From the NCBI GenBank assembly GCA_902622985.1, contig CACNSH010000001.1:1-64000 (forward strand): a stretch of 64,000 nucleotides of DNA. The letters run 5' to 3'. Both the position numbers and the translations under genes were made by a program. The stretch is from an uncultured Pelagibacteraceae bacterium (GTDB lineage Bacteria > Pseudomonadota > Alphaproteobacteria > Pelagibacterales > AG-422-B15). A model generated the notes under the pieces. That model made no database searches. It had not been told where the DNA came from and was given only the letters and a program-made list of their open reading frames with translations. This document shows positions 1-64,000 of the stretch, in pieces. Within the stretch, counting starts at the first letter, position 1; each line of letters opens with the position of its first letter.

Positions 1-2438
1 CTGCAAAAAGCATGAGGGGTTCAGGAATGGAAGATGTAATTTTTTCTGGTACATCAGATAGACCAGCAAGAAATAATGCTGAAGTAACAATCTATCTTGA
101 TAATGAGGAAAGAAACGCGCCGTCTGAATTTAATGATCAAACTGAAATTCAAGTTAAAAGAAAAATAGAAGTTGAAAAGGGATCAGATTATAAAATTAAT
201 GGTAAAGACGTTAGAGCCAGAGATGTACAAAGATTATTTGCAGATTTATCTACAGGAGCTCATTCTCCATCCTTGATCAGCCAAGGACGCGTAGGTTCAT
301 TAATAAATGCTAAACCTATAGATAGACGCTCCGTATTAGAAGAAGCGGCAGGAATATCTGGGCTGCATTCACGAAGACATGAAGCGGAGCTAAAATTGAA
401 AGGCGCAGAAACTAATCTTCAAAGGGTTAAGGATTTGATGAAACAATTAAATAATCAAATCAATAGTCTTAAAAAACAAGCTGAACAAGCTGAAACCTAC
501 CGCTCAGTATCGTCTGAAATTAACAAATTAGAGGGTATCGTTTTATTCCTAAAGTGGACATCTTTAAAAGAATCTTATGAAAAGTCAGATGAGAATTTAA
601 GATCAAGTGAGTCTCAAATCCAAAAATTTACGTTGCAAGTAACTCAGGCTACTAATGAACAATTAAGAGCCAATGAGAAAATTAAGCCTTTAAGAGATAA
701 AGAAATTGAGTCTGCGGCAAAATTAAATCGTATTAATCTCGAGAGAGAGTCATTGGATCATGAGGAAGAACGAATAAAAGAAGAAAAAAGAAATCTTGAA
801 AACGTAATTCAACAAATAATCAGCGATAGTGAGAGGGAGCAGTTTCAACTGGAAGATGCTAAAAAAGATCTTGATTTACTAAATGCAAGAAAAGATCTCT
901 CTAATAACGAAGAGTTTCAAGAAATAAACAATGAAACAATTGATCAACTTAAGTCAGAAAAAGATACTTTGGAAACAGAGATTTCAAATCTTGAGCAACA
1001 AATAGAACAATATAATCAGATTAAAAATTCTAAAAGAGATGATTGGCAAGACACTTTGATTAAAGCAGAAAATTTGAAATCAAGGCAATTAACTTTAAAA
1101 GACGTGGAAGGTTATGATGATCCTGAGAAATGGACAAATATATTTAAAGAAAAATTTTACAATGATCTTGGTGAAATCAGTGAAAAAGTGGATCAAGCAA
1201 GCAATATTTCAGACGAAGCTAAGGCAAATTATGACAGAGCAAGTAATGAGGCAAAAAATGCAGCAACATTATCAATGGAATTAAGAGAAAAACTCAGACA
1301 AAAAGACGTTGAACAAAAACAAAGTGATTGGACATATGAATTTCAGAGATTGAATAAAACAATTAAGTCATCTCAGGAACAAATCGAAACATTGCAAAAA
1401 AGAAAAATAAAAACTGAGCAAGAGCTAGAGAAAATCTCTAATCGCCCAGAAGAAATTGCCCAGAGAAGAGGTCAATTAATTGAAACAAAAGGCTTTGCAG
1501 AGACAGAAAGACAGTTTGCAGCTGATCGTTTAGCTGAAGCTGATAATGAATTAAAAAAAATTGAGACTAATTTAAGAAAAGCCCAAAATGATCTCGCTAA
1601 CATAAGAGAGTCTAAAGGAAGGACAGAAGCGACAAAAGAATTAGCTGAATCAAGATTAAAAGAATTAGAATACGAGTCAAAAGAGAAATTTAACTGTATT
1701 CCTAGTGAAATTGTAAATTCTCTCTCTATATCAGATGATCTTGAAACTATGAGAGCTAACCTCGAAAGAACTGAGATGAGACTTGATCGACTTAAGCAGC
1801 AGCGTGAAACAATGGGTGCTGTGAATCTAAGAGCAGATTTGGAAACAAAAGAAATAGATGAAGAACTTGAAAAAATGACCACTGAAAAAGAAGATTTAGA
1901 AAACGCAATCAAAAAAATGAGGGAGTCTATAGAAGATTTAAATAAAGAAGGTAGAACAAGACTGCTTGGAGCGTTTAAAACTGTAAACACACATTTCAAA
2001 GAAGTTTTTGTAAAATTATTTAACGGTGGAAAAGCGCACCTTGAACTTATAGACTCTGATGATCCACTTGAAGCGGGGCTTGAAATGATGGTAAGTCCAC
2101 CAGGTAAAAAACTTCAGTCAATGTCATTGTTATCTGGTGGGGAACAGGCACTAACAGCATTATCTCTAATCTTCGCTGTATTTTTAACAAATCCTTCCCC
2201 AATTTGTGTACTTGATGAGGTTGATGCGCCACTGGATGATGCAAACGTCGATAGATTTTGTGGTCTTTTAGATGACATTACAGAAAAAACGAATACCAAG
2301 TTCTTAATTATAACTCACCACGCGCTCACAATGTCGAGAATGGATAGATTGTTTGGTGTAACTATGGCTGAACGAGGCGTCAGTCAAATTGTCTCTGTAG
2401 ATCTTAAAAAAGCTGAAGAGATTGGAGCTGTTGCCTAG
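1..2438 (+). CDS. smc: Chromosome segregation ATPase SMC, 5' end outside the window
   Basis: SMC is the core ATPase of the bacterial condensin that compacts and segregates chromosomes. The reading frame is open back to the window edge and reads AKSMRGSGMEDVIF, the conserved segment that follows Walker A, so about 50 N-terminal residues including Walker A lie outside. Visible are the rest of the N-terminal head (GRVGSLINAKPIDRRSVLEE, EAAGISGLHSRRHEAELKL), long glutamate/lysine-rich coiled coils, and the C-terminal head. The C-terminal head carries the ABC signature LLSGGEQALTALSL, Walker B ICVLDEVDAPLDD and the H-loop FLIITHH. I estimate roughly 860 residues in total, against about 1150 usual for the family. 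The coiled coils flank only a short non-heptad stretch (about nt 1090-1190) where a hinge domain of about 150 residues is expected. The next gene, atpI, follows after 10 bases. Confidence 0.95.
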   Translation, partial: AKSMRGSGMEDVIFSGTSDRPARNNAEVTIYLDNEERNAPSEFNDQTEIQVKRKIEVEKGSDYKINGKDVRARDVQRLFADLSTGAHSPSLISQGRVGSLINAKPIDRRSVLEEAAGISGLHSRRHEAELKLKGAETNLQRVKDLMKQLNNQINSLKKQAEQAETYRSVSSEINKLEGIVLFLKWTSLKESYEKSDENLRSSESQIQKFTLQVTQATNEQLRANEKIKPLRDKEIESAAKLNRINLERESLDHEEERIKEEKRNLENVIQQIISDSEREQFQLEDAKKDLDLLNARKDLSNNEEFQEINNETIDQLKSEKDTLETEISNLEQQIEQYNQIKNSKRDDWQDTLIKAENLKSRQLTLKDVEGYDDPEKWTNIFKEKFYNDLGEISEKVDQASNISDEAKANYDRASNEAKNAATLSMELREKLRQKDVEQKQSDWTYEFQRLNKTIKSSQEQIETLQKRKIKTEQELEKISNRPEEIAQRRGQLIETKGFAETERQFAADRLAEADNELKKIETNLRKAQNDLANIRESKGRTEATKELAESRLKELEYESKEKFNCIPSEIVNSLSISDDLETMRANLERTEMRLDRLKQQRETMGAVNLRADLETKEIDEELEKMTTEKEDLENAIKKMRESIEDLNKEGRTRLLGAFKTVNTHFKEVFVKLFNGGKAHLELIDSDDPLEAGLEMMVSPPGKKLQSMSLLSGGEQALTALSLIFAVFLTNPSPICVLDEVDAPLDDANVDRFCGLLDDITEKTNTKFLIITHHALTMSRMDRLFGVTMAERGVSQIVSVDLKKAEEIGAVA

Positions 2439-2448
2439 TATATTGAAG

Positions 2449-2721
2449 ATGAATAATGATGCTAATTCTCTTGAAAATAGAATAAAAAAAGCAAAAGAAG
2501 GCCAGTCTATTAAAGAAGCTAAAGCCCCCAAACCATTCGGTAAAATCATGAAAGTAGTGGTTGAAATTGTCGCAGCCATGGCTGTTGGACTAGGAATTGG
2601 TTTGCTGATTGACAATTATTTTAATACAAGACCCATCTTCACATTAATTTTCTTTCTCTTAGGTAGTGCAGCTGGAATTCTTAACGTTTTTAGGGTTGCA
2701 AAAAGTCTTCAAAATAACTAA
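2449..2721 (+). CDS. atpI: AtpI-like small F0 assembly protein
   Basis: A 90-residue protein heading the F0 cluster. AtpI/AtpZ proteins assist c-ring assembly or Mg2+ supply of the ATP synthase. The N-terminal 30 residues are charged. Two membrane segments follow (about residues 34-54 and 62-81), with glycine-rich helix packing in the first (AVGLGIGLLID), as in the family. I chose ATG 2449. An in-frame TTG at 2422 would overlap the end of smc, and the nine residues it adds are unlike the family. It lies 11 bases before atpB, in the alphaproteobacterial order atpI-atpB-atpE-b'-b. Confidence 0.85.
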   Translation: MNNDANSLENRIKKAKEGQSIKEAKAPKPFGKIMKVVVEIVAAMAVGLGIGLLIDNYFNTRPIFTLIFFLLGSAAGILNVFRVAKSLQNN

Positions 2722-2732
2722 AAAATATATCG

Positions 2733-3724
<992 letters not shown>

Positions 3725-3729
3725 GAAAA

Positions 3730-4281
3730 GTGAAAATCTTATTAAAAGCTTTTCTATTAACTGCGCCAATTAATTTCGCATATGCTGCAGAGGGCCAGAA
3801 ATCTGCTGGTCTTCCGCAGATGGATATTGCGACATTTCCATCTCAATTATTTTGGCTTGTAATTACGTTTTCACTTTTATACCTGTTTATGTGGAAATTT
3901 GTAATACCAAGGTTAGGCGCAACAATTGAAGAAAGAAGAGATAAGATTTCAAATGACATCAATGATGCCGATAATCTTAATACAGAAGCAACTGATATAT
4001 TAAAAAAATATGATGAGCAAATGGCAAGTGCATCGCAAGAATCAAATGAGATTATCACTAATTCTAAAAAAGCAATGCTTGATCATTTAGAAACGCTTAA
4101 AAAAGAAAATGAAGAAAAAGTTAACTCCCTAATCTCTGAGTCTCAGGCTAAAATAAAAGCTCAAGAAGAAAAATCTAAGATTGAAATAAGAAATGCAACG
4201 TTAGATACCGTTAAAGCTATTGTATCAAGATATATTGAAAATATTCCTTCAGATGAGGAAATAAATAAGAAATTAAACTAA
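3730..4281 (+). CDS. atpF': ATP synthase F0 subunit b' (second b-type subunit)
   Basis: One of two non-identical peripheral-stalk subunits that photosynthetic bacteria and alphaproteobacteria use in place of a b homodimer. The 183 residues start with a leader-like hydrophobic stretch (LLKAFLLTAPINFAYAAEG), then a linker, one membrane helix (about 39-58) and a long charged coiled coil. The start is GTG at 3730, five bases after atpE. Placement between c and b, the leader-like N-terminus and length distinguish it from the b subunit that follows. Confidence 0.92.
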   Translation: MKILLKAFLLTAPINFAYAAEGQKSAGLPQMDIATFPSQLFWLVITFSLLYLFMWKFVIPRLGATIEERRDKISNDINDADNLNTEATDILKKYDEQMASASQESNEIITNSKKAMLDHLETLKKENEEKVNSLISESQAKIKAQEEKSKIEIRNATLDTVKAIVSRYIENIPSDEEINKKLN

Positions 4282-4297
4282 TGCTAGGAACTATTTA

Positions 4298-4792
4298 ATG
4301 TCATCATTCTTTTCAGATCCATCGTCTTGGGTATTAGTAGCTTTTATAATATTTGTCATAATTGCGCTTGTAATTAAAGCGCCATCAATGATTGCGAAAC
4401 TTCTTGATGGTGAAATTGATAAAATCAAATCTGAGTTAGATAATGCCCGAAAATTAAAAGAAGAAGCAAATTCTCTTTTAGCCGATTACGAGAGAAAGGT
4501 TCAGTCTGCTGATGAGGAAGCAAAAGCAATTATTGATCAAGCAAAGGAAATTGCAAAGAATCATGAAGAAGAGTCAAAATTAAAAGCAGAAGAATTTATT
4601 AAAAGAGCCGAACAGCAAGCCATAGAAAAGATATCAAGGGCTGAAAAAATGGCTATATCAAAAGTTAATGACGAGATTGTAAATAACTCAGTAAATATTG
4701 CTGAGAAAATTATCTTAGAAAACATCAACGACCAAAGTGCAGATAAGCTTGTAAAACAATCAATCGATCAAATAAGTAAACTTAAGGTATAA
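4298..4792 (+). CDS. atpF: ATP synthase F0 subunit b
   Basis: Peripheral-stalk subunit that tethers F1 to subunit a. Its 164 residues comprise one N-terminal membrane helix (about residues 10-28) and a coiled coil rich in Glu, Lys and Ala. It pairs with the b' protein encoded immediately upstream. The F1 genes (atpHAGDC) are not adjacent. This split of F0 and F1 into separate loci is normal in Alphaproteobacteria. Confidence 0.93.
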   Translation: MSSFFSDPSSWVLVAFIIFVIIALVIKAPSMIAKLLDGEIDKIKSELDNARKLKEEANSLLADYERKVQSADEEAKAIIDQAKEIAKNHEEESKLKAEEFIKRAEQQAIEKISRAEKMAISKVNDEIVNNSVNIAEKIILENINDQSADKLVKQSIDQISKLKV

Positions 4793-4832
4793 TTTATTAT
4801 TTATATCTCTCTTTCTAAGCTATAAATAAATT

Positions 4833-5795
4833 ATGGCAGTCTATACGCACATATCTAGAGAAGAATTGGATCTTTTTACTGAACACTATAGTATTGAAAA
4901 TGTTCTTGAATTTTCAGGTATAAAAGGTGGAACTTCTAATTCAAATTATTTACTAAAGACTCTAGAAAAAAATTACATACTTACAATTTTTGAAGAAAGA
5001 ACAAATCAGGATAATCTTCAATTCTTTTTTGATCTAATGAATCATTTGAATAAAAACAATGTAAAGTGCCCTGAGGTAATACAAGATAAAAAAGGAAATT
5101 ACTCAAACTCAATTCAAAATAAGAAAGCTGTAATCACATCGTTCTTAAAAGGTAGGTCAGTAGATCAAATTAAACCAATACACTGTGCGTCTTTAGGCTC
5201 CACTATCGCAAGAATGCATAAAGAATCAGCTAGACTTGAAATGACTAGAGAAAATGAGCTTGGATTTGTAAACCTCAACAGCTTAATTCAAACTTTAAAA
5301 AATTTTGACGATAATATAGACGCGCAGGTAATCGACTTAATCAATGAAGAATATACTTTCCTATCTGGAAACCTTGGTCATAGTTTACCTTCAGGTATAA
5401 TTCATGCAGATCTTTTTCCAGATAATATTTTTTTTGAAGGTAATGAGGTTACAGGTATAATAGATTTTTATTTTGCATGCACCGATTATTATGCTTACGA
5501 AATTGCTATCTGTCTAAATGCATGGTGTTTTGAGCCAAATAATAACGAATTCAATCCAACAAAAGCAAAACATTTATTGGGCAGTTACAATCAGTTGCGA
5601 GAATTTTCAGAGGAAGAAAAGAAAGCTTTACCTCTTCTTACAAGAGCATCATCTCTAAGGTATCTACTAACTCGTTTAATCGACTACTATTCACATGATG
5701 ATAATGAACTGATCCTTAAAAAGGACCCTAATGAGTATCTCACTAAACTCCAATTTCACCAATCCGTTAAAAAAGTAGGCGAATATGGCCTCTAA
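4833..5795 (+). CDS. thrB: Homoserine kinase, ThrB type II (APH fold)
   Basis: Phosphorylates homoserine in threonine biosynthesis. The 320-residue protein has the aminoglycoside-phosphotransferase-like fold of the alphaproteobacterial ThrB. The N-terminal GIKGGTSNSNYLL nucleotide loop is followed by the catalytic IHADLFPDNIF (His191, Asp193, Asn198) and a metal-binding IIDFYFA (Asp211). Length is typical. The stop overlaps the start of rnhA by 11 bases, a ThrB-RnhA pairing common in this class. The partner thrC is encoded about 1.5 kb away on the other strand. Confidence 0.95.
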   Translation: MAVYTHISREELDLFTEHYSIENVLEFSGIKGGTSNSNYLLKTLEKNYILTIFEERTNQDNLQFFFDLMNHLNKNNVKCPEVIQDKKGNYSNSIQNKKAVITSFLKGRSVDQIKPIHCASLGSTIARMHKESARLEMTRENELGFVNLNSLIQTLKNFDDNIDAQVIDLINEEYTFLSGNLGHSLPSGIIHADLFPDNIFFEGNEVTGIIDFYFACTDYYAYEIAICLNAWCFEPNNNEFNPTKAKHLLGSYNQLREFSEEEKKALPLLTRASSLRYLLTRLIDYYSHDDNELILKKDPNEYLTKLQFHQSVKKVGEYGL

Positions 5796-6219
5796 AAAGG
5801 TTGTTATGTACACCGATGGAGCTTGCTCAGGCAATCCGGGCAATGGAGGTTGGGGAGCTTACATTGAAATTGATGATAAGAAAATTGAGTTAAGTGGATC
5901 TGAAAATAACACCACAAATAACAGAATGGAATTAAAAGCAGTTATTAATGCTCTAGATTATCTTAATGAAAAAAGAGACATAATAATTTTCACTGACTCA
6001 AAGTATGTCATGCAAGGTATTCAGGAGTGGATAAAAAAATGGAAAATCAATAATTGGAAGACTGCACAAAAAAAAGACGTAAAAAATAAAGATCTTTGGG
6101 TTGAATTAGACAATCTGACGGATAAACACTCGATAAAATGGGAGTGGGTGAAGGGTCATTCAGGTGATTACGGAAATGAAATTGCTGATAAACTGGCGGT
6201 CGCTCAGATAAAAGGATAA
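5785..6219 (+). CDS. rnhA: Ribonuclease HI
   Basis: Cleaves RNA in RNA-DNA hybrids during replication and repair. At 144 residues it is a normal single-domain RNase H. The acidic catalytic set is complete: Asp11 in YTDGACSGNPG, Glu49 in NRMELKA, Asp71 in FTDSKYV and Asp135 in NEIADKLA. The flexible His125 lies in VKGHSG. ATG 5785 lies inside the end of thrB, so the two are probably translationally coupled. The convergent peroxiredoxin gene begins one base after its stop. Confidence 0.97.
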   Translation: MASKKVVMYTDGACSGNPGNGGWGAYIEIDDKKIELSGSENNTTNNRMELKAVINALDYLNEKRDIIIFTDSKYVMQGIQEWIKKWKINNWKTAQKKDVKNKDLWVELDNLTDKHSIKWEWVKGHSGDYGNEIADKLAVAQIKG

Positions 6220-6220
6220 A

Positions 6221-6706
6221 TTATAGTAAATCCATCATTTTATTTGCTCCACTTACATCAACTTTACCACCATCAACTTCGACAAAAAACTTTTCAATAA
6301 TTCCATCATTGACAAGTAGTGAGCATCTTTTTGTCTTGATCGATGTTCCAAATGTATCGGGATAGTCTGTGCCTAATGATTTTGCAAACTCAGCCTTACT
6401 ATCTGATAAAAATTTTATTTTTCCATTTGATCCAGACATTTCCTCCCATGCTGACATAGTAAATATGTCGTTAGTTGCAAAACATACTATTTCATCAACA
6501 GCTTTTTCTCTAATTTTGTCAGCATTCTCTATAAAGCCAGGCAAATGATTTCGAGCACATGTTGGTGTGAATGCACCTGGTACACCAAAGATTACTATTT
6601 TTTTCCCTTTGCAGAAGTCCAATATCTCTAATGGTTGTGGACCTTTGTCCTTATCCATAAAAACTAAAGTTTCATTTGGTAATTCATTTCCAATTAAATC
6701 TGACAT
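6221..6706 (-). CDS. Peroxiredoxin, Prx5 family
   Basis: Thiol peroxidase that reduces hydrogen peroxide and alkyl hydroperoxides. The 161-residue protein has the Prx5 active site PGAFTPTCARNHLPGF with peroxidatic Cys50. The family segments FATNDIFTMSAWEEM and FLSDSKAEFAKSLG follow. No fused glutaredoxin domain is present, so the reductant (glutathione/glutaredoxin or thioredoxin) cannot be told. It is convergent with rnhA and is followed upstream by an acetyltransferase gene on the same strand. Confidence 0.93.
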   Translation of the reverse strand: MSDLIGNELPNETLVFMDKDKGPQPLEILDFCKGKKIVIFGVPGAFTPTCARNHLPGFIENADKIREKAVDEIVCFATNDIFTMSAWEEMSGSNGKIKFLSDSKAEFAKSLGTDYPDTFGTSIKTKRCSLLVNDGIIEKFFVEVDGGKVDVSGANKMMDLL

Positions 6707-6724
6707 TTAACGACCATACTAAAT

Positions 6725-7300
6725 TTATTCCTTAATACAAGATAAAAGTAAGTGGTCCTCCCACTTGCCATTGATTTTCAAATACTGTCTTACTAATCCC
6801 TCAATGCAAAAATTATTTTTTTCAAGTGTCTTTAAAGAACGCTCATTCCTTGGAAGACACGCTGCCTCTACTCTATGTAAATTCAATTCATCAAAAATAA
6901 ATTCTTTGATAAGCTTTATTGACTCACTCATTAAACCCTTACCCATCTTAGTTTCACAAATCCAATACCCAATTGAGCAAGATTGAACTACGCCTCTTTG
7001 AACATTATTTATATTAATTTCGCCAATCAAATTATTATTATTTTTTTCAAATATCAGAAAGGAATATGCATTATCATCTAATGCGAGTTTTTCAAAATAT
7101 CTTACTCTTTTTACAAATGAACTTCTTTCAAGTTCATTTGGTGACCATGTAGGTTCCCACGGTTTTAAATATTTTTTGTTTTTTTCTTTTAATGAAGACC
7201 ATGATTTCCAATCTTTATAATCAGGAGGTCTTAGGATGATATTTTCACCTCTCCTCTCAAATGTTATCTTTTTGGGATAATAAGTTGTTAAAAATGACAC
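6725..7300 (-). CDS. GNAT N-acetyltransferase, RimJ/RimL-like
   Basis: Predicted acetyl-CoA-dependent N-acetyltransferase of 191 residues. RimJ/RimL relatives acetylate N-termini of ribosomal proteins, but the substrate here is unknown. Visible family features are the N-terminal ILRPPDYKDWKSWSSL, the middle GEININNVQRG strand, the acetyl-CoA-binding SIGYWICETKMGKGLMSESI, and LHRVEAACLPRNERSLKTLE near the end. The start is a GTG (7298-7300) that shares one base with the thrC stop, so translation is probably coupled to thrC. Confidence 0.85.
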   Translation of the reverse strand: MSFLTTYYPKKITFERRGENIILRPPDYKDWKSWSSLKEKNKKYLKPWEPTWSPNELERSSFVKRVRYFEKLALDDNAYSFLIFEKNNNNLIGEININNVQRGVVQSCSIGYWICETKMGKGLMSESIKLIKEFIFDELNLHRVEAACLPRNERSLKTLEKNNFCIEGLVRQYLKINGKWEDHLLLSCIKE

Positions 7301-8685
7301 TATCGTATCTGCTCCTTAATGAATTCTTTAATTCGAATTGTGTTATTTTTCATTTTATACATTTTTTCTTCAGCATCAAATAAGTAATTGTATTTACTCA
7401 TTAAATCTAAACCTTCACCTATTGATTTTTCAACAACTTCAGAAAATTTTACAGGGTGAGCTGTAGCCAAAACAAAATTAAGCCTATCCATATCTTTTTC
7501 AAATCTCGATGCATCCAGTCCTGTTGCAGTGTGGGGGTCAATAACATATGAAAAATTATCTTTCACAGATTTGATTGTGTTTTGAACGATATCCATCGAA
7601 GAACTATTCGAGCTAAATACCTCTCGAACTTTTTCTAAATTTTCTTCAGATATTGATATTTTTCTACTTTCTTCAAAATTTTCCATTGATGCTTTTGTTT
7701 CAGTATCTGATTGATTAAGTATATCAAAAAGTAATCTTTCAAAATTGCTTGCTACCTGAATATCCATACTTGGACTTGATGTTTTTATGACTGTTTTAGA
7801 CTCATATACTCCTGACTTCATAAATCTATTTAAAATGTCGTTTTCGTTAGTAGCCACTATTAATTTATTGATAGGTAATCCCATTTTATATGAAACATAA
7901 CCAGCATAAATATCTCCGAAGTTACCAGTAGGAACAGAAAAATTAACTTTATTGGATGCTCTTTCTGTAAAATTAATGAATGTATAAAAGTAATATACTG
8001 ATTGAATGATAATTCTTGCCCAATTAATTGAATTAACTGCTGATATATTATTGTGCATACTATAATCTGAATCTTTCAAAATATCTTTAACAATTTTTTG
8101 ACAGTCATCAAAAGTTCCTTCTACTTCACAAAGAAAAATATTTTCTTGATAAACAGTAGACATCTGTCTTCTCTGAAATTCTGAAATTCTACCCTTAGGA
8201 TATAAACAGAAAATATTTATATTTTTGCTTTTTTTTACAGCATTTATAGCAGCTGATCCTGTATCACCTGATGTTGCTACTATAAGATTTATTCTTTTCT
8301 TCTCTTTTTCTAAAAAATGATCAAAAAGAGGGATAAGTAATTGCATTGCGAAGTCTTTGAAGGCTAAAGTTGGGCCATTGAATAGCTCCACGATTATTTC
8401 GTTTGTATTAAGCTCCTTGAATGATACACAGCCTCTTTCTGTAAAGTTATTTGAATACGCTTCTTTAATAATTCTCTTTAATTGATCGGACTCTATTTCG
8501 TCACCAATAAATGGAGACAAAATAATTTCTGTTAAGTCCTCATAACTTACATTTCGATTAATATCTTTATGATTTATATTTGGCCAATTTTCTGGAATAA
8601 ATAGGCCTCCATCATTTGCTAAACCAGCAAATAAAACTTCTCTAAACCCAAAGTAATCGCTGCCCCTTGTGCTTCTATACCTCAT
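7300..8685 (-). CDS. thrC: Threonine synthase
   Basis: PLP enzyme converting O-phosphohomoserine to threonine. The 461 residues begin with RYRSTRGSDYFGFREVLFAG, typical of the long threonine synthases. The PLP lysine is Lys110 in NGPTLAFKDFAMQ. GDTGSAAINAV and the phosphate-binding PTGNFGDIYAGY follow. The C-terminal segment DPHTATGLDASRF is also conserved. It overlaps surf1 by 11 bases upstream and the acetyltransferase by one base downstream. Many alphaproteobacteria have an M16 protease gene between thrC and such an acetyltransferase; here it is absent. Confidence 0.96.
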   Translation of the reverse strand: MRYRSTRGSDYFGFREVLFAGLANDGGLFIPENWPNINHKDINRNVSYEDLTEIILSPFIGDEIESDQLKRIIKEAYSNNFTERGCVSFKELNTNEIIVELFNGPTLAFKDFAMQLLIPLFDHFLEKEKKRINLIVATSGDTGSAAINAVKKSKNINIFCLYPKGRISEFQRRQMSTVYQENIFLCEVEGTFDDCQKIVKDILKDSDYSMHNNISAVNSINWARIIIQSVYYFYTFINFTERASNKVNFSVPTGNFGDIYAGYVSYKMGLPINKLIVATNENDILNRFMKSGVYESKTVIKTSSPSMDIQVASNFERLLFDILNQSDTETKASMENFEESRKISISEENLEKVREVFSSNSSSMDIVQNTIKSVKDNFSYVIDPHTATGLDASRFEKDMDRLNFVLATAHPVKFSEVVEKSIGEGLDLMSKYNYLFDAEEKMYKMKNNTIRIKEFIKEQIR

Positions 8686-9370
8686 TTTTTTGCACCTTTT
8701 GTCTAATATAGTAGATATACATTATCATAATTACAAAAGACAACAAAAACCAGGTGACGGCATACTGGAGATGATTATTTGTTATATTAGATGGCTCAAA
8801 TTCAATCAGAACATTATCAGAATAGCTTTGGTCTATTAATTTAATCATATACTTACTAGAATTTAATTTATGATATTTATCCATTTCACTTGTATTGAGC
8901 AAATACCAGGTATTTGCAATTGTATCATTTTCTGGAATAAGTGGCTTTCGATCCTTCGAATAGATTAAAGCTCCTCTGATTTCTATCTCACTATTTTTGA
9001 AAACTTCATCTAATTCAAAATTATCTTTTGAATCAAACGGTATCCAGCCAAGTATTACATAAATAAATTTTTTGCTAATCATTTTCATTGGCAAGACAAT
9101 TTCGTAACCAGACTCTCCTTTAAGATTAAATTTATAAAAAAACATTTTTTTACCAGTTAATAGTTGTCCTTTTACCGAAGTATTCATGAATTCATATTGA
9201 GAGTTCTCGTCGTTTGACGGAAATTCATCTATCACAGAATTATAATTAGAATTAATTGACTCTATTAAATTATTTTTCCATTCGAGCCTTTGTGTTTGCC
9301 AAAAACAAAGCAAAAGAAGCAGGACAATTGTTGAAATAAATATTAAGTGGAAAAGAAGATTTTTAATCAA
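8675..9370 (-). CDS. surf1: SURF1-family cytochrome oxidase assembly protein
   Basis: SURF1 proteins help insert heme a into cytochrome oxidase subunit I. The 231-residue protein has the two-helix hairpin layout of the family. An N-terminal membrane segment (about 4-24) ends in FWQTQRLEWK. A periplasmic domain contains YKFNLKGESGYEIVLPMK and the glycine-tryptophan motif VILGWIPF. The C-terminal membrane helix (about 203-222) follows HLQYAVTWFLL. It lies at the distal end of the oxidase gene run and overlaps thrC. Confidence 0.88.
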   Translation of the reverse strand: MIKNLLFHLIFISTIVLLLLLCFWQTQRLEWKNNLIESINSNYNSVIDEFPSNDENSQYEFMNTSVKGQLLTGKKMFFYKFNLKGESGYEIVLPMKMISKKFIYVILGWIPFDSKDNFELDEVFKNSEIEIRGALIYSKDRKPLIPENDTIANTWYLLNTSEMDKYHKLNSSKYMIKLIDQSYSDNVLIEFEPSNITNNHLQYAVTWFLLSFVIMIMYIYYIRQKVQKNEV

Positions 9371-9382
9371 TTAAAGTATTTA

Positions 9383-10183
9383 TTAATATGAGCCCCAAAC
9401 ATAAATTGCTGCAAATAAAAATAACCAAACTACATCAACAAAATGCCAATACCAGGCAGCAGCCTCGAACCCAAAATGATGGTCAGATTTAAAATGGCCA
9501 GCAATCGATCTTCCAAGGCAAACAATTAAGAATATTGTTCCAATTAGAACATGAAAGCCATGAAAGCCAGTCGCCATATAAAAAGTTGCACCATAGATGT
9601 GCCCAGAAAATGAAAAATCAGCATGCATGTATTCATAAACCTGAAAACCAGTGAATACGACACCAAGTCCTACTGTGCACCATAGTCCCTGTATTAGCTC
9701 TTTTCTATTGCCTTCTAGCAATGCATGATGAGCCCAGGTAACCGTTGTTCCTGATAAAAGTAAGATTAACGTGTTGATTAGAGGTATATGCCATGGATCC
9801 ATTAGATGAATATCTGGTGGAGGCCAAATAGCTCCTATTTGTTCTGTAGGGAATAAACTTGCGTTGAAATATGCCCAAAACCAAGCAACAAAGAACATAA
9901 CTTCTGACGCAATAAATAAAGTCATGCCGTATCTAAGGCCAATTTGAACAACTGGGGTGTGATGACCTTGATGTTCGCCCTCTATAATCACATCTCTAAA
10001 CCACATGTATGAGACATAGATGACAATTGCTAAACCAATTATCATTGTCCACATATCATCGGTTCTAAAATAAACGACCGCACCAACGCATGCGATTAAA
10101 GCTCCAATCGATGCAAGAAGGGGCCAAGGACTTGGATCAACTAAATGGTATTCATGTGTTCTTTTTGTATTTTCTGAACTCAT
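9383..10183 (-). CDS. ctaE: Cytochrome c oxidase subunit III
   Basis: Integral membrane subunit of the aa3-type terminal oxidase. It stabilises subunit I and shapes the proton and oxygen paths. The 266 residues give seven predicted helices and the family motifs HEYHLVDPSPWPLL at the N-terminus, GFHGFHVLIGTIFL and AAAWYWHFVDVVWLFLF at the C-terminus. Length is typical of alphaproteobacteria. It is separated by only 6 bases from ctaG upstream and 12 from surf1 downstream. Confidence 0.97.
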   Translation of the reverse strand: MSSENTKRTHEYHLVDPSPWPLLASIGALIACVGAVVYFRTDDMWTMIIGLAIVIYVSYMWFRDVIIEGEHQGHHTPVVQIGLRYGMTLFIASEVMFFVAWFWAYFNASLFPTEQIGAIWPPPDIHLMDPWHIPLINTLILLLSGTTVTWAHHALLEGNRKELIQGLWCTVGLGVVFTGFQVYEYMHADFSFSGHIYGATFYMATGFHGFHVLIGTIFLIVCLGRSIAGHFKSDHHFGFEAAAWYWHFVDVVWLFLFAAIYVWGSY

Positions 10184-10189
10184 ACCTAA

Positions 10190-10726
10190 TTATGTATCAC
10201 TGTTTTCATAAAAGGTATAGGACAAAGTAACTTCTGATAAATCAGAAATGTATTTATCATTTTCAATTTCAGGATCTATAAAAAATGAAACTGGCATAAT
10301 TTTAGTTTCGTTAGCCATGAGCTCCGTTTCTTGAAAACAAAAGCATTCAATTTTATTAAAGTACTTGCCTGCCTCAGTTGGTGATACATTATAAACAGCT
10401 GTACCGCTTAGAGTTTGGTTTGTATTATTCTCTATCACATAATTAATCAGTTTATTTTCACCTATCTTTAACTGATGAATTCTTTGCTCAGGATAGAATT
10501 CCCAATCGAGGGTAGAACCAACGTTGGAGTCTAATCTAACATTGATAGTTTTATCGATAGAATAAATGCTTTCAGAAGAATACACATTTGGAGTGCCCCC
10601 AAATCCTGTAACTTTACAAAAATAGTTGTATAGAGGCACTGAGGCATAGGCTAAAGCGATCATGGTGATAACTATTCCTATTAGTCCAATCGCAGTGATA
10701 CTGTTGTTTGACCTGATAAAATTCAT
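10190..10726 (-). CDS. ctaG: Cytochrome oxidase copper chaperone CtaG/Cox11
   Basis: Membrane-anchored copper chaperone that delivers copper to the CuB site of subunit I. It has 178 residues, with one N-terminal membrane helix (about 10-32), the characteristic YNYFCKVTGFGGTP, and the copper-binding pair Cys128 and Cys130 in NKIECFCFQE. The C-terminal ITLSYTFY-like strand (EVTLSYTFYE) is conserved. Its ATG directly abuts the stop of a 34-codon ORF encoded between ctaB and ctaG. Confidence 0.95.
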   Translation of the reverse strand: MNFIRSNNSITAIGLIGIVITMIALAYASVPLYNYFCKVTGFGGTPNVYSSESIYSIDKTINVRLDSNVGSTLDWEFYPEQRIHQLKIGENKLINYVIENNTNQTLSGTAVYNVSPTEAGKYFNKIECFCFQETELMANETKIMPVSFFIDPEIENDKYISDLSEVTLSYTFYENSDT

Positions 10727-10831
10727 TTAAATAGTTCCCAACTTATAAACAGTGTAAGAGAAAAATAAAGCCACAAAGAAAACTAGTACGAGGGCAGTTA
10801 TTATATTTCTTTTTTTTATTTTTTTATCCAT
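10727..10831 (-). CDS. Small single-helix membrane protein between ctaB and ctaG (CoxF-like)
   Basis: A 34-residue ORF. It begins MDKKIKKRNIITALVLVF and continues as one hydrophobic helix (about residues 9-27) ending TVYKLGTI. Its ATG overlaps the ctaB stop codon (TGATG) and its TAA immediately precedes the ctaG ATG. It is therefore locked into the operon with no spacing on either side. Alphaproteobacteria commonly carry a short membrane ORF (coxF) in exactly this place. The function is unknown. A positive-inside N-terminus predicts a periplasmic C-terminus. Confidence 0.75.
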   Translation of the reverse strand: MDKKIKKRNIITALVLVFFVALFFSYTVYKLGTI

Positions 10832-11760
10832 CAGTAAATATTCCATAGTAAATTATCGATTAATAGAATTGAGAAAATATTAAACAGATAAATAATTGAA
10901 AAATAAAATAGCATTTGAGCTTTTCGCTCAAGCAAGCCATCTTTCAACCACGATCTTTTAAGATCAAATGCCAAATAAATGAAAAAAATACTTAGAGCTG
11001 TTGACGAAACTCCAAAGAATAAAGAATAGTATGAACTCATAATTAAAGTAAGTGGCAATAAGGTAATCGAATATGCGATAATTAAATTTATCGTTTTACG
11101 CTCACCAACAATCAATGGCATCATTGGAATTCCAGCCTTTTTGTAATCATCAGATTTATAAAGTGCAAGAGCCCAGAAATGAGGAGGCGTCCATAGAAAA
11201 ATTAACATGAAAAGAAGGCAAATCTCAGTTGAGACTCCTCCTGTCACAACTGCCCAACCGATCATCGGAGGAAAAGCTCCCGCTGCACCTCCTATCACAA
11301 TATTTTGAGGCGTCCTCTTTTTAAGCCATACTGTGTAAACAAATATATAAAAACAAATTGTCATTAAAAGTAATCCTGCAGCTGCTAAATTTGAAACCAA
11401 GTAAAGCATTGATACGGCAATTATTGAGAGTGTTATGCCGTAGATGAGTGCCCCATTAGCGCTTATTTGGTTTGTTGGCAAAGCTCGATCTTTTGTTCTA
11501 TTCATTAATTTGTCAGTATCTCTCTCATACCACATATTCAGTGCTCCTGACGCGCCAGAACCAATTGAGATAGCAAGAATTGCGAGCAAACCTGCAGTAA
11601 AACTTAAACTTCCAGGTGCGATTATCATTCCTACAAAGCTTGTAAATATAGAAAGTGACATGACCCTTGGTTTAAGCAAAGAGATGTATAGAGCTAGTTT
11701 TGTCGCAATAGAACCTAGCCCAAATTCCTGTTTGTTAGAAACTGAGGTAATATTTGCCAT
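10831..11760 (-). CDS. ctaB: Protoheme IX farnesyltransferase (heme O synthase)
   Basis: UbiA-superfamily prenyltransferase that makes heme O, the precursor of heme a. The 309-residue protein has multiple membrane helices. The first aspartate motif is ALNMWYERDTDKLMNRTKDR. The second region contains WALALYKSDDYKKAGIPMMP. VIGGAAGAFPPMIGWAVV is also family-specific. It lies 8 bases after ctaD, and its stop overlaps the start of the small downstream ORF. Confidence 0.96.
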   Translation of the reverse strand: MANITSVSNKQEFGLGSIATKLALYISLLKPRVMSLSIFTSFVGMIIAPGSLSFTAGLLAILAISIGSGASGALNMWYERDTDKLMNRTKDRALPTNQISANGALIYGITLSIIAVSMLYLVSNLAAAGLLLMTICFYIFVYTVWLKKRTPQNIVIGGAAGAFPPMIGWAVVTGGVSTEICLLFMLIFLWTPPHFWALALYKSDDYKKAGIPMMPLIVGERKTINLIIAYSITLLPLTLIMSSYYSLFFGVSSTALSIFFIYLAFDLKRSWLKDGLLERKAQMLFYFSIIYLFNIFSILLIDNLLWNIY

Positions 11761-11768
11761 TGTAATTT

Positions 11769-13379
<1,611 letters not shown>

Positions 13380-13407
13380 TTATATGTTTCTCCTCTAAAT
13401 AAATATT

Positions 13408-14235
13408 TTATTTTTTAGCCATTTCAAATGTATCGTCACTGTAATTAATCTCTAGGGATGCATACTCAGATTTAGCAAACTCGATCCACTCTTCAAACTC
13501 TTTGTTTGAGACGACTTTTACATTAATGGGCATAAATGCATGTTTTGGACCGCAAAGCTCTGAGCATTGGCCATAATAAATTCCTTCTTTATTGGCCTTA
13601 AACCATGTTTCATTTAATCTTCCTGGTACAGCATCCATCTTGACACCAAATGCTGGAATTGTCCAAGCGTGCAGCACATCTGCTGAAGTTAACTGAAGCT
13701 TGACCACTTTATCTACTGGTACAACGATTTGAGTATCAGTCTCTAACAATCTTAACTTTGGATCTGATAGCTCATGATCAGCAAGCATGTTAGCATCAAA
13801 AGAAATATCATCAAAATCAGGGTATTCGTAAGTCCAATACCATTGATTGCCGATAGCCTTAATTGTTATATCTGCCTTTGGTATTGTTTCAGAAACGTAA
13901 AGTAATCTGAAAGATGGAATAGCAATAATAATTAACAATATTACTGGAATTACAGTCCACAATATTTCAATTGTTGTATTATGTGTTGTCGTGGAAGCAA
14001 CATGATTACGGCTGCTATTAAATCTGAACATGATATATAGCAGAAGGCCAAGTACTAAAAGTGATATGCCTGTAATGATAGGCATTAAAATATAACTATG
14101 AAATGATATAATGTCAGACATTAAATCAGTTGCAGGCTGTTGAAAACTTAGCTGCCAATTTTCAGAAATTCCTTCATTTGCTTGGGAAAAAGAAGGTATA
14201 AGAAGAAAAAATAATATCTTAATAAAATTTTTCAT
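13408..14235 (-). CDS. ctaC: Cytochrome c oxidase subunit II
   Basis: Carries the CuA centre that accepts electrons from cytochrome c. The 275 residues begin with a signal peptide ending about SFSQANEG, followed by two membrane helices. The periplasmic cupredoxin domain has the CuA ligands His189, Cys224, Glu226, Cys228, His232 and Met235 (GQCSELCGPKHAFMP) and the aromatic QWYWTYEYP. No cytochrome c domain is fused. It is the first gene of the oxidase run. The divergent tldD begins 163 bases away. Confidence 0.97.
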   Translation of the reverse strand: MKNFIKILFFLLIPSFSQANEGISENWQLSFQQPATDLMSDIISFHSYILMPIITGISLLVLGLLLYIMFRFNSSRNHVASTTTHNTTIEILWTVIPVILLIIIAIPSFRLLYVSETIPKADITIKAIGNQWYWTYEYPDFDDISFDANMLADHELSDPKLRLLETDTQIVVPVDKVVKLQLTSADVLHAWTIPAFGVKMDAVPGRLNETWFKANKEGIYYGQCSELCGPKHAFMPINVKVVSNKEFEEWIEFAKSEYASLEINYSDDTFEMAKK

Positions 14236-14321
14236 AGAGAAGTTATTGATTTAAAGTATTGAGCTATTACGTAATATATACTGCTTAATTTGCATTAAAC
14301 TACTCATTATTTCGCGACAGT

Positions 14322-14350
14322 TTGACGCAATTTTTGCTAGTTTTTAGGGT
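14322..14350 (+). promoter_or_regulatory. Possible sigma-70-like promoter for tldD
   Basis: In the 163-base divergent region between ctaC and tldD, TTGACG (14322-14327) is followed after 17 bases by TAGGGT (14345-14350). The -35 matches consensus well and the -10 poorly. It would start a leader of about 40 bases ahead of the tldD ATG. This is the only candidate I see there for the plus strand, and it is only suggestive. Confidence 0.3.
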
Positions 14351-14398
14351 TTTTTTAATATATTTTATAACAATATCTTTTATTCAGAACAATTCGAA

Positions 14399-15847
14399 AT
14401 GATTAACAAAAAAATAGAGAATCAGTCCAATGACAGCCTCTTTTTCACTAGAAGCAATTTAGATAACTCGAAAGTTGATAAAATTGTTTCAAATGCTTTG
14501 CACAAAGCAGACGATGGAGAACTATTCATGGAATTCTGTGAAAGTGAGAGCTTTGTATACGATGATCAAAGGCTAAAGAGTGCATCATTTGATACATCAA
14601 AGGGTTTTGGATTAAGAGCTATAGCCGGTGAAAGTTCAGGATACGCTCATTCATCCGATATTGATGAAAATGCTCTAAACAAAGCTTGTGAAACAGTAAA
14701 TTTTATTACGAAAGACCATAATGCTAATTTCAACGCTAATTTCTCAAAAACTAACAGAAAACTTTACAATGAGATCAATCCAATTAATGAAACTGAATTC
14801 TCTGAAAAAATAGAAACTCTAAAAAAAATTGATGAATACGCGAGATCAAAAAATCCAAATGTTAAGCAAGTTTCTGCTTCCCTAAACGGTGAATGGCAGG
14901 CCGTGAGAATTTATAGACCTGGCGGAATTATGATTGAAGATCTTCGCCCTCTAGTAAGACTTTATGTATCCATCGTTCTCGAAAAGGATGGACGTCAGGA
15001 AAATGGCAGCAGAGGCTCAGGTGGTAGAGTAGATTACTCAACTTTCTTAAATTCCTCTCATTGGCAAAATCAGGTAGATGAAGCAATCAATCAAGCCGAG
15101 ATAAATCTTACTTCAGTTGACACGCCTGCAGGTGAAATGGATGTAGTTCTTGGACCAGGTTACCCGGGCGTACTTCTACATGAAGCAATTGGACATGGAC
15201 TTGAGGGTGATTTTAATAGGAAAAAAACCTCTGCATTCTCTAACCTTATGGGAGAAAAAATTGCAGACGAGTCAGTGACAGTTGTTGACGATGGAACAAT
15301 TGACTCTCGTCGAGGATCTTTAAGCGTTGATGATGAGGGTACGCCAACTAATTGTACAACGTTAATTGAAAATGGAATTTTAACTGGTTACATGCAGGAC
15401 AGATTAAACTCAAAACTGATGGGTGTTAATCTTACAGGGAATGGCAGAAGAGAAAGTTATGCTCACTTACCCATGCCTCGTATGACAAATACATATATGT
15501 TGTCGGGTAATCGCCATCCGGAAGAAATTCTAAAATCAGTTAAGAATGGTCTATACGCTGTTGATTTCGGCGGTGGCCAGGTTGACATAACAAGTGGTAA
15601 GTTTGTATTCACTTGTACTGAAGCTTACAAAATAGAAAATGGTAAAGTTACAAACCCTGTAAAAGGTGCAACGCTTATTGGTAACGGTCCTGATGTGTTA
15701 AAAAGAGTTAAGATGGTTGGTAACGACTCAAAAATGGATACAGGTATTGGAACGTGCGGTAAAGACGGTCAAAGTGTTCCTGTTGGAGTAGGTCAGCCTA
15801 CTATGTTGATAGAAAATCTTACTGTTGGAGGCACGGCTACAGCTTAG
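14399..15847 (+). CDS. tldD: Metalloprotease TldD
   Basis: TldD forms a heterodimeric zinc protease with TldE/PmbA that digests unfolded peptides and matures some peptide natural products. At 482 residues it is normal length. The zinc motif HEAIGH spans residues 261-266 within GVLLHEAIGHGLEGDF. Other signatures are GFGLRAIAGESSGYAHS near the N-terminus, MPRMTNTYMLSG and GGGQVDITSGKFVFTCTEAY. The partner PmbA is not in this window. Its stop interlocks with that of the convergent acyl-CoA ligase (overlap 15844-15847). Confidence 0.95.
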   Translation: MINKKIENQSNDSLFFTRSNLDNSKVDKIVSNALHKADDGELFMEFCESESFVYDDQRLKSASFDTSKGFGLRAIAGESSGYAHSSDIDENALNKACETVNFITKDHNANFNANFSKTNRKLYNEINPINETEFSEKIETLKKIDEYARSKNPNVKQVSASLNGEWQAVRIYRPGGIMIEDLRPLVRLYVSIVLEKDGRQENGSRGSGGRVDYSTFLNSSHWQNQVDEAINQAEINLTSVDTPAGEMDVVLGPGYPGVLLHEAIGHGLEGDFNRKKTSAFSNLMGEKIADESVTVVDDGTIDSRRGSLSVDDEGTPTNCTTLIENGILTGYMQDRLNSKLMGVNLTGNGRRESYAHLPMPRMTNTYMLSGNRHPEEILKSVKNGLYAVDFGGGQVDITSGKFVFTCTEAYKIENGKVTNPVKGATLIGNGPDVLKRVKMVGNDSKMDTGIGTCGKDGQSVPVGVGQPTMLIENLTVGGTATA

Positions 15848-17409
15848 CTTACTTGTCTCTCTTGATCCTTCCAATATGGTTCTCTCAAAACTTTTTTTAG
15901 AACTTTTCCACTAGCATTTCTTGGAACTTCATCAATAAAATCTACTGATTGGGGCTTTTTATAACTTGCAATTCTGTCTTTACAAAAGCTGATCAAATCA
16001 GCTTCAGTTACATTTGACCCCTCCTTTTTCACGATACAAGCTTTAACGACTTCACCATATTTTTCGTCTGGAACACCAATGACTGCTGCATCAACAACAT
16101 CAGGATGTGCAAATAAAGCTGCTTCAACTTCTGTTGAGTAAATATTCTCACCTCCAGACACAATCATGTCTTTTATTCTATCTTGTATAAATACAAATCC
16201 TTCTTCATCCATTCGACCTGCATCACCTGTATGCATCCACCCGCCTTTAAGCGCTTTCTCACTTTCCTCTTTTTTATTCCAATAACCTTTCATGATTTGA
16301 GGTCCCTTTGCGCAGATCTGACCTATTTCTCCAATGGGAAGAGGGTTATCATTTTCATCTCTAATTTCAACTTGTGTATCAATTGCAGGTCTTCCACATG
16401 ATTTTAATAGCTCGGGTTTTTCATTGAGTGCACGAATATGTTCTTCTGGGGTCATTAAACAAATAACAGCTACCGTTTCTGTCATTCCAAAACCTTGTCC
16501 AAATTTACACTTAAAAACGTCCATTGCTTTTTTGAGAGTTTCCGGGGCGATCGGTGAGGCTCCATAATGAATCTGATCTAAATCATTGTATTCATTGTTT
16601 GCAACATTTGGCACTGATACTAAGCATGCTTGAATCATCGCAGGGACTAATACTGTATGCGTAATTTTTTCATTTGCTAAACAGTCTACTACATCTTGTG
16701 GAATAAAATCCTCTTGAATAACAATAGTTCCACCTATTGCAATGCATCCACACATATTAATCATTGCAGCGGCATGATACATTGGAGCCACCAAAAGAGT
16801 TCTTGAAGGCCGTGGTAAAGTTAAACTATTTAAATACTGTCTAATATTTGCAGCAACATTTCTCTGTAAAAGAACGGCGCCTTTTGGGTGGCCTGTAGTA
16901 CCACTTGTGTACATTTGATATACGTCATCATTTTCATGGATTTTTAAAGTTGGTTTTTCATTCGAACTATTTGAAAGCCAATCATAAAAATCCTGAAATT
17001 TTTCGATGCTATTATCAAGCGATATAGAGATATATTTTTTTACATTTTTTAACTCTGATGAAATCTGTTTTATTCTATCCGAATATTCATTACCTTTGAC
17101 TATGATAAGTTTGGCTTCAGAGTCATTTATTATGTATGCCCACTCTTGGTCCGCTAAACGATAATTCAGTGGAACAGGTACAGCACCAACTTTTGATGCT
17201 GCGTAATACATAATTGCCATTTCAGTACAATTTTTTGCAAGAAATGCAAATCTATCTCCAACTTCTAAACCCTCAGAAACAAGTTTGTTAGCCAATTGAT
17301 TGCTTAATAAATTTGCTTCTTGATAAGAAAGCGAATTTCCTTCAAATTCAGAAAAGGGGAAATTAGGATTTTTATCTGCTCCATTTTCTAAATGCTCGTG
17401 TAATAACAT
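15844..17409 (-). CDS. AMP-forming acyl-CoA ligase
   Basis: ANL-superfamily enzyme activating a carboxylic acid to its CoA thioester via an acyl-AMP. In its 521 residues the phosphate loop is YTSGTTGHPKG (about 167-177). Motif GQGFGMTETVAV and the hinge segment GWMHTGDAGRMDEEGF come next. The C-terminal lysine motif is PRNASGKVLKK. The subfamily looks like medium/long-chain or aryl acyl-CoA ligases, and the substrate cannot be read from sequence. It lies downstream of a penicillin-acylase-type hydrolase on the same strand, which could supply the free acid. Confidence 0.88.
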   Translation of the reverse strand: MLLHEHLENGADKNPNFPFSEFEGNSLSYQEANLLSNQLANKLVSEGLEVGDRFAFLAKNCTEMAIMYYAASKVGAVPVPLNYRLADQEWAYIINDSEAKLIIVKGNEYSDRIKQISSELKNVKKYISISLDNSIEKFQDFYDWLSNSSNEKPTLKIHENDDVYQMYTSGTTGHPKGAVLLQRNVAANIRQYLNSLTLPRPSRTLLVAPMYHAAAMINMCGCIAIGGTIVIQEDFIPQDVVDCLANEKITHTVLVPAMIQACLVSVPNVANNEYNDLDQIHYGASPIAPETLKKAMDVFKCKFGQGFGMTETVAVICLMTPEEHIRALNEKPELLKSCGRPAIDTQVEIRDENDNPLPIGEIGQICAKGPQIMKGYWNKKEESEKALKGGWMHTGDAGRMDEEGFVFIQDRIKDMIVSGGENIYSTEVEAALFAHPDVVDAAVIGVPDEKYGEVVKACIVKKEGSNVTEADLISFCKDRIASYKKPQSVDFIDEVPRNASGKVLKKVLREPYWKDQERQVS

Positions 17410-17445
17410 GATAAAATTTTATATAATTATTTTTTTTCTACAAGC

Positions 17446-19623
17446 TCAATTAAAGAATGTATCTTTGAGCTCTTCATTTGCAAATAAATTAATTTGATCA
17501 TCATAGTGTGGAGAACCCATGTTCATTGTAGCGCTTCCAAATTGGTGAATGCTTTTTGATACCTGTTTTTTATTTTCATCCCATTTTACATAGATATAAA
17601 GGCCGTCTCCAGCAACAGCTTTGAGTATACCATCATTGCTTCGCGGGGCGTAAATTGCCCTTAAAACATCGGGCCCTCCTTGAATGTGCACTAAATTTAA
17701 TCCTCTCTCCAAGAAATTAACATCACTCCATTTTACACTTAATGTGCCAAAGTTTTTCTCAAACTCATCAATACAATTAATGAAGATGTCGATTGGATCT
17801 GGACGTGGCTTTCTTGTTATTTCTGCCAACCATTCAGGAGACAAGATACAAACTCCAAAAGCAGCATGTAAATTATCAGAGTCAGTTCCTAGATCCCAAT
17901 CTCTCAAAAATTCTTGAGCATTTTTTAATTTATTTTCTGAAAATTCATGGTTGAAAATTTCTTTCATAAACTTGTATTGTCTTGAATTGTAAGAAAACTT
18001 ATTATCGTGTTTGTATTTATCAAGTTCACCAAATGATATTGATTTATCAGGATCAAGAAGTTCATAAGCTCTATAAGCCCTATTCGTTGTTCGTGTTTGA
18101 AAACCCATAGTTGGATTAAAGTTAGATAAAGATAAGTTATCTTCCTTAGCTGTAACAAAAAAAGGATTTTGATTAGTACTAAATATATATCCAGAGCTTG
18201 GGTTTAAAATCTGAGGCACGCTTTCAAAAGGATGAAAATTATTCCAAATTAAATCACTCTTATTTCCGGGTACTACTTGCATCCAATTATAGTTTGGGTC
18301 TCTTACTGGCGATTTTACATTATGAACAAAAAAGATATTATCTTCTTTATCAGCATAAACTAAATTTAAACTAGCTAACTGTTCCATTCTTAAGGCATCA
18401 AGCCATTCATCAATATTTTTTGATTTATTCATTTTGAGCCATGCAGTTGAGTGATTGACATCATTCATTCCTACAAACCTCAGGGCGTAGGCTTTATTGT
18501 CATCTTTCAGAACAGGCCCATGTGCTGAATGGTACATTTGTATAGGATATGTAATACTTAAAGGGCCAAACAGTTTAACTTTAAATTCTTGATCTGTTTT
18601 GGTGAAATTAACCCATGCACCATCTAGTTCATACTGATCATTATTCTCTGGGTTAAGTTTTAATTCATAAATATCTGATAAATCTGGCTGATTAACTGTA
18701 GCTCCCCACCCGAGATTTTCATTAAAGCCAACATGTACAAATGGTGACCCTGGAAAAGTACCACCCATGATATTTAAGCCCTCTCCACTTTTTATATGAA
18801 TTTCATACCAAGCAACTGGACCCGTTAATGGCTGGTGTGAATTAATGACAAGCATTGTCTCATTGTCTTGTGATCTACTTTTGGAAACAGCAAATGCGTT
18901 TGAACCCGATGGTTTAAAGTAAGAATTTATGCTTGCGACTATTGGATTATCGGATAGAGCGTTCATGTTCATTGCAACTTTCTCTTCTTGATCATCCATT
19001 AAATTGATGAGTTCAGCAATTGAATGATCAATACCATAAAATAACGGCATCCGAAATGTCATCCCAGCAACCAAATCGTATGCAGTAGCTGGATATAAAG
19101 ATTGATCAACTAAGTTCGGATTTTTTGCAGCATAATAATTAAGCCCATCTGCATAACCTTTTATATAGTTAATTGTTTCCTCTGGAATTTCTGAGATTTT
19201 TTTATTTACAGTGTCCTGAACATTAAAAAATTTAAATAAAAAATCTAATTCTACTCCTTCAATTGCATCTAGGTTTTCCATTATGTCTCCATCACCAGTA
19301 ATGAGTGAATAAATAGCTGCAATTGTTTTCGAATTAAAATTTAAACTTGAAAGCTCGCCACGAGACATCTTAATCATCATCTCTACATGTTTTAAATCAT
19401 CCGTTGCTTGTGCATAAGCAAATCCGAATGCTGCATCTTTATCAGTATCTCCATATACATGTGGTACTCCAAACTGATCTCGTTCAATCTTGTAAGAGTA
19501 TTTTTTTTCTATTTCTAAAAAACTAGTTTGTGCAAAATTTCTAGTATTATATTGATTAACCAATATAAGTGTCGAAACGAAAATAAGAGCTATTCCAAGA
19601 ATTGAAAATAAAAATTTATTCAA
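17446..19623 (-). CDS. Penicillin acylase family N-terminal-nucleophile amidohydrolase
   Basis: Family S45 Ntn-hydrolase of 725 residues, made as a precursor that self-cleaves. Relatives hydrolyse amides such as penicillins, N-acyl-homoserine lactones or aculeacin. An N-terminal hydrophobic segment (about 4-22) would export or anchor it in the periplasm. The alpha part contains YKIERDQFGVPHVYGDTDKD. Cleavage would expose Ser241 in PSGSNAFAVSKS, with GSPFVHVGFNENLGWGATVN further on in the beta chain. Its stop is 36 bases before the acyl-CoA ligase start and its own start is 2 bases after the GMC gene stop. The natural substrate is unknown. Confidence 0.88.
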   Translation of the reverse strand: MNKFLFSILGIALIFVSTLILVNQYNTRNFAQTSFLEIEKKYSYKIERDQFGVPHVYGDTDKDAAFGFAYAQATDDLKHVEMMIKMSRGELSSLNFNSKTIAAIYSLITGDGDIMENLDAIEGVELDFLFKFFNVQDTVNKKISEIPEETINYIKGYADGLNYYAAKNPNLVDQSLYPATAYDLVAGMTFRMPLFYGIDHSIAELINLMDDQEEKVAMNMNALSDNPIVASINSYFKPSGSNAFAVSKSRSQDNETMLVINSHQPLTGPVAWYEIHIKSGEGLNIMGGTFPGSPFVHVGFNENLGWGATVNQPDLSDIYELKLNPENNDQYELDGAWVNFTKTDQEFKVKLFGPLSITYPIQMYHSAHGPVLKDDNKAYALRFVGMNDVNHSTAWLKMNKSKNIDEWLDALRMEQLASLNLVYADKEDNIFFVHNVKSPVRDPNYNWMQVVPGNKSDLIWNNFHPFESVPQILNPSSGYIFSTNQNPFFVTAKEDNLSLSNFNPTMGFQTRTTNRAYRAYELLDPDKSISFGELDKYKHDNKFSYNSRQYKFMKEIFNHEFSENKLKNAQEFLRDWDLGTDSDNLHAAFGVCILSPEWLAEITRKPRPDPIDIFINCIDEFEKNFGTLSVKWSDVNFLERGLNLVHIQGGPDVLRAIYAPRSNDGILKAVAGDGLYIYVKWDENKKQVSKSIHQFGSATMNMGSPHYDDQINLFANEELKDTFFN

Positions 19624-19625
19624 AA

Positions 19626-21287
19626 TTATGCAGCGTTTTTATCTTTGTAGCTCACATGCTGTGGGGGAAGGAATTCATTGCCAAGAATATGATCAGAAAT
19701 TTTATCAGCTATCATAATTGTTGGCGCGTTCGTATTTCCACCAATTAGAGTTGGCATTACAGACGCGTCGATGACTCTTAAATTTTCTACTCCTCTAACT
19801 CTTAATTTATCGTCTACAACTGCAAATTCATCACTGCCCATTTTACAGGTACCAACTGGATGATAAATTGTTTCAGCGGCATTTCTGATAAATTCTTCTA
19901 TTTCAGCATCTGTTTGAACATGAACACCAGGGGTCATCTCTTTACCTCGGTATTCATCAAAAGCAGACTGATTCATAATTTCTCGAGACATTTTTACTCC
20001 CTTGATGAGTGTGTCTCGATCTTTTTGAGTAGCAAAATAATTAGGCTGAATAATAGGAGGAACTGTTGGATCTAGAGATTTGAGTGCAATGTAGCCTCTA
20101 CTTTCTGGTCTAAGCATACATACGTGATTACTGAACGCATGTGAATCTGGTCTCGTCTTTCCATGATCTTTTAAAAGCGATCCAATAAAGTGCATTTGAA
20201 TATCAGGAAGGTCAAGCGTATCATCTGTTTTTAAAAATGATACACCTGATAAGCCAATGTCATTCCCTGGACCTTTTTTAGTTATCATCCATTGAGCTAA
20301 GATTGCCGCCATTCTAAATACTGCAAGTCCACCTGCTGTATATTTTGCTTCCGTTACTGGCTGCGTACACTCGTAGTGAGATAATACATCTAAATGATCT
20401 TGTAAGTTTTCACCAACTCCCGGAAGATCGGCTACAACTTTCAATCCCCATTTTTTTATATAATCTCCTTTACCTATTCCTGACAATTGTAATATTTGCG
20501 GTGAATTAATGGCGCCTCCACAAACAATTACTTCTCTTTCTGCATATGCTTTTATAACTTCTTTTCCTTTTAAATACTCAAGCCCAACACATTTTGTGCC
20601 CTCGAATAATAGTTTGTTTGTTGTTGAATTGGTTGCAATCGTTAAATTTTTTCTCTCTTTAATAGGATTTAAAAATGAAAAACTCGTACTAGCTCTATAT
20701 CCTTTTGAAATCGTTTGAGGACACGGTCCAAAACCCTCATTATCATATTGATTAATGTCTTCAATGTATTTGTAGCCTGCCTCTTTACCAGCATTTAAAA
20801 AACATCGATGCAGAGGATTATTTGTAAAAACTGGATTTTGAACACTCAGCTCTCCATCACTTCCATGAAATTCTGATGATCCATTTTCATTTTTTTCAGC
20901 TCTTTTAAAGTAAGGCAACACTTCCTCATAAGACCATCCTTCATTACCGAGCTGTCTCCATATATCATAATCACGTGAGTGACCTCTCACGTAAAGCATT
21001 CCATTAATATTGCTTGAGCCACCCAAACCTTTACCTCGAGGAAAGAAAAGTTTTCTATTATTTAAATGTGGTTGACCCTCTGTCCAATAACCATAATTAT
21101 AAAATTTACCAGCACCTTCACCAGAAATAAGCTCAAGTACACCTGCTGGCATTTTAACAAATGGATGCCATGTAGTTCCACCCGCTTCGATTAAAAGAAC
21201 CTTTGTACCAGGATCTTTAGAGAGTCGATTTGCTAAAACGCAACCTGCTGAACCTGCTCCAGCGATTATGTAGTCAAAAGTATTCAT
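19626..21287 (-). CDS. GMC-family FAD alcohol dehydrogenase
   Basis: Glucose-methanol-choline oxidoreductase of 553 residues. The FAD dinucleotide-binding motif is [13 protein letters not shown] at the N-terminus and [18 protein letters not shown] follows. The active-site pair is His476 ([10 protein letters not shown]) and Asn520 ([10 protein letters not shown]). The C-terminus ([19 protein letters not shown]) differs from the BetA choline dehydrogenase encoded at 58767 (NIITGNLNATTVMIAEK). A general alcohol dehydrogenase of AlkJ/PEG-dehydrogenase type is therefore more likely than choline dehydrogenase. Its ATG overlaps the stop of the upstream hexapeptide-repeat gene by four bases. Confidence 0.85.
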
Positions 21288-21814
21288 TCAATATTTTCTT
21301 CTTTTAAATAGTCTTTGAATTTTTTCATATTTTCAACGTAGTGAAAAGCACTAAGTTCAATTATCTTTTTTTCCATATCTGTTAATTCTCTTTTAACACT
21401 TCCAGGGGATCCCACTATAAGGCTATTATCAGGAAATTCTTTTCCTTCAGTTATTAGAGTATTGGCGCCAACTAAACAATTATTACCTATTTTTGCCTTA
21501 TTTAAAACTGTTGAGCCCATTCCTATAAGGGAATTATTGCCCACTGAACAGCTATGCAAGATCACTTTATGACCTACTGTGACATTGTCCCCTATCATTA
21601 ATGGCATTCCATCATCCGTATGACAAACAGAATTATCTTGAATATTAGAATTTTCACCAACAATTATTGGGTCATTGTCACCCCTTAAAACAGCCCCAAA
21701 CCATACACTTGCATTTTTTTTCAGTGTAATATCTCCTATCACAGAAGCACTTGGTGCGACCCAGAAGTCTGCATTATCTCGATTTATTTTTTTATCTCCG
21801 AGTGAATAGATCAT
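21284..21814 (-). CDS. Gamma-carbonic-anhydrase-like hexapeptide-repeat protein
   Basis: Left-handed beta-helix protein of the YrdA/PaaY family, 176 residues. Imperfect hexapeptide repeats run through most of the chain ([36 protein letters not shown]). The histidine positions that bind zinc in the family are visible (VCHTDDG and GHKVILHSC). Members may be carbonic anhydrases or thioesterase-like, and activity cannot be assigned. It heads a four-gene minus-strand run with the GMC dehydrogenase, acylase and acyl-CoA ligase. Confidence 0.88.
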
Positions 21815-21882
21815 ATCTTGTTATTTAGTTAAGTAAGAAATATAGTAAAGTAATTAAATATTTAGACAATAAAAAGAGAGTT

Positions 21883-22443
21883 ATGGTTGCATTAGAAACA
21901 CCGATCTGTGATTTTGGATGGAAAGCTCCAGAATTTAATCTTATTGGCATTGATAACAAATACTATTCATTTAAAGATATTAAAGGTCCAAGTGGAACGC
22001 TGGTGATGTTCATATGCAATCATTGTCCATACGTGAAATCAGTGGTACATCGAATTGTTGAAGATGTAACCATACTGAAAGAAAAAGGTATAGGCGTAAT
22101 CGCAATAATGTCTAATGATGTAAATGATCCAAAATACGGTGAAGAAGATTCATTTGATAATATGAAGTTATTTTCTGAGAAAAATAATTTTGTATTTCCT
22201 TACGTCTATGACGAGACACAGAATGTAGGACGGAAATATGATGCGGTATGCACTCCTGATTTTTTTGGGTTTAATGGAAATAATGAACTTCAGTACAGAG
22301 GTAGGCTCGAAGAGTCTAAAATGGAGATAATTCCAAATGCTAGAAAAGAGCTTTTAGAAGCAATGATACAAGTTTCAGAAACAGGATCAGGTCCAAAGGA
22401 CCAGATACCAAGTATTGGATGTTCAATTAAGTGGAAAGAATAA
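21883..22443 (+). CDS. Thioredoxin-fold protein with CNHCPY motif
   Basis: Peroxiredoxin-like/TlpA-like thioredoxin-fold protein (PRX_like1 group) of 186 residues. The active-site CxxC is Cys45 and Cys48 in MFICNHCPYVKSV. The N-terminus APEFNLIGIDNKYYSFKD is typical of AhpC/TSA-like domains, and the segment RKYDAVCTPDFFGF resembles the family. No signal peptide is seen, so it is probably cytoplasmic. The redox partner is unknown. The divergent region to the left holds a purine-rich AGAGAG ribosome-binding site. Confidence 0.85.
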   Translation: MVALETPICDFGWKAPEFNLIGIDNKYYSFKDIKGPSGTLVMFICNHCPYVKSVVHRIVEDVTILKEKGIGVIAIMSNDVNDPKYGEEDSFDNMKLFSEKNNFVFPYVYDETQNVGRKYDAVCTPDFFGFNGNNELQYRGRLEESKMEIIPNARKELLEAMIQVSETGSGPKDQIPSIGCSIKWKE

Positions 22444-22453
22444 AGAAATTTAA

Positions 22454-23569
22454 GTGATTATCATCACAACTCAATGCTTCGCACCAAAAATTGGCGGCAT
22501 TGAATCTCTAATGACTGGAATGGCAGAAGCTATGGCAAAGCGTGGGATTGAAGTTCTCGTGTTAGCTGACGGGGATACTCATGAAAATGATCATAAACAA
22601 AAATATAAAATAAAAAGATTTACAGGATGGAAACCTCTAAGAAGATTAGCAAAAGCAAGATACTTAGAAAAAATATGTAACAGTAAAAACGTAAAAGCAA
22701 TCTATGCAGATTCTTGGAAAAGCATTGAATATTTGAAAAAATATAAGAAAAAAATTTTGGTTCTCGCTCATGGTACTGAAATACCAAAACAGTATTGGAC
22801 TATGATGCTTGATTTAATGAGATTTAAAAAAAATAGAATTAAAAATTCTTACAGAGATGTCTATAAAATTTTGGCAAATTCCTCTTACACAAAAGATTTA
22901 ATGCAAGCCTCTCTAAAAATAGACACAAACCAGATAAAAATCATACATCCGGGTATAGATGTTTATGATGATTTTATAACTGAGGAAGATAAAAAAAATG
23001 TGTCTAATATTATTGGTAAAAACTCACCTGTTATAACAACTCTTGCTAGAGTTGAAGAAAGAAAAGGTCATATATTTATTTTGAACGCACTACCTGAGAT
23101 TAAAAAAAAATTTCCTAAAGTATTATATTTGATAGCAGGTAAAGGTCCATATTTGGAAAATATCAAAAAAATAACTATGGAAATGAATTTAAATAACAAT
23201 GTAAAGTTTCTTGGATGGATAACTGAGCCTGAAAAATCTTTGATTCTAAAACAATCTGATTTATTTGTTATGACGCCAACCACTGTTGGAGAATCAGTTG
23301 AAGGTTTTGGCATGGCTTATATTGATGCTTCCTTTCATGGAGTTGCATCTATTGGAAGTGATAGCGGTGGAGTAAGCGACGCAATTGTGGACAATAAGAC
23401 AGGAATAATATGTGAATCTGGTAATCAAAAAATGATTACAGAAAAAATATTGCTCTTACTTGAAAATAAAAAGCTTAGAGAAAGCATGGGTACAAATGGA
23501 AAGTTGAGGGCTAATGAAAATTACGCATGGGATAAAAAAATTACTGAATATCTTGATGCATATAACTAA
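22454..23569 (+). CDS. Glycosyltransferase, GT4 family
   Basis: GT-B fold glycosyltransferase of 371 residues, probably acting on a cell-surface glycolipid or polysaccharide. The N-terminal domain starts with FAPKIGGIESLMTGMAEAMA. The C-terminal donor-binding domain has RVEERKGHIFILNALPEI and the retaining-GT4 segment EGFGMAYIDASFHGVASIGS with the EX7E glutamate. It uses a GTG start at 22454, 10 bases after the thioredoxin-fold gene. Acceptor and sugar donor are not evident. Confidence 0.88.
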   Translation: MIIITTQCFAPKIGGIESLMTGMAEAMAKRGIEVLVLADGDTHENDHKQKYKIKRFTGWKPLRRLAKARYLEKICNSKNVKAIYADSWKSIEYLKKYKKKILVLAHGTEIPKQYWTMMLDLMRFKKNRIKNSYRDVYKILANSSYTKDLMQASLKIDTNQIKIIHPGIDVYDDFITEEDKKNVSNIIGKNSPVITTLARVEERKGHIFILNALPEIKKKFPKVLYLIAGKGPYLENIKKITMEMNLNNNVKFLGWITEPEKSLILKQSDLFVMTPTTVGESVEGFGMAYIDASFHGVASIGSDSGGVSDAIVDNKTGIICESGNQKMITEKILLLLENKKLRESMGTNGKLRANENYAWDKKITEYLDAYN

Positions 23570-23588
23570 GTTTATATTAGAAATTTAT

Positions 23589-23665
23589 TGGTAGCGGGAG
23601 AGGGATTTGAACCCCCGACCTAAGGATTATGATTCCTCCGCTCTAACCAACTGAGCTACCCCGCC
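23589..23665 (-). tRNA. tRNA-Met(CAT), elongator
   Basis: Minus-strand cloverleaf of 77 nt with a 7-bp acceptor (GGCGGGG with TCCCGCT, including G-T ends), D arm AGCTCAGTTGGTTAGAGC and anticodon loop ATCATAA giving CAT. The T arm is GGGGGTTCAAATCCCTC. Discriminator A and an encoded CCA end the gene. The acceptor and the GGAATCATAATCC anticodon arm match elongator tRNA-Met rather than the initiator. A tRNA-Ile2 with lysidine cannot be wholly excluded. Confidence 0.93.
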
Positions 23666-23693
23666 GAATGATGAGCCATAATATACAATATTG

Positions 23694-24788
23694 CTAATTT
23701 GTCGAATGGATCCAACCACCTCCCAAAAGACGTGTACCTATTTCATCTTTACAATAAAAAACGCAGGCCTGACCTGGGGATACGGCATTTTCAGGAGAAG
23801 CTAGAGAAATTGTTGCCTCATTCTTTTCATTGATTTTTATTTTTGCATTTAATAATTTTCCAGATGATCTAACTCTTACAAATAGATCCTTAGGTAATTT
23901 TTTTGTAATTAAGTTTACATTTTCAACATGTATAATTGAGGAGCTAATATTATCCTTATTTGCTACAATGACTCTGTTTTTATCTTTATCAATTTTTTTT
24001 ACATAAAGAGGCTCATCCTGTGAAACTCCTAAACCTCTTCTTTGTCCTATTGTGAAGTTTTGAATACCTTCATGTTTATTAAGTATATTTCCGTCTACAT
24101 CTACAACTTCACCTTCTTTACTATCAATATTTTTATTTATAAATTTTTTATAATCTCCATCAGGTATAAAACAAATATCCTGACTATCACTTTTGTCATA
24201 AACGTGTAAGTTTAGTTTAAGAGCTAAATCCCTGATCTCATCTTTTTTGTAATCACCCAGAGGAAATTCGATGAGATCCAGATCATCTTTTTTCATTGTA
24301 AAAAGAAAATAAGACTGATCTCGATCTTTGTCTTGGGGGATATACAGCCGCCACTCATTATCAATATTTACTTTTTTTATATAATGCCCTGTAACCAATG
24401 ATTTCGCATTAATTTCTTTTGCAAAAGTTAGTAGATCAAGAAACTTTACTTTTTCATTACAATTTATGCAAGGTATGGGTGTTCTCCCTGATTTATATTC
24501 ATTAATAAAAGGCTCAATAACATTTTTTTTAAAAATTTCCTCATAGTCAAAAACGTAATGTGGAATAGTTATGGTATTAGCTATTTTTTTTGCATCCATA
24601 ATATCCGCACCCGAACAACATGTTTTGGAGTTTGCCACTTTTTTTTCATCATATAGTCTCAAGGTGACACCTATCACATCATCATAATCCTTATTCATGA
24701 GTGCCGCAGCAACTGAAGAGTCAACGCCACCTGACATAGCTACTACAATTGGATTATTTCCTTTAATGTTATTTAAGTTATTTTCCAT
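23694..24788 (-). CDS. mnmA: tRNA-specific 2-thiouridylase MnmA
   Basis: Thiolates the wobble uridine of Lys, Glu and Gln tRNAs. The 364 residues contain the PP-loop AMSGGVDSSVAAAL, the catalytic cysteine Cys110 in PCINCNEKVKF, the tRNA-recognition TGHYIKK, and the second cysteine Cys206 in KSDSQDICFIPDGDY. The C-terminal beta-barrel ends with QACVFYCKDEIGTRLLGGGW. Both catalytic cysteines are intact. It lies beside tRNA-Met and is divergent from cysQ. Confidence 0.97.
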   Translation of the reverse strand: MENNLNNIKGNNPIVVAMSGGVDSSVAAALMNKDYDDVIGVTLRLYDEKKVANSKTCCSGADIMDAKKIANTITIPHYVFDYEEIFKKNVIEPFINEYKSGRTPIPCINCNEKVKFLDLLTFAKEINAKSLVTGHYIKKVNIDNEWRLYIPQDKDRDQSYFLFTMKKDDLDLIEFPLGDYKKDEIRDLALKLNLHVYDKSDSQDICFIPDGDYKKFINKNIDSKEGEVVDVDGNILNKHEGIQNFTIGQRRGLGVSQDEPLYVKKIDKDKNRVIVANKDNISSSIIHVENVNLITKKLPKDLFVRVRSSGKLLNAKIKINEKNEATISLASPENAVSPGQACVFYCKDEIGTRLLGGGWIHSTN

Positions 24789-24862
24789 ACGAATTAGTAA
24801 ATTTGCTCTGGTATGTATAATATATTTGTCTTATTGTCTATTTTACAAGCTTTACCCCTGAT

Positions 24863-25636
24863 ATGAACATAACACCTGAAAAACTTGATGAATTGATTAG
24901 AATTGTTCATCTTGCAGGTGTTGAAATCATTAAAATCTATAAAAAAAAGGTAACAAAAAAATATAAGTCCGATAATACGCCTGTTACAAATGCAGATATA
25001 AAGGCAAATGATATAATTTGTGGGGGCTTAAAAAGACATTTTCCTGATATTTCTATTGTTTCCGAAGAACAAGTTAAAAAAGGTAAAGCAGCTAAAAGAT
25101 TTTGGTTAGTAGACCCACTAGATGGCACAAAAGAATTTTTAAAAGGTAACGGCGAATTTACTGTAAATATTGGCCTTATTGAAAATAAAAAACCAGTTTT
25201 TGGTATTATTTATATGCCAACTAAAAATAAGCTCTATTTCACGAAAGATAAAAAATCTTATTTTTCAAAATTAAATAAAAAGGGACAGATTAATAATATA
25301 AAAAAAATCAAAGTTAAAAAAAGGAATAAAAATATAGTTATTTTAAGTAGATCTCATTCACTCGCTAAGATTGAAGTAGAAAAAGCAAAACAAATGATAT
25401 TCAAGAAATTCAAAGCTAATAAAATACTCCGTTCAGGAAGTTCAATAAAATTATGTTACATCGCGCATGGCTTAGCTAATGTATACCCTAGGTTTGGAAC
25501 TACAATGGAATGGGATACGGCGGCTGGAGATGCTATATTAAGATTTGCGGGTGGCAGAATAAGAACATTAGATCGCAAAATTTTGCGTTATGGTAAGCGT
25601 AATTTTAGAAACTCTTCTTTTATTGCCCGCAGCTAA
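24863..25636 (+). CDS. cysQ: 3'(2'),5'-bisphosphate nucleotidase CysQ
   Basis: Inositol-monophosphatase-fold Mg2+/Li+-sensitive phosphatase that removes the 3'-phosphate from PAP generated in sulfur metabolism. In its 257 residues the metal site comprises Glu68/Glu69 (SIVSEEQ), Asp84 and Asp87 (VDPLDGTKEF), plus WDTAAGDAIL near the C-terminus. FLKGNGEFTVNIGLI is CysQ-specific, distinguishing it from SuhB. The stop interlocks with the convergent dihydroorotase gene (CTAA, 25633-25636). Confidence 0.93.
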   Translation: MNITPEKLDELIRIVHLAGVEIIKIYKKKVTKKYKSDNTPVTNADIKANDIICGGLKRHFPDISIVSEEQVKKGKAAKRFWLVDPLDGTKEFLKGNGEFTVNIGLIENKKPVFGIIYMPTKNKLYFTKDKKSYFSKLNKKGQINNIKKIKVKKRNKNIVILSRSHSLAKIEVEKAKQMIFKKFKANKILRSGSSIKLCYIAHGLANVYPRFGTTMEWDTAAGDAILRFAGGRIRTLDRKILRYGKRNFRNSSFIARS

Positions 25637-26943
25637 TTAAAAATAATTGGATTGCCAAATACTGACTTATCAATCTTATTTTTCCAAAATGCTGCTTTAC
25701 CATTTATTATTGTTCCAACAGGCCAACCTTTAAGTTTCATGCCATTGAAAGGTGTCCATCCACACTTTGTTTTCATATCTTTATTCAATACTTTTTTAGT
25801 TTTATTCATGTCAACAATTGTTAGATCTGCGTCATAACCAACTTTAATTAATCCCCTATTTTTAATCTTAAAAATTTTTTTAGGATTAAAGCTTGTTAGT
25901 TTTACTACTTCATTGAGTGAAATTGTCTTTTTTGTAACCTCATTTAAAAGAATAGGAAGTAGAGTTTGAACTCCCGGCATTCCTGATGGACTATTTGGAT
26001 AAATTTGATTTTTTTCAGATTTTAAATGAGGAGCGTGATCTGATCCAATAATATCAATTTGGCCTTTTTGTAATGTTTTTCTAAGAACATTTCTGTGTCT
26101 AGTTCCTCTAATAGGTGGATTCATCTGAGCATAAGTGCCCAGTTTTTTATAACAATCTGGAGATGCCAATATTAGGTGCTGAGGAGTTACTTCAAATGAG
26201 ACATATTTTCTATTTTTTAGTAGCAATTTTATTTCTTCTGCCGTCGTTATATGAAGTATATGTATTTTTTTCTTACTTCTATTAGCTGACCTGATCAGCT
26301 TTCTAGTAGAACTTAAGGCTGTATCTACATTGCGCCACACTTGATGGCTCAATGGCTTGCCTTTTTTAGCATATTTTTTTCTAGTAATAAGCATATCTTC
26401 ATTTTCAGAATGAAATGAAATCATTTTCTTCGTTGCTCTCATTATTTTTTCAATATCAGTATGGTTTGAAACAAGTAATGTGCCAGTTGAAGAGCCAACA
26501 AAAACCTTTACACCACAACAACCTTTTACTTTTTCAACTTTTTTAATTTCTTTAATGTTATCTTTCTCAGCTCCAAAATAAAAAGCGTAGTTGCAATGCA
26601 TTCTCTTTTTTGCAGTCTGCAGTTTCTTCATAAAAAGCTTTCTTGTTGTAATGCTAGGCTTGTTATTAGGCATATCAAAAACTGAAGTTATCCCTCCTGC
26701 AACAGCAGCTAGGCTTCCAGTTTTGAGGTTTTCTTTTTTAGTATTTCCGGGCTCTCTAAAGTGAACTTGTGTATCAAAAGCACCTGGTAGAATATGTAAA
26801 CCTTTTGCATCAATAGTCTTTTTTGATTTCAGATTAGCAAGTTTACCAATTTTAAATATTTTTCCATTTTTAATAGCAACATCAGCTAGTTTCTCATTTA
26901 TATGACTTACAATCTTTCCGTTTCTTATTATTAAATCAATCAT
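25633..26943 (-). CDS. pyrC: Dihydroorotase-type amidohydrolase
   Basis: Cyclic amidohydrolase of 436 residues that most resembles class I dihydroorotases of pyrimidine biosynthesis. Metal ligands visible are His61, the carboxylated-lysine candidate Lys146 (GVKVFVGSS), His178 (FHSENED), His231 (ILHITTAEE) and Asp302 (IGSDHAPH). The usual first HxH histidine is replaced: the motif is DTQVHFREPG, with Gln59 where His is expected. I recall alphaproteobacterial dihydroorotases with the same Q-V-H, so this may be a subfamily trait. Overlaps of four bases occur at both ends (cysQ and the GT9 gene). Confidence 0.82.
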   Translation of the reverse strand: MIDLIIRNGKIVSHINEKLADVAIKNGKIFKIGKLANLKSKKTIDAKGLHILPGAFDTQVHFREPGNTKKENLKTGSLAAVAGGITSVFDMPNNKPSITTRKLFMKKLQTAKKRMHCNYAFYFGAEKDNIKEIKKVEKVKGCCGVKVFVGSSTGTLLVSNHTDIEKIMRATKKMISFHSENEDMLITRKKYAKKGKPLSHQVWRNVDTALSSTRKLIRSANRSKKKIHILHITTAEEIKLLLKNRKYVSFEVTPQHLILASPDCYKKLGTYAQMNPPIRGTRHRNVLRKTLQKGQIDIIGSDHAPHLKSEKNQIYPNSPSGMPGVQTLLPILLNEVTKKTISLNEVVKLTSFNPKKIFKIKNRGLIKVGYDADLTIVDMNKTKKVLNKDMKTKCGWTPFNGMKLKGWPVGTIINGKAAFWKNKIDKSVFGNPIIFN

Positions 26944-27827
26944 GATAGAGTTTCTTTTATGCTATTTATCACTTTCTCAACAGATAAATTTTCAAGTTCA
27001 TGATCCTGCATATCATTATTAGATTTAATCACAGTATGATTTCCCCATGGTCCATACACTAAGTCGTTTGTGGGTCCAAAAAGGGCAAAAGTTTTACATC
27101 CAGCTGATGCTGATAGATGCATTAGTCCACTATCACTGCCAATAAAAAAATCACATTTTTCAAATATTGGCACCATATGTCTAAGATTACCCCAGTCAAA
27201 CAAATTTATGATTTTAAGGCTTGATGAATTTAAGAAATCGTCAAACTCTTTTTTATTTCGAATGTCATTCGAAATACCAGTTAAAATTATTGTATAACTT
27301 TTAAAAAATTCATTTTCAAGTAATGTCTTATATTTTTTTATTGACCAATCTTTTTTTGACCAGTTTGAATAAGGTGCAACAGCAATCATGCGCTTATTAT
27401 TAGAAATTTTTACTAAGCTTTTTGAGCTAACTTCTGAGTCATACCAAACTTTTGGAACTATTGCTTTATCAGTATTTAAGAATTTTTTAAACTGTATAAG
27501 TTTATGAAAATTGTTGTTACCTTTGAATATTTTCCTAGTCCTGGTAGCAAGTAAATAAGATGTAATTGAAGATCTTAAATCGATCACAAGATCCCACCTT
27601 TTAAAAAAAGAGAATCTAATTATATCTAACCAATGCAAACCGTATCTTTTTTTATTAACAACCATAATTTTTGATAGTCTCGGCATATTGACGTATATGT
27701 CTTTAGCAAATGGACTTGTGATTACAAAAAAACTACAATCTTCGTATTTCTGTAAATAGAAATTTATTATTGATGTAGAAAGAATGGTATCCCCTATTCT
27801 TGTGGGTCCTATAAAAAGGATTTTCAT
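26940..27827 (-). CDS. Glycosyltransferase family 9 (heptosyltransferase-like)
   Basis: GT9 proteins add heptose from ADP-heptose to lipopolysaccharide core. The 295 residues start with the family KILFIGPTRIGDTILSTSII. Near the C-terminus they carry FIGSDSGLMHLSASAGCKTF and ALFGPTND, the ADP-sugar-binding region. The central APYSNWSKKDWSIKKY resembles the WaaF/WaaC phosphate contact. Length is slightly short (typical about 330). It overlaps the dihydroorotase start by four bases. The exact sugar and acceptor are unproven. Confidence 0.88.
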   Translation of the reverse strand: MKILFIGPTRIGDTILSTSIINFYLQKYEDCSFFVITSPFAKDIYVNMPRLSKIMVVNKKRYGLHWLDIIRFSFFKRWDLVIDLRSSITSYLLATRTRKIFKGNNNFHKLIQFKKFLNTDKAIVPKVWYDSEVSSKSLVKISNNKRMIAVAPYSNWSKKDWSIKKYKTLLENEFFKSYTIILTGISNDIRNKKEFDDFLNSSSLKIINLFDWGNLRHMVPIFEKCDFFIGSDSGLMHLSASAGCKTFALFGPTNDLVYGPWGNHTVIKSNNDMQDHELENLSVEKVINSIKETLS

Positions 27828-27850
27828 ATTATTTTGTACCTTTTAACATA

Positions 27851-27936
27851 TGGTGCCGTCGGAGAGACTCGAACTCTCACGAACTACGTTCACTGATCCC
27901 TCAAACCAGCCTGTCTACCAATTCCAGCACGACGGC
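27851..27936 (-). tRNA. tRNA-Leu(GAG)
   Basis: Minus-strand class II tRNA of 86 nt. The acceptor stem is GCCGTCG with CGACGGC, followed by discriminator A and an encoded CCA. The anticodon stem is CTGGT/ATCAG with loop TTGAGGG giving anticodon GAG. A long variable arm (GTGAACGTAGTTCGT region) and T arm GAGAGTTCGAGTCTCTC are present, as expected for leucine. Confidence 0.94.
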
Positions 27937-28026
27937 AGATTTCCAAGTTTTTTCTATAATTGTTGATATGTTGAAAAATATACATTTAACTATAATTGTA
28001 ATATTAAACTATATTAAAAAATAATT

Positions 28027-29049
28027 ATGTTGAACGAAAATTTGCAATATCCATCAGATTTTAATTCTGAAGTGAAAGATGCCACGGCTCATCTATATAA
28101 GGGTGTAGAAAAAATTATACCTGAAGTTGAGTGGCCATTTCATGCTCCACTCATTCATGAAATAAATAAGCTAAAAAAAGAAAAAAATATTGCGATATTA
28201 ACGCACAATTATCAAACACCTGAAATCTTCCACTGCGTATCTGACATAGTAGGAGACTCATTAAAATTGGCTTATGAGGCAAGAGACTCTGATGCAGATA
28301 CAATAATTGTATGCGGCGTTCATTTTATGGCCGAAACAGCAAAAATACTTAGCCCAAACAAAAATGTTTTAATCCCAGATACTCGTGCAGGATGTTCTTT
28401 ATCTGAATCGATAACCGCAGAAGACATAAGACTATTAAAGCAAAAATATCCAGGTGTACCAGTTGTTACATATGTGAACACATCAGCGGATGTAAAGGCA
28501 GAAACTGATGTATGCTGTACATCAGGAAATGCAAAACATGTAGTAGAATCTTTAGGTGCTGATAAAGTTATTTTTCTACCAGACGAATATCTTGCAAAGA
28601 ATATTGCAGCTCAAACAGATGTAAAAATTATTTCTTGGAAAGGTCGTTGTGAGGTGCATGAAAGATTTACTGCAGATGAAATAATGACATATAAAAAACA
28701 ACATAAAGATATTGTTGTATTAGCGCATCCCGAATGTTCTCCTGAAGTAATTGCAGTCAGTGACTTTGCTGGCTCAACGGCTGGAATGAGTAATTATGTA
28801 AAAGACAATCAACCTGGAAAGGTAATTATGGTTACGGAATGCTCAATGAGTGACAATGTTGCTATAGAGAATCCCAATGTCGAATTTATCAGGCCTTGCA
28901 ATCTATGTCCGCATATGAAAAGAATTTCTCTAAAGAAAATTTATGACGCAATACGATTTAACCAGTTTCAAATTCAAGTTGATAAGGCAATTATCGATAA
29001 AGCTCGTCTTTCCATTGATCGTATGCTTGAAATTGGCAGAAGCAGCTAA
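28027..29049 (+). CDS. nadA: Quinolinate synthase A
   Basis: [4Fe-4S] enzyme condensing iminoaspartate with dihydroxyacetone phosphate to quinolinate in NAD synthesis. In its 340 residues the three cluster cysteines are Cys96 ([12 protein letters not shown]), Cys208 ([10 protein letters not shown]) and Cys294 (CNLCPHMK). Substrate-binding segments [16 protein letters not shown] and [13 protein letters not shown] are conserved. It is the first gene of nadA-nadB-nadC. Its TAA stop overlaps the nadB ATG by one base. Confidence 0.97.
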
Positions 29050-30662
29050 TGTCTGATGCTATTTATAGCCCTGATGTTGTAATAGTGGGTGGAGGTGTGG
29101 CCGGTTTAACTGTTGCACTCAACTTAGCGCCAAGAAGAGTTTGTGTAATTACTAAAAGTTCACTTGGAATAAATACTTCAAGCAGTTGGGCTCAAGGAGG
29201 TATTGCCGCGGCAGTTTCAAAAGATGACAGTAATGAAAGTCATATTAATGATACTTTGACTACAGCAAAAGGTTTGGCGAATATCGATGCGATTAAAGAA
29301 GTTGTAAACAATGCAAAAGGAATCATCGATGATTTAGAAGCATACGGAGTTAATTTTGATAAAAATGAAGATGGTTCATTCAACTTAGGGCTAGAAGGTG
29401 CCCATAGCTTTAATAGAATCATAAGGTCAAAAGGTGATAGTTCTGGTCTTGAAATTATGCGCGGCTTAATTGAAAAAGTAAAAAAAAGTGATCACATCAC
29501 AGTTTTAGAAAATGTTTCGATTGATCGGATTATGACAGACAACAATACTATTTACGGAGTAATTGGAAGATTTACTGATGACAATGTTCCTGACAGTAAT
29601 GTAATTATTCAAAGTTCTCATGTAGTTCTAGCGACAGGTGGTTTGGGAGGTATTTTTGCAAATACGACCAACCCCCGAAGTTCTTATGGAGAGGGTGTGG
29701 CGTTGGCATCTCATGCTGGTGCAACACTTACTGACATGGAGTTTGTACAATTTCACCCAACAGGTCTTGATTTTGGCTTAGACCCCACTCCTTTGGCTAC
29801 TGAGGCGATTAGAGGGGAAGGGGCTTACCTTGTAAATCAGGATGAAGTAAGGTTTATGTTTGGTATTCATCCTGATAATGAGTTGGCACCACGAGATCTT
29901 ATTGCTCAAAACATATTCAAACAAATTGAAAAAGGAAATTCAGTATTTTTAGATTGTAGACATATGGGTAGTAATTTTAACACTCGTTTTCCTCAAGTTT
30001 CATCCTATTGTGAAAATGCAGACTTAGATCCTGAAAGAGACCTGCTGCCAATAATTCCTGTCGCTCATTATCATATAGGTGGAGTAAAAACTGATCTGAA
30101 AGGACAGACTTCTGTTGAAGGGCTCTGGTGCTGTGGAGAAGTGGCTGCAACTGGTATTCATGGAGCAAATCGCCTTGCATCAAATTCATTATTAGAGTCT
30201 CTTGTATTTGCTAAGATCGTTGCAAATGAAATAAATAAAAAGAATATAAGAAAGGATATTCGTATTAGCTCTAAATTTATAAAGATTTTTAAAGAGAAAA
30301 CTAAAAATAAAATAAGGGCAAAAAAATACATATGGCAATTACGGTCTTCAATGATGAGAAATTTAGGAATAGTTAGAAATAATGATTCTATTATTAGAGG
30401 TCTAAATGATGTGTTAAAAATTGAGAGAGAGTCAAAAGGCCTTTCAGCTAAACTTAATGATATGATTTTGGTTAGCAAATTTATTATCATAGGCGCTTAT
30501 TTAAGAAGAGAAAGTCGAGGTTGTCATTTAAGATCTGATTACCAAGATACTGATAAAGATTTTATTAAGCATTTTGATATTAAATATTCAGAAATAGATG
30601 GTTATATCAAAACTATCTTGGATTCTACTATATCAGAAGTTGATGAAAAACTTGTTAGCTAA
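29049..30662 (+). CDS. nadB: L-aspartate oxidase
   Basis: FAD enzyme oxidising aspartate to iminoaspartate for NadA. The 537 residues have an N-terminal FAD motif VVIVGGGVAGLTVALNLA, the flavin-loop SSWAQGGIAAA, the active-site region MEFVQFHPTGL, and PVAHYHIGGVKTDLKGQTSV. The CGEVAATGIHGANRLASNSL segment and a C-terminal helical domain follow, as in succinate-dehydrogenase flavoproteins. It is translationally coupled at both ends (one-base overlap with nadA, 20-base overlap with nadC). Confidence 0.97.
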   Translation: MSDAIYSPDVVIVGGGVAGLTVALNLAPRRVCVITKSSLGINTSSSWAQGGIAAAVSKDDSNESHINDTLTTAKGLANIDAIKEVVNNAKGIIDDLEAYGVNFDKNEDGSFNLGLEGAHSFNRIIRSKGDSSGLEIMRGLIEKVKKSDHITVLENVSIDRIMTDNNTIYGVIGRFTDDNVPDSNVIIQSSHVVLATGGLGGIFANTTNPRSSYGEGVALASHAGATLTDMEFVQFHPTGLDFGLDPTPLATEAIRGEGAYLVNQDEVRFMFGIHPDNELAPRDLIAQNIFKQIEKGNSVFLDCRHMGSNFNTRFPQVSSYCENADLDPERDLLPIIPVAHYHIGGVKTDLKGQTSVEGLWCCGEVAATGIHGANRLASNSLLESLVFAKIVANEINKKNIRKDIRISSKFIKIFKEKTKNKIRAKKYIWQLRSSMMRNLGIVRNNDSIIRGLNDVLKIERESKGLSAKLNDMILVSKFIIIGAYLRRESRGCHLRSDYQDTDKDFIKHFDIKYSEIDGYIKTILDSTISEVDEKLVS

Positions 30663-31482
30663 AAAAGATATTAAGAAAAAAATCAAAATTGCTTTGAAAG
30701 AAGATTTTGGTAGACATGGTGATATAACCTCAAAAGTTTTAATTTCAAAAAAAACAAGGCTCAAAGCATCTATAGTCGCAAAAGAAAAAGCGATTGTCTG
30801 TGGAACTGAGTTTGCTGTTCAAACATTTAAAGCACTCAATAGCAAAATTAAAATAAAAGTTCTAAAAAAAGATGGAAGTAAAGTAGTTAAAGGAAATAAA
30901 ATTATTGACATTAATGGTGATGCAAAAAGTATATTAATTGCAGAGAGAACAGCTCTAAACTTTTTAGGGTTCATGTCTGGTATTGCAACAAAAACAAGAA
31001 AATTTGTGGAAATTGCAACACCTTATGGAGTTAAAATTTATTCAACGAGAAAAACAATTGCTGGGATGAGACAGATACAAAAATATGCTCTTACGATTGG
31101 TGGTGCGCATGTAAACAGGGCCTCTTTATCAGATTTTTATTTCATAAAAGATAACCATCTTGGAAACAAAGAAGGATTGGTTGAGAATATAAAGAAAATT
31201 AAAAAATCAAAATTAAAAAAGAAAATTACAGTAGAAATTGACACAATTAAACAACTGAAAAAAATTTTAGATCAGGAAATAGATATTGTGCTTCTCGATA
31301 ATATGACTGAGAAACAAATTTCTCAGTGCTTAAAAATTGTTAAAAAAAAGTTTCTATGTGAGGCATCTGGTAATATTAATTTAAAAAATATTAAGTCTTA
31401 TGCGAAAACAAAAATTGATAGAATTTCAATCGGACAGCTTACCCATAGTATTGAAAACGTTGATTTTGGACTTGAAATTTAA
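30643..31482 (+). CDS. nadC: Nicotinate-nucleotide pyrophosphorylase (carboxylating)
   Basis: Converts quinolinate and PRPP to nicotinate mononucleotide. I chose ATG 30643 (279 residues, start MKNLLAKKDIKKKIKIAL). A more upstream ATG would add 15 residues read from inside nadB. The active-site basic residues are in STRKTIAGMRQIQKYAL (Arg136, Lys137, Arg143) and in FIKDNHLG. One oddity is the usual GGG-x-x-HR loop, which reads GGAHVNR (153-159) here: the histidine before the arginine is replaced by Asn and a His lies three residues earlier. VEIDTIKQLKKIL and the DNMT motif LLDNMT are conserved. Confidence 0.93.
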   Translation: MKNLLAKKDIKKKIKIALKEDFGRHGDITSKVLISKKTRLKASIVAKEKAIVCGTEFAVQTFKALNSKIKIKVLKKDGSKVVKGNKIIDINGDAKSILIAERTALNFLGFMSGIATKTRKFVEIATPYGVKIYSTRKTIAGMRQIQKYALTIGGAHVNRASLSDFYFIKDNHLGNKEGLVENIKKIKKSKLKKKITVEIDTIKQLKKILDQEIDIVLLDNMTEKQISQCLKIVKKKFLCEASGNINLKNIKSYAKTKIDRISIGQLTHSIENVDFGLEI

Positions 31483-31483
31483 A

Positions 31484-31945
31484 ATGTATAGTCGTCCAAT
31501 AGTAAAAAAAAGCTTTAAAGTTCCTACTGAATTGGAAACTGAGAATTTTATCTTGAGACCACTAACAATAAAGTATGTCGATAAAGACTATGAGGCAGTG
31601 ATGAAAAGTGTAGATCATCTATATAAACTAATGGACGATAGTGAATGGCCAAAAGAAATGACATTAAATGAGAATCTTGCTGATCTGGGCTGGCATGAAG
31701 TAGAGTTTTCTCTTAGGCATTCTTTTGCTTACACAGTTCTATCAAAAAAAGAAGAGAATGATGTAATCGGTTGTTGCTATATTTATCCCTCCGATAACCC
31801 TAATTACGAGATACAAGCATACTATTGGATAAGACAAGATTTACTTGATAGTGGCTTAGAAGATGAATTAGGAAAAATATTTAAGGAATGGTTAGAAAAA
31901 TCTTGGCCATTTGGTAAAATAGAATTTCCGAGAAGAGATATATAG
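31484..31945 (+). CDS. GNAT-like N-acetyltransferase
   Basis: Protein of 153 residues that begins two bases after the nadC stop. It resembles a subset of GNAT acetyltransferases, with FKVPTELETENFILRPLT at the N-terminus, VIGCCYIYPSDNPNYEIQAY in the central sheet and YYWIRQDLL following. The canonical acetyl-CoA loop (R/Q-x-x-G-x-G/A) is not evident, so activity is uncertain. ATG 31484 was preferred over one inside nadC. The stop abuts the convergent glycyl-tRNA synthetase gene with no gap. Confidence 0.7.
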   Translation: MYSRPIVKKSFKVPTELETENFILRPLTIKYVDKDYEAVMKSVDHLYKLMDDSEWPKEMTLNENLADLGWHEVEFSLRHSFAYTVLSKKEENDVIGCCYIYPSDNPNYEIQAYYWIRQDLLDSGLEDELGKIFKEWLEKSWPFGKIEFPRRDI

Positions 31946-33304
31946 TTAATTAAAAACTTTTTTATATTCAAGGTTTAAGTCTTGAGATGAAACTCTTTTT
32001 TGTGACATAGTATCTCTATCTCTTATAGTTACTGTATCATTTTCGATTGTTTCAAAATCTACTGTTATACAAATAGGTGTACCAATCTCATCATGACGTC
32101 TATAACCTTTTCCAATATTACCAGAGTTTTCTAAAATGACCCTACCCATACCTAGTGCTTGAAGATCATTCTTAATCTTGCTTGCTTTATTGACTAAATC
32201 CTCATTATTTCTTTTTAGAGGAATTATGGCCGCTTTAATTGGAGACAAATGAGGTTTCAAACTTAATACAATTCTTTTATTTCCGTTTTCTAAATCTTCC
32301 TCTTTATAAGCTTCATTAAGCAGCGCAAATACACCTCGATCAACACCCGCGGAGGGTTCTATAACATACGGGATGTACCATTCTTTACTTTCTAAATTTT
32401 GAATACTCAATTTAGTTGTTGATTGGTTATTTTTCATTACATCTGCAGATATTTTAAAGTCGTTTTGATTTTTAGTGTGAGAGCCAAGATCAAAATCAGT
32501 TCTGTTTGCTATTCCTTCTAATTCTTCAAGTCCATGTGGAAATTCATACATAAGATCTACTGTAGCTTTTGAGTAGTGAGATAGATCAGCGTCTTCAACA
32601 TCTAGTTTTTTTAATCTTTTTTCAGATATTCCTTGATCAATCCACCATGAATACCTCTTATCTACCCAATATTTATGCCACTCGTCATCTTTACCTGGTT
32701 CAACAAAAAATTCTAATTCCATTTGTTCAAACTCTCTAACTCTGAATATGAATTTACCAGGAGTGACTTCATTTCTAAAAGCTTTACCTATCTGCGCGAT
32801 TCCAAAAGGAATAGTCTTACTTGTTGAGTCCAATATATTTTTAAAATTTGTGAAAATTTGCTGTGCAGTTTCAGGTCTCAGGTAAGCGTAATTACTGCCA
32901 TCATCTACAGGACCAACTGTGGTTTTAAACATAAGATTAAATGGTCGAGGTTCAGTTAGATCGCTAGACCCACAAGCTGGACATTTTCCATCCGTGGCCT
33001 GGTCAGATCTAAATCTATTTTTGCAATTTCTACAGTCGACTAAAGGATCAGAGAAGGTATCTTCATGGCCTGAATATTTTAATACATGCCTACTTGTTAA
33101 AATTGATGCATCAAGTCCTTCAACGTCATCTCGATCATAGATCATTGATTTCCACCACGAGGATTTAAGATTATTTTTTAATTCTACTCCGAGTGGACCA
33201 TAGTCATATATTCCTTGCAAGCCCCCATAAATTTCACTTGATTGAAAAATAAACCCCCGTCTTTTACATAATGAAACGAGGTCTTCCATGTTTTTAGAGA
33301 CCAT
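31946..33304 (-). CDS. glyS: Glycyl-tRNA synthetase, dimeric (alpha2) type
   Basis: Class II aminoacyl-tRNA synthetase of 452 residues charging tRNA-Gly. It is a single polypeptide starting [20 protein letters not shown] and [19 protein letters not shown], diagnostic of the homodimeric enzyme. A zinc-ribbon-like set of cysteine pairs ([17 protein letters not shown]) sits in the insertion. Motif 2 is [19 protein letters not shown] and motif 3 is [10 protein letters not shown]. Most Alphaproteobacteria instead use the alpha2-beta2 enzyme (glyQ plus glyS). Overlaps by 11 bases with the S49 peptidase gene upstream. Confidence 0.94.
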
Positions 33305-34100
33305 ATCGACTCCAGAAAGAATTTTCCCTTAGAGCTTCTATAAGCCGGTCAACAATATCGTTATTTGAAATTTGATTGTTTAAAATATTTTTAATGAATG
33401 ATTTTTTTTCTTCTATGTTCCTAATCTTTAATTTTTTTCCATAATGTTTTTCAATGTATGAGTTTAGTTCTTCATTAGAATCTATTAAACCGAGATTTTT
33501 TGCTTGTTCGCCTGTCCAAAACTCACCATTAAAAACTTTTTTTGGGTCTATTTTCTTTTTTCTATTTTTTGATACTAAATCTTTGAAATTTTCAAATATG
33601 CTATCCTGAACTTTGATCAGCTTATCAATATCTTTTTTAGAAACTTCTTCAAATGGATCGAGAAACGATTTTCTATCTCCTTTTGTAAAAACTCTCCTTT
33701 TAATGCCTAGTTTATCTATTAATTTTTTGAATCCAAAAGAGGCACTGATCACACCTATTGATCCGACTATAGAACTTTTATTGGCGATTAAGGTATCTCC
33801 TGCACACATCAGCATATAACCTCCTGAGGCAGCAACATCTTCCGCGATCGTAATCACTTTTACATTGTTTTTCTTTGATAGATTTCTTATACGGTTGTGT
33901 ATAAGCTCAGATTGCACCGGTGACCCGCCTGGTGAATTGATCTTAATGACTACCACAGATGGCTTTTTAAAGCTAAAAGCTTTCTCAAGAATAGCTGCAC
34001 AATTCTCAAGTGTAAGACCCTTTTGAAATCTACCGAGATCTCCGATAACACCTCGCAAGCCAACTATATTAATTCTTGTTTTAGAGGATATTAAGCTCAT
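33294..34100 (-). CDS. S49 family serine peptidase (SppA/SohB-like)
   Basis: Signal-peptide-peptidase-like protease of 268 residues with the Ser-Lys dyad. The nucleophile is Ser92 in [15 protein letters not shown]. The general base is probably Lys144 in [14 protein letters not shown], at the 52-residue spacing seen in bacterial Spp[18 protein letters not shown] and [11 protein letters not shown] are family-typical. No membrane helix or signal peptide is seen at the N-terminus, so it may act in the cytoplasm or need a partner. Overlap with glyS indicates a shared transcript. Confidence 0.88.
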
Positions 34101-34192
34101 TTTTTTAATTTTTGTCTGAAATCAATAACTTTTAATTATATGAGACTATATTATAAGTACATCTAAATATAAAACAAAATCATAATTAATAA

Positions 34193-35173
34193 GTGAATAC
34201 CCCAGTAAAATCATTATCGAATTTACTTAAAAGCTCTCTAAAGAGAGTTGAAAGAGAAATCAGTAAGAACATAAAGGATGAAGAAAAATTAATTACATTA
34301 ACAGCGGGCCATCTCATTAAAGCTAAAGGAAAAAAAATAAGACCCCTTCTTACCTTACTTGTATCAAAAATGCTAAATTACAAAGGTAACGCAGATGTAA
34401 CACTTGCTGTCTGCATAGAGTTTATTCATAACGCTACTTTGTTGCATGATGATGTAATTGATACAGGAAAGATCAGAAGAGGAAAATTAAGCGCAAATCA
34501 AATATGGGGAAATAAAGTAAGTGTTTTAGTTGGAGATTACCTTTTAAGTAGAGCTTTTAAGCTAATGGTAAAAAATAAATCACTGAAGTTATTAGAGGTA
34601 TTATCCCAAACATCACTCATTTTAGCGAGAGGACAAATACAAGACGTAGGCAACAATCAAAATGTCAATTTAACAGAAAAGAAGTATTTATCTATCATAG
34701 ATGCTAAAACTGCTGAGCTTTTTAGGATATCTTGTTTCTTGCCAACCATAATTACTGACCAAAATAAAAAAACTCAAAAAATATTTAATGATTTTGGTTT
34801 TAATTTTGGCATGGCCTTTCAATTATCTGACGATGTATTAGATTATTTTGGTGACTCGAGCAAAATGGGGAAAAGTGTTGGGAAAGATTTTTTTGAGGGC
34901 AAAGTAACATATCCAGTCATTCATTGTTTCAAAAAATCTGATAAAAAGTCAAAAAAAATTATAGCCAAACTCTTTTTTAAGAGAAAAAGAAGTAAAAAAG
35001 ATCTGACAGTACTTCTAAATCTAATGAAGAAAACTAATACTTATAAGAGTTCAATCGAATTTGTTAGAAAATACGCAGAAAAAGCTAAAACTAATATTAA
35101 TAAATTTGAAGGAAATAAATATAAAGTGTATCTTGATGAATTGGTGGATCATTTAATAATCAGAGACAAATAA
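34193..35173 (+). CDS. ispB: Long-chain polyprenyl diphosphate synthase (quinone side chain)
   Basis: Trans-prenyltransferase of 326 residues, probably octa- or decaprenyl diphosphate synthase supplying the ubiquinone tail. First aspartate-rich motif: ATLLHDDVIDTGKIRRGK (Asp86-Asp90). Second: AFQLSDDVLDYFGD. The small residue before the first DDxxD and overall length favour a long-chain product, unlike the shorter ispA homolog at 36265. It uses a GTG start. Spacing to aroC is 9 bases. Confidence 0.9.
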   Translation: MNTPVKSLSNLLKSSLKRVEREISKNIKDEEKLITLTAGHLIKAKGKKIRPLLTLLVSKMLNYKGNADVTLAVCIEFIHNATLLHDDVIDTGKIRRGKLSANQIWGNKVSVLVGDYLLSRAFKLMVKNKSLKLLEVLSQTSLILARGQIQDVGNNQNVNLTEKKYLSIIDAKTAELFRISCFLPTIITDQNKKTQKIFNDFGFNFGMAFQLSDDVLDYFGDSSKMGKSVGKDFFEGKVTYPVIHCFKKSDKKSKKIIAKLFFKRKRSKKDLTVLLNLMKKTNTYKSSIEFVRKYAEKAKTNINKFEGNKYKVYLDELVDHLIIRDK

Positions 35174-35182
35174 AAAATAAAT

Positions 35183-36268
35183 ATGTCATTTAATACTTTT
35201 GGAAAAAATTTTCGATTTACAACATGGGGGGAGTCTCATGGGGAAGCCATTGGATGTGTAATTGATGGTTGTCCTCCTCTAATACCACTTAAGGAAAAGG
35301 ATATTCAGAAATATTTAGATATGAGAAAGCCAGGAAAAAATAGATTTGTTACACAAAGAAGAGAAGATGATAAAGTTTCAATTTTATCTGGTGTATTTGA
35401 GGGAAAAACAACTGGAACTCCGATAATGCTGTTAATTTGGAACAAAGATCAGAAATCAAAAGACTACAGCGATATAAAGAATAAATTTAGACCTGGACAT
35501 GCTGACCTAACATATTTTTTGAAATATGGAATAAGAGATTATAGAGGTGGGGGTCGTTCTTCCGCAAGAGAGACTGCGAGTAGAGTAGCTGCTGGCGCTG
35601 TCGCAAGAAAGGTAATTGGACATATATTAAAAAAAGATATTTTAATTCAAGGTGCAGTTACACAAGTTGGAAAGCTCACAATTAATCAAAGAAATTTCAA
35701 TTGGAATGATGTAAAGAAAAATTCATTTTTCTGCCCTGATAAAAAAATAGTTAAAGTTTGGGAAGAGTATCTAGATGAAACTAGAAAAATAGGATCATCA
35801 TTGGGTGCAAAATTATTAGTAAATGCTAAAAATGTTCCCGCCGGACTTGGAGAACCTGTATATGGTAAATTAGATGCTGACCTTGCAGGTGCAATGATGA
35901 GTATCAACGCTGTTAAAGGTGTTGAAATAGGAGCTGGCAATGAGGCTGTTGAATTATCAGGAGATGAGAACTCCGACGAAATAAGTGCTAATAAAAATAA
36001 AAAAATTATCTTTTCTTCTAATAACTCTGGCGGAATCTTAGGTGGTATATCAAGTGGTCAAGATTTAAATTTATCAATAACGATTAAACCAACGTCGTCA
36101 ATTTTGAAGGCAAAAAAAACAATTAATAATAAATTTCAAAATACATCAATTTCAACAAAAGGTCGACACGATCCATGTGTAGGTTTGAGAGCTGTCCCTA
36201 TTGCTGAAGCTATGATGGCGTGTGTTCTAGCAGATCATATATTGCGCAATAGATCACAGTGTGGCTAA
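35183..36268 (+). CDS. aroC: Chorismate synthase
   Basis: FMN-dependent last step to chorismate, the aromatic branch point. 361 residues. Signature 1 is [20 protein letters not shown] at the N-terminus. The central [20 protein letters not shown] and the C-terminal [19 protein letters not shown] complete the FMN/EPSP site. Length is standard. The stop codon interlocks with that of ispA on the other strand (CTAA at 36265-36268). Confidence 0.97.
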
Positions 36269-37083
36269 ACTTTTAGATCAACTAAAAAATCAATAAGTAA
36301 GAGTGTCTTTTTTTTGTTTAATTTAATTTTCATCAAATTCTTTATAGTCTTTTCAGCTAGTTTTTTTCTGTATTGAATTAAAATCTCAGTATTTACTTTT
36401 GACATTCTTGGAAAATCTGCAAGGTCATCATTGATTTGAAAAATTTCTCCGATGTACTCTCCAATTTTTTGCATGCTAATTTCGACACTCTTATTTTTGT
36501 TTGCACATATCGCAACTGCTTGACAGCAATAAGACATTAATCTTGCAGTTTTTAATTTATTTAATTTTAATCTCCCTCTTACAGTGGGTGACTTAAAACT
36601 TAAATCATAGTATTGCCCTAAAAGAAGTCCTTTTTCACCTGAAACTTTACTCAGCACTTCAATTAATTTAGTTTTTTTCTTGTCGGATATTTTAAAAGAA
36701 CTATTAGATAAAATTTGATATGATTTAGTCAATAAAGCACATCCCGCAAGAATTGCAGTATATTCATTGAATTTATAATGCGTTGTTTTTTTTCCTCTCC
36801 TAAATTTATCGTCATCCATAGAAGGTAAATCATCATGCACAAGAGAATAATTATGCAACATCTCAATTGCTGAAGCTAAATTAAAAATGACACTGTTTGA
36901 TAAATGCAATTCTTTGCCAAAAATATATACCAGATATGGTCTAAATCTTTTACCTCCTGTATTAATTGAATACAGGATAGCCTGATTTAATTGATTTTTA
37001 TCTTTACTTAGTTTTTTTTTTAAAAATTTATTGAATTTAATAGTGAATTTTTTCAAATCGTTATTTATGATTTGATGTTTCAT
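36265..37083 (-). CDS. ispA: Short-chain polyprenyl (farnesyl/geranylgeranyl) diphosphate synthase
   Basis: Prenyltransferase of 272 residues making farnesyl or geranylgeranyl diphosphate. First aspartate-rich motif: [17 protein letters not shown], the DDxxxxD form with two-residue insertion that is typical of bacterial FPP synthase. Second: [21 protein letters not shown] marks the substrate-binding site. It begins directly after xseB on the same strand, an arrangement (HDAC-xseB-ispA) common in Alphaproteobacteria. Confidence 0.93.
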
Positions 37084-37317
37084 TTACTTTTTTTTAGATA
37101 TTTTACCATCTGGCAGCACTTTGATTTCCTCAAGTTTTAAAACTGCATCGTCTAATTTTTGTTGGCAATGAGCTCTTAATTGCGATCCACGCGTATAATA
37201 CTCAATAGACTTTTCAAGATCAATGTTTCCACTCTCTAAATTTTCAACAATCTCAGATAGTTCTTCCATAGCTTTTTCAAAAGAAAGTTTTTTTATGTCA
37301 TCAGGTATTTTAGTCAT
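37084..37317 (-). CDS. xseB: Exodeoxyribonuclease VII small subunit
   Basis: Small helical subunit (77 residues) that assembles with XseA into the single-strand nuclease ExoVII. The family core is clear: LSFEKAMEELSEIVENLESG, then LEKSIEYYTRGSQLRAHCQ and KLDDAVLKLEEI. It overlaps the upstream deacetylase-like gene by 8 bases and its stop adjoins the ispA start. The large subunit XseA is not in the window. Confidence 0.95.
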   Translation of the reverse strand: MTKIPDDIKKLSFEKAMEELSEIVENLESGNIDLEKSIEYYTRGSQLRAHCQQKLDDAVLKLEEIKVLPDGKISKKK

Positions 37318-38245
37318 TATTTTGTAACTCTCTTATATGGATGATCATTGAATTTTCTAAAGCTTGTATATCATATCCACCTTCAAGCATAGAAATAATT
37401 CGGTTATCACAATATTTATCTGCAATACTCATCAACTTTTGTGTTATCAATTTAAAATCATTTTCTAAAAGTTCTAGCGATGCCAATGGGTCTTTTTCGT
37501 GAGCATCGAAACCCGCTGATAAAATTAAAAAATCTGGTTTTTGATCATGTAATTTTTTTATAATCATCTCATCAAAAGCCGATTGATATTGGGATGAATT
37601 TGTTCCCGCTTGAAGAGGTACATTAACAATATTGCCTACTCCCTTTTCATTTGTATCACCTGTTCCAGGATACAATGGATATTGATGAGTTGAATAATAA
37701 TGTACCTTAGAGTTTTCATAGAATATATCTTGCGTTCCGTTTCCATGATGAACATCAAAGTCAATAATGGCAATATTTTCTAAACCATACCTTTTAATCA
37801 AATACTTTGCAGATATAGCTACATTATTAAATACACAAAAACCCATTGAACGGTCATAACATGCATGATGGCCTGGTGGCCTTACAATACAGAACGCATT
37901 CATACATTTTTTGTTTATAACGTTATCTGCCGCATCTATGCCAGCGCCTGCAGCTTTTAATGTTGCCTCAAAAGAACCACGAGATACGGGTGTCTCTTGG
38001 TCCAGAAAAACTATCTGTTCATCTTTTGGAAAACGATCAAGAGTTTCATCTACAAAACTTTTATCATGTGCTTCATAAATATGAGAGTAATCTACATTAT
38101 TCGGTTTAATTATTGATATATTTTTAAATTCTTCATTATTTATTAAATCGATGATATTTTTTACCCGATCAGTTCTTTCTGGATAATCGAGAGAAGATAC
38201 ATGATTTTTAAAACTATCATCGAAATATATTTGTGTTTGAGTCAT
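37310..38245 (-). CDS. Histone deacetylase/acetoin-utilisation family amidohydrolase
   Basis: Zinc-dependent deacetylase-fold protein of 311 residues (class II HDAC-like). Bacterial members include acetylpolyamine amidohydrolases and protein deacetylases. The catalytic histidine pair is His126-His127 (RPPGHHACYDRSMGF). Zinc ligands are Asp164, His166 (IDFDVHHGNGTQD) and Asp247 (SAGFDAHEKDP). A GGYD motif lies near the C-terminus. The substrate is unknown. Its start codon is only three bases from that of the divergent tsaC gene. Confidence 0.92.
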   Translation of the reverse strand: MTQTQIYFDDSFKNHVSSLDYPERTDRVKNIIDLINNEEFKNISIIKPNNVDYSHIYEAHDKSFVDETLDRFPKDEQIVFLDQETPVSRGSFEATLKAAGAGIDAADNVINKKCMNAFCIVRPPGHHACYDRSMGFCVFNNVAISAKYLIKRYGLENIAIIDFDVHHGNGTQDIFYENSKVHYYSTHQYPLYPGTGDTNEKGVGNIVNVPLQAGTNSSQYQSAFDEMIIKKLHDQKPDFLILSAGFDAHEKDPLASLELLENDFKLITQKLMSIADKYCDNRIISMLEGGYDIQALENSMIIHIRELQNND

Positions 38246-38248
38246 TTA

Positions 38249-38887
38249 ATGAAATCTAAAATAATAAATCTAAATTCAAATAATATTAAAATTATAACTA
38301 GAAGTCTACTCATAGGAAAAACTATAATAATCCCAACAGATACCGTTTATGGTATTGCAGCCGATGCAAAGAGTTTTCAAGGCGTTGAAAATATATTTAA
38401 GATTAAAAAAAGACCCAAAAGATTTCCTCTTATTCTATTTACTCATTCAATTGCTGAGGCTAAAAAGCTTGCAATATTTTCACCTTTTGAAGAATATTTG
38501 GCATCAAAATATTGGCCTGGACCACTTACTTTAATATTAAAAAAGAAAGGAAAAAAGTTTTACAATGGGGACAAAAGATTGTCTAAGGTAGGTATACGCA
38601 TTCCAAAAAATAAAGACGTTATAAAAATTCTCGAGTATATTCAAAAACCACTTGCAACTACAAGCGCTAATATTCATGGAGAAATAAATATAAAATCATT
38701 AACTCAATTAGGAATAATAAAATCAAAAGATGTTGCTTATGCAATCGAAAAAAAAGGCAAAATGAGCTTTAAAGAGTCAACTTTAGTTGAAACTAAAAAT
38801 AATCAAATAAATATTATACGCGAAGGTTCTTTGTCTAAAAAAATAATTAATGAAGAATTAAAAAATTTTAACAAGAAACATTATTAA
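38249..38887 (+). CDS. tsaC: Threonylcarbamoyl-AMP synthase (TsaC/Sua5, YrdC domain)
   Basis: Makes threonylcarbamoyl-AMP for the universal t6A37 tRNA modification. I used ATG 38249 (212 residues). Upstream in-frame codons lie inside the divergent deacetylase gene. YrdC-domain features are KTIIIPTDTVYGIAADA, the basic KIKKRPKRFPLILF, YWPGPLTLILKK, VGIRIPKNKD and the nucleotide-binding ATTSANIHG. The Sua5 C-terminal domain is absent. It is convergent with an interlocked stop (38884-38887). Confidence 0.93.
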   Translation: MKSKIINLNSNNIKIITRSLLIGKTIIIPTDTVYGIAADAKSFQGVENIFKIKKRPKRFPLILFTHSIAEAKKLAIFSPFEEYLASKYWPGPLTLILKKKGKKFYNGDKRLSKVGIRIPKNKDVIKILEYIQKPLATTSANIHGEINIKSLTQLGIIKSKDVAYAIEKKGKMSFKESTLVETKNNQINIIREGSLSKKIINEELKNFNKKHY

Positions 38888-39483
38888 GCATCTACGAATG
38901 CATTAAAAGAAAAACACCGTCTCTCACCATTTCCTCTAAAAGGGTGGACATCATGCATTAAAAAAGAAGGGAAAATATACAAATCACCTACCTTAGGCTT
39001 AAATGTTTCACGGTGCTTAACAAGCGGAGGGCTATTCCTGGGCATCGAAACACGGCCATCAAAAAATGATATTAAACCTGCTAAATCTTTTTCTTTATTT
39101 AATCTTATAGACGAGGGAATTTTTAAATAACCCACACCACTGATGTTTCCTCTGTGTAAATGGGGTGGATTAAAATCTCCAGCATACTGACTTACTATCC
39201 AAGCTCTTTCAATTTTAATTTTCTTAACTTTTATATTTAATGTTTGCTTATAATAATCTTTTATTGAATTAATTATCTGTTTTTCTATTCCAGCTTTTAA
39301 AATTTTATTTGGTATTTTAAACTGCTGTTTCATACTTCCTATGAGCCTATGATCATAATCATACTTTTTAGATAAGGATTTATTTTTTGATACTTGATCT
39401 GAAAACTTGTTTAAGTTTGTAACTGTTCTCGATGAGAGCTTTGTTTTGCCTATTGTTGGCCCAAATGGTTTATATATCTTCAT
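38884..39483 (-). CDS. Putative 2-oxoglutarate/Fe(II) oxygenase (TIGR02466-like)
   Basis: Protein of 199 residues resembling the TIGR02466 group of 2OG-Fe(II)-oxygenase-fold proteins found in marine bacteria and their phages. The likely iron and 2OG residues are His108 and/or His110 in FNPPHLHRGNISGVGYL, then His177 or His180 and Arg187 in LMHDVHPFRGNGERRC. I placed the start at ATG 39483. Any upstream extension would read through the adjacent tRNA-Arg and give a spurious MRVRILPGAP peptide. The substrate is unknown. Confidence 0.75.
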   Translation of the reverse strand: MKIYKPFGPTIGKTKLSSRTVTNLNKFSDQVSKNKSLSKKYDYDHRLIGSMKQQFKIPNKILKAGIEKQIINSIKDYYKQTLNIKVKKIKIERAWIVSQYAGDFNPPHLHRGNISGVGYLKIPSSIRLNKEKDLAGLISFFDGRVSMPRNSPPLVKHRETFKPKVGDLYIFPSFLMHDVHPFRGNGERRCFSFNAFVDA

Positions 39484-39492
39484 AGTTTTTTC

Positions 39493-39569
39493 TGGTGCGC
39501 CCGGAAGGATTCGAACCCTCAACCCTCAGATCCGAAGTCTGATGCTCTATCCAGTTGAGCTACGGACGC
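39493..39569 (-). tRNA. tRNA-Arg(TCG)
   Basis: Minus-strand 77-nt cloverleaf. Acceptor GCGTCCG pairs with CGGGCGC (one G-T), with discriminator A and encoded CCA. The D arm is AGCTCAACTGGATAGAGC. The anticodon stem TCAGA/TCTGA encloses loop CTTCGGA, giving TCG. The T arm is GAGGGTTCGAATCCTTC. It sits between two small non-housekeeping genes. Confidence 0.94.
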
Positions 39570-39592
39570 ATCTATATTATATTTCACGTACC

Positions 39593-40015
39593 ATGCTTTT
39601 TCTTAAGATACTAGAGAAATTAGGACGAAAAAAAGTAGTGATGGACAGAGGTCCTTCACACCCAGAATATCATTTAGCAAAACCATGGACAGCTAGGTAT
39701 TATTTACTATTTAGAAAAAGACCAAAATGGTTTCCTTTCAATATTCTTATTCATCATATTTTAGATAATGATCATGGAATTGGGCTGCACAATCATCCCT
39801 TTCCATATATTACAATTATTTTAAGTGGAGGTTACTGGGAGACAAACATCAAAAATGAGAGAAAATGGCGTGGAAAATTTTATATAGGCTTTAGAAGTGC
39901 TGATAATTTACACCGGGTTGACTTAGAGCCAGGCATTAAGCCAATTACTATTTATATTGCTGGTCCTTACGGACTAAGAAAAAAAGGAAGAAGTGAATAC
40001 GGAACATTAAACTAA
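39593..40015 (+). CDS. Small cupin-fold protein of unknown function
   Basis: Protein of 140 residues with a predicted double-stranded beta-helix core. The HxH-type cupin metal motif is GIGLHNHPFPYITIILSGGY, followed by a second-motif-like DNLHRVDLEPG. Related cupin proteins occur in phages and marine bacteria without known function. The start at ATG 39593 follows the tRNA-Arg gene by 23 bases. Upstream in-frame codons would lie inside the tRNA. The stop overlaps the convergent GIY-YIG gene by 9 bases. Confidence 0.72.
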   Translation: MLFLKILEKLGRKKVVMDRGPSHPEYHLAKPWTARYYLLFRKRPKWFPFNILIHHILDNDHGIGLHNHPFPYITIILSGGYWETNIKNERKWRGKFYIGFRSADNLHRVDLEPGIKPITIYIAGPYGLRKKGRSEYGTLN

Positions 40016-40255
40016 TTTTTTTCTAAGTTGTGTTCTGAATTTACGATCTTTTTTTAAAACAATTTCCCTTTTCATTGCATCGGATTTAGACTCAAAAATC
40101 TCTTTATACAAAAGTTTCCATTTGCTGCCTCTAGTATATTTTGCACCTTTTGAGGCGTTATGGGCTCTTATTCTTTTATCAATATTATTGCTCCAACCAA
40201 CATATGTTCTAGGCTTAGGATTGGTTGTGCCAATGATATAAACATAGAATTTCAT
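40007..40255 (-). CDS. GIY-YIG domain protein (YhbQ/UvrC-like nuclease domain)
   Basis: Single-domain GIY-YIG protein of about 82 residues. The domain core is FYVYIIGTTNPKPRTYVGWS. The conserved arginine region IDKRIRAHNASKGAKYTRG and KREIVLKKDRKFR follow. The metal-binding glutamate appears as KREIVLKK. I place the start at ATG 40255, which matches the family N-terminus; ATG 40267 would add four residues. Such stand-alone domains are common and mostly uncharacterised. The gene lies next to the tRNA-Arg patch. Confidence 0.8.
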   Translation of the reverse strand: MKFYVYIIGTTNPKPRTYVGWSNNIDKRIRAHNASKGAKYTRGSKWKLLYKEIFESKSDAMKREIVLKKDRKFRTQLRKKLV

Positions 40256-40272
40256 GATTCTAAACATAATAA

Positions 40273-40300
40273 TTGTAATTAGTACTTAATTAAATATAGT
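40273..40300 (+). promoter_or_regulatory. Sigma-70-like promoter of the small lipoprotein gene
   Basis: TTGTAA (40273-40278), a 16-base spacer and TATAGT (40295-40300) precede a purine-rich AGGAGA (40315-40320) and ATG 40327. The order and distances (start point near 40307, Shine-Dalgarno 6 bases from ATG) make a coherent promoter for the 38-residue lipoprotein. Confidence 0.55.
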
Positions 40301-40326
40301 ATCTTTAAATAAATAGGAGAAAAAGC

Positions 40327-40443
40327 ATGCGTACTACTCTTACAGTTTTAGCTTTCAGTTTTATGATTTCAGCTTGTACTACATTACAAAGTATAAATGA
40401 AACAATTAAAGGTGATGGCGTTCCTTATATTCCAGGAATATAA
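40327..40443 (+). CDS. 38-residue predicted lipoprotein
   Basis: Short ORF too small for most gene finders. It begins MRTTLTVLAFSFMISAC, a signal sequence with a lipobox (M-I-S-A-Cys17), leaving a mature lipoprotein of only about 22 residues ending in GDGVPYIPGI. It resembles entericidin-like small lipoproteins in architecture only. Support for a real gene comes from a consensus AGGAG ribosome-binding site, an upstream promoter and an intrinsic terminator immediately after. Its function is unknown; a membrane-stabilising or abundant envelope peptide is possible. Confidence 0.75.
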   Translation: MRTTLTVLAFSFMISACTTLQSINETIKGDGVPYIPGI

Positions 40444-40453
40444 ATATTAGAAG

Positions 40454-40486
40454 CTGGCCCTTTTTTAGGGTCAGTTTTCTTTTTTT
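40454..40486 (+). terminator. Rho-independent terminator after the small lipoprotein gene
   Basis: Inverted repeat CTGGCCC (40454-40460) and GGGTCAG (40468-40474) form a 7-bp stem with one G-T pair and a T-rich loop. The run TTTTCTTTTTTT (40475-40486) follows. It starts 10 bases after the lipoprotein stop codon and is the clearest intrinsic terminator in the window. Confidence 0.85.
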
Positions 40487-40548
40487 GTAATAATTAGAAA
40501 AAAAAGTTAACTAGTCAAAGCGCCTACTTAAATTTTATAGTTTCCAAT

Positions 40549-41676
40549 ATGTATAAAGTTCAAATTTCTGGAACCGGCCTTTACACTCCTAAGGAAAAAA
40601 TCTCTAATGAGGAATTGGTACAATCATTCAATAAATATGTTGATGAATTTAATGAAATAAATTCAGAAGATATTAAAAATGGAAAAACCCAAGCTTTGGA
40701 AAAATCCAGCGTTGAATTCATCGAAAAAGCATCGGGTGTTAAATCAAGATATGTACAAAATAAAACAGGAATTCTAGATACTTCTTTTATGAGGCCTAAA
40801 TTGAGAGAAAGGTCAGAAGAAGAATTATCTAATTTAGCTGAGATGGGAGTTATTGCTGCTAAAGATGCAATTAAAAACTCAAACATCGATGTAGAAGATA
40901 TTGATGCAGTAATTGTAGCTTGTTCAAATCTTGAACGTGCCTACCCAGCAATTGCAATTGAAATACAAAATGCACTGGGTATTAAGGGTTTTGCTTTTGA
41001 TATGAATGTTGCATGCTCATCGGCAACTTTTGGAATTCAAACTATCTTCGATATGATCAAGTCTGGGAGTATAAAGTCTGCTATCATGATTAATCCTGAA
41101 ATTTGTACCGGACATTTAAATTTCAGAGATCGAGACTGTCATTTTATTTTTGGAGATGTTGCAACTGCAGTTATTCTAGAACGTCTTAATGAAGAAAATA
41201 TTAGAGAAAACTCCTATGAAATAATTGGTACGAGATTATTAACTAAGTTTTCAAATAATATAAGAAATAATTATGGCTTTTTAAATAATTCATCGCCTGA
41301 TGGCGTTGGTCAGTCAGACAAATTATTTCATCAAAATGGACGAAAGGTATTTAAAGAAGTTGTTCCAGAAGTTTCTAACTTGATCAAATCTCACTTAGAA
41401 GAAAATAACTTATCGGCCAATGATCTCAAAGGCATGTATCTTCATCAAGCCAACGAGAATATGAATGTTTTAATTTCGAAGTATGTATTGGGAAAAGATG
41501 CCCCAAAAGAATTAGCACCTGTAGTTTTGGATGAATATGCAAATACAAGTTCAGCTGGTTCAATTATTGCCTTTCATAAATACAATAGATCATTAAATAA
41601 AAATGATTTAGCAATTATATGTTCATTTGGAGCTGGTTATTCAGTTGGAAATGTAATTGTAAAAAAGATAGCTTAA
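40549..41676 (+). CDS. Beta-ketoacyl-ACP synthase III-like protein
   Basis: Thiolase-fold condensing enzyme of 375 residues with the KAS III triad: Cys156 in DMNVACSSATFG, His in YLHQANENMN, and Asn in YANTSSAGSI. Housekeeping FabH is about 320 residues. Here an extra stretch at about residues 25-60 (KYVDEFNEINSEDIKNGKTQ) precedes the usual ASGVKSRYV loop, as in the longer FabH-like group. It may start fatty acid synthesis or make a specialised 3-ketoacyl product; sequence does not decide. Its stop interlocks with the convergent HD-domain gene. Confidence 0.85.
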   Translation: MYKVQISGTGLYTPKEKISNEELVQSFNKYVDEFNEINSEDIKNGKTQALEKSSVEFIEKASGVKSRYVQNKTGILDTSFMRPKLRERSEEELSNLAEMGVIAAKDAIKNSNIDVEDIDAVIVACSNLERAYPAIAIEIQNALGIKGFAFDMNVACSSATFGIQTIFDMIKSGSIKSAIMINPEICTGHLNFRDRDCHFIFGDVATAVILERLNEENIRENSYEIIGTRLLTKFSNNIRNNYGFLNNSSPDGVGQSDKLFHQNGRKVFKEVVPEVSNLIKSHLEENNLSANDLKGMYLHQANENMNVLISKYVLGKDAPKELAPVVLDEYANTSSAGSIIAFHKYNRSLNKNDLAIICSFGAGYSVGNVIVKKIA

Positions 41677-42224
41677 AAATTTGGCTCTTTAGAAAATAAT
41701 CTTCTCACCATTGGTTCAAAATGATCTAACGGGAAGGATTCATAATTAGGATCAAAAGATTTTTGATCCCACTTTTCACAAAAGTCGACCGCATCTTGAT
41801 AGTATGGGTGATCCTTAAATTTATCTCGTGAATTTCTATCTTTACCTGAATGATGAGCATAATAATATTCTTGAAAAAGCCCATGATGCAAAATAATCCA
41901 ATGAACCTTTTCAGAAACATACGGTCTTAAAACAGCAGCTATGAGCTGACTGTGATTGTATGGAGCAAGACTGTCTCCTATATCATGCAACAATGTAGCA
42001 ACAATCATTTCTTCATCTGCCCCATCTTTTTCAGCTCTGGTTGCTGATTGCAAAGAATGCTCAAGTCTTGTTACTTGGTAGCCGTCCACTGAATTATCTA
42101 AGTTTTTTAATGACTCTAAAACTCGATCAGGAAGTTCATTTATGTATTTTTTTTCATATTCAGCCAAAAGTTCATAATCTTCTTTTGATCCTTTTTTCAT
42201 TTCGGTAAACTTGACTGTCTTCAT
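41673..42224 (-). CDS. HD-domain mixed-valence diiron oxygenase-like protein (TmpB/PhnZ-like)
   Basis: HD-domain protein of 183 residues. The ligand set is visible: His56 (TRLEHSLQSATRAE), His80-Asp81 (LLHDIGDSLAPYNH), His91, His113/His114 (ILHHGLFQEYY) and Asp153 (CEKWDQKSF). Length, the LEHSLQSATRA-x-DGA segment and the 24-residue His-to-HD spacing fit PhnZ and TmpB. These are diiron oxygenases that break the C-P bond of 1-hydroxy-phosphonates. Its start overlaps the stop of a TmpA/BBOX-like hydroxylase gene by four bases, the same pairing as in TmpAB. An ordinary HD phosphohydrolase is the alternative; the substrate is inferred from context only. Confidence 0.7.
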   Translation of the reverse strand: MKTVKFTEMKKGSKEDYELLAEYEKKYINELPDRVLESLKNLDNSVDGYQVTRLEHSLQSATRAEKDGADEEMIVATLLHDIGDSLAPYNHSQLIAAVLRPYVSEKVHWIILHHGLFQEYYYAHHSGKDRNSRDKFKDHPYYQDAVDFCEKWDQKSFDPNYESFPLDHFEPMVRRLFSKEPNF

Positions 42225-43315
42225 TCTACTTCCTTGGAGAGGAGTTTATATTTACTTTCGGCAGAGTCATGGTCAATATAAAGCCCTTGAAGCCACCGAC
42301 TTCCTTCAGATGTATTGTAGCTTCTTCTTCCATGCAAAGTTCTGTAATTATTCATAATTAATAAGTTACCAGGCTCTAAATGAAATTGTAATATATATTT
42401 ATCTGAATTGATCATTTGATGCATAACTCTTTTAGCAGCATAAAATTCTTCCAAAACCTTTGGCTCATCGTAAAATACAAAGTCTAATCTATTACTATAT
42501 TTTATTTGTTTGAGTTCTCCTCTAGCACTTAATTTTATAATTTTTCCAGTTTTTTCTAAAATAGCATCATTATCTTCAAATTTATAATTTATTAGAGTAT
42601 TTACCAGGATATCAAAAGCTTGTGGATTTTCTTTTTTTAGATCCTCTGCAACTTTGAAGCCATCTACAACTGTGGAGTCTCCGCCTTTGCAACTGTTTTC
42701 AATACAAAATAAAAATTGAATTGATGGTACTGGTTTTCTGTAGGGATTATCAGTATGCGACTCTAATTCGATGGATGTATAAGCCAAGTCATTAGGTTGT
42801 TTTTGTGACCTCACATTAAATAGCTTTCCAAAATTAGTTTCTCGAATAAACCCAATTTTTTCAGCAAATTTTATAACTTCTCCATCCTTAGCTGGCAAAT
42901 CTTCGACTACAACGTAACCATACTGATGATAAAATTTTAAAATTTCAAACAATTGCTGACTTTCGTTTACTCCATGGGCAAAACTAAATTTTTTTAACTC
43001 AGCATCATTTTTATTCCAATAAATCTTTGGCGGTAGGACATTTGATCTTGTAATTTCTGTTATTAACTTATCTAAACAATAAGTTGCACTATGGTTATCA
43101 GAAAATTCTACAAGCATTTTGTTATCTGCTAGCAGCTGAGCATTCTTTATTTGCAAATCAGGTTTAATCTTTTCAGGGTCATATAATCTTTGCAAAGAAT
43201 TTTGATCAACTTCCCCTTTTTCAATTGATCGTTCCCGTATCCACAAAGGATGTATTTTAAAAATTTCCTCTTTATCAAATACTCTTAATTCTTTTGAGTC
43301 AAAATCTAGCTTCAT
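42221..43315 (-). CDS. BBOX-like Fe(II)/2-oxoglutarate hydroxylase (TmpA-like)
   Basis: TauD/BBOX-family dioxygenase of 364 residues. It has the BBOX N-terminal domain (IFKIHPLWIRERSIEKG, without the zinc cysteines) and the catalytic jelly roll. Iron ligands are His187 and Asp189 (ELESHTDNPYRKP) and His328 (NNYRTLHGRRSYN), with the 2OG-binding Arg after it. This superfamily hydroxylates trimethylammonium substrates: gamma-butyrobetaine, trimethyllysine or 2-trimethylaminoethylphosphonate. Its overlap with an HD-oxygenase gene favours the TmpA role. The second BBOX paralog at 48650 sits with carnitine genes instead. Substrate unproven. Confidence 0.8.
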   Translation of the reverse strand: MKLDFDSKELRVFDKEEIFKIHPLWIRERSIEKGEVDQNSLQRLYDPEKIKPDLQIKNAQLLADNKMLVEFSDNHSATYCLDKLITEITRSNVLPPKIYWNKNDAELKKFSFAHGVNESQQLFEILKFYHQYGYVVVEDLPAKDGEVIKFAEKIGFIRETNFGKLFNVRSQKQPNDLAYTSIELESHTDNPYRKPVPSIQFLFCIENSCKGGDSTVVDGFKVAEDLKKENPQAFDILVNTLINYKFEDNDAILEKTGKIIKLSARGELKQIKYSNRLDFVFYDEPKVLEEFYAAKRVMHQMINSDKYILQFHLEPGNLLIMNNYRTLHGRRSYNTSEGSRWLQGLYIDHDSAESKYKLLSKEVE

Positions 43316-43331
43316 ATTTGAAAATATATGA

Positions 43332-45272
43332 TTAATAGTCTAATTCTTCAATATTTTCATATTCTGCAAGACATTCTGGATTTGCAAGAGCCTCCATATT
43401 TTTAACTTTTTTACCGTTTATAATATCTCTTACAGTCAATTCAGCTATCTTACCGCTCCGAGTTCTTGGAATATCAGTAACTTGAATAATCTTTGCAGGC
43501 ACATGTCTGATGGAGGTTGAATTTTTAATATTTTCCTTGATATTGGCAACTAATTTATCATTTAGATGACTTTTGGCTTTAAGGGTTATAAATAAAATAA
43601 TTCTGACATCATCATTCCATTCTTGCCCAACCACAATCGATTCATTGATATCTTCTAGTTTTTCAACAGACCTATATATTTCTGCAGTACCAATTCTAAT
43701 ACCTCCAGGATTGAGAGTTGAGTCGGAGCGCCCAAAGATTATGAAACCCTTATTTGCTGTTTTAATTGCATAGTCACCTTGTGTCCAAATATTGGGAAAT
43801 TTTGAAAAATATGATTTTATATATTTTTCTTTATTAACATCATCCCAGAACCCAATTGGCATTGAAGGAATTGCTGATTTGCAGACTAGTTCTCCTTTTT
43901 GCTGAGTACTAACCCCATCATCATTAAATATATCTACATCAACTCCTAAACATTCACATTGAATTTCTCCTGAAAATACTGCACCAGTTGGATCTCCTCC
44001 AACAAAACATGAAACAATGTCAGTACCGCCACTAATAGAGGCTAAATGTACGTCTTGCTTAATATTGCTATAAACATAATTAAAACTCTCACTAACTAAT
44101 GGTGATCCAGTGCTTAAAATTGTTTTTAATTTTGATAGTTTATATTTATTTGAAATTTGAATTTGGCTATTTCTTAGCGCATCAATAAACTTTGCACTTG
44201 TGCCAAAGCAAGTAATTTCTTCTTCTTCCGCCACTTTAAAAAGTGAGTCCTGATGTGGAAAAAAAGGAGACCCCTCATAAAGAACAACTGTTGCCTTAGA
44301 AGCAAGACCAGAAATAAGCCAATTCCACATCATCCATCCACAAGTAGTAAAATAGAAAAGCTTATCGTTTTCACAAATTTCACAGTGAAGTTGCTGTTCT
44401 TTCAAATGTTGGATTAATGGACCTCCGGTATTATGTACAATACATTTTGGTTTTCCAGTTGTACCGCTGGAATACAATATATACATTGGGTCATTAAACT
44501 GACATCTTTCAAAAGAGAGCTCACTCAATTCTCTATTTTTTTCTTCAAAAAAATTTAATTTTTCATCGATGAAACTTTTGTCTTTTTGAGAATAATCAAT
44601 GCATATAGATACTTCCAATGTATTAAGCTTACTCTCAACATTTTTTATTTTTTCTAAAATTTTAAATTTCTTTCCTCCATACATATAGCTGCTGGAATAA
44701 AATAAAATTTTGGGCTCTATTTGACTAAACCTATCTAATATAGCCTGTTCACCAAAATCTGGTGAACAAGAGGACCATACCGCACCAATTGAATTTACTG
44801 CAAGAAATGAAATCAATGTTTCCGCATTATTAGTTACAATGCCTACAACTCTATCACCTTTTTTAACACCGATAGATCTCAAATATTTTGCGACTAAATT
44901 CACTTTATGAATAACTTCTTCTTTGCTGTAATATTTTTTAAATCCAATTTCATTTACATAGAGTATAGGAATAGAATTTAAATTATTAATGATATTTTCA
45001 CTATAGCTAAGCTTTAAGTTTGGAAAAAATTTCTTGTCATAAATATTTTCACTTTCACTAATAGCAGGGTTTTCATTGCCGCTATAGCTTATATCTAAAT
45101 AACTCAAAAGACTCGTCCAGAATAAATTAGGCTTTGCTATACTCCAGTTAAATAAGGAGTCATATTCATAATCAAAATTTATTGAGTAACTTTTTTTGAG
45201 ATAATAATAGTATTTGACTAAGTTTGATTGTTTTCGTCTTTTTTCGGAGGCTTGCCACAGTAATTTTTCCAT
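43332..45272 (-). CDS. aacS: Acetoacetyl-CoA synthetase
   Basis: ANL-family ligase of 646 residues activating acetoacetate to acetoacetyl-CoA, the usual length for AacS. The N-terminus (FWTSLLSYLDISYSG) is of the acetyl/acetoacetyl-CoA synthetase type. The phosphate loop is YSSGTTGKPKC (about 267-277). AacS-specific GGPLIQHLKEQQLHCEI and SISGGTDIVSCFVGG follow, and the catalytic lysine is in TRSGKIAELTV. It sits 16 bases upstream of the TmpA-like gene and 25 bases after the aldehyde dehydrogenase. It fits recycling of the acetoacetate released when the divergently encoded BKACE cleaves dehydrocarnitine. Confidence 0.93.
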   Translation of the reverse strand: MEKLLWQASEKRRKQSNLVKYYYYLKKSYSINFDYEYDSLFNWSIAKPNLFWTSLLSYLDISYSGNENPAISESENIYDKKFFPNLKLSYSENIINNLNSIPILYVNEIGFKKYYSKEEVIHKVNLVAKYLRSIGVKKGDRVVGIVTNNAETLISFLAVNSIGAVWSSCSPDFGEQAILDRFSQIEPKILFYSSSYMYGGKKFKILEKIKNVESKLNTLEVSICIDYSQKDKSFIDEKLNFFEEKNRELSELSFERCQFNDPMYILYSSGTTGKPKCIVHNTGGPLIQHLKEQQLHCEICENDKLFYFTTCGWMMWNWLISGLASKATVVLYEGSPFFPHQDSLFKVAEEEEITCFGTSAKFIDALRNSQIQISNKYKLSKLKTILSTGSPLVSESFNYVYSNIKQDVHLASISGGTDIVSCFVGGDPTGAVFSGEIQCECLGVDVDIFNDDGVSTQQKGELVCKSAIPSMPIGFWDDVNKEKYIKSYFSKFPNIWTQGDYAIKTANKGFIIFGRSDSTLNPGGIRIGTAEIYRSVEKLEDINESIVVGQEWNDDVRIILFITLKAKSHLNDKLVANIKENIKNSTSIRHVPAKIIQVTDIPRTRSGKIAELTVRDIINGKKVKNMEALANPECLAEYENIEELDY

Positions 45273-45297
45273 AAATTTTACTGCTTTGATTTAAATT

Positions 45298-46722
45298 TTA
45301 AGCAATATGTAATGCTTTTGTTTCAAGATAATCTTCAAGCCCCATATCACCGCCTTCGCGGCCGTTTCCAGACTCTTTATAACCGCCAAAAGGAGAGCCG
45401 TAGTTATAACCGCCTCCGTTTACATGTACACCGCCAGCTCTAAGTTGTTTTGAAACTCTTTCTGCCCTTTCAGTGTCGCCTGTTTGTAAATATGCGGCAA
45501 GTCCGTAAGGTGTGTCATTAGCTATTTCAATAGCTTCTTTTTCATCTTCAAATGGTATTATTACAAGTACGGGACCAAAAATCTCTTCTTGAGCTACTCG
45601 CATGCTGTTATTAACATTTATGAATATAGTTGGTTTAGTAAACCAACCTTTTTCTAACCCCTCAGGTTTACCCAGTCCACCAACAAGCAGCTCGGCGCCT
45701 TCATCTATTCCTACCTGAATCATGTTTTGAACTCTATCAAATTGGATTTTATCAAATAAAGGTCCTAGATGATCTCCATCCTCTTGTGGATCTCCAACTT
45801 TAATTTCTTCAGCCGCCTTTTTTGCAATTGTAACGACTTCATCGTAGCATTTTTTTTCAACCAGTAATCTGGTAGGAGCGTCACATGATTGTCCGGTGTT
45901 AAACATACATTCATTTACAGATGCGGTTACTTTTTCCTCAAGATCACAATCTGCAAAAACTAAATTCGGTGACTTACCTCCAAGCTCAAGTGTAACTTTT
46001 TTGACAGTTTCAGCAGACTCTATTGTAACCGACTTACCGCCTCTTTTAGAGCCGGTAAACGACATCATCTCAATATCTGGATGTCTTGACATAGCTATGC
46101 CCACACCCTCGCCATCACCATGAACTAAATTGAAAACACCTGCAGGGACACCAGCTTTATCTAGTATTTCGGCATAAACCATTGCTGATAATGGCGTATG
46201 TTCTGATGGTTTTAAAATACAAGTACAGCCGGTTGCAATGACTGGCAAAACTTTTAATGTGATTTGGTTTATTGGCCAATTCCATGGAGTGATTAGACCA
46301 CATACTCCAATTGGTTCTTTTAATAAAATATCTGTATTGGATAACTCAATTTTTTCTTCATGTTTTTCTAATGCACTAATAAAACCATCCAAATGACCTA
46401 TAGCTGCATCAGCTTGGGCTTCACGTGACATTTTTCTTGGTGCACCCATCTCCATTGTCATAGCATCAGCTAAATCATCAAATCTTTCTTCTGAAATTTT
46501 TCGTATATTTTTCAAAATATTCATTCTCTCTTCTTTAGAAGTTTTTGAAAAACTCATAAATGCATTTTTAGCGGCTTTTACTGCGATATTTACATCTTCT
46601 TCATTACCTAATATGACTTCACCGATAACTTCCTCTGTGGCTGGATTTACGACAGGCATTTTTTTACTAGATTGTGGCGCTACCCATTGACCGTCAATAT
46701 AAAATTTTTGTAGATTTTGCAT
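45298..46722 (-). CDS. NAD(P)+ aldehyde dehydrogenase
   Basis: ALDH-superfamily enzyme of 474 residues. Catalytic residues are intact: Asn149 (TPWNWPINQ), Glu246 (LELGGKSPN) and Cys280 (NTGQSCDAPTR). The NGGGYNYGSPFGGYKESGNG C-terminus resembles the CddD-like ALDH subgroup rather than a textbook BetB. In this setting the aldehyde could be betaine aldehyde (from the BetA-type enzyme at 58767) or 4-trimethylaminobutyraldehyde (precursor of gamma-butyrobetaine). Sequence alone does not decide. It is the first gene of a minus-strand run with aacS and the hydroxylase/HD pair, and divergent from BKACE. Confidence 0.88.
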   Translation of the reverse strand: MQNLQKFYIDGQWVAPQSSKKMPVVNPATEEVIGEVILGNEEDVNIAVKAAKNAFMSFSKTSKEERMNILKNIRKISEERFDDLADAMTMEMGAPRKMSREAQADAAIGHLDGFISALEKHEEKIELSNTDILLKEPIGVCGLITPWNWPINQITLKVLPVIATGCTCILKPSEHTPLSAMVYAEILDKAGVPAGVFNLVHGDGEGVGIAMSRHPDIEMMSFTGSKRGGKSVTIESAETVKKVTLELGGKSPNLVFADCDLEEKVTASVNECMFNTGQSCDAPTRLLVEKKCYDEVVTIAKKAAEEIKVGDPQEDGDHLGPLFDKIQFDRVQNMIQVGIDEGAELLVGGLGKPEGLEKGWFTKPTIFINVNNSMRVAQEEIFGPVLVIIPFEDEKEAIEIANDTPYGLAAYLQTGDTERAERVSKQLRAGGVHVNGGGYNYGSPFGGYKESGNGREGGDMGLEDYLETKALHIA

Positions 46723-46737
46723 TTCAGATGATGATTA

Positions 46738-46751
46738 CATACTATAGTATG
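46738..46751. promoter_or_regulatory. 14-bp perfect palindrome in the divergent ALDH/BKACE promoter region
   Basis: CATACTATAGTATG is its own reverse complement. It lies in the 68-base gap between two divergent runs of the betaine/carnitine region. Because the palindrome contains TATAGT on both strands, a -10-like element faces each way. It is a candidate operator or shared promoter core for both runs. No matching regulator gene is in the window. Confidence 0.45.
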
Positions 46752-46790
46752 GTAATTGTAAATTAATTTTTTTTCACTAGTAAAGGAAAT

Positions 46791-47675
46791 ATGAACAGAG
46801 ACGTCATTATTTCATGTGCAGTTACTGGATCAGGAGATACAGTCAACAAACATCCAAACATACCGGTGACGCCAGAGCAAATTGCTAATGCAGCAATTGA
46901 AGCAGCGTCAGCTGGAGCTGCTATAGCGCATATCCATGTCAGAGATTTAAGTACAGGAAAGGGATCAAGAGACGATGAGCTTTATAAAGAGGTTGTGAGC
47001 CGCATAAAAGATAGTGGCACAAATGTCATAATAAATCTTACCAGTGGTATGGGCGGTGATATAGAAATTGGACCTGAGGATGATCTATTAAAGTTCGGAC
47101 CTAATACTGATTTTGTTAATGCGATTGAAAGACTAAGTCACGTTGAAGAAATATTACCAGATATATGTTCCCTTGATTGTGGAACTCTTAATTTTGGTGA
47201 TGGCAACATGATTTATGTTAGTACTCCTGAACAATTAAGAATTGGTGCAAAAAAAATACAAGAATTAGGCGTAAAACCTGAGTTAGAAGTTTTTGATACA
47301 GGGCATATGTGGTTTGCAAATCAAATGTACGATGAGGGTTTGCTTGACAGCCCTCCTCTATTTCAAATTTGTCTTGGCATTCCCTATGGGGCACCAGCTA
47401 ATACCGGTTCAATGAAAAACATGGTAGACATGCTACCATCGGGCAGTAACTGGGCAGCTTTTGGAATTGGGGTTCATCAAATGCCGATGGTTGCTCAAGC
47501 GGTTCTCTTGGGCGGCAATGTTAGAGTTGGTCTTGAAGACAACCTATATCTTGAAAAAGGTGTATACGCTTCAAACGGTCAACTTGTTGAAAAAGCGACG
47601 ACAATAATTAGTAATCTTGGTGCTAATGTGATGGGGCCAGATGAAGCCAGAAAAAAACTTGGGCTTAAAGTTTGA
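46791..47675 (+). CDS. Beta-keto acid cleavage enzyme (BKACE), probable dehydrocarnitine cleavage
   Basis: DUF849/BKACE-family zinc enzyme of 294 residues. It exchanges a beta-keto acid with acetyl-CoA to give acetoacetate and a new acyl-CoA. Zinc ligands His47 and His49 are in [16 protein letters not shown]. Family segments [10 protein letters not shown] and [12 protein letters not shown] and the C-terminal [16 protein letters not shown] are present. Adjacency to a carnitine-3-dehydrogenase gene (stop overlaps its TTG start) points to 3-dehydrocarnitine as substrate, giving acetoacetate and betainyl-CoA as with CdhC of pseudomonads. AAGGAA precedes the ATG. Confidence 0.88.
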
Positions 47676-48646
47676 AACAAAATAAAGTCATCACTATTGT
47701 GGGTACTGGAGTAATTGGTGCAGGCTGGGCTGCAAGATTCCTAGCTAAAGGTTATACTGTAAAAGCATATGACCCTAATAGTGTTTCACGTGAGCAGCTA
47801 AAAATAAATGTTCGAACTGCTTTTAAAAGCTTAAAGAAAATTGGTTTGAATAGAAATGCCTCATTAAGAAATCTTAGGGTCTATTCAAAATTACCTAGTG
47901 CATTGAAGGATACAACTTTTGTTCAAGAGAATGCACCAGAAAACGAAAAGATTAAAAAAAATATACTCAAACAAATTGATAATTTAGTTGATAAGAGAGT
48001 TATAATCGCATCTAGTTCGTCAGGCTTATTACCATCGAAAATTCAATCGGCTTGTAAGTTTCCTGAGAGAGTTTTAATAGGACATCCATTTAATCCTGTA
48101 TACTTATTACCTCTAGTAGAGATTGTAGCTGGCAAGAAAACTAGTCATATAAGTGTTAAAAAATTAAAAAAATTATATGAACATATTGGAATGCGACCAC
48201 TTATTGTTCAAAAAGAAATAGAAGGATATATTTCAGACAGACTACAAGAAGCGTTATGGCGTGAAGCCTTGCATATTATAAATGACGGGGTAGCATCAAC
48301 GGATGAAGTTGATGATGCAATTGTTTATGGTCCTGGATTGAGATGGGCTTTTATGGGGGTTTGTTTAACGTTCCATTTAGCTGGTGGAGAAACTGGCATG
48401 AAACACATGCTGGAACAATTTGGTCCTGCACTAAAACTCCCTTGGACAAAATTGAAAGCACCTGAATTAACCAACAAACTTAAAAAAGCAATGGTTTCAG
48501 GAACAAAAAAACAAGCAGGAAAATTCAATATTAAAGAATTAGAAAAACAAAGAGATTTGTTTTTGATTGAAATTATGAAAACTTTAAATAAGAATCAAAA
48601 AGGTAAGTTTCCGAATTGGGACAGAAAATATAATACATTTAAATAA
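47672..48646 (+). CDS. L-carnitine 3-dehydrogenase
   Basis: NAD+-dependent 3-hydroxyacyl-CoA-dehydrogenase-fold protein of 324 residues. It starts with the Rossmann motif [27 protein letters not shown] and [16 protein letters not shown] follow, the latter characteristic of carnitine dehydrogenases. No thioesterase domain is fused, although longer alphaproteobacterial homologs carry one that hydrolyses betainyl-CoA. The start is TTG at 47672, overlapping the BKACE stop by four bases (TTGA). It oxidises carnitine to 3-dehydrocarnitine, the substrate of the upstream BKACE. Confidence 0.88.
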
Positions 48647-48649
48647 GAT

Positions 48650-49792
48650 ATGAATGAGAATCCATCAATATCATCATTAAAAAAGAATGGTAAATCGATT
48701 CTAATTGATTGGAGTGATGGTGAGCAGAGTAAATTTAATTTTTTATGGTTAAGGGATAATTGTCCATCAGAAGTTCACCCTACTGCAAGGGAGAGAACCT
48801 TTAACTTGCTAAATGTTTCAGAAAATATTTACCCAAAAGCGTTTACAATAAATGATAAAGGGCAGTTGGAGATTGAGTGGAGTGAAGGAGGCCATATAAG
48901 TCACTATGACGTCGAATGGCTTCGACATAACTGTTACACGATGAAAAGTAAGAAAAAATATAGTTCACCTTATTTTTTGTGGGATAATAGTATGCAATCA
49001 AATTTTGAAGATATTCAAATAGATTATCAAGAAATTATTAGTGGAGATGAAGGAATAAAAAAATGGTTAGAACAACTTCACTATAAGGGCATTTCAATTG
49101 TAAAAAATGCACCCACTGAAAAAGAGTCAGGTTTTGATGTTCTATCTAATATAAGTCATCATAGAGAAACTTTTTTTAAAACACCATTTGAAGTAATCGA
49201 CATTCCTAATCCAAATAATTCAGCATATACAGCTGCAGCTCTAAGAAATCACATCGACTTACCATATTATGAAATTGCTCCTGGCTACCAGTTCCTTCAT
49301 TGTTTAATAAACAATGCAACCGGTGGTGAATCAGTTGCGTTAGATGGATTTAAAGTTGCAAGCTATATGAAAGAAAATTTTACTGAATATTTCAAGATTC
49401 TTCTTGATACACCTGTAAAATTTGTAAATAGAGATTACACCGCAAACACAATTAGAGTAATGCATAAACCCATATTTACTCTAGATCACAACAATGATTT
49501 TAATGATATACGGTTCAGCGTTGCTTATATGGGAATAATGGATTGCAGTCCTGAAGTTATGGATAGCTTCTATGAAGCATATCGTAAACTTCTTTCATTG
49601 CTACATGACCCTATGTTTGAAATCAATTTCAGATTAGAAGCTGGAGATATTTTTAGCTTTAATAACAGAAGAGTCTTGCATGGCAGAAAAGAATACGATG
49701 CCAATTCAGGTAATAGACACCTCCAAGGATATTATATTGATAGGGATGAGATCGTAGGAAGATTAAATTATTTGAATAGAATTAATCCTTAA
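48650..49792 (+). CDS. Gamma-butyrobetaine hydroxylase-like Fe(II)/2OG dioxygenase
   Basis: BBOX-family dioxygenase of 380 residues that probably hydroxylates gamma-butyrobetaine to L-carnitine. The N-terminal domain keeps FLWLRDNCPSEVHPTARERT, but only one of the clustered zinc cysteines typical of BBOX remains. Iron ligands are His201 and Asp203 (LRNHIDLPYYE) and His344 (NNRRVLHGRKEYD). YQFLHCLINNATGGESVALD is the conserved core strand. It follows the carnitine dehydrogenase gene by three bases, which supports the carnitine assignment over trimethyllysine or phosphonate substrates. Confidence 0.85.
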   Translation: MNENPSISSLKKNGKSILIDWSDGEQSKFNFLWLRDNCPSEVHPTARERTFNLLNVSENIYPKAFTINDKGQLEIEWSEGGHISHYDVEWLRHNCYTMKSKKKYSSPYFLWDNSMQSNFEDIQIDYQEIISGDEGIKKWLEQLHYKGISIVKNAPTEKESGFDVLSNISHHRETFFKTPFEVIDIPNPNNSAYTAAALRNHIDLPYYEIAPGYQFLHCLINNATGGESVALDGFKVASYMKENFTEYFKILLDTPVKFVNRDYTANTIRVMHKPIFTLDHNNDFNDIRFSVAYMGIMDCSPEVMDSFYEAYRKLLSLLHDPMFEINFRLEAGDIFSFNNRRVLHGRKEYDANSGNRHLQGYYIDRDEIVGRLNYLNRINP

Positions 49793-49800
49793 TTAATAAA

Positions 49801-51171
49801 ATGAAGATAAATCGTAAAATATTACCAAATATAAATAATTACTACAGCGATAATCATAAGATAGACCCAAGCCAGGGGGTGCATCTGGGCGATGGAACAA
49901 TCAATGATGGCGATCGTGTCGAAATTGGCCCAACTGCATTAGCCTATGCTGAATGGCAAGATGCAGGGCTTATATTGCCAGATCTGACTGAGATGCGCAA
50001 AGCCAGACACAAACGCTTAACTGATGCAATTGTAGCCAGGGGTTATGGGGGCTTATTGATGTTTGATCCCCTTAATATTCGTTATGCAACTGACACGACA
50101 AATATGCAGTTGTGGAACACCCACAATCCGTTCCGGGCGTGCTTGCTTTGTGCTGATGGGTATATGGTACTCTGGGATTATAAAAACGCACCATTCCTCG
50201 CCCAATACAATCCACTTGTTCGGGAGAGCCGCTCAGGTGCGGACATGTTTTACTTCGCCCGTGGTGACCGGATTGGGCCAGCAGCTGACGCTTTCGCAGC
50301 TGAGGTACTAGACTTAATTGCCACTCACGCTCCAGGTTGTACACAAGTCGGTATAGACAAAATTCAGCCTGCAGGTTTAGATGCGGTCCGTCGAGCAGGG
50401 CTTGAGTACTGTGACGGTGAGGAAGTGACAGAACGTGCACGAGCTATCAAAACCGAGCACGAATTACGAGCAATGCGCTGTTCTATTTATTCTTGTGAAC
50501 GCTCGATGGCAGTTATGGAGGAGTTTGCACGCGCAGAAATTCCAAAAGGTGGTGTGACAGAGGATGATGTTTGGGCGGTACTCCATGCAGAAAATATTAA
50601 AAGAGGTGGCGAGTGGATTGAGACAAGACTGCTTACTTCAGGGCCACGCACCAACCCATGGTTTCAAGAATGTGGGCCAAGGATCATATCTGAGAACGAA
50701 ATTCTTGCTTTTGATACTGATTTGATCGGCCCCTATGGGATTTGTGCAGATCTCAGTCGTACCTGGTGGATTGGAGATAGTTTAGCGCCAGCTAATATGC
50801 GCGAGAGTTATGCAGAGGCAGTAGAACACATTCGCTATAACACAAGGCTTCTCAAGCCCGGCCTCCACATGGAAGACTTAACTCATTCTTTGCACGTGTT
50901 GCAGGACAAGTATCAGGCGCTCAAGTATTCATCACCTATGCATGGTGTCGGGATGTGTGACGAATGGCCATTGATCGCCTACCCAGACCGTTTGGTTAAA
51001 AATGCCTTTGACGCTGTTCTGGAACCAGGACTGACTCTTTGTGTCGAGGCTTTGGTGGGTGAAGTTAATGGGGACCACATGGTCAAGCTTGAGGATCAGG
51101 GTGTCGTAACAAATAATGGTTACGAAACGATTTCTACTTATCCGCTTGATGAGCGTTTGTTTTCAAATTAG
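49801..51171 (+). CDS. dddP: DMSP lyase DddP (M24-fold)
   Basis: Cleaves dimethylsulfoniopropionate to dimethyl sulfide and acrylate. The 456-residue protein matches roseobacter DddP, as I remember it, along its length, for example RYATDTTNMQLWNTHNPF and IETRLLTSGPRTNPWFQECG. All six metal ligands are present: Asp305, Asp307, Asp317, His381, Glu416 and Glu431, each ten positions beyond my recalled numbering of the Ruegeria enzyme. The first ten or so residues are an extra, AT-rich extension. Hand counts give 53-55% G+C in three 60-base lines of the gene, against 30-40% in neighbours, a clear sign of transfer. It is 8 bases behind the BBOX gene. No acrylate-handling gene is in the window. Confidence 0.95.
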   Translation: MKINRKILPNINNYYSDNHKIDPSQGVHLGDGTINDGDRVEIGPTALAYAEWQDAGLILPDLTEMRKARHKRLTDAIVARGYGGLLMFDPLNIRYATDTTNMQLWNTHNPFRACLLCADGYMVLWDYKNAPFLAQYNPLVRESRSGADMFYFARGDRIGPAADAFAAEVLDLIATHAPGCTQVGIDKIQPAGLDAVRRAGLEYCDGEEVTERARAIKTEHELRAMRCSIYSCERSMAVMEEFARAEIPKGGVTEDDVWAVLHAENIKRGGEWIETRLLTSGPRTNPWFQECGPRIISENEILAFDTDLIGPYGICADLSRTWWIGDSLAPANMRESYAEAVEHIRYNTRLLKPGLHMEDLTHSLHVLQDKYQALKYSSPMHGVGMCDEWPLIAYPDRLVKNAFDAVLEPGLTLCVEALVGEVNGDHMVKLEDQGVVTNNGYETISTYPLDERLFSN

Positions 51172-51217
51172 AAATGCTTATTCATTCCAAAAAAGAATAG
51201 CCTTGTCATTTTTTTAA

Positions 51218-51245
51218 TTCGACAGAATATTAAATTAGGTATAAT
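51218..51245 (+). promoter_or_regulatory. Putative promoter of the BHMT-DMGDH pair
   Basis: TTCGAC (51218-51223), a 16-base spacer and a perfect TATAAT (51240-51245) lie in the 110-base gap after dddP. A start near 51252 would give a leader of about 30 bases ending in AGGAG (51271-51275) before ATG 51282. This suggests the downstream pair can be transcribed separately from the carnitine/dddP run. Confidence 0.5.
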
Positions 51246-51281
51246 TTTTTATTTATTGTTTGAATAAATTAGGAGTCATTC

Positions 51282-52322
51282 ATGAAAAAAGATCTGATAA
51301 CGAGATTAAATGAGGGACCAATCATTTGTGCTGAAGGTTATTTATTCGCCATGGAACGAAGAGGTTACTTATCCGCAGGAGGATTTGTTCCTGAAGTTGT
51401 TTTAGAGCACCCAGAAGTTGTTACTCAATTACATAGAGAATTTATAAGAGCAGGATCTGATGTTGTCCAAGCTTTCACTTATTATGGCCATAGAGAAAAA
51501 TTAAGAATAATTGGGAAAGAACATTTATTAGAGTCTTTACAGAAAAATGCTCTTCAAATTGCAAAAGATGCAGCTAATGAATATAAAGATTTAGATCTTA
51601 TGGTTTGTGGAGATGTAGCAAATACAAATATTTATGATCCAAATGATAAACAATCTCTTATTCAATGTCAGAAAATGTATGAGGAACAAGTGGCGTGGGC
51701 AAAGGAAGCGGGAGTTGATTTTATTGTCGCTGAGACAATTAATTGGACTGAGGAAATGAAAATTGCTCTAAAAGCAATCAAAGATGAAGGCATGATTGCA
51801 GTTACAAATTTTGCGATACCCAGGGGAGATAAGACAAGAGAAGGACATACACCTGAAGATGCATGTAAAATGATGGAAGACTTGGGTGCAAATGTCGTTG
51901 GTTTAAACTGTTATAGAGGGCCAGATATGACTATGAAACTTCTAGAAAAAGTAAGAGATAAAGTATCTTGCCATGTTGCTGGATTGCCAGTGCCTTATCG
52001 AACAACAGAAAAGGAACCTGGTTTTTTAAATATTTCTGATGATGGATGTGATTGTATTCCTGGAAATAATGCATTTCCTGTAGCCTTGGATAATCTTTTT
52101 TGTAATCGTTTTGAAATGGCTAAATTTGCTGCAGACTGTATGGAAAAAAATATCAACTTTATTGGAATTTGTTGTGGCGCCGAAGCACATCACGTGAGAG
52201 AAATGTCAGTTGCAGTTGGTAAAAAACCAATTTCGATGAAATATATGCCGGACATGAGAAAACATTTTCACCATGGAACAGACGAAACTCTTAAGCAGGT
52301 AAATAAAGAATTCACACCTTAA
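51282..52322 (+). CDS. bhmT: Betaine-homocysteine S-methyltransferase
   Basis: Zinc methyltransferase of 346 residues that moves a methyl group from glycine betaine to homocysteine, giving dimethylglycine and methionine. It aligns by eye with vertebrate BHMT from the N-terminus (RRGYLSAGGFVPEVVLEHPE, VTQLHREFIRAGSDVVQAFT). Zinc cysteines are Cys210 (VGLNCYRGP), Cys297 and Cys298 (FIGICCGAEAHHVREM). A DMSP or dimethylsulfonium donor cannot be excluded. It is placed two bases ahead of the dimethylglycine-dehydrogenase gene, which consumes the product. A strong AGGAG precedes the start. Confidence 0.92.
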   Translation: MKKDLITRLNEGPIICAEGYLFAMERRGYLSAGGFVPEVVLEHPEVVTQLHREFIRAGSDVVQAFTYYGHREKLRIIGKEHLLESLQKNALQIAKDAANEYKDLDLMVCGDVANTNIYDPNDKQSLIQCQKMYEEQVAWAKEAGVDFIVAETINWTEEMKIALKAIKDEGMIAVTNFAIPRGDKTREGHTPEDACKMMEDLGANVVGLNCYRGPDMTMKLLEKVRDKVSCHVAGLPVPYRTTEKEPGFLNISDDGCDCIPGNNAFPVALDNLFCNRFEMAKFAADCMEKNINFIGICCGAEAHHVREMSVAVGKKPISMKYMPDMRKHFHHGTDETLKQVNKEFTP

Positions 52323-52324
52323 GA

Positions 52325-54733
52325 ATGCAAACTCATGCTAAAGTTGTTGTTATTGGCGGGGGAGTTGTAGGTTGCTCTATTCTTTTCCATTTAGCAAAGT
52401 TTGGGGTGAAGGACTGCGTTCTCCTTGAGCGAAAAGAATTAACAGCAGGATCCTCATGGCATGCCGCAGGAAACGTTCATGTCATTTCTTCAGATCCAAA
52501 CATATCCAGACTGATGGCATATACAATAAACTTGTACAAGGAAATTGAAGAGACTTCAGGTCATTCAGTTGGCTTTAAACCAAGTGGAGGGTTTTATTTA
52601 GCCTCTAATGAAGTTTGGTCTGATTATCTTAAAAGAGAAAGAACAAAAGCCAGATATATGGGTCTTGATCAAGAGTTTATCTCATTAGAGGAGGTTGCAA
52701 AAAAAAATCCTCTTATCGATCCCAATAAATATATTTCAGCTTTGTGGGATCCGATCGATGGAGAAGTAGATCCATCAGGTGTCACATATGCATTTGCAAA
52801 ATCTGCAAAAGTTCATGGCGCTAACTATTACACAAATACTGAGGTTAAAGACACTAAGCAAAGAGAAGATGGAACCTGGGATGTGTTTACTGATAAGGGC
52901 AATATTCATACAGAAATTGTAATTAATGCTGCAGGACTTTGGGCGAGAGAGGTCAGTAAACTTGCTGGATTAAATTTGCCTGTACAGCCAATGGAGCATC
53001 ATTATTTAATCACTGATACAATTCCAGAAATAGCAGCGATGCCTAAGGGAACAAGGCTACCAGTTGGAACTGATTTTGATGGTAATATCTATTTTAGACA
53101 AGAAGGACAAGGCATGTTGCTTGGCACATATGAACATAAGTCTACTCCTTGGAAAGTTCAGGGAACCCCATTAGATTTTGGACATGAACTGTTGGAACCA
53201 AAATTAGAAAATATTCAAGATCGATTAGTCATTGGTTTTGAGAGAATGCCAGCTTTGGAAAAAGCAGGAATTAAAAATATTGTTAACGGCCCTTTTACAT
53301 TTGGTCCTGATGGAAATCCTCTCATTGGACCAGTTCCAGGTATGAGAAATTATTGGGTAGCAGTCGGTGTTATGGCCGGGTTCTGTCAAGGAGGAGGTGT
53401 TGGCAAATGTATTGCAGAATGGATTATTGATGGTGAACCTTCCATAGATGTTTGGGCGATGGATGTCGCACGGTTTGGTGATTATGCATCTCCACATTAT
53501 GGAACAATTAAATCATCTGAAAATTATGAACGAAGATTTATTATGACATTTCCAAATGAGACTTTGCCAAAAGGAAGGAAACAAAAAACTACAGCTTTAT
53601 ATGATCGCTTCGTTAACATGGGAGCAGTTATGGGTGACAGCTTTGGACTCGAAAATGTTCTATGGTTTGCTAATAATCCTGATGATGCTTACGAAGAACC
53701 AACTATCAAGCGCTCTCGATCCCATAACTATGTTTCAAATGAAGTAAAAAATGTAAGAGAAAACGTTGGAGTAACAGAGATTGCTAATTTTTCTAAACAT
53801 GAATTTAAGGGAAAAGACTCAAGAAAATTTTTGGATTATATTTTGGCAGGTAGAATACCTAAAGTTGGACGCATAGCACTAAGTCCAATGCTATCTAAAA
53901 AAGGTAAATTATATGGGGACCTTACAGTTTCGTGTATTAGTGAAAATCATTTTATGGTTTATGGATCTGGTGCCGCTCAGGAAATGCATCGACGATGGTT
54001 TGAACAACATCTAGATCAATATGAGGTCATTTATAAAAACAGATCTGATGATTATCACGGCCTTGCTATTTCTGGCCCAAAGTCTAGAAATTTACTGCAA
54101 TTATTGGTAAGAGAAGATGTTTCTAATGAGTCATTTAAATTTAGAGATTCTAGACAAATGTTTGTTGCTGGTGTTCCTGCATTAGTCAACCGGTTGTCAT
54201 TTACTGGAGAATTGGGATATGAAATATATGTAGCTCCACACTATCAAATCAAGCTGTATGAGGCTATTGAGGATGCAGGAGAAGAATTCAACATTAAACC
54301 TTTTGGCGGAAGAGCTTTGATGTCTATGAGACTAGAAAAAAATTGGGGCGCATGGACACTAGATTTTAGACCTGACTATACTCCAAAAGAAACTGGCCTT
54401 TCTGCATTTATAAATTGGGATAAAGATTTTATTGGTAAAGACGCTGCAATTAAAGATGATAGCAATCACAGATTATTTTCCTTGGTAATTGAAACTGACA
54501 ACATAGATGTGACTAGCAATGAAGCTGTTATGCAGAATGAAGTATGTATCGGATATGTAACATCTGGAGGCTTCGGCCACTATGTGCAAAAAAGTATTGC
54601 TTTTGCATACTTGAACAATGATTTATTAAAATCCAAAGAAGTTTTGCAAGTTGAAATAAATGGAGAGTTTTATAATGCCTCAATTGTTGATAATGCTTGT
54701 TATGACCAAACCGGTAAAAATTTAAGGCAATAA
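52325..54733 (+). CDS. Dimethylglycine dehydrogenase-like flavoenzyme with GcvT domain
   Basis: Two-domain protein of 802 residues. The N-terminal FAD oxidoreductase (VVVIGGGVVGCSILFHLA) contains AGSSWHAAGNVH, whose His46 matches the histidine that binds FAD covalently in DMGDH and sarcosine dehydrogenase. The C-terminal half (from about residue 430) is an aminomethyltransferase/GcvT folate-binding fold (NRLSFTGELGYEIYV, MSMRLEKNWGAWTLDFRPDY). It would oxidise dimethylglycine to sarcosine and pass the one-carbon unit to tetrahydrofolate. Sarcosine as substrate is the alternative. The BHMT neighbour favours dimethylglycine. Confidence 0.88.
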   Translation: MQTHAKVVVIGGGVVGCSILFHLAKFGVKDCVLLERKELTAGSSWHAAGNVHVISSDPNISRLMAYTINLYKEIEETSGHSVGFKPSGGFYLASNEVWSDYLKRERTKARYMGLDQEFISLEEVAKKNPLIDPNKYISALWDPIDGEVDPSGVTYAFAKSAKVHGANYYTNTEVKDTKQREDGTWDVFTDKGNIHTEIVINAAGLWAREVSKLAGLNLPVQPMEHHYLITDTIPEIAAMPKGTRLPVGTDFDGNIYFRQEGQGMLLGTYEHKSTPWKVQGTPLDFGHELLEPKLENIQDRLVIGFERMPALEKAGIKNIVNGPFTFGPDGNPLIGPVPGMRNYWVAVGVMAGFCQGGGVGKCIAEWIIDGEPSIDVWAMDVARFGDYASPHYGTIKSSENYERRFIMTFPNETLPKGRKQKTTALYDRFVNMGAVMGDSFGLENVLWFANNPDDAYEEPTIKRSRSHNYVSNEVKNVRENVGVTEIANFSKHEFKGKDSRKFLDYILAGRIPKVGRIALSPMLSKKGKLYGDLTVSCISENHFMVYGSGAAQEMHRRWFEQHLDQYEVIYKNRSDDYHGLAISGPKSRNLLQLLVREDVSNESFKFRDSRQMFVAGVPALVNRLSFTGELGYEIYVAPHYQIKLYEAIEDAGEEFNIKPFGGRALMSMRLEKNWGAWTLDFRPDYTPKETGLSAFINWDKDFIGKDAAIKDDSNHRLFSLVIETDNIDVTSNEAVMQNEVCIGYVTSGGFGHYVQKSIAFAYLNNDLLKSKEVLQVEINGEFYNASIVDNACYDQTGKNLRQ

Positions 54734-54748
54734 AAAAATTTAGTAGAA

Positions 54749-55774
54749 TTAATCCTTAGATTTTTGCAAAATATCTATAATTTTGTTTTTTGATACTGAG
54801 CCAACAAAATTGTTTTTCTCATCAATTACGTTAAGACCGGATTGACTTTCAAGTATTGCCGGCAAGCAATTTTCAATACTATCATTTACGTTTACAGTTG
54901 GATTAGAATTTGCTCGTTCACCTCCTTGGTCAAGAATTGTCTTGATTTTTAAAACCTTTATACGATTAACATCCTTAACAAAATTGGCCACATATTGATC
55001 AGCGGGTTTTAAAAGAATTTCCTCTGCATTTCCATCTTGAACAAGTTTTCCGCCATTGAGTATAGCTATTCGGTCGCCTAATTTTAGTGCCTCATCGAGG
55101 TCATGAGTTATGAACATAATTGTTTTATTTAAATTCTTTTGTAAGTCCAGTAATTGGTCCTGCATATCAGTTCTTATTAATGGATCAAGCGCACTAAAGG
55201 CTTCGTCCATTAGCAATATATCTGGATCAGTAGCTAACGCCCTAGCTAAACCTACTCTTTGCTGCATTCCTCCTGACAATTGATTTGGGAATTTATTTTC
55301 AAAACCGGTTAAACCAACTTTTTCGATCCAGTACATTGCTCTTTCTATAGAATCTGACTTATCTAGATTTTTTATGCTCAATCCAAACTGGACATTGTCT
55401 AATATATTTTGATGAGGAAATAGTGCAAAGCGTTGAAAAACCATCCCTGTTTTATTTCTTCTAAACTCTAGAAGATCCATTTTATTAAGTTTAGTAATAT
55501 CCTCTCCATCAACTGTGACCGTTCCCTCGGTTGGCTCAATCAATCTATTAATGTGTCTTATCAAAGTAGATTTTCCTGACCCTGATAATCCCATTACAAC
55601 TTGTATTGAATGCTCCTTGATATCTAGAGAAATATTATCCAACCCAAGAACATGATTATATTTTGATAATAACTCGTCTTTATCAACACCATCTCTAACT
55701 ATGTCTGTGTACTCTCTTGGTCTTGATCCAAAAATTTTATACAAATTTTCTATCTTAATCTTTATCTCACTCAT
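54749..55774 (-). CDS. proV: Betaine-type ABC transporter ATP-binding protein (ProV/OpuAA)
   Basis: ATPase of a quaternary-amine ABC importer. I use ATG 55774 (341 residues). A longer reading from 55831 would lie in the permease gene. Walker A is GLSGSGKSTLIRH, the signature is LSGGMQQRVGLARALA, and Walker B is DILLMDEAFSALDP. The N-terminal extension YKIFGSRPREY and a C-terminal regulatory region with a partial CBS-like segment (NFVGSVSKNKIIDIL) are typical of ProV. It overlaps the permease stop by eight bases. Confidence 0.92.
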   Translation of the reverse strand: MSEIKIKIENLYKIFGSRPREYTDIVRDGVDKDELLSKYNHVLGLDNISLDIKEHSIQVVMGLSGSGKSTLIRHINRLIEPTEGTVTVDGEDITKLNKMDLLEFRRNKTGMVFQRFALFPHQNILDNVQFGLSIKNLDKSDSIERAMYWIEKVGLTGFENKFPNQLSGGMQQRVGLARALATDPDILLMDEAFSALDPLIRTDMQDQLLDLQKNLNKTIMFITHDLDEALKLGDRIAILNGGKLVQDGNAEEILLKPADQYVANFVKDVNRIKVLKIKTILDQGGERANSNPTVNVNDSIENCLPAILESQSGLNVIDEKNNFVGSVSKNKIIDILQKSKD

Positions 55775-56663
55775 TTGCGCCAGCCCTATATTGCTGCATT
55801 CTTTTGCCAAATGACTGAGAAACCCTGTCAAATATGATCGCCAAAGCTACAATAGCCAAACCATTGAGAAGGCCCATTGTAAAATATTGATTGGTGATGG
55901 CTTTTAAGACTGGTTGCCCCAATCCCTTAACCCCAATCATTGAAGCAATAACTACCATTGCAAGTGCCATCATTATTGTTTGATTAATACCAGCGAAAAT
56001 TGTTGGTAAAGCTAATGGAAGCTGTACTCTAAATAATTTTTGAGTTCTATTTGCACCAAATGCATCTGCGGCTTCTAAAACTTCTTTATTAACTTCTCTA
56101 ATACCAAGATCAGTAAGTCGAATTATTGGCGGGATTGCATAGATTATAACTGCAAGTAAACCAGGAATTTTACCAATACCCAATAACATAACAACTGGAA
56201 TGAGATACACAAAACTTGGCATCGTTTGCATAATATCTAAAATGGGAGTAATTGCGGCTCTCGCCCTATCAGATCCTGACATTAATATGCCAATTGGTAT
56301 ACCTAGGCCGATAGACATTAGTGTGCAAACACCAATAATACTGACTGTGGACATCGTATCATCCCACATTCCAAAATATCCAATTAATAAAAAAGCAATT
56401 AAAGATGAAATAGTTAGAGCGATGCTTCTACTTCCATAATAAATCAATAATAAGAAAACGATTATTACGATAGGCCATGGAGAATTTTGTAGTATTTTTT
56501 CAAACCATACTAAGAAATAAAGCACTGGATCAAAAACCGCTTCAATTGTATCGCCATATTCACGTGAAAAGTTTCGGTAAGCGCCATCAAGAGACTTCTT
56601 AAATAGGCGAAGACTCTCCTTACTCATTTCAGGAAATGAAATAAAAAATTCGGTAAAGTTCAT
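55767..56663 (-). CDS. proW: Betaine-type ABC transporter permease (ProW)
   Basis: Inner-membrane permease of 298 residues with about six to seven helices. The binding-protein-dependent transport domain contains LMSIGLGIPIGILMSGSDRA and the ATPase-contacting loop DAFGANRTQKLFRVQLPLALP, then IFAGINQTIMMALAMVVIAS. The N-terminal soluble stretch resembles ProW. Its ATG lies only seven bases downstream of a 10-bp hairpin that separates it from proX, probably lowering its expression relative to the binding protein. Confidence 0.93.
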   Translation of the reverse strand: MNFTEFFISFPEMSKESLRLFKKSLDGAYRNFSREYGDTIEAVFDPVLYFLVWFEKILQNSPWPIVIIVFLLLIYYGSRSIALTISSLIAFLLIGYFGMWDDTMSTVSIIGVCTLMSIGLGIPIGILMSGSDRARAAITPILDIMQTMPSFVYLIPVVMLLGIGKIPGLLAVIIYAIPPIIRLTDLGIREVNKEVLEAADAFGANRTQKLFRVQLPLALPTIFAGINQTIMMALAMVVIASMIGVKGLGQPVLKAITNQYFTMGLLNGLAIVALAIIFDRVSQSFGKRMQQYRAGANE

Positions 56664-56670
56664 ATAGATA

Positions 56671-56696
56671 TGCGGACTATATTTCTATAGTCCGCA
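56671..56696 (-). promoter_or_regulatory. Intergenic hairpin between proX and proW
   Basis: TGCGGACTAT (56671-56680) and ATAGTCCGCA (56687-56696) form a perfect 10-bp stem with a 6-base loop. On the transcribed minus strand it follows the proX stop by 15 bases and ends 7 bases before the proW ATG, without a U run. It is more likely a 3'-end stabiliser or translation brake than a terminator. Such hairpins set binding-protein:permease ratios in other ABC operons. Confidence 0.75.
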
Positions 56697-56711
56697 ATAT
56701 TATTTTTTTAA

Positions 56712-57728
56712 TTATAACGCTGCTTCAATTTTAGCTTTCGCATTACCGTCAACCCAGCTGTGCCATTCTGTATAGTTTTTCAGAAAATGTATAGCTGTGT
56801 CTTCGCCAGATGCTTGATTGTCATCTTTCCAAGCTAATAAAGCATTAACAGTGCTGTTTGGAAGTGCTCTCTTTGAAATGTATTCCATTCCAAGATCAGA
56901 ACTATTTTTAAAGTTATCAGTTACAACAGTGTATACTTCAGAAACAACCCATGCGTTAGGTTTTGGATCTGCACATCCGTCTTGAGAAGTACAAGTGTCC
57001 CACTCTTCTTTACTGTGTTCAACACCAAAGCTTAGTTTCTTAAGTGGATATTTGCCAAGAACTGCTGTAGGAGCCCAATAGTATCCTAGCCATCCCTCTT
57101 CTTTATTATATGCTTCACCGATAGCACCAGCTAATGCACCACCTGATCCAGGATCAACTAGTCTCCATCCTTTTGCTTCCATATCATACGCTTTAAAGAG
57201 ATTTCCGGTACTAATTTGACAGTTCCAGCCTGATGGACATGTATAAATTGCTCCATCTCCACCTTCCGGATGAGGGAAAAGTTCAGGGCGCTCTATAACG
57301 TCATAAACCGTTTGGATATCAGGATTTGCATCAGCCATGTACTGAGGAATCCACCATCCTTCTTCACCAGTGTCAGACAGTACCTCAGCTGCATAATGCA
57401 AACGACCCTCACCTACTGCATTATCTAGAGCTATACGAACTGAATTAATCCAGAGTTCAGGAGCTACATCCGGCTCACCTTTTTCCATCATTGATGTTGC
57501 TGTTGGCATAGTATCGCCGGGTACAAGTTCAACATTACAACCATACCCATTTTCTAATACTATTTTATCTACATGAGCAAACATTTCAGCTGATGCCCAA
57601 TTCATTTCTGCGACAGTAATTGTGCCACAATCAGCTACTTCCTGATTCCTGTCGCAACTAACTGCAAAAATAACTGCAAAACCTGCTAAAAATATTCCAA
57701 TTGCAGATTTTTTAAAAAATTTATTCAT
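56712..57728 (-). CDS. proX: Betaine-type ABC transporter substrate-binding lipoprotein (ProX/OpuAC family)
   Basis: Periplasmic binding protein of 338 residues. A signal sequence ends in FAVSC (Cys25), predicting a lipoprotein. Many tryptophans are placed as in quaternary-amine cages (Trp44, Trp93, Trp125-126, Trp213, Trp218). Three cysteine pairs (34/64, 164/170 in CPSGWNC, 246/252) could form disulfides. The family includes binders of glycine betaine, carnitine, choline and TMAO. Location beside carnitine and betaine genes favours those ligands. An AGGAG site precedes the ATG. Confidence 0.9.
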   Translation of the reverse strand: MNKFFKKSAIGIFLAGFAVIFAVSCDRNQEVADCGTITVAEMNWASAEMFAHVDKIVLENGYGCNVELVPGDTMPTATSMMEKGEPDVAPELWINSVRIALDNAVGEGRLHYAAEVLSDTGEEGWWIPQYMADANPDIQTVYDVIERPELFPHPEGGDGAIYTCPSGWNCQISTGNLFKAYDMEAKGWRLVDPGSGGALAGAIGEAYNKEEGWLGYYWAPTAVLGKYPLKKLSFGVEHSKEEWDTCTSQDGCADPKPNAWVVSEVYTVVTDNFKNSSDLGMEYISKRALPNSTVNALLAWKDDNQASGEDTAIHFLKNYTEWHSWVDGNAKAKIEAAL

Positions 57729-57753
57729 TTTAATCTCCTAATTTATATCTTTA

Positions 57754-57819
57754 ATTATAATTGAAACATATATATGTAAGTGCTTCCACATAAAAAAAAA
57801 TTAAATTATGTTACATAAT
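57754..57819 (-). promoter_or_regulatory. proX promoter region with two palindromes
   Basis: On the minus strand a perfect TATAAT (57759-57754) lies about 26 bases before the proX ATG. Just upstream is the 12-bp palindrome ACATATATATGT (57766-57777). Further upstream is ATTATGT-T-ACATAAT (57805-57819), a perfect 7-bp inverted repeat about one base. No good -35 is seen. The palindromes sit where an activator or repressor could bind, but AT-rich DNA makes chance palindromes common. Confidence 0.35.
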
Positions 57820-57843
57820 TAATTAGATAAATGTCTGATTTAA

Positions 57844-58722
57844 TTATTTTTTTACTGAATAGATCTCGATTAATGGTGCGCTCATTACGAATATTGCACC
57901 AATAAACTCTCTAATCGAGATTATTTCATTTGCAAGCAGATAGGCAGATATAACGCCAATAACAACTTCGAACATTAATAGGATCCCCGCGCGTCCTGGA
58001 TCAACTTGATCCTGACCATAGGTGACAAGCCAGTAACCTGGCAATAACCAGATAAATGCGAATATTAAAATTATCAAAATAGTATTCTTTAAAATATCAT
58101 AGTTAAATCCTGAAAGTATTTGCCCATCTGGTAAGAATGTTGCAATAACAACAAAAAGACCCCCAATTAAAATAAAAACTGAAGTACCGAAATTTACATC
58201 AAGTTCCTCATTTATTCTTATGAGTGTTGCACAGATTGACCAGAGAAATCCTGAGAGAATTCCAAACAGATCTGCAAGTGTACTAGGCATAAAATTTCCT
58301 TGATCCAACCCAGTTATAATAAACAGACCTATAAAACCTGAAGAAATTGAAAAAAACCTATAAATGTTTAAGGCCGCTCTTAGAAAAATAATTTCAATTA
58401 AAGTGCTCCATACAGCTGTTAAATAAAAAAAGATTAAGACTCTTGCAACATTACCTCTAATTAAACCTTCATTATAAAGACACATTGCAGCCGCTCCTGC
58501 TGAAGCTGCGACTATTGTAAGAATTAAATTTCGATTAGTTAATTTTGATATATTTTTGTATGAAAAAAATAATAAAAATAACCCAGCAATAGTGAAACTT
58601 AAAGTGAGCGGAATTGCATTATTATAGGCATATTCATTAAGTAGCCTTAATGGATACCACCACGTACCCCACAATAATGTTGAAAGTACAATTGCATAAT
58701 TGGGGTTTAAATTTTTTAACAT
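57844..58722 (-). CDS. DMT superfamily (EamA) permease
   Basis: Membrane protein of 292 residues with about ten predicted helices in two EamA-type halves (first half beginning LNPNYAIVLSTLLWGTWWYP, second with ADLFGILSGFLWSICATLIR). Drug/metabolite transporters of this kind export or import small metabolites and their substrates cannot be read from sequence. It lies upstream of proX on the same strand and is divergent from betA, with a 16-bp palindrome overlapping its start codon. A role in betaine-related metabolite traffic is only inferred. Confidence 0.85.
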   Translation of the reverse strand: MLKNLNPNYAIVLSTLLWGTWWYPLRLLNEYAYNNAIPLTLSFTIAGLFLLFFSYKNISKLTNRNLILTIVAASAGAAAMCLYNEGLIRGNVARVLIFFYLTAVWSTLIEIIFLRAALNIYRFFSISSGFIGLFIITGLDQGNFMPSTLADLFGILSGFLWSICATLIRINEELDVNFGTSVFILIGGLFVVIATFLPDGQILSGFNYDILKNTILIILIFAFIWLLPGYWLVTYGQDQVDPGRAGILLMFEVVIGVISAYLLANEIISIREFIGAIFVMSAPLIEIYSVKK

Positions 58723-58743
58723 AAGCTTATGTTGTACTATAAT
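58718..58743 (+). promoter_or_regulatory. Candidate betA promoter with 16-bp palindromic operator
   Basis: AACATAAGCTTATGTT (58718-58733) is a perfect 16-bp palindrome overlapping the divergent permease ATG. It is followed on the plus strand by TATAAT (58738-58743), 24 bases before the betA ATG. A weak -35 (TTTAAC, 58715-58720) would place the palindrome in the spacer, a common repressor position. Confidence 0.45.
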
Positions 58744-58766
58744 TACAAACTTTGGTAAAATTAGTT

Positions 58767-60401
58767 ATGCAATTTAATTCTTATAATTATATTATTATTG
58801 GTGCCGGAAGTGCGGGTTGTGTTCTGGCAAATAGACTTTCAGCTGATCCAGAGATAAATGTATTGTTAATAGAGTCAGGTCCATCGGATAAAACATGGAA
58901 AACCTCAATGCCAGCAGCTTTATTATACACAATGCATGACCCAAAATATAATTATTTATACGAAACTGAGCCTGAACCGTTCATGAACAATAGAAAAATG
59001 TTTTGCCCAAGAGGAAAGATGTTGGGAGGAAGTTCATCACACAACGGTATGGTTCATGTAAGAGGAAATCCAATGGATTTTGAAAACTGGGCTCAAAAAG
59101 ATCTTAAGTCATGGAATTATAATAATGTTCTTCCGTATTTTAAAAAATCAGAGTCAATTGAAGGATTAGATGAAACTTATAGGAATAAAAGCGGTCCTTT
59201 AAAACTATCTCGATCTTCGGAAGGCAATGAATTGAGTAAAGTCTACCTAGAAGCGGCAGAACAAGCCGGCTATGAGATAAATAATGACATGAATGGATAT
59301 AAGCAAGAGGGATTTGGTCTAATGGACACCACTATTTATGGAGGCAGAAGACAAAGTACGAGTGTAACTTACTTGCATCCAGTTATTAACAGAAGAAATC
59401 TTACCGTCATTACAAACACAATAGTAAACAAAGTTATCATTGAAAATAATAAAGCCGTTGGGGTTGAATGTACTACAGGAAGAGAGAGAAAAAAAATACA
59501 TGCTGAAAATGAAGTGATATTATCAGCGGGAGCAATAAATTCACCTCAACTTCTAATGCTTTCAGGTATAGGAAATGCTGAAGAACTAAAAAAATTAGAT
59601 ATTTCTGTTCAACATGACCTAAGAGGTGTAGGTGAAAATTTACAGGATCATCTTGAAACTTATTTACAATATGAGTGTACAAAGCCCGTTACACTTTACA
59701 CATCATATAATCCAATAAGAATGGCATTCATAGGGATAGAGTGGTTTATTTTTAAATCTGGAGTGGCAGCATATTCAAACTTAGAGACAGGTGGCTTCGT
59801 GAGAAGTAATGATATGGTTGATTATCCTAATATTCAGTATCACTTCTTTCCATCGCTTGTATTGGATCATGGAAGACAATCTCCAAGCTCTCATTCTTTT
59901 CAAGCGCATGTAGGACCAATGAGGCCAACAAGTAGAGGACATGTCAAATTAAAGTCAAACAATCCCTCAGCTTCACCCGCTATACAGTTTAATTATATGC
60001 AGACAGAGCATGATTTAAAAGAAATGAGAGATGGTATTAAAATTGCAAGGGAAATTTTTCATCAAAAAGCTTTTGATAAATATCGAGGAAAAGAAATTAA
60101 CCCTGGAATAAATTCAAGCTCTGAGGGTGATTTAAATGAATTCATTAAAAATAAAGGTGATACTGCTTATCATCCTTCTTGTACATGCAAGATGGGAAAA
60201 GATGAGTTATCTGTTGTCGATGAAGAGCTCAAAGTTTATGGGATTGAAAATTTAAGAGTTGTAGATGCTTCAATAATGCCAAATATCATTACAGGAAATC
60301 TCAATGCAACAACTGTGATGATCGCTGAAAAGGCATCTGATCTCATCCTCAAAAAAGAAACTTTACCTGGTGTAGAGAGCAGTTTTTATAGAGCAAGCTA
60401 G
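58767..60401 (+). CDS. betA: Choline dehydrogenase, BetA-type GMC oxidoreductase
   Basis: FAD enzyme of 544 residues that most resembles BetA, which oxidises choline to betaine aldehyde. FAD motif: [36 protein letters not shown] follows. The active-site His469 is in YHPSCTCKMG and Asn513 in NIITGNLNATTVMIAEK; that C-terminal segment is close to E. coli BetA as I remember it. I chose ATG 58767 over an upstream in-frame TTG. The partner aldehyde dehydrogenase could be the one at 45298. The stop interlocks with the convergent small membrane protein gene. Confidence 0.87.
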   Translation: MQFNSYNYIIIGAGSAGCVLANRLSADPEINVLLIESGPSDKTWKTSMPAALLYTMHDPKYNYLYETEPEPFMNNRKMFCPRGKMLGGSSSHNGMVHVRGNPMDFENWAQKDLKSWNYNNVLPYFKKSESIEGLDETYRNKSGPLKLSRSSEGNELSKVYLEAAEQAGYEINNDMNGYKQEGFGLMDTTIYGGRRQSTSVTYLHPVINRRNLTVITNTIVNKVIIENNKAVGVECTTGRERKKIHAENEVILSAGAINSPQLLMLSGIGNAEELKKLDISVQHDLRGVGENLQDHLETYLQYECTKPVTLYTSYNPIRMAFIGIEWFIFKSGVAAYSNLETGGFVRSNDMVDYPNIQYHFFPSLVLDHGRQSPSSHSFQAHVGPMRPTSRGHVKLKSNNPSASPAIQFNYMQTEHDLKEMRDGIKIAREIFHQKAFDKYRGKEINPGINSSSEGDLNEFIKNKGDTAYHPSCTCKMGKDELSVVDEELKVYGIENLRVVDASIMPNIITGNLNATTVMIAEKASDLILKKETLPGVESSFYRAS

Positions 60402-60685
60402 TAGTTAACTACTTTTTCTACTTGATTATTAGATAAATTCATTACCTCAATACGACCCTCACAAATAATAGCTAATTTGTCCTCACTTAGAGAAATAACT
60501 TTAGTTTTTTCACCCACAAGATCACATTTTTTTTCAATATTTATATCCTTCTCAGAATTATCAGTGGAAGTAAAAAAATCAATCTTGTATGATCGCTCAA
60601 TAATAGTAGTAATAACAATCGTGGTACCAATTAAAATTATAATTCCGAGAAATATAACTATAAATAACATAATTTTTTGGTACAT
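60398..60685 (-). CDS. Small single-pass membrane protein of unknown function next to rluD
   Basis: A 95-residue protein. One N-terminal membrane helix (about residues 4-27, IMLFIVIFLGIIILIGTTIV) is followed by a polar, probably periplasmic domain with CDLVGEKTKVISLSEDKLAI and ICEGRIEVMNL. Alphaproteobacteria often have such a short anchored protein (DUF6476-like) divergent from rluD; the family match is from memory and position. I used ATG 60685. A longer reading would run into rluD. Starts of the two divergent genes are 12 bases apart. Confidence 0.7.
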   Translation of the reverse strand: MYQKIMLFIVIFLGIIILIGTTIVITTIIERSYKIDFFTSTDNSEKDINIEKKCDLVGEKTKVISLSEDKLAIICEGRIEVMNLSNNQVEKVVNY

Positions 60686-60697
60686 CGTTATCTCATA

Positions 60698-61669
60698 ATG
60701 TTCTATCAATATAAAGTCAACCATAAGAAGCAAGTAGGCCAACGTATAGACAAATATATTGCTTTAAATTTGAAAGAATTTAGTAGGTCTAAAATAATTC
60801 AATTAATAAAGTCCTCCAATATTACAGTAAATAATAATATTGTAGATCCTGATTATAAGATCTCATTAGGCGATCATATTTCAGTGAATATAAAATTAGC
60901 AAATGAGACACCAATAATTGGTGAAAACATAAAATTAAATATTGTTTATGAAGATAAGGATTTGATAGTTATCAATAAACCTGCAGGTATTGTAATGCAC
61001 CCCGGCGCTGGAAATAAGACAGGTACAATTGTTAATGCTTTGATCAATCATTGTGGAGATGAATTAAAATTTGTAGGTGATGCTCAAAGGCCAGGAATAG
61101 TTCATCGAATTGATAAAGATACGAGTGGACTGGTTGTAATAGCTAAAAATGATTTTACCCATAAACATTTATCTGACCAATTTGCTGCTCACTCTATCGA
61201 AAGAGTTTATATTGCTGTATGCTGGAACAAAATCTCACCAGCAAATGGAAAAATTAAGTCACTCTTATCTAGAAGTAATAGGAATAGAACAAAAATGATG
61301 AGTTCTGTAAGTAGAGGTAAGGTTGCTATCACTCATTACAAGACACTAGAAAATTTAAAGAACAAAAAAAATCAAATTGTTGCCACAGTATTAGAATGTC
61401 GCTTAGAAACCGGAAGAACTCATCAAATAAGAGTGCATCTAACAGAAAAGGGAAATCCACTCATAGGAGATCGTACTTATGGGCGATCGCCTCAAAGTAA
61501 ACTAAAATCACTTTCAGAAAGCACGGTTCAATCGATTAAAATGTTGCCAGGACAGGCTCTGCATGCGCAATCTCTTGGGTTTCTTCATCCTAAAAAAGAA
61601 AAAATGCTTCATTTTCAGTCTGTTATGCCGGATTACTTGAGCAAATTGGTAAATTCAATTAAAAGCTGA
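60698..61669 (+). CDS. rluD: 23S rRNA pseudouridine synthase RluD
   Basis: Pseudouridylates helix 69 of 23S rRNA. The 323 residues have an N-terminal S4 domain (GQRIDKYIALNLKEFSRSKI) and the RluA-type catalytic domain with Asp139 in GIVHRIDKDTSGLVVIAK. RLETGRTHQIRVHL and GDRTYG follow. The aspartate position equals that of E. coli RluD. ATG 60698 gives the normal N-terminus. A TTG 21 bases upstream would lie in the divergent gene. rpoH follows 37 bases later. Confidence 0.94.
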   Translation: MFYQYKVNHKKQVGQRIDKYIALNLKEFSRSKIIQLIKSSNITVNNNIVDPDYKISLGDHISVNIKLANETPIIGENIKLNIVYEDKDLIVINKPAGIVMHPGAGNKTGTIVNALINHCGDELKFVGDAQRPGIVHRIDKDTSGLVVIAKNDFTHKHLSDQFAAHSIERVYIAVCWNKISPANGKIKSLLSRSNRNRTKMMSSVSRGKVAITHYKTLENLKNKKNQIVATVLECRLETGRTHQIRVHLTEKGNPLIGDRTYGRSPQSKLKSLSESTVQSIKMLPGQALHAQSLGFLHPKKEKMLHFQSVMPDYLSKLVNSIKS

Positions 61670-61706
61670 TCATTGATTTCTAGAAAAAAGTAACCATATT
61701 TTGAAT

Positions 61707-63877
<2,171 letters not shown>

Positions 63878-63891
63878 TTAATACCTTTATG

Positions 63892-64000
63892 TTATGAAAA
63901 ATATTTTGTTACGCTCTCAGTTAATTCGTCAATTGTATGCTGATTTCCACTTTCAATCATAACTCTTAAAAGAGGTTCAGTACCAGACATTCTAACTACG
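63892..64000 (-). CDS. glmM: Phosphoglucosamine mutase-like protein, C-terminal end only
   Basis: The last 35 codons of a gene that continues beyond the right edge. They read VVRMSGTEPLLRVMIESG and end ESVTKYFS. The R-x-SGTEPLxRVM motif is the phosphate-binding loop of the phosphohexomutase family. The following MIE-type segment resembles GlmM, which makes glucosamine-1-phosphate for cell-wall precursors. Another phosphohexomutase is possible because only the C-terminus is visible. Confidence 0.75.
   Translation of the reverse strand, partial: VVRMSGTEPLLRVMIESGNQHTIDELTESVTKYFS

What the first reader, a model, noticed from the sequence alone, without database searches (positions are those of the whole stretch)
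41673..60401. A dense hub converging on glycine betaine: carnitine, choline, a TmpAB-like pair, BHMT and DMGDH, plus an importer
Within 19 kb lie a gamma-butyrobetaine hydroxylase, carnitine dehydrogenase, BKACE, acetoacetyl-CoA synthetase, a second BBOX-like hydroxylase with an HD oxygenase, an aldehyde dehydrogenase, BHMT, dimethylglycine dehydrogenase, ProXWV-type importer genes, a DMT permease and a BetA-type choline dehydrogenase. The gene families are seen in the sequence. Each activity is known for the named families. That they form one convergent pathway (several precursors to glycine betaine, then methionine and one-carbon units) is inferred. Three routes in one compact AT-rich genome would make this a specialised methylated-amine scavenger, and the exact combination with dddP may be undescribed.
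Basis: partly seen in the sequence, partly recalled or inferred. Interest (0 to 1): 0.85.

Follow-up and report, generated by a model that had tools for sequence, protein, structure and literature searches.

The report
Betaine-salvage locus with unfamiliar oxygenase pair
A stretch of a streamlined ocean bacterium's genome holds genes for turning carnitine-like and choline-like compounds into glycine betaine; most of this is a known type of gene cluster, but two neighbouring enzymes that look like phosphonate-cutting enzymes lack the parts expected for holding a phosphonate and probably cut something else.

Summary
The gene list is confirmed at the stated coordinates. The locus is conserved: HD gene in 43 of 53 family genomes; order kept in 12 of 14 same-family stretches read, apart from a cassette and one ALDH. 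A carnitine-choline-betaine island of nearly this content was published for Arctic SAR11 in 2025 (PMC12421898, passages), so the hub is a variant of a known kind.

(1) The "TmpAB-like pair" is not TmpAB. The HD protein keeps six diiron ligands and folds nearest to PhnZ, TmpB and, more weakly, MIOX, but none of 78 window-type sequences has the YxxE, H..AKRYL, QGG or RxxD signatures that 18-21 of 21 PhnZ/TmpB-type proteins carry. Its dioxygenase partner is a separate clade next to TmpA, with Asp for the anion-binding Asn in 22 of 22 rows. The same genome holds a PhnZ-type gene beside phnX and phnDE. (2) dddP-BHMT-DMGDH is a recent 5-kb insertion flanked by a 15-bp direct repeat.

The pair's substrate is unknown; glycine betaine is the likeliest product.

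The parts
41673..42224 (-). HD-domain protein, 183 aa: probable diiron oxygenase of a class distinct from PhnZ/TmpB. Ligands H56, H80, D81, H91, H114, D153; R53, D84, Q59 invariant in alignment A1; FCEKWDQKSFDP motif
42221..43315 (-). Fe(II)/2-oxoglutarate dioxygenase ('D-type'), clade next to TmpA; overlaps the HD gene by 4 bases
43332..45272 (-). Acetoacetyl-CoA synthetase; would recover the acetoacetate released by BKACE
   Evidence: 837/639 bits; role is inference from the BKACE reaction (recalled)
45298..46722 (-). Aldehyde dehydrogenase, substrate open (betaine aldehyde or trimethylaminobutyraldehyde); one of six matches to the BADH model in the genome
46723..46790 (.). 68-base divergent intergenic stretch between the ALDH-AACS-dioxygenase-HD run and the BKACE-CDH-BBOX run
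46791..47675 (+). [quoted passage not shown]
47672..48646 (+). Carnitine 3-dehydrogenase, without the fused thioesterase domain
   Evidence: 373/414 bits
48650..49792 (+). Gamma-butyrobetaine dioxygenase with GBBH-like N domain
   Evidence: 312/415 bits; Asn at the N191 position
49777..49791 (.). Left copy of the 15-bp direct repeat TAGAATTAATCCTTA (end of BBOX)
49801..51171 (+). DMSP lyase DddP, GC3 0.425, foreign composition; first gene of the inserted cassette
   Evidence: (788/600)
51282..52322 (+). Betaine-homocysteine methyltransferase, human type; inserted cassette
52325..54733 (+). Dimethylglycine dehydrogenase-like (DAO + FAO_M + GCV_T + GCV_T_C); inserted cassette
54744..54758 (.). 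Right copy of the 15-bp direct repeat (end of ProV on the other strand)
54749..55831 (-). ProV-type ATPase of a quaternary amine importer
55767..56663 (-). ProW-type permease
56712..57728 (-). OpuAC-type substrate-binding protein (ligand not predicted)
57844..58722 (-). EamA (DMT) permease
58752..60401 (+). BetA-type choline dehydrogenase
   Evidence: 745/732

Best explanation
A quaternary-amine salvage locus of a SAR11-type bacterium that converges on glycine betaine. Step 1 (inferred from families): an OpuAC/ProWV importer brings in trimethylammonium compounds. Step 2a (family knowledge, reactions recalled): BBOX makes carnitine from gamma-butyrobetaine, carnitine dehydrogenase makes dehydrocarnitine, BKACE splits it with acetyl-CoA into betainyl-CoA and acetoacetate, and AACS re-activates the acetoacetate; the betainyl-CoA thioesterase is not identified. 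Step 2b: BetA plus one of several aldehyde dehydrogenases oxidises choline. Step 2c (the new part): a D-type 2-oxoglutarate dioxygenase hydroxylates a trimethylammonium substrate, and an HD-type diiron oxygenase cleaves the bond next to the new hydroxyl, leaving a carboxylate. This is TmpAB/MIOX-like logic, but the leaving group is not a phosphonate; glycine betaine is the likeliest product, and carnitine or a close C4 relative (C-C cleavage, no CoA) is the leading but unproven substrate. Step 3: in one clade a recently inserted dddP-BHMT-DMGDH cassette passes methyl groups to methionine and folate and adds DMSP cleavage.
For: Families. Conserved order. HD fold: AF2 pLDDT 95.3; Foldseek ranks 1-10, the only ones with E <= 0.001, are all PhnZ or TmpB; MIOX follows at ranks 11 and 13 (probability 1.00, E 0.022 and 0.066). 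Six-ligand motif invariant in 27 of 27 aligned sequences, as PMC8177086 section 21 requires (section read). Not phosphonate: YxxE 0 of 78 versus 18 of 21, H..AKRYL 0 of 78 versus 20 of 21, QGG 0 of 78 versus 21 of 21, RxxD 0 of 78 versus 21 of 21; Asp at the N191 position in 22 of 22 D-type dioxygenases versus Asn in 10 of 10 TmpA whose TmpB partner is over cut-off; D-type clade 100/100 support. Within-genome control: a PhnZ-type HD (188/300, 177/215 and 154/300 bits on three phosphonate-HD models, so below each cut-off) beside PhnX, PhnD and PhnE, which are over theirs. Pairing: 67 of 77 HD loci have a TauD-family gene directly upstream (57 D-type, 10 SAR86-type). Product: in SAR11 genomes outside this family the pair can sit behind OpuAC/ProW genes (L074, L077), and 0 of 11 such genomes gave a carnitine dehydrogenase match at E <= 1e-15, so the product should be usable without that route; in Hellea the pair is beside an MttB-family methyltransferase. 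In Pseudomonas marincola it ends a one-strand run OpuAC-BKACE-CDH-thioesterase-BBOX.
Against: No biochemistry. The HD protein carries an Arg three residues before its first His in 78 of 78, which PMC8177086 (passages) calls conserved in all HD phosphohydrolases. In the fold search some other HD folds (tRNA-processing enzymes) reach probability 0.92-0.97, though at TM 0.43-0.48 and E 0.085 or worse. HD occurs without an adjacent dioxygenase in 8 of 77 loci (plus 2 near contig ends), and in G619, G626 and G630 no D-type dioxygenase was found. SAR86-type partners keep Asn, so one substrate may not fit all. The single-cell genomes are incomplete, so absences are soft. 42 of the 77 loci are from the window's own family. 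No close relative of a carnitine-operon thioesterase in the family (best 25 bits in 53 genomes).
Confidence: 0.5

Rival explanations
1. The pair is a true, divergent TmpAB: it turns 2-trimethylaminoethylphosphonate into glycine betaine and phosphate.
For: TmpA is the best solved relative of the dioxygenase (206 bits versus 156 for human BBOX); D-type and TmpA join with 98/97 support; the HD fold is nearest PhnZ and TmpB; a basic residue at the 294 position is shared with TmpA (18 Arg + 4 Lys of 22; Arg in 10 of 10 TmpA).
Against: None of the four PhnZ/TmpB signatures in 78 HD sequences; Asn to Asp in the dioxygenase; the genome has a phosphonate locus elsewhere with its own PhnZ-type HD.
Confidence: 0.1
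2. The pair converts trimethyllysine to gamma-butyrobetaine: the dioxygenase makes 3-hydroxy-trimethyllysine and the HD oxygenase cleaves C2-C3, replacing the aldolase and aldehyde dehydrogenase of eukaryotic carnitine synthesis; BBOX-CDH-BKACE then finish the route.
For: The D-type Asp lies 3 residues before the cage Tyr and 11 before the Fe-binding His, the same spacing as substrate-binding D231 of human TMLH to Y234 and H242 (residues from PMC7764450, passages; spacing). In P. marincola the pair follows BBOX, CDH and BKACE with no aldolase or ALDH between them.
Against: TMLH's N334 is Ser in 19 of 22; the TMLD model scores only 184/268; 9 of 11 SAR11 genomes with the pair outside this family gave neither a BBOX nor a CDH match, so butyrobetaine would be a dead end; in P. 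marincola a class II aldolase lies nearby on the other strand.
Confidence: 0.12
3. The HD protein is a metal-dependent phosphohydrolase unrelated in function to its neighbour.
For: Arg at -3 in 78 of 78, the phosphohydrolase mark in PMC8177086 (passages); stand-alone copies in 8 loci, 4 of them in SAR11 (L071, L076, L080, L083).
Against: All three known HD oxygenase types are matched with probability 1.00, other HD folds lower; six ligands invariant (not exclusive to oxygenases, the phosphatase YqeK has them too); TauD-family gene directly upstream in 67 of 77 loci, often overlapping by 4 bases.
Confidence: 0.15
4. The cluster is only genomic crowding in a streamlined genome, not one pathway.
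For: In the third genus of the family the same genes are dispersed (L121, L122); the dddP cassette is a recent add-on.
Against: Same gene kinds recur together in unrelated P. marincola, in another SAR11 group (L190, L192) and in the published Arctic island.
Confidence: 0.1

Closest known systems
Arctic SAR11 glycine betaine genomic island (PMC12421898, passages read)
   Same: ABC glycine betaine transporter, choline dehydrogenase, ALDH, carnitine dehydrogenase, two BBOX, BKACE and DMT transporter in one SAR11 region
   Different: That island also has a thioesterase, class II aldolase, SMR, GDPD and lactoylglutathione lyase; the passages read name no HD gene, AACS, dddP, BHMT or DMGDH. The authors found it in none of 18 other single-contig SAR11 genomes and linked it to high latitude; here a related locus is common in a family of mostly single-cell genomes
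TmpA/TmpB of Leisingera caerulea
   Same: Two-gene pair of 2OG dioxygenase plus HD protein; neighbouring dioxygenase clade; same HD fold and metal ligands
   Different: No YxxE, H..AKRYL, QGG or RxxD; Asn to Asp in the dioxygenase
PhnY/PhnZ and PhnZ1
   Same: Fold and diiron ligands
   Different: The four signatures are missing; the genome has a separate PhnZ-type gene next to phnX and phnDE
Myo-inositol oxygenase (MIOX)
   Same: Fold match probability 1.00; Pfam MIOX hit in 6 of 27 aligned sequences, best 3.2e-5, the window protein not among them
   Different: Weaker fold match than PhnZ/TmpB (TM 0.55 versus up to 0.69; E 0.022); a profile-profile test could not be made; partnered with a dioxygenase

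Membership tests
TmpA/TmpB (TMAEP degradation) | HD protein over the curated TmpB cut-off | tested here: not met
   46 of 300 bits
TmpA/TmpB (TMAEP degradation) | YxxE loop (Y30, E33 in TmpB; PMC8177086 section 21, read) | tested here: not met
   0 of 78 window-type versus 18 of 21 PhnZ/TmpB-type; Tyr49 sits at the Glu position
TmpA/TmpB (TMAEP degradation) | Signatures H..AKRYL, QGG, RxxD (their role in phosphonate binding is recalled) | tested here: not met
   0 of 78 for each; 20, 21 and 21 of 21 in PhnZ/TmpB-type
TmpA/TmpB (TMAEP degradation) | Dioxygenase over the TmpA cut-off | tested here: not met
   345 of 400 bits
TmpA/TmpB (TMAEP degradation) | Turns TMAEP into glycine betaine and phosphate | not testable with these tools
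   needs enzyme assay
HD-domain oxygenases (MVDO class) | H...HD...H...H...D motif | tested here: met
   H56, H80, D81, H91, H114, D153 invariant in 27 of 27; the phosphatase YqeK shares this motif
HD-domain oxygenases (MVDO class) | Fold nearest to PhnZ, TmpB, MIOX | tested here: met
   Foldseek ranks 1-11 and 13
HD-domain oxygenases (MVDO class) | Contrary mark: Arg three residues before the first His, reported for all HD phosphohydrolases | tested here: inconclusive
   Arg present in 78 of 78, in 0 of 21 PhnZ/TmpB-type; the passages do not say that oxygenases must lack it. Speaks against the oxygenase reading
HD-domain oxygenases (MVDO class) | Mixed-valent diiron cofactor and O2-dependent bond cleavage | not testable with these tools
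   needs EPR and assay
Carnitine to glycine betaine (BBOX-CDH-BKACE-thioesterase) | BBOX, CDH, BKACE adjacent | tested here: met
   BBOX and CDH are below equivalog cut-offs
Carnitine to glycine betaine (BBOX-CDH-BKACE-thioesterase) | Betainyl-CoA thioesterase | tested here: inconclusive
   no close relative of the P. marincola thioesterase in the own genome (no positive control) nor of a SAR11 thioesterase-like protein in 53 genomes (best 25 bits), but two 4HBT_2 proteins over cut-off in the genome
Choline oxidation (BetA-BetB) | BetA over cut-off | tested here: met
   745/732
Choline oxidation (BetA-BetB) | BADH over cut-off | tested here: not met
   six ALDH matches, best 495/669; genome 87% complete
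BHMT | Best solved relative is BHMT; Zn-binding Cys kept | tested here: met
   159 bits to human BHMT; Cys217, Cys299, Cys300 aligned to Cys (Zn role recalled)
BHMT | Betaine-box residues W44, Y77, Y160 (role recalled) | tested here: inconclusive
   alignment: Phe, Tyr, Thr
DddP DMSP lyase | NF043017 equivalog cut-off | tested here: met
   788/600

The most novel reading that the evidence does not exclude
A fourth kind of HD-domain diiron oxygenase: together with its own clade of 2-oxoglutarate dioxygenases it forms a two-enzyme, CoA-free route that cleaves a carbon-carbon bond of an onium compound (carnitine, or another trimethylammonium solute) to give glycine betaine. It occurs in many SAR11 and SAR86 genomes, and its resemblance to PhnZ may help explain why published estimates of phnZ in the surface ocean run from under 0.01% to about 20% of bacteria.
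Probability: 0.33. Interest if true: 0.8.

Novelty: new variant of a known kind. Interest (0 to 1): 0.55.

Why it matters
Glycine betaine is a main osmolyte and methyl source in the ocean. If the pair is a non-phosphonate route to it, a set of HD genes in some of the most abundant ocean bacteria can be mistaken for phosphonate metabolism by family resemblance. The review PMC10574752 (passages read) reports surface-ocean phnZ estimates from under 0.01% to about 20% of bacteria; separating the two HD classes by the signatures listed here gives a direct way to test whether misassignment is part of the cause (whether those surveys counted this class was not checked). The dddP-BHMT-DMGDH cassette is a clean case of a DMSP-cleaving gene entering a SAR11 clade, with visible insertion ends.

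Tried and rejected
Rejected: TmpAB membership (signatures). Rejected as general function: trimethyllysine to butyrobetaine, because 9 of 11 SAR11 genomes with the pair gave neither BBOX nor CDH; kept as a rival because incomplete genomes and the TMLH-like Asp leave room. Considered: thioesterase supplied elsewhere; two protein queries found nothing close (the second query, L084:2524-2982, was called a thioesterase by eye only), a Pfam search found two 4HBT_2 proteins. Led nowhere: a search for MIOX genes in 299 genomes rang nowhere, the 14 controls included, so no MIOX profile could be built and the profile-profile test was not done. A profile search of the PDB aligned PhnZ and TmpB mainly over the N-terminal half. 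A paper search for the SAG names returned none; the AEGEAN-169 paper (passages: no mention of choline, DMSP or betaine in the main text) did not settle which SAR11 subclade this is. Paper searches that could have named an HD gene with a butyrobetaine dioxygenase in SAR11 showed none in the rows listed; these were 20 of 290, 12 of 900, 12 of 69, 12 of 12 and 12 of 57 papers, in an open-access library only, and most were seen as listings. Own mistakes: one regular expression (H.AKRYL) was wrong and gave 0 of 21; one search corrects it. In one search L074 was put under 'other' by a regular expression; the alignment shows it is D-type, hence 57 D-type, not 56. One window-type row (L095) does not match HD.GD.

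Dropped rows: the search for related loci kept the best 80 of 82 relatives, 77 distinct loci. The HD alignment A1 used the window plus 26 of 77 loci; the dioxygenase alignment used the window plus partners from 31 of 77 loci. In one search one antisense ORF (L124, 93 aa) was left out of the PhnZ/TmpB set, giving 21 (20 of the loci plus L143). The four-fold-site table used 10 of the 52 relatives, 8 with and 2 without the cassette.


Full report
What is there. The window lies in a 1.30-Mb, 87%-complete genome in 17 contigs. Its relatives are mostly single-cell genomes labelled uncultured Pelagibacteraceae; which SAR11 subclade this is was not established. Two divergent operon-like runs leave a 68-base gap: leftwards ALDH, AACS, a TauD/BBOX-family dioxygenase and an HD gene; rightwards BKACE, carnitine dehydrogenase, BBOX, then dddP, BHMT and a DMGDH-like gene. 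ProVWX and an EamA permease follow on the other strand, then betA and the housekeeping genes rluD, rpoH and purA.

Conservation. The HD gene is in 43 of 53 genomes of the family, 10 of 12 of those at least 90% complete. Of 14 neighbouring stretches read from relatives, 12 (two genera) keep the order, of which 4 have the dddP-BHMT-DMGDH cassette and one (L120) lacks ALDH at this spot; in the third genus (2 stretches) the genes are dispersed. Outside the family, Pseudomonas marincola has a one-strand run of an OpuAC-type binding protein, BKACE, CDH, a 4HBT_2 thioesterase, BBOX, D-type dioxygenase and HD, with a GhrA-like reductase (210/403 bits) and a class II aldolase nearby on the other strand. 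Another SAR11 group has a HADH-like gene (by eye), ALDH, a GDPD-like gene (by eye), BBOX, ProXWV, CDH, BKACE, class II aldolase and a thioesterase-like gene (by eye) (L190, aldolase confirmed), which resembles the Arctic SAR11 island of PMC12421898 (passages read). So the carnitine-choline-betaine hub is of a published kind. That paper found the arrangement in none of 18 other single-contig SAR11 genomes and tied it to high latitude; the present family shows a related locus is common elsewhere. PMC12636525 (passages) also lists carnitine metabolism among genes particular to offshore SAR11 genera. I recall, but did not check, that the AG- single cells come largely from tropical and subtropical water.

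The pair is not TmpAB. The review PMC8177086 (section 21 read) describes the HD oxygenases by H...HD...H...H...D and PhnZ/TmpB further by a YxxE loop. The window HD has the six ligands, invariant in 27 of 27 (assigned by alignment). Compared with 21 PhnZ/TmpB-type proteins, ten of them over the TmpB cut-off, the 78 window-type sequences (window plus 77 loci) share no substrate signature: YxxE 0 of 78 against 18 of 21 (19 if Phe is allowed for Tyr); HD.GH 0 of 78 against 19 of 21, with HD.GD in 77 of 78 instead; H..AKRYL 0 against 20 of 21; QGG 0 against 21 of 21; RxxD 0 against 21 of 21; and their own FC..WD..SFDP in 78 of 78 against 0 of 21. The same genome carries a PhnZ-type HD with the AKRYL, LQGG and RxxD signatures (188/300 bits on the PhnZ1 model, below cut-off) next to PhnX, PhnD and PhnE, which are over their cut-offs (283/220, 263/261, 237/217), a control inside one cell. 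The AF2 model (pLDDT 95.3) matches PhnZ and TmpB first (10 chains, E under 1e-5, TM 0.62-0.69), then MIOX (TM 0.55 and 0.50, probability 1.00, E 0.022 and 0.066); tRNA-processing HD folds follow at probability 0.92-0.97 and TM under 0.5. Against an oxygenase: an Arg three residues before the first His, typical of HD phosphohydrolases (passages), is present in 78 of 78, and the six-ligand motif also occurs in the phosphatase YqeK.

The dioxygenase partner. In a tree of 56 rows the 22 HD-partnered 'D-type' enzymes are one clade (100/100) that joins TmpA (98/97; midpoint root); SAR86-type partners are another clade, and most BBOX lie apart (the program flags long branches, L073 and L096 among them). 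All 22 have Asp where human BBOX has N191 and where 10 of 10 TmpA have Asn; 22 of 22 have Asp or Glu at the 296 position and Arg or Lys at 294. The trimethylammonium cage is kept as aromatic residues (F/W, F, Y). PMC7764450 (passages) names D231 and N334 as substrate-binding in human trimethyllysine hydroxylase; D231 is at the same spacing as this Asp, N334 is not matched (Ser in 19 of 22). The roles of N191 and N292 in BBOX are recalled.

What the pair may do. Of 77 HD loci, 57 have a D-type and 10 a SAR86-type dioxygenase directly upstream, 8 are unpaired and 2 lie near contig ends; 42 of the 77 are from the window's family. Of 11 SAR11 genomes with the pair outside the family, none gave a CDH match and only two a BBOX match at E <= 1e-15, while the four SAR11 genomes with an unpaired HD all have CDH, and in three of those four no D-type dioxygenase was found. 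In L074 and L077 the pair follows an OpuAC-type binding protein and a ProW permease (the L074 binding protein confirmed). These facts favour a product that needs no carnitine dehydrogenase, glycine betaine being the obvious one, and a substrate that an OpuAC-type importer brings in. Carnitine itself would fit, the pair then being an alternative to CDH-BKACE-thioesterase, but this is inference.

The inserted cassette. dddP has GC3 0.425 against 0.17-0.27 in 19 other genes. At four-fold sites, dddP, BHMT and DMGDH differ from the window by at most 0.02 in every carrier compared (dddP and BHMT in 8, DMGDH in 4). In the most divergent carrier, G034, BKACE to KASIII differ by 0.35-0.49 while CDH and BBOX, next to the cassette, differ by 0.03 and 0.01: the swap reached into the neighbours. 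In several other carriers neighbouring genes are also nearly identical (for example ProV 0.00-0.01 in three), so the contrast rests mostly on G034, G046 (ProW 0.56) and G047 (HD 0.37). The cassette lies between two exact copies of TAGAATTAATCCTTA (49777 and 54744); five of five carriers checked have both copies, the eight cassette-free relatives checked have a single uninterrupted BBOX/ProV junction of similar sequence, and none of 1988 random stretch pairs of the window shares 15 exact bases. The repeat thus looks like a duplication of the old junction. Only dddP is compositionally foreign; BHMT at 95-98% identity in a second genus, where HD is 78-79% identical, points to transfer between genera. 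dddP is in 16 of 53 family genomes (one a fragment), BHMT in 21 of 53.

Gaps. Thioesterase for betainyl-CoA: no close relative in 53 genomes (best 25 bits), two 4HBT_2 proteins in the genome. BADH: six ALDH matches, none over cut-off. BHMT keeps the three Cys aligned with C217, C299 and C300 of human BHMT but has Phe and Thr for W44 and Y160 (roles recalled); PMC12478193 (passages) regards SAR11 Bhmt as human-like and not experimentally validated.

Verdict. Observation confirmed; hub interpretation partly supported and largely known; the TmpAB label is most likely wrong, and the pair it covered is the part worth following.

Noticed in passing
window 49777-49791 and 54744-54758: Exact 15-bp direct repeat flanking the dddP-BHMT-DMGDH cassette, apparently a duplicate of the BBOX/ProV junction; the cassette's three genes include no transposase or integrase.
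   Followed up: yes
L143 (G000:C2:1-9000): Separate phosphonate locus of the same genome: PhnX, PhnZ-type HD, PhnD, PhnE.
   Followed up: partly
L074:10565-11476 and, by eye, L077 and L081: EgtD-type histidine N-alpha-methyltransferase (304/291 bits for L074) close downstream of the dioxygenase-HD pair in some SAR11 genomes; meaning unclear.
   Followed up: partly
L102, L103, L104, L105, L107: Window-type HD genes without a neighbouring dioxygenase in SAR86, Oceanospirillaceae, Leptobacterium, Aliamphritea and an alphaproteobacterium; their role is unexplained.
   Followed up: partly
L097:10551-17577: Hellea: dioxygenase-HD pair beside an MttB-family methyltransferase (Pfam MTTB) and further genes that by eye look like its corrinoid partners.
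   Followed up: partly
family genomes: 32 of 53 family genomes gave no BHMT match at E <= 1e-20; two of them over 90% complete, G012 and G028, do have the carnitine genes (L119, L117), so how they demethylate glycine betaine is open.
   Followed up: no
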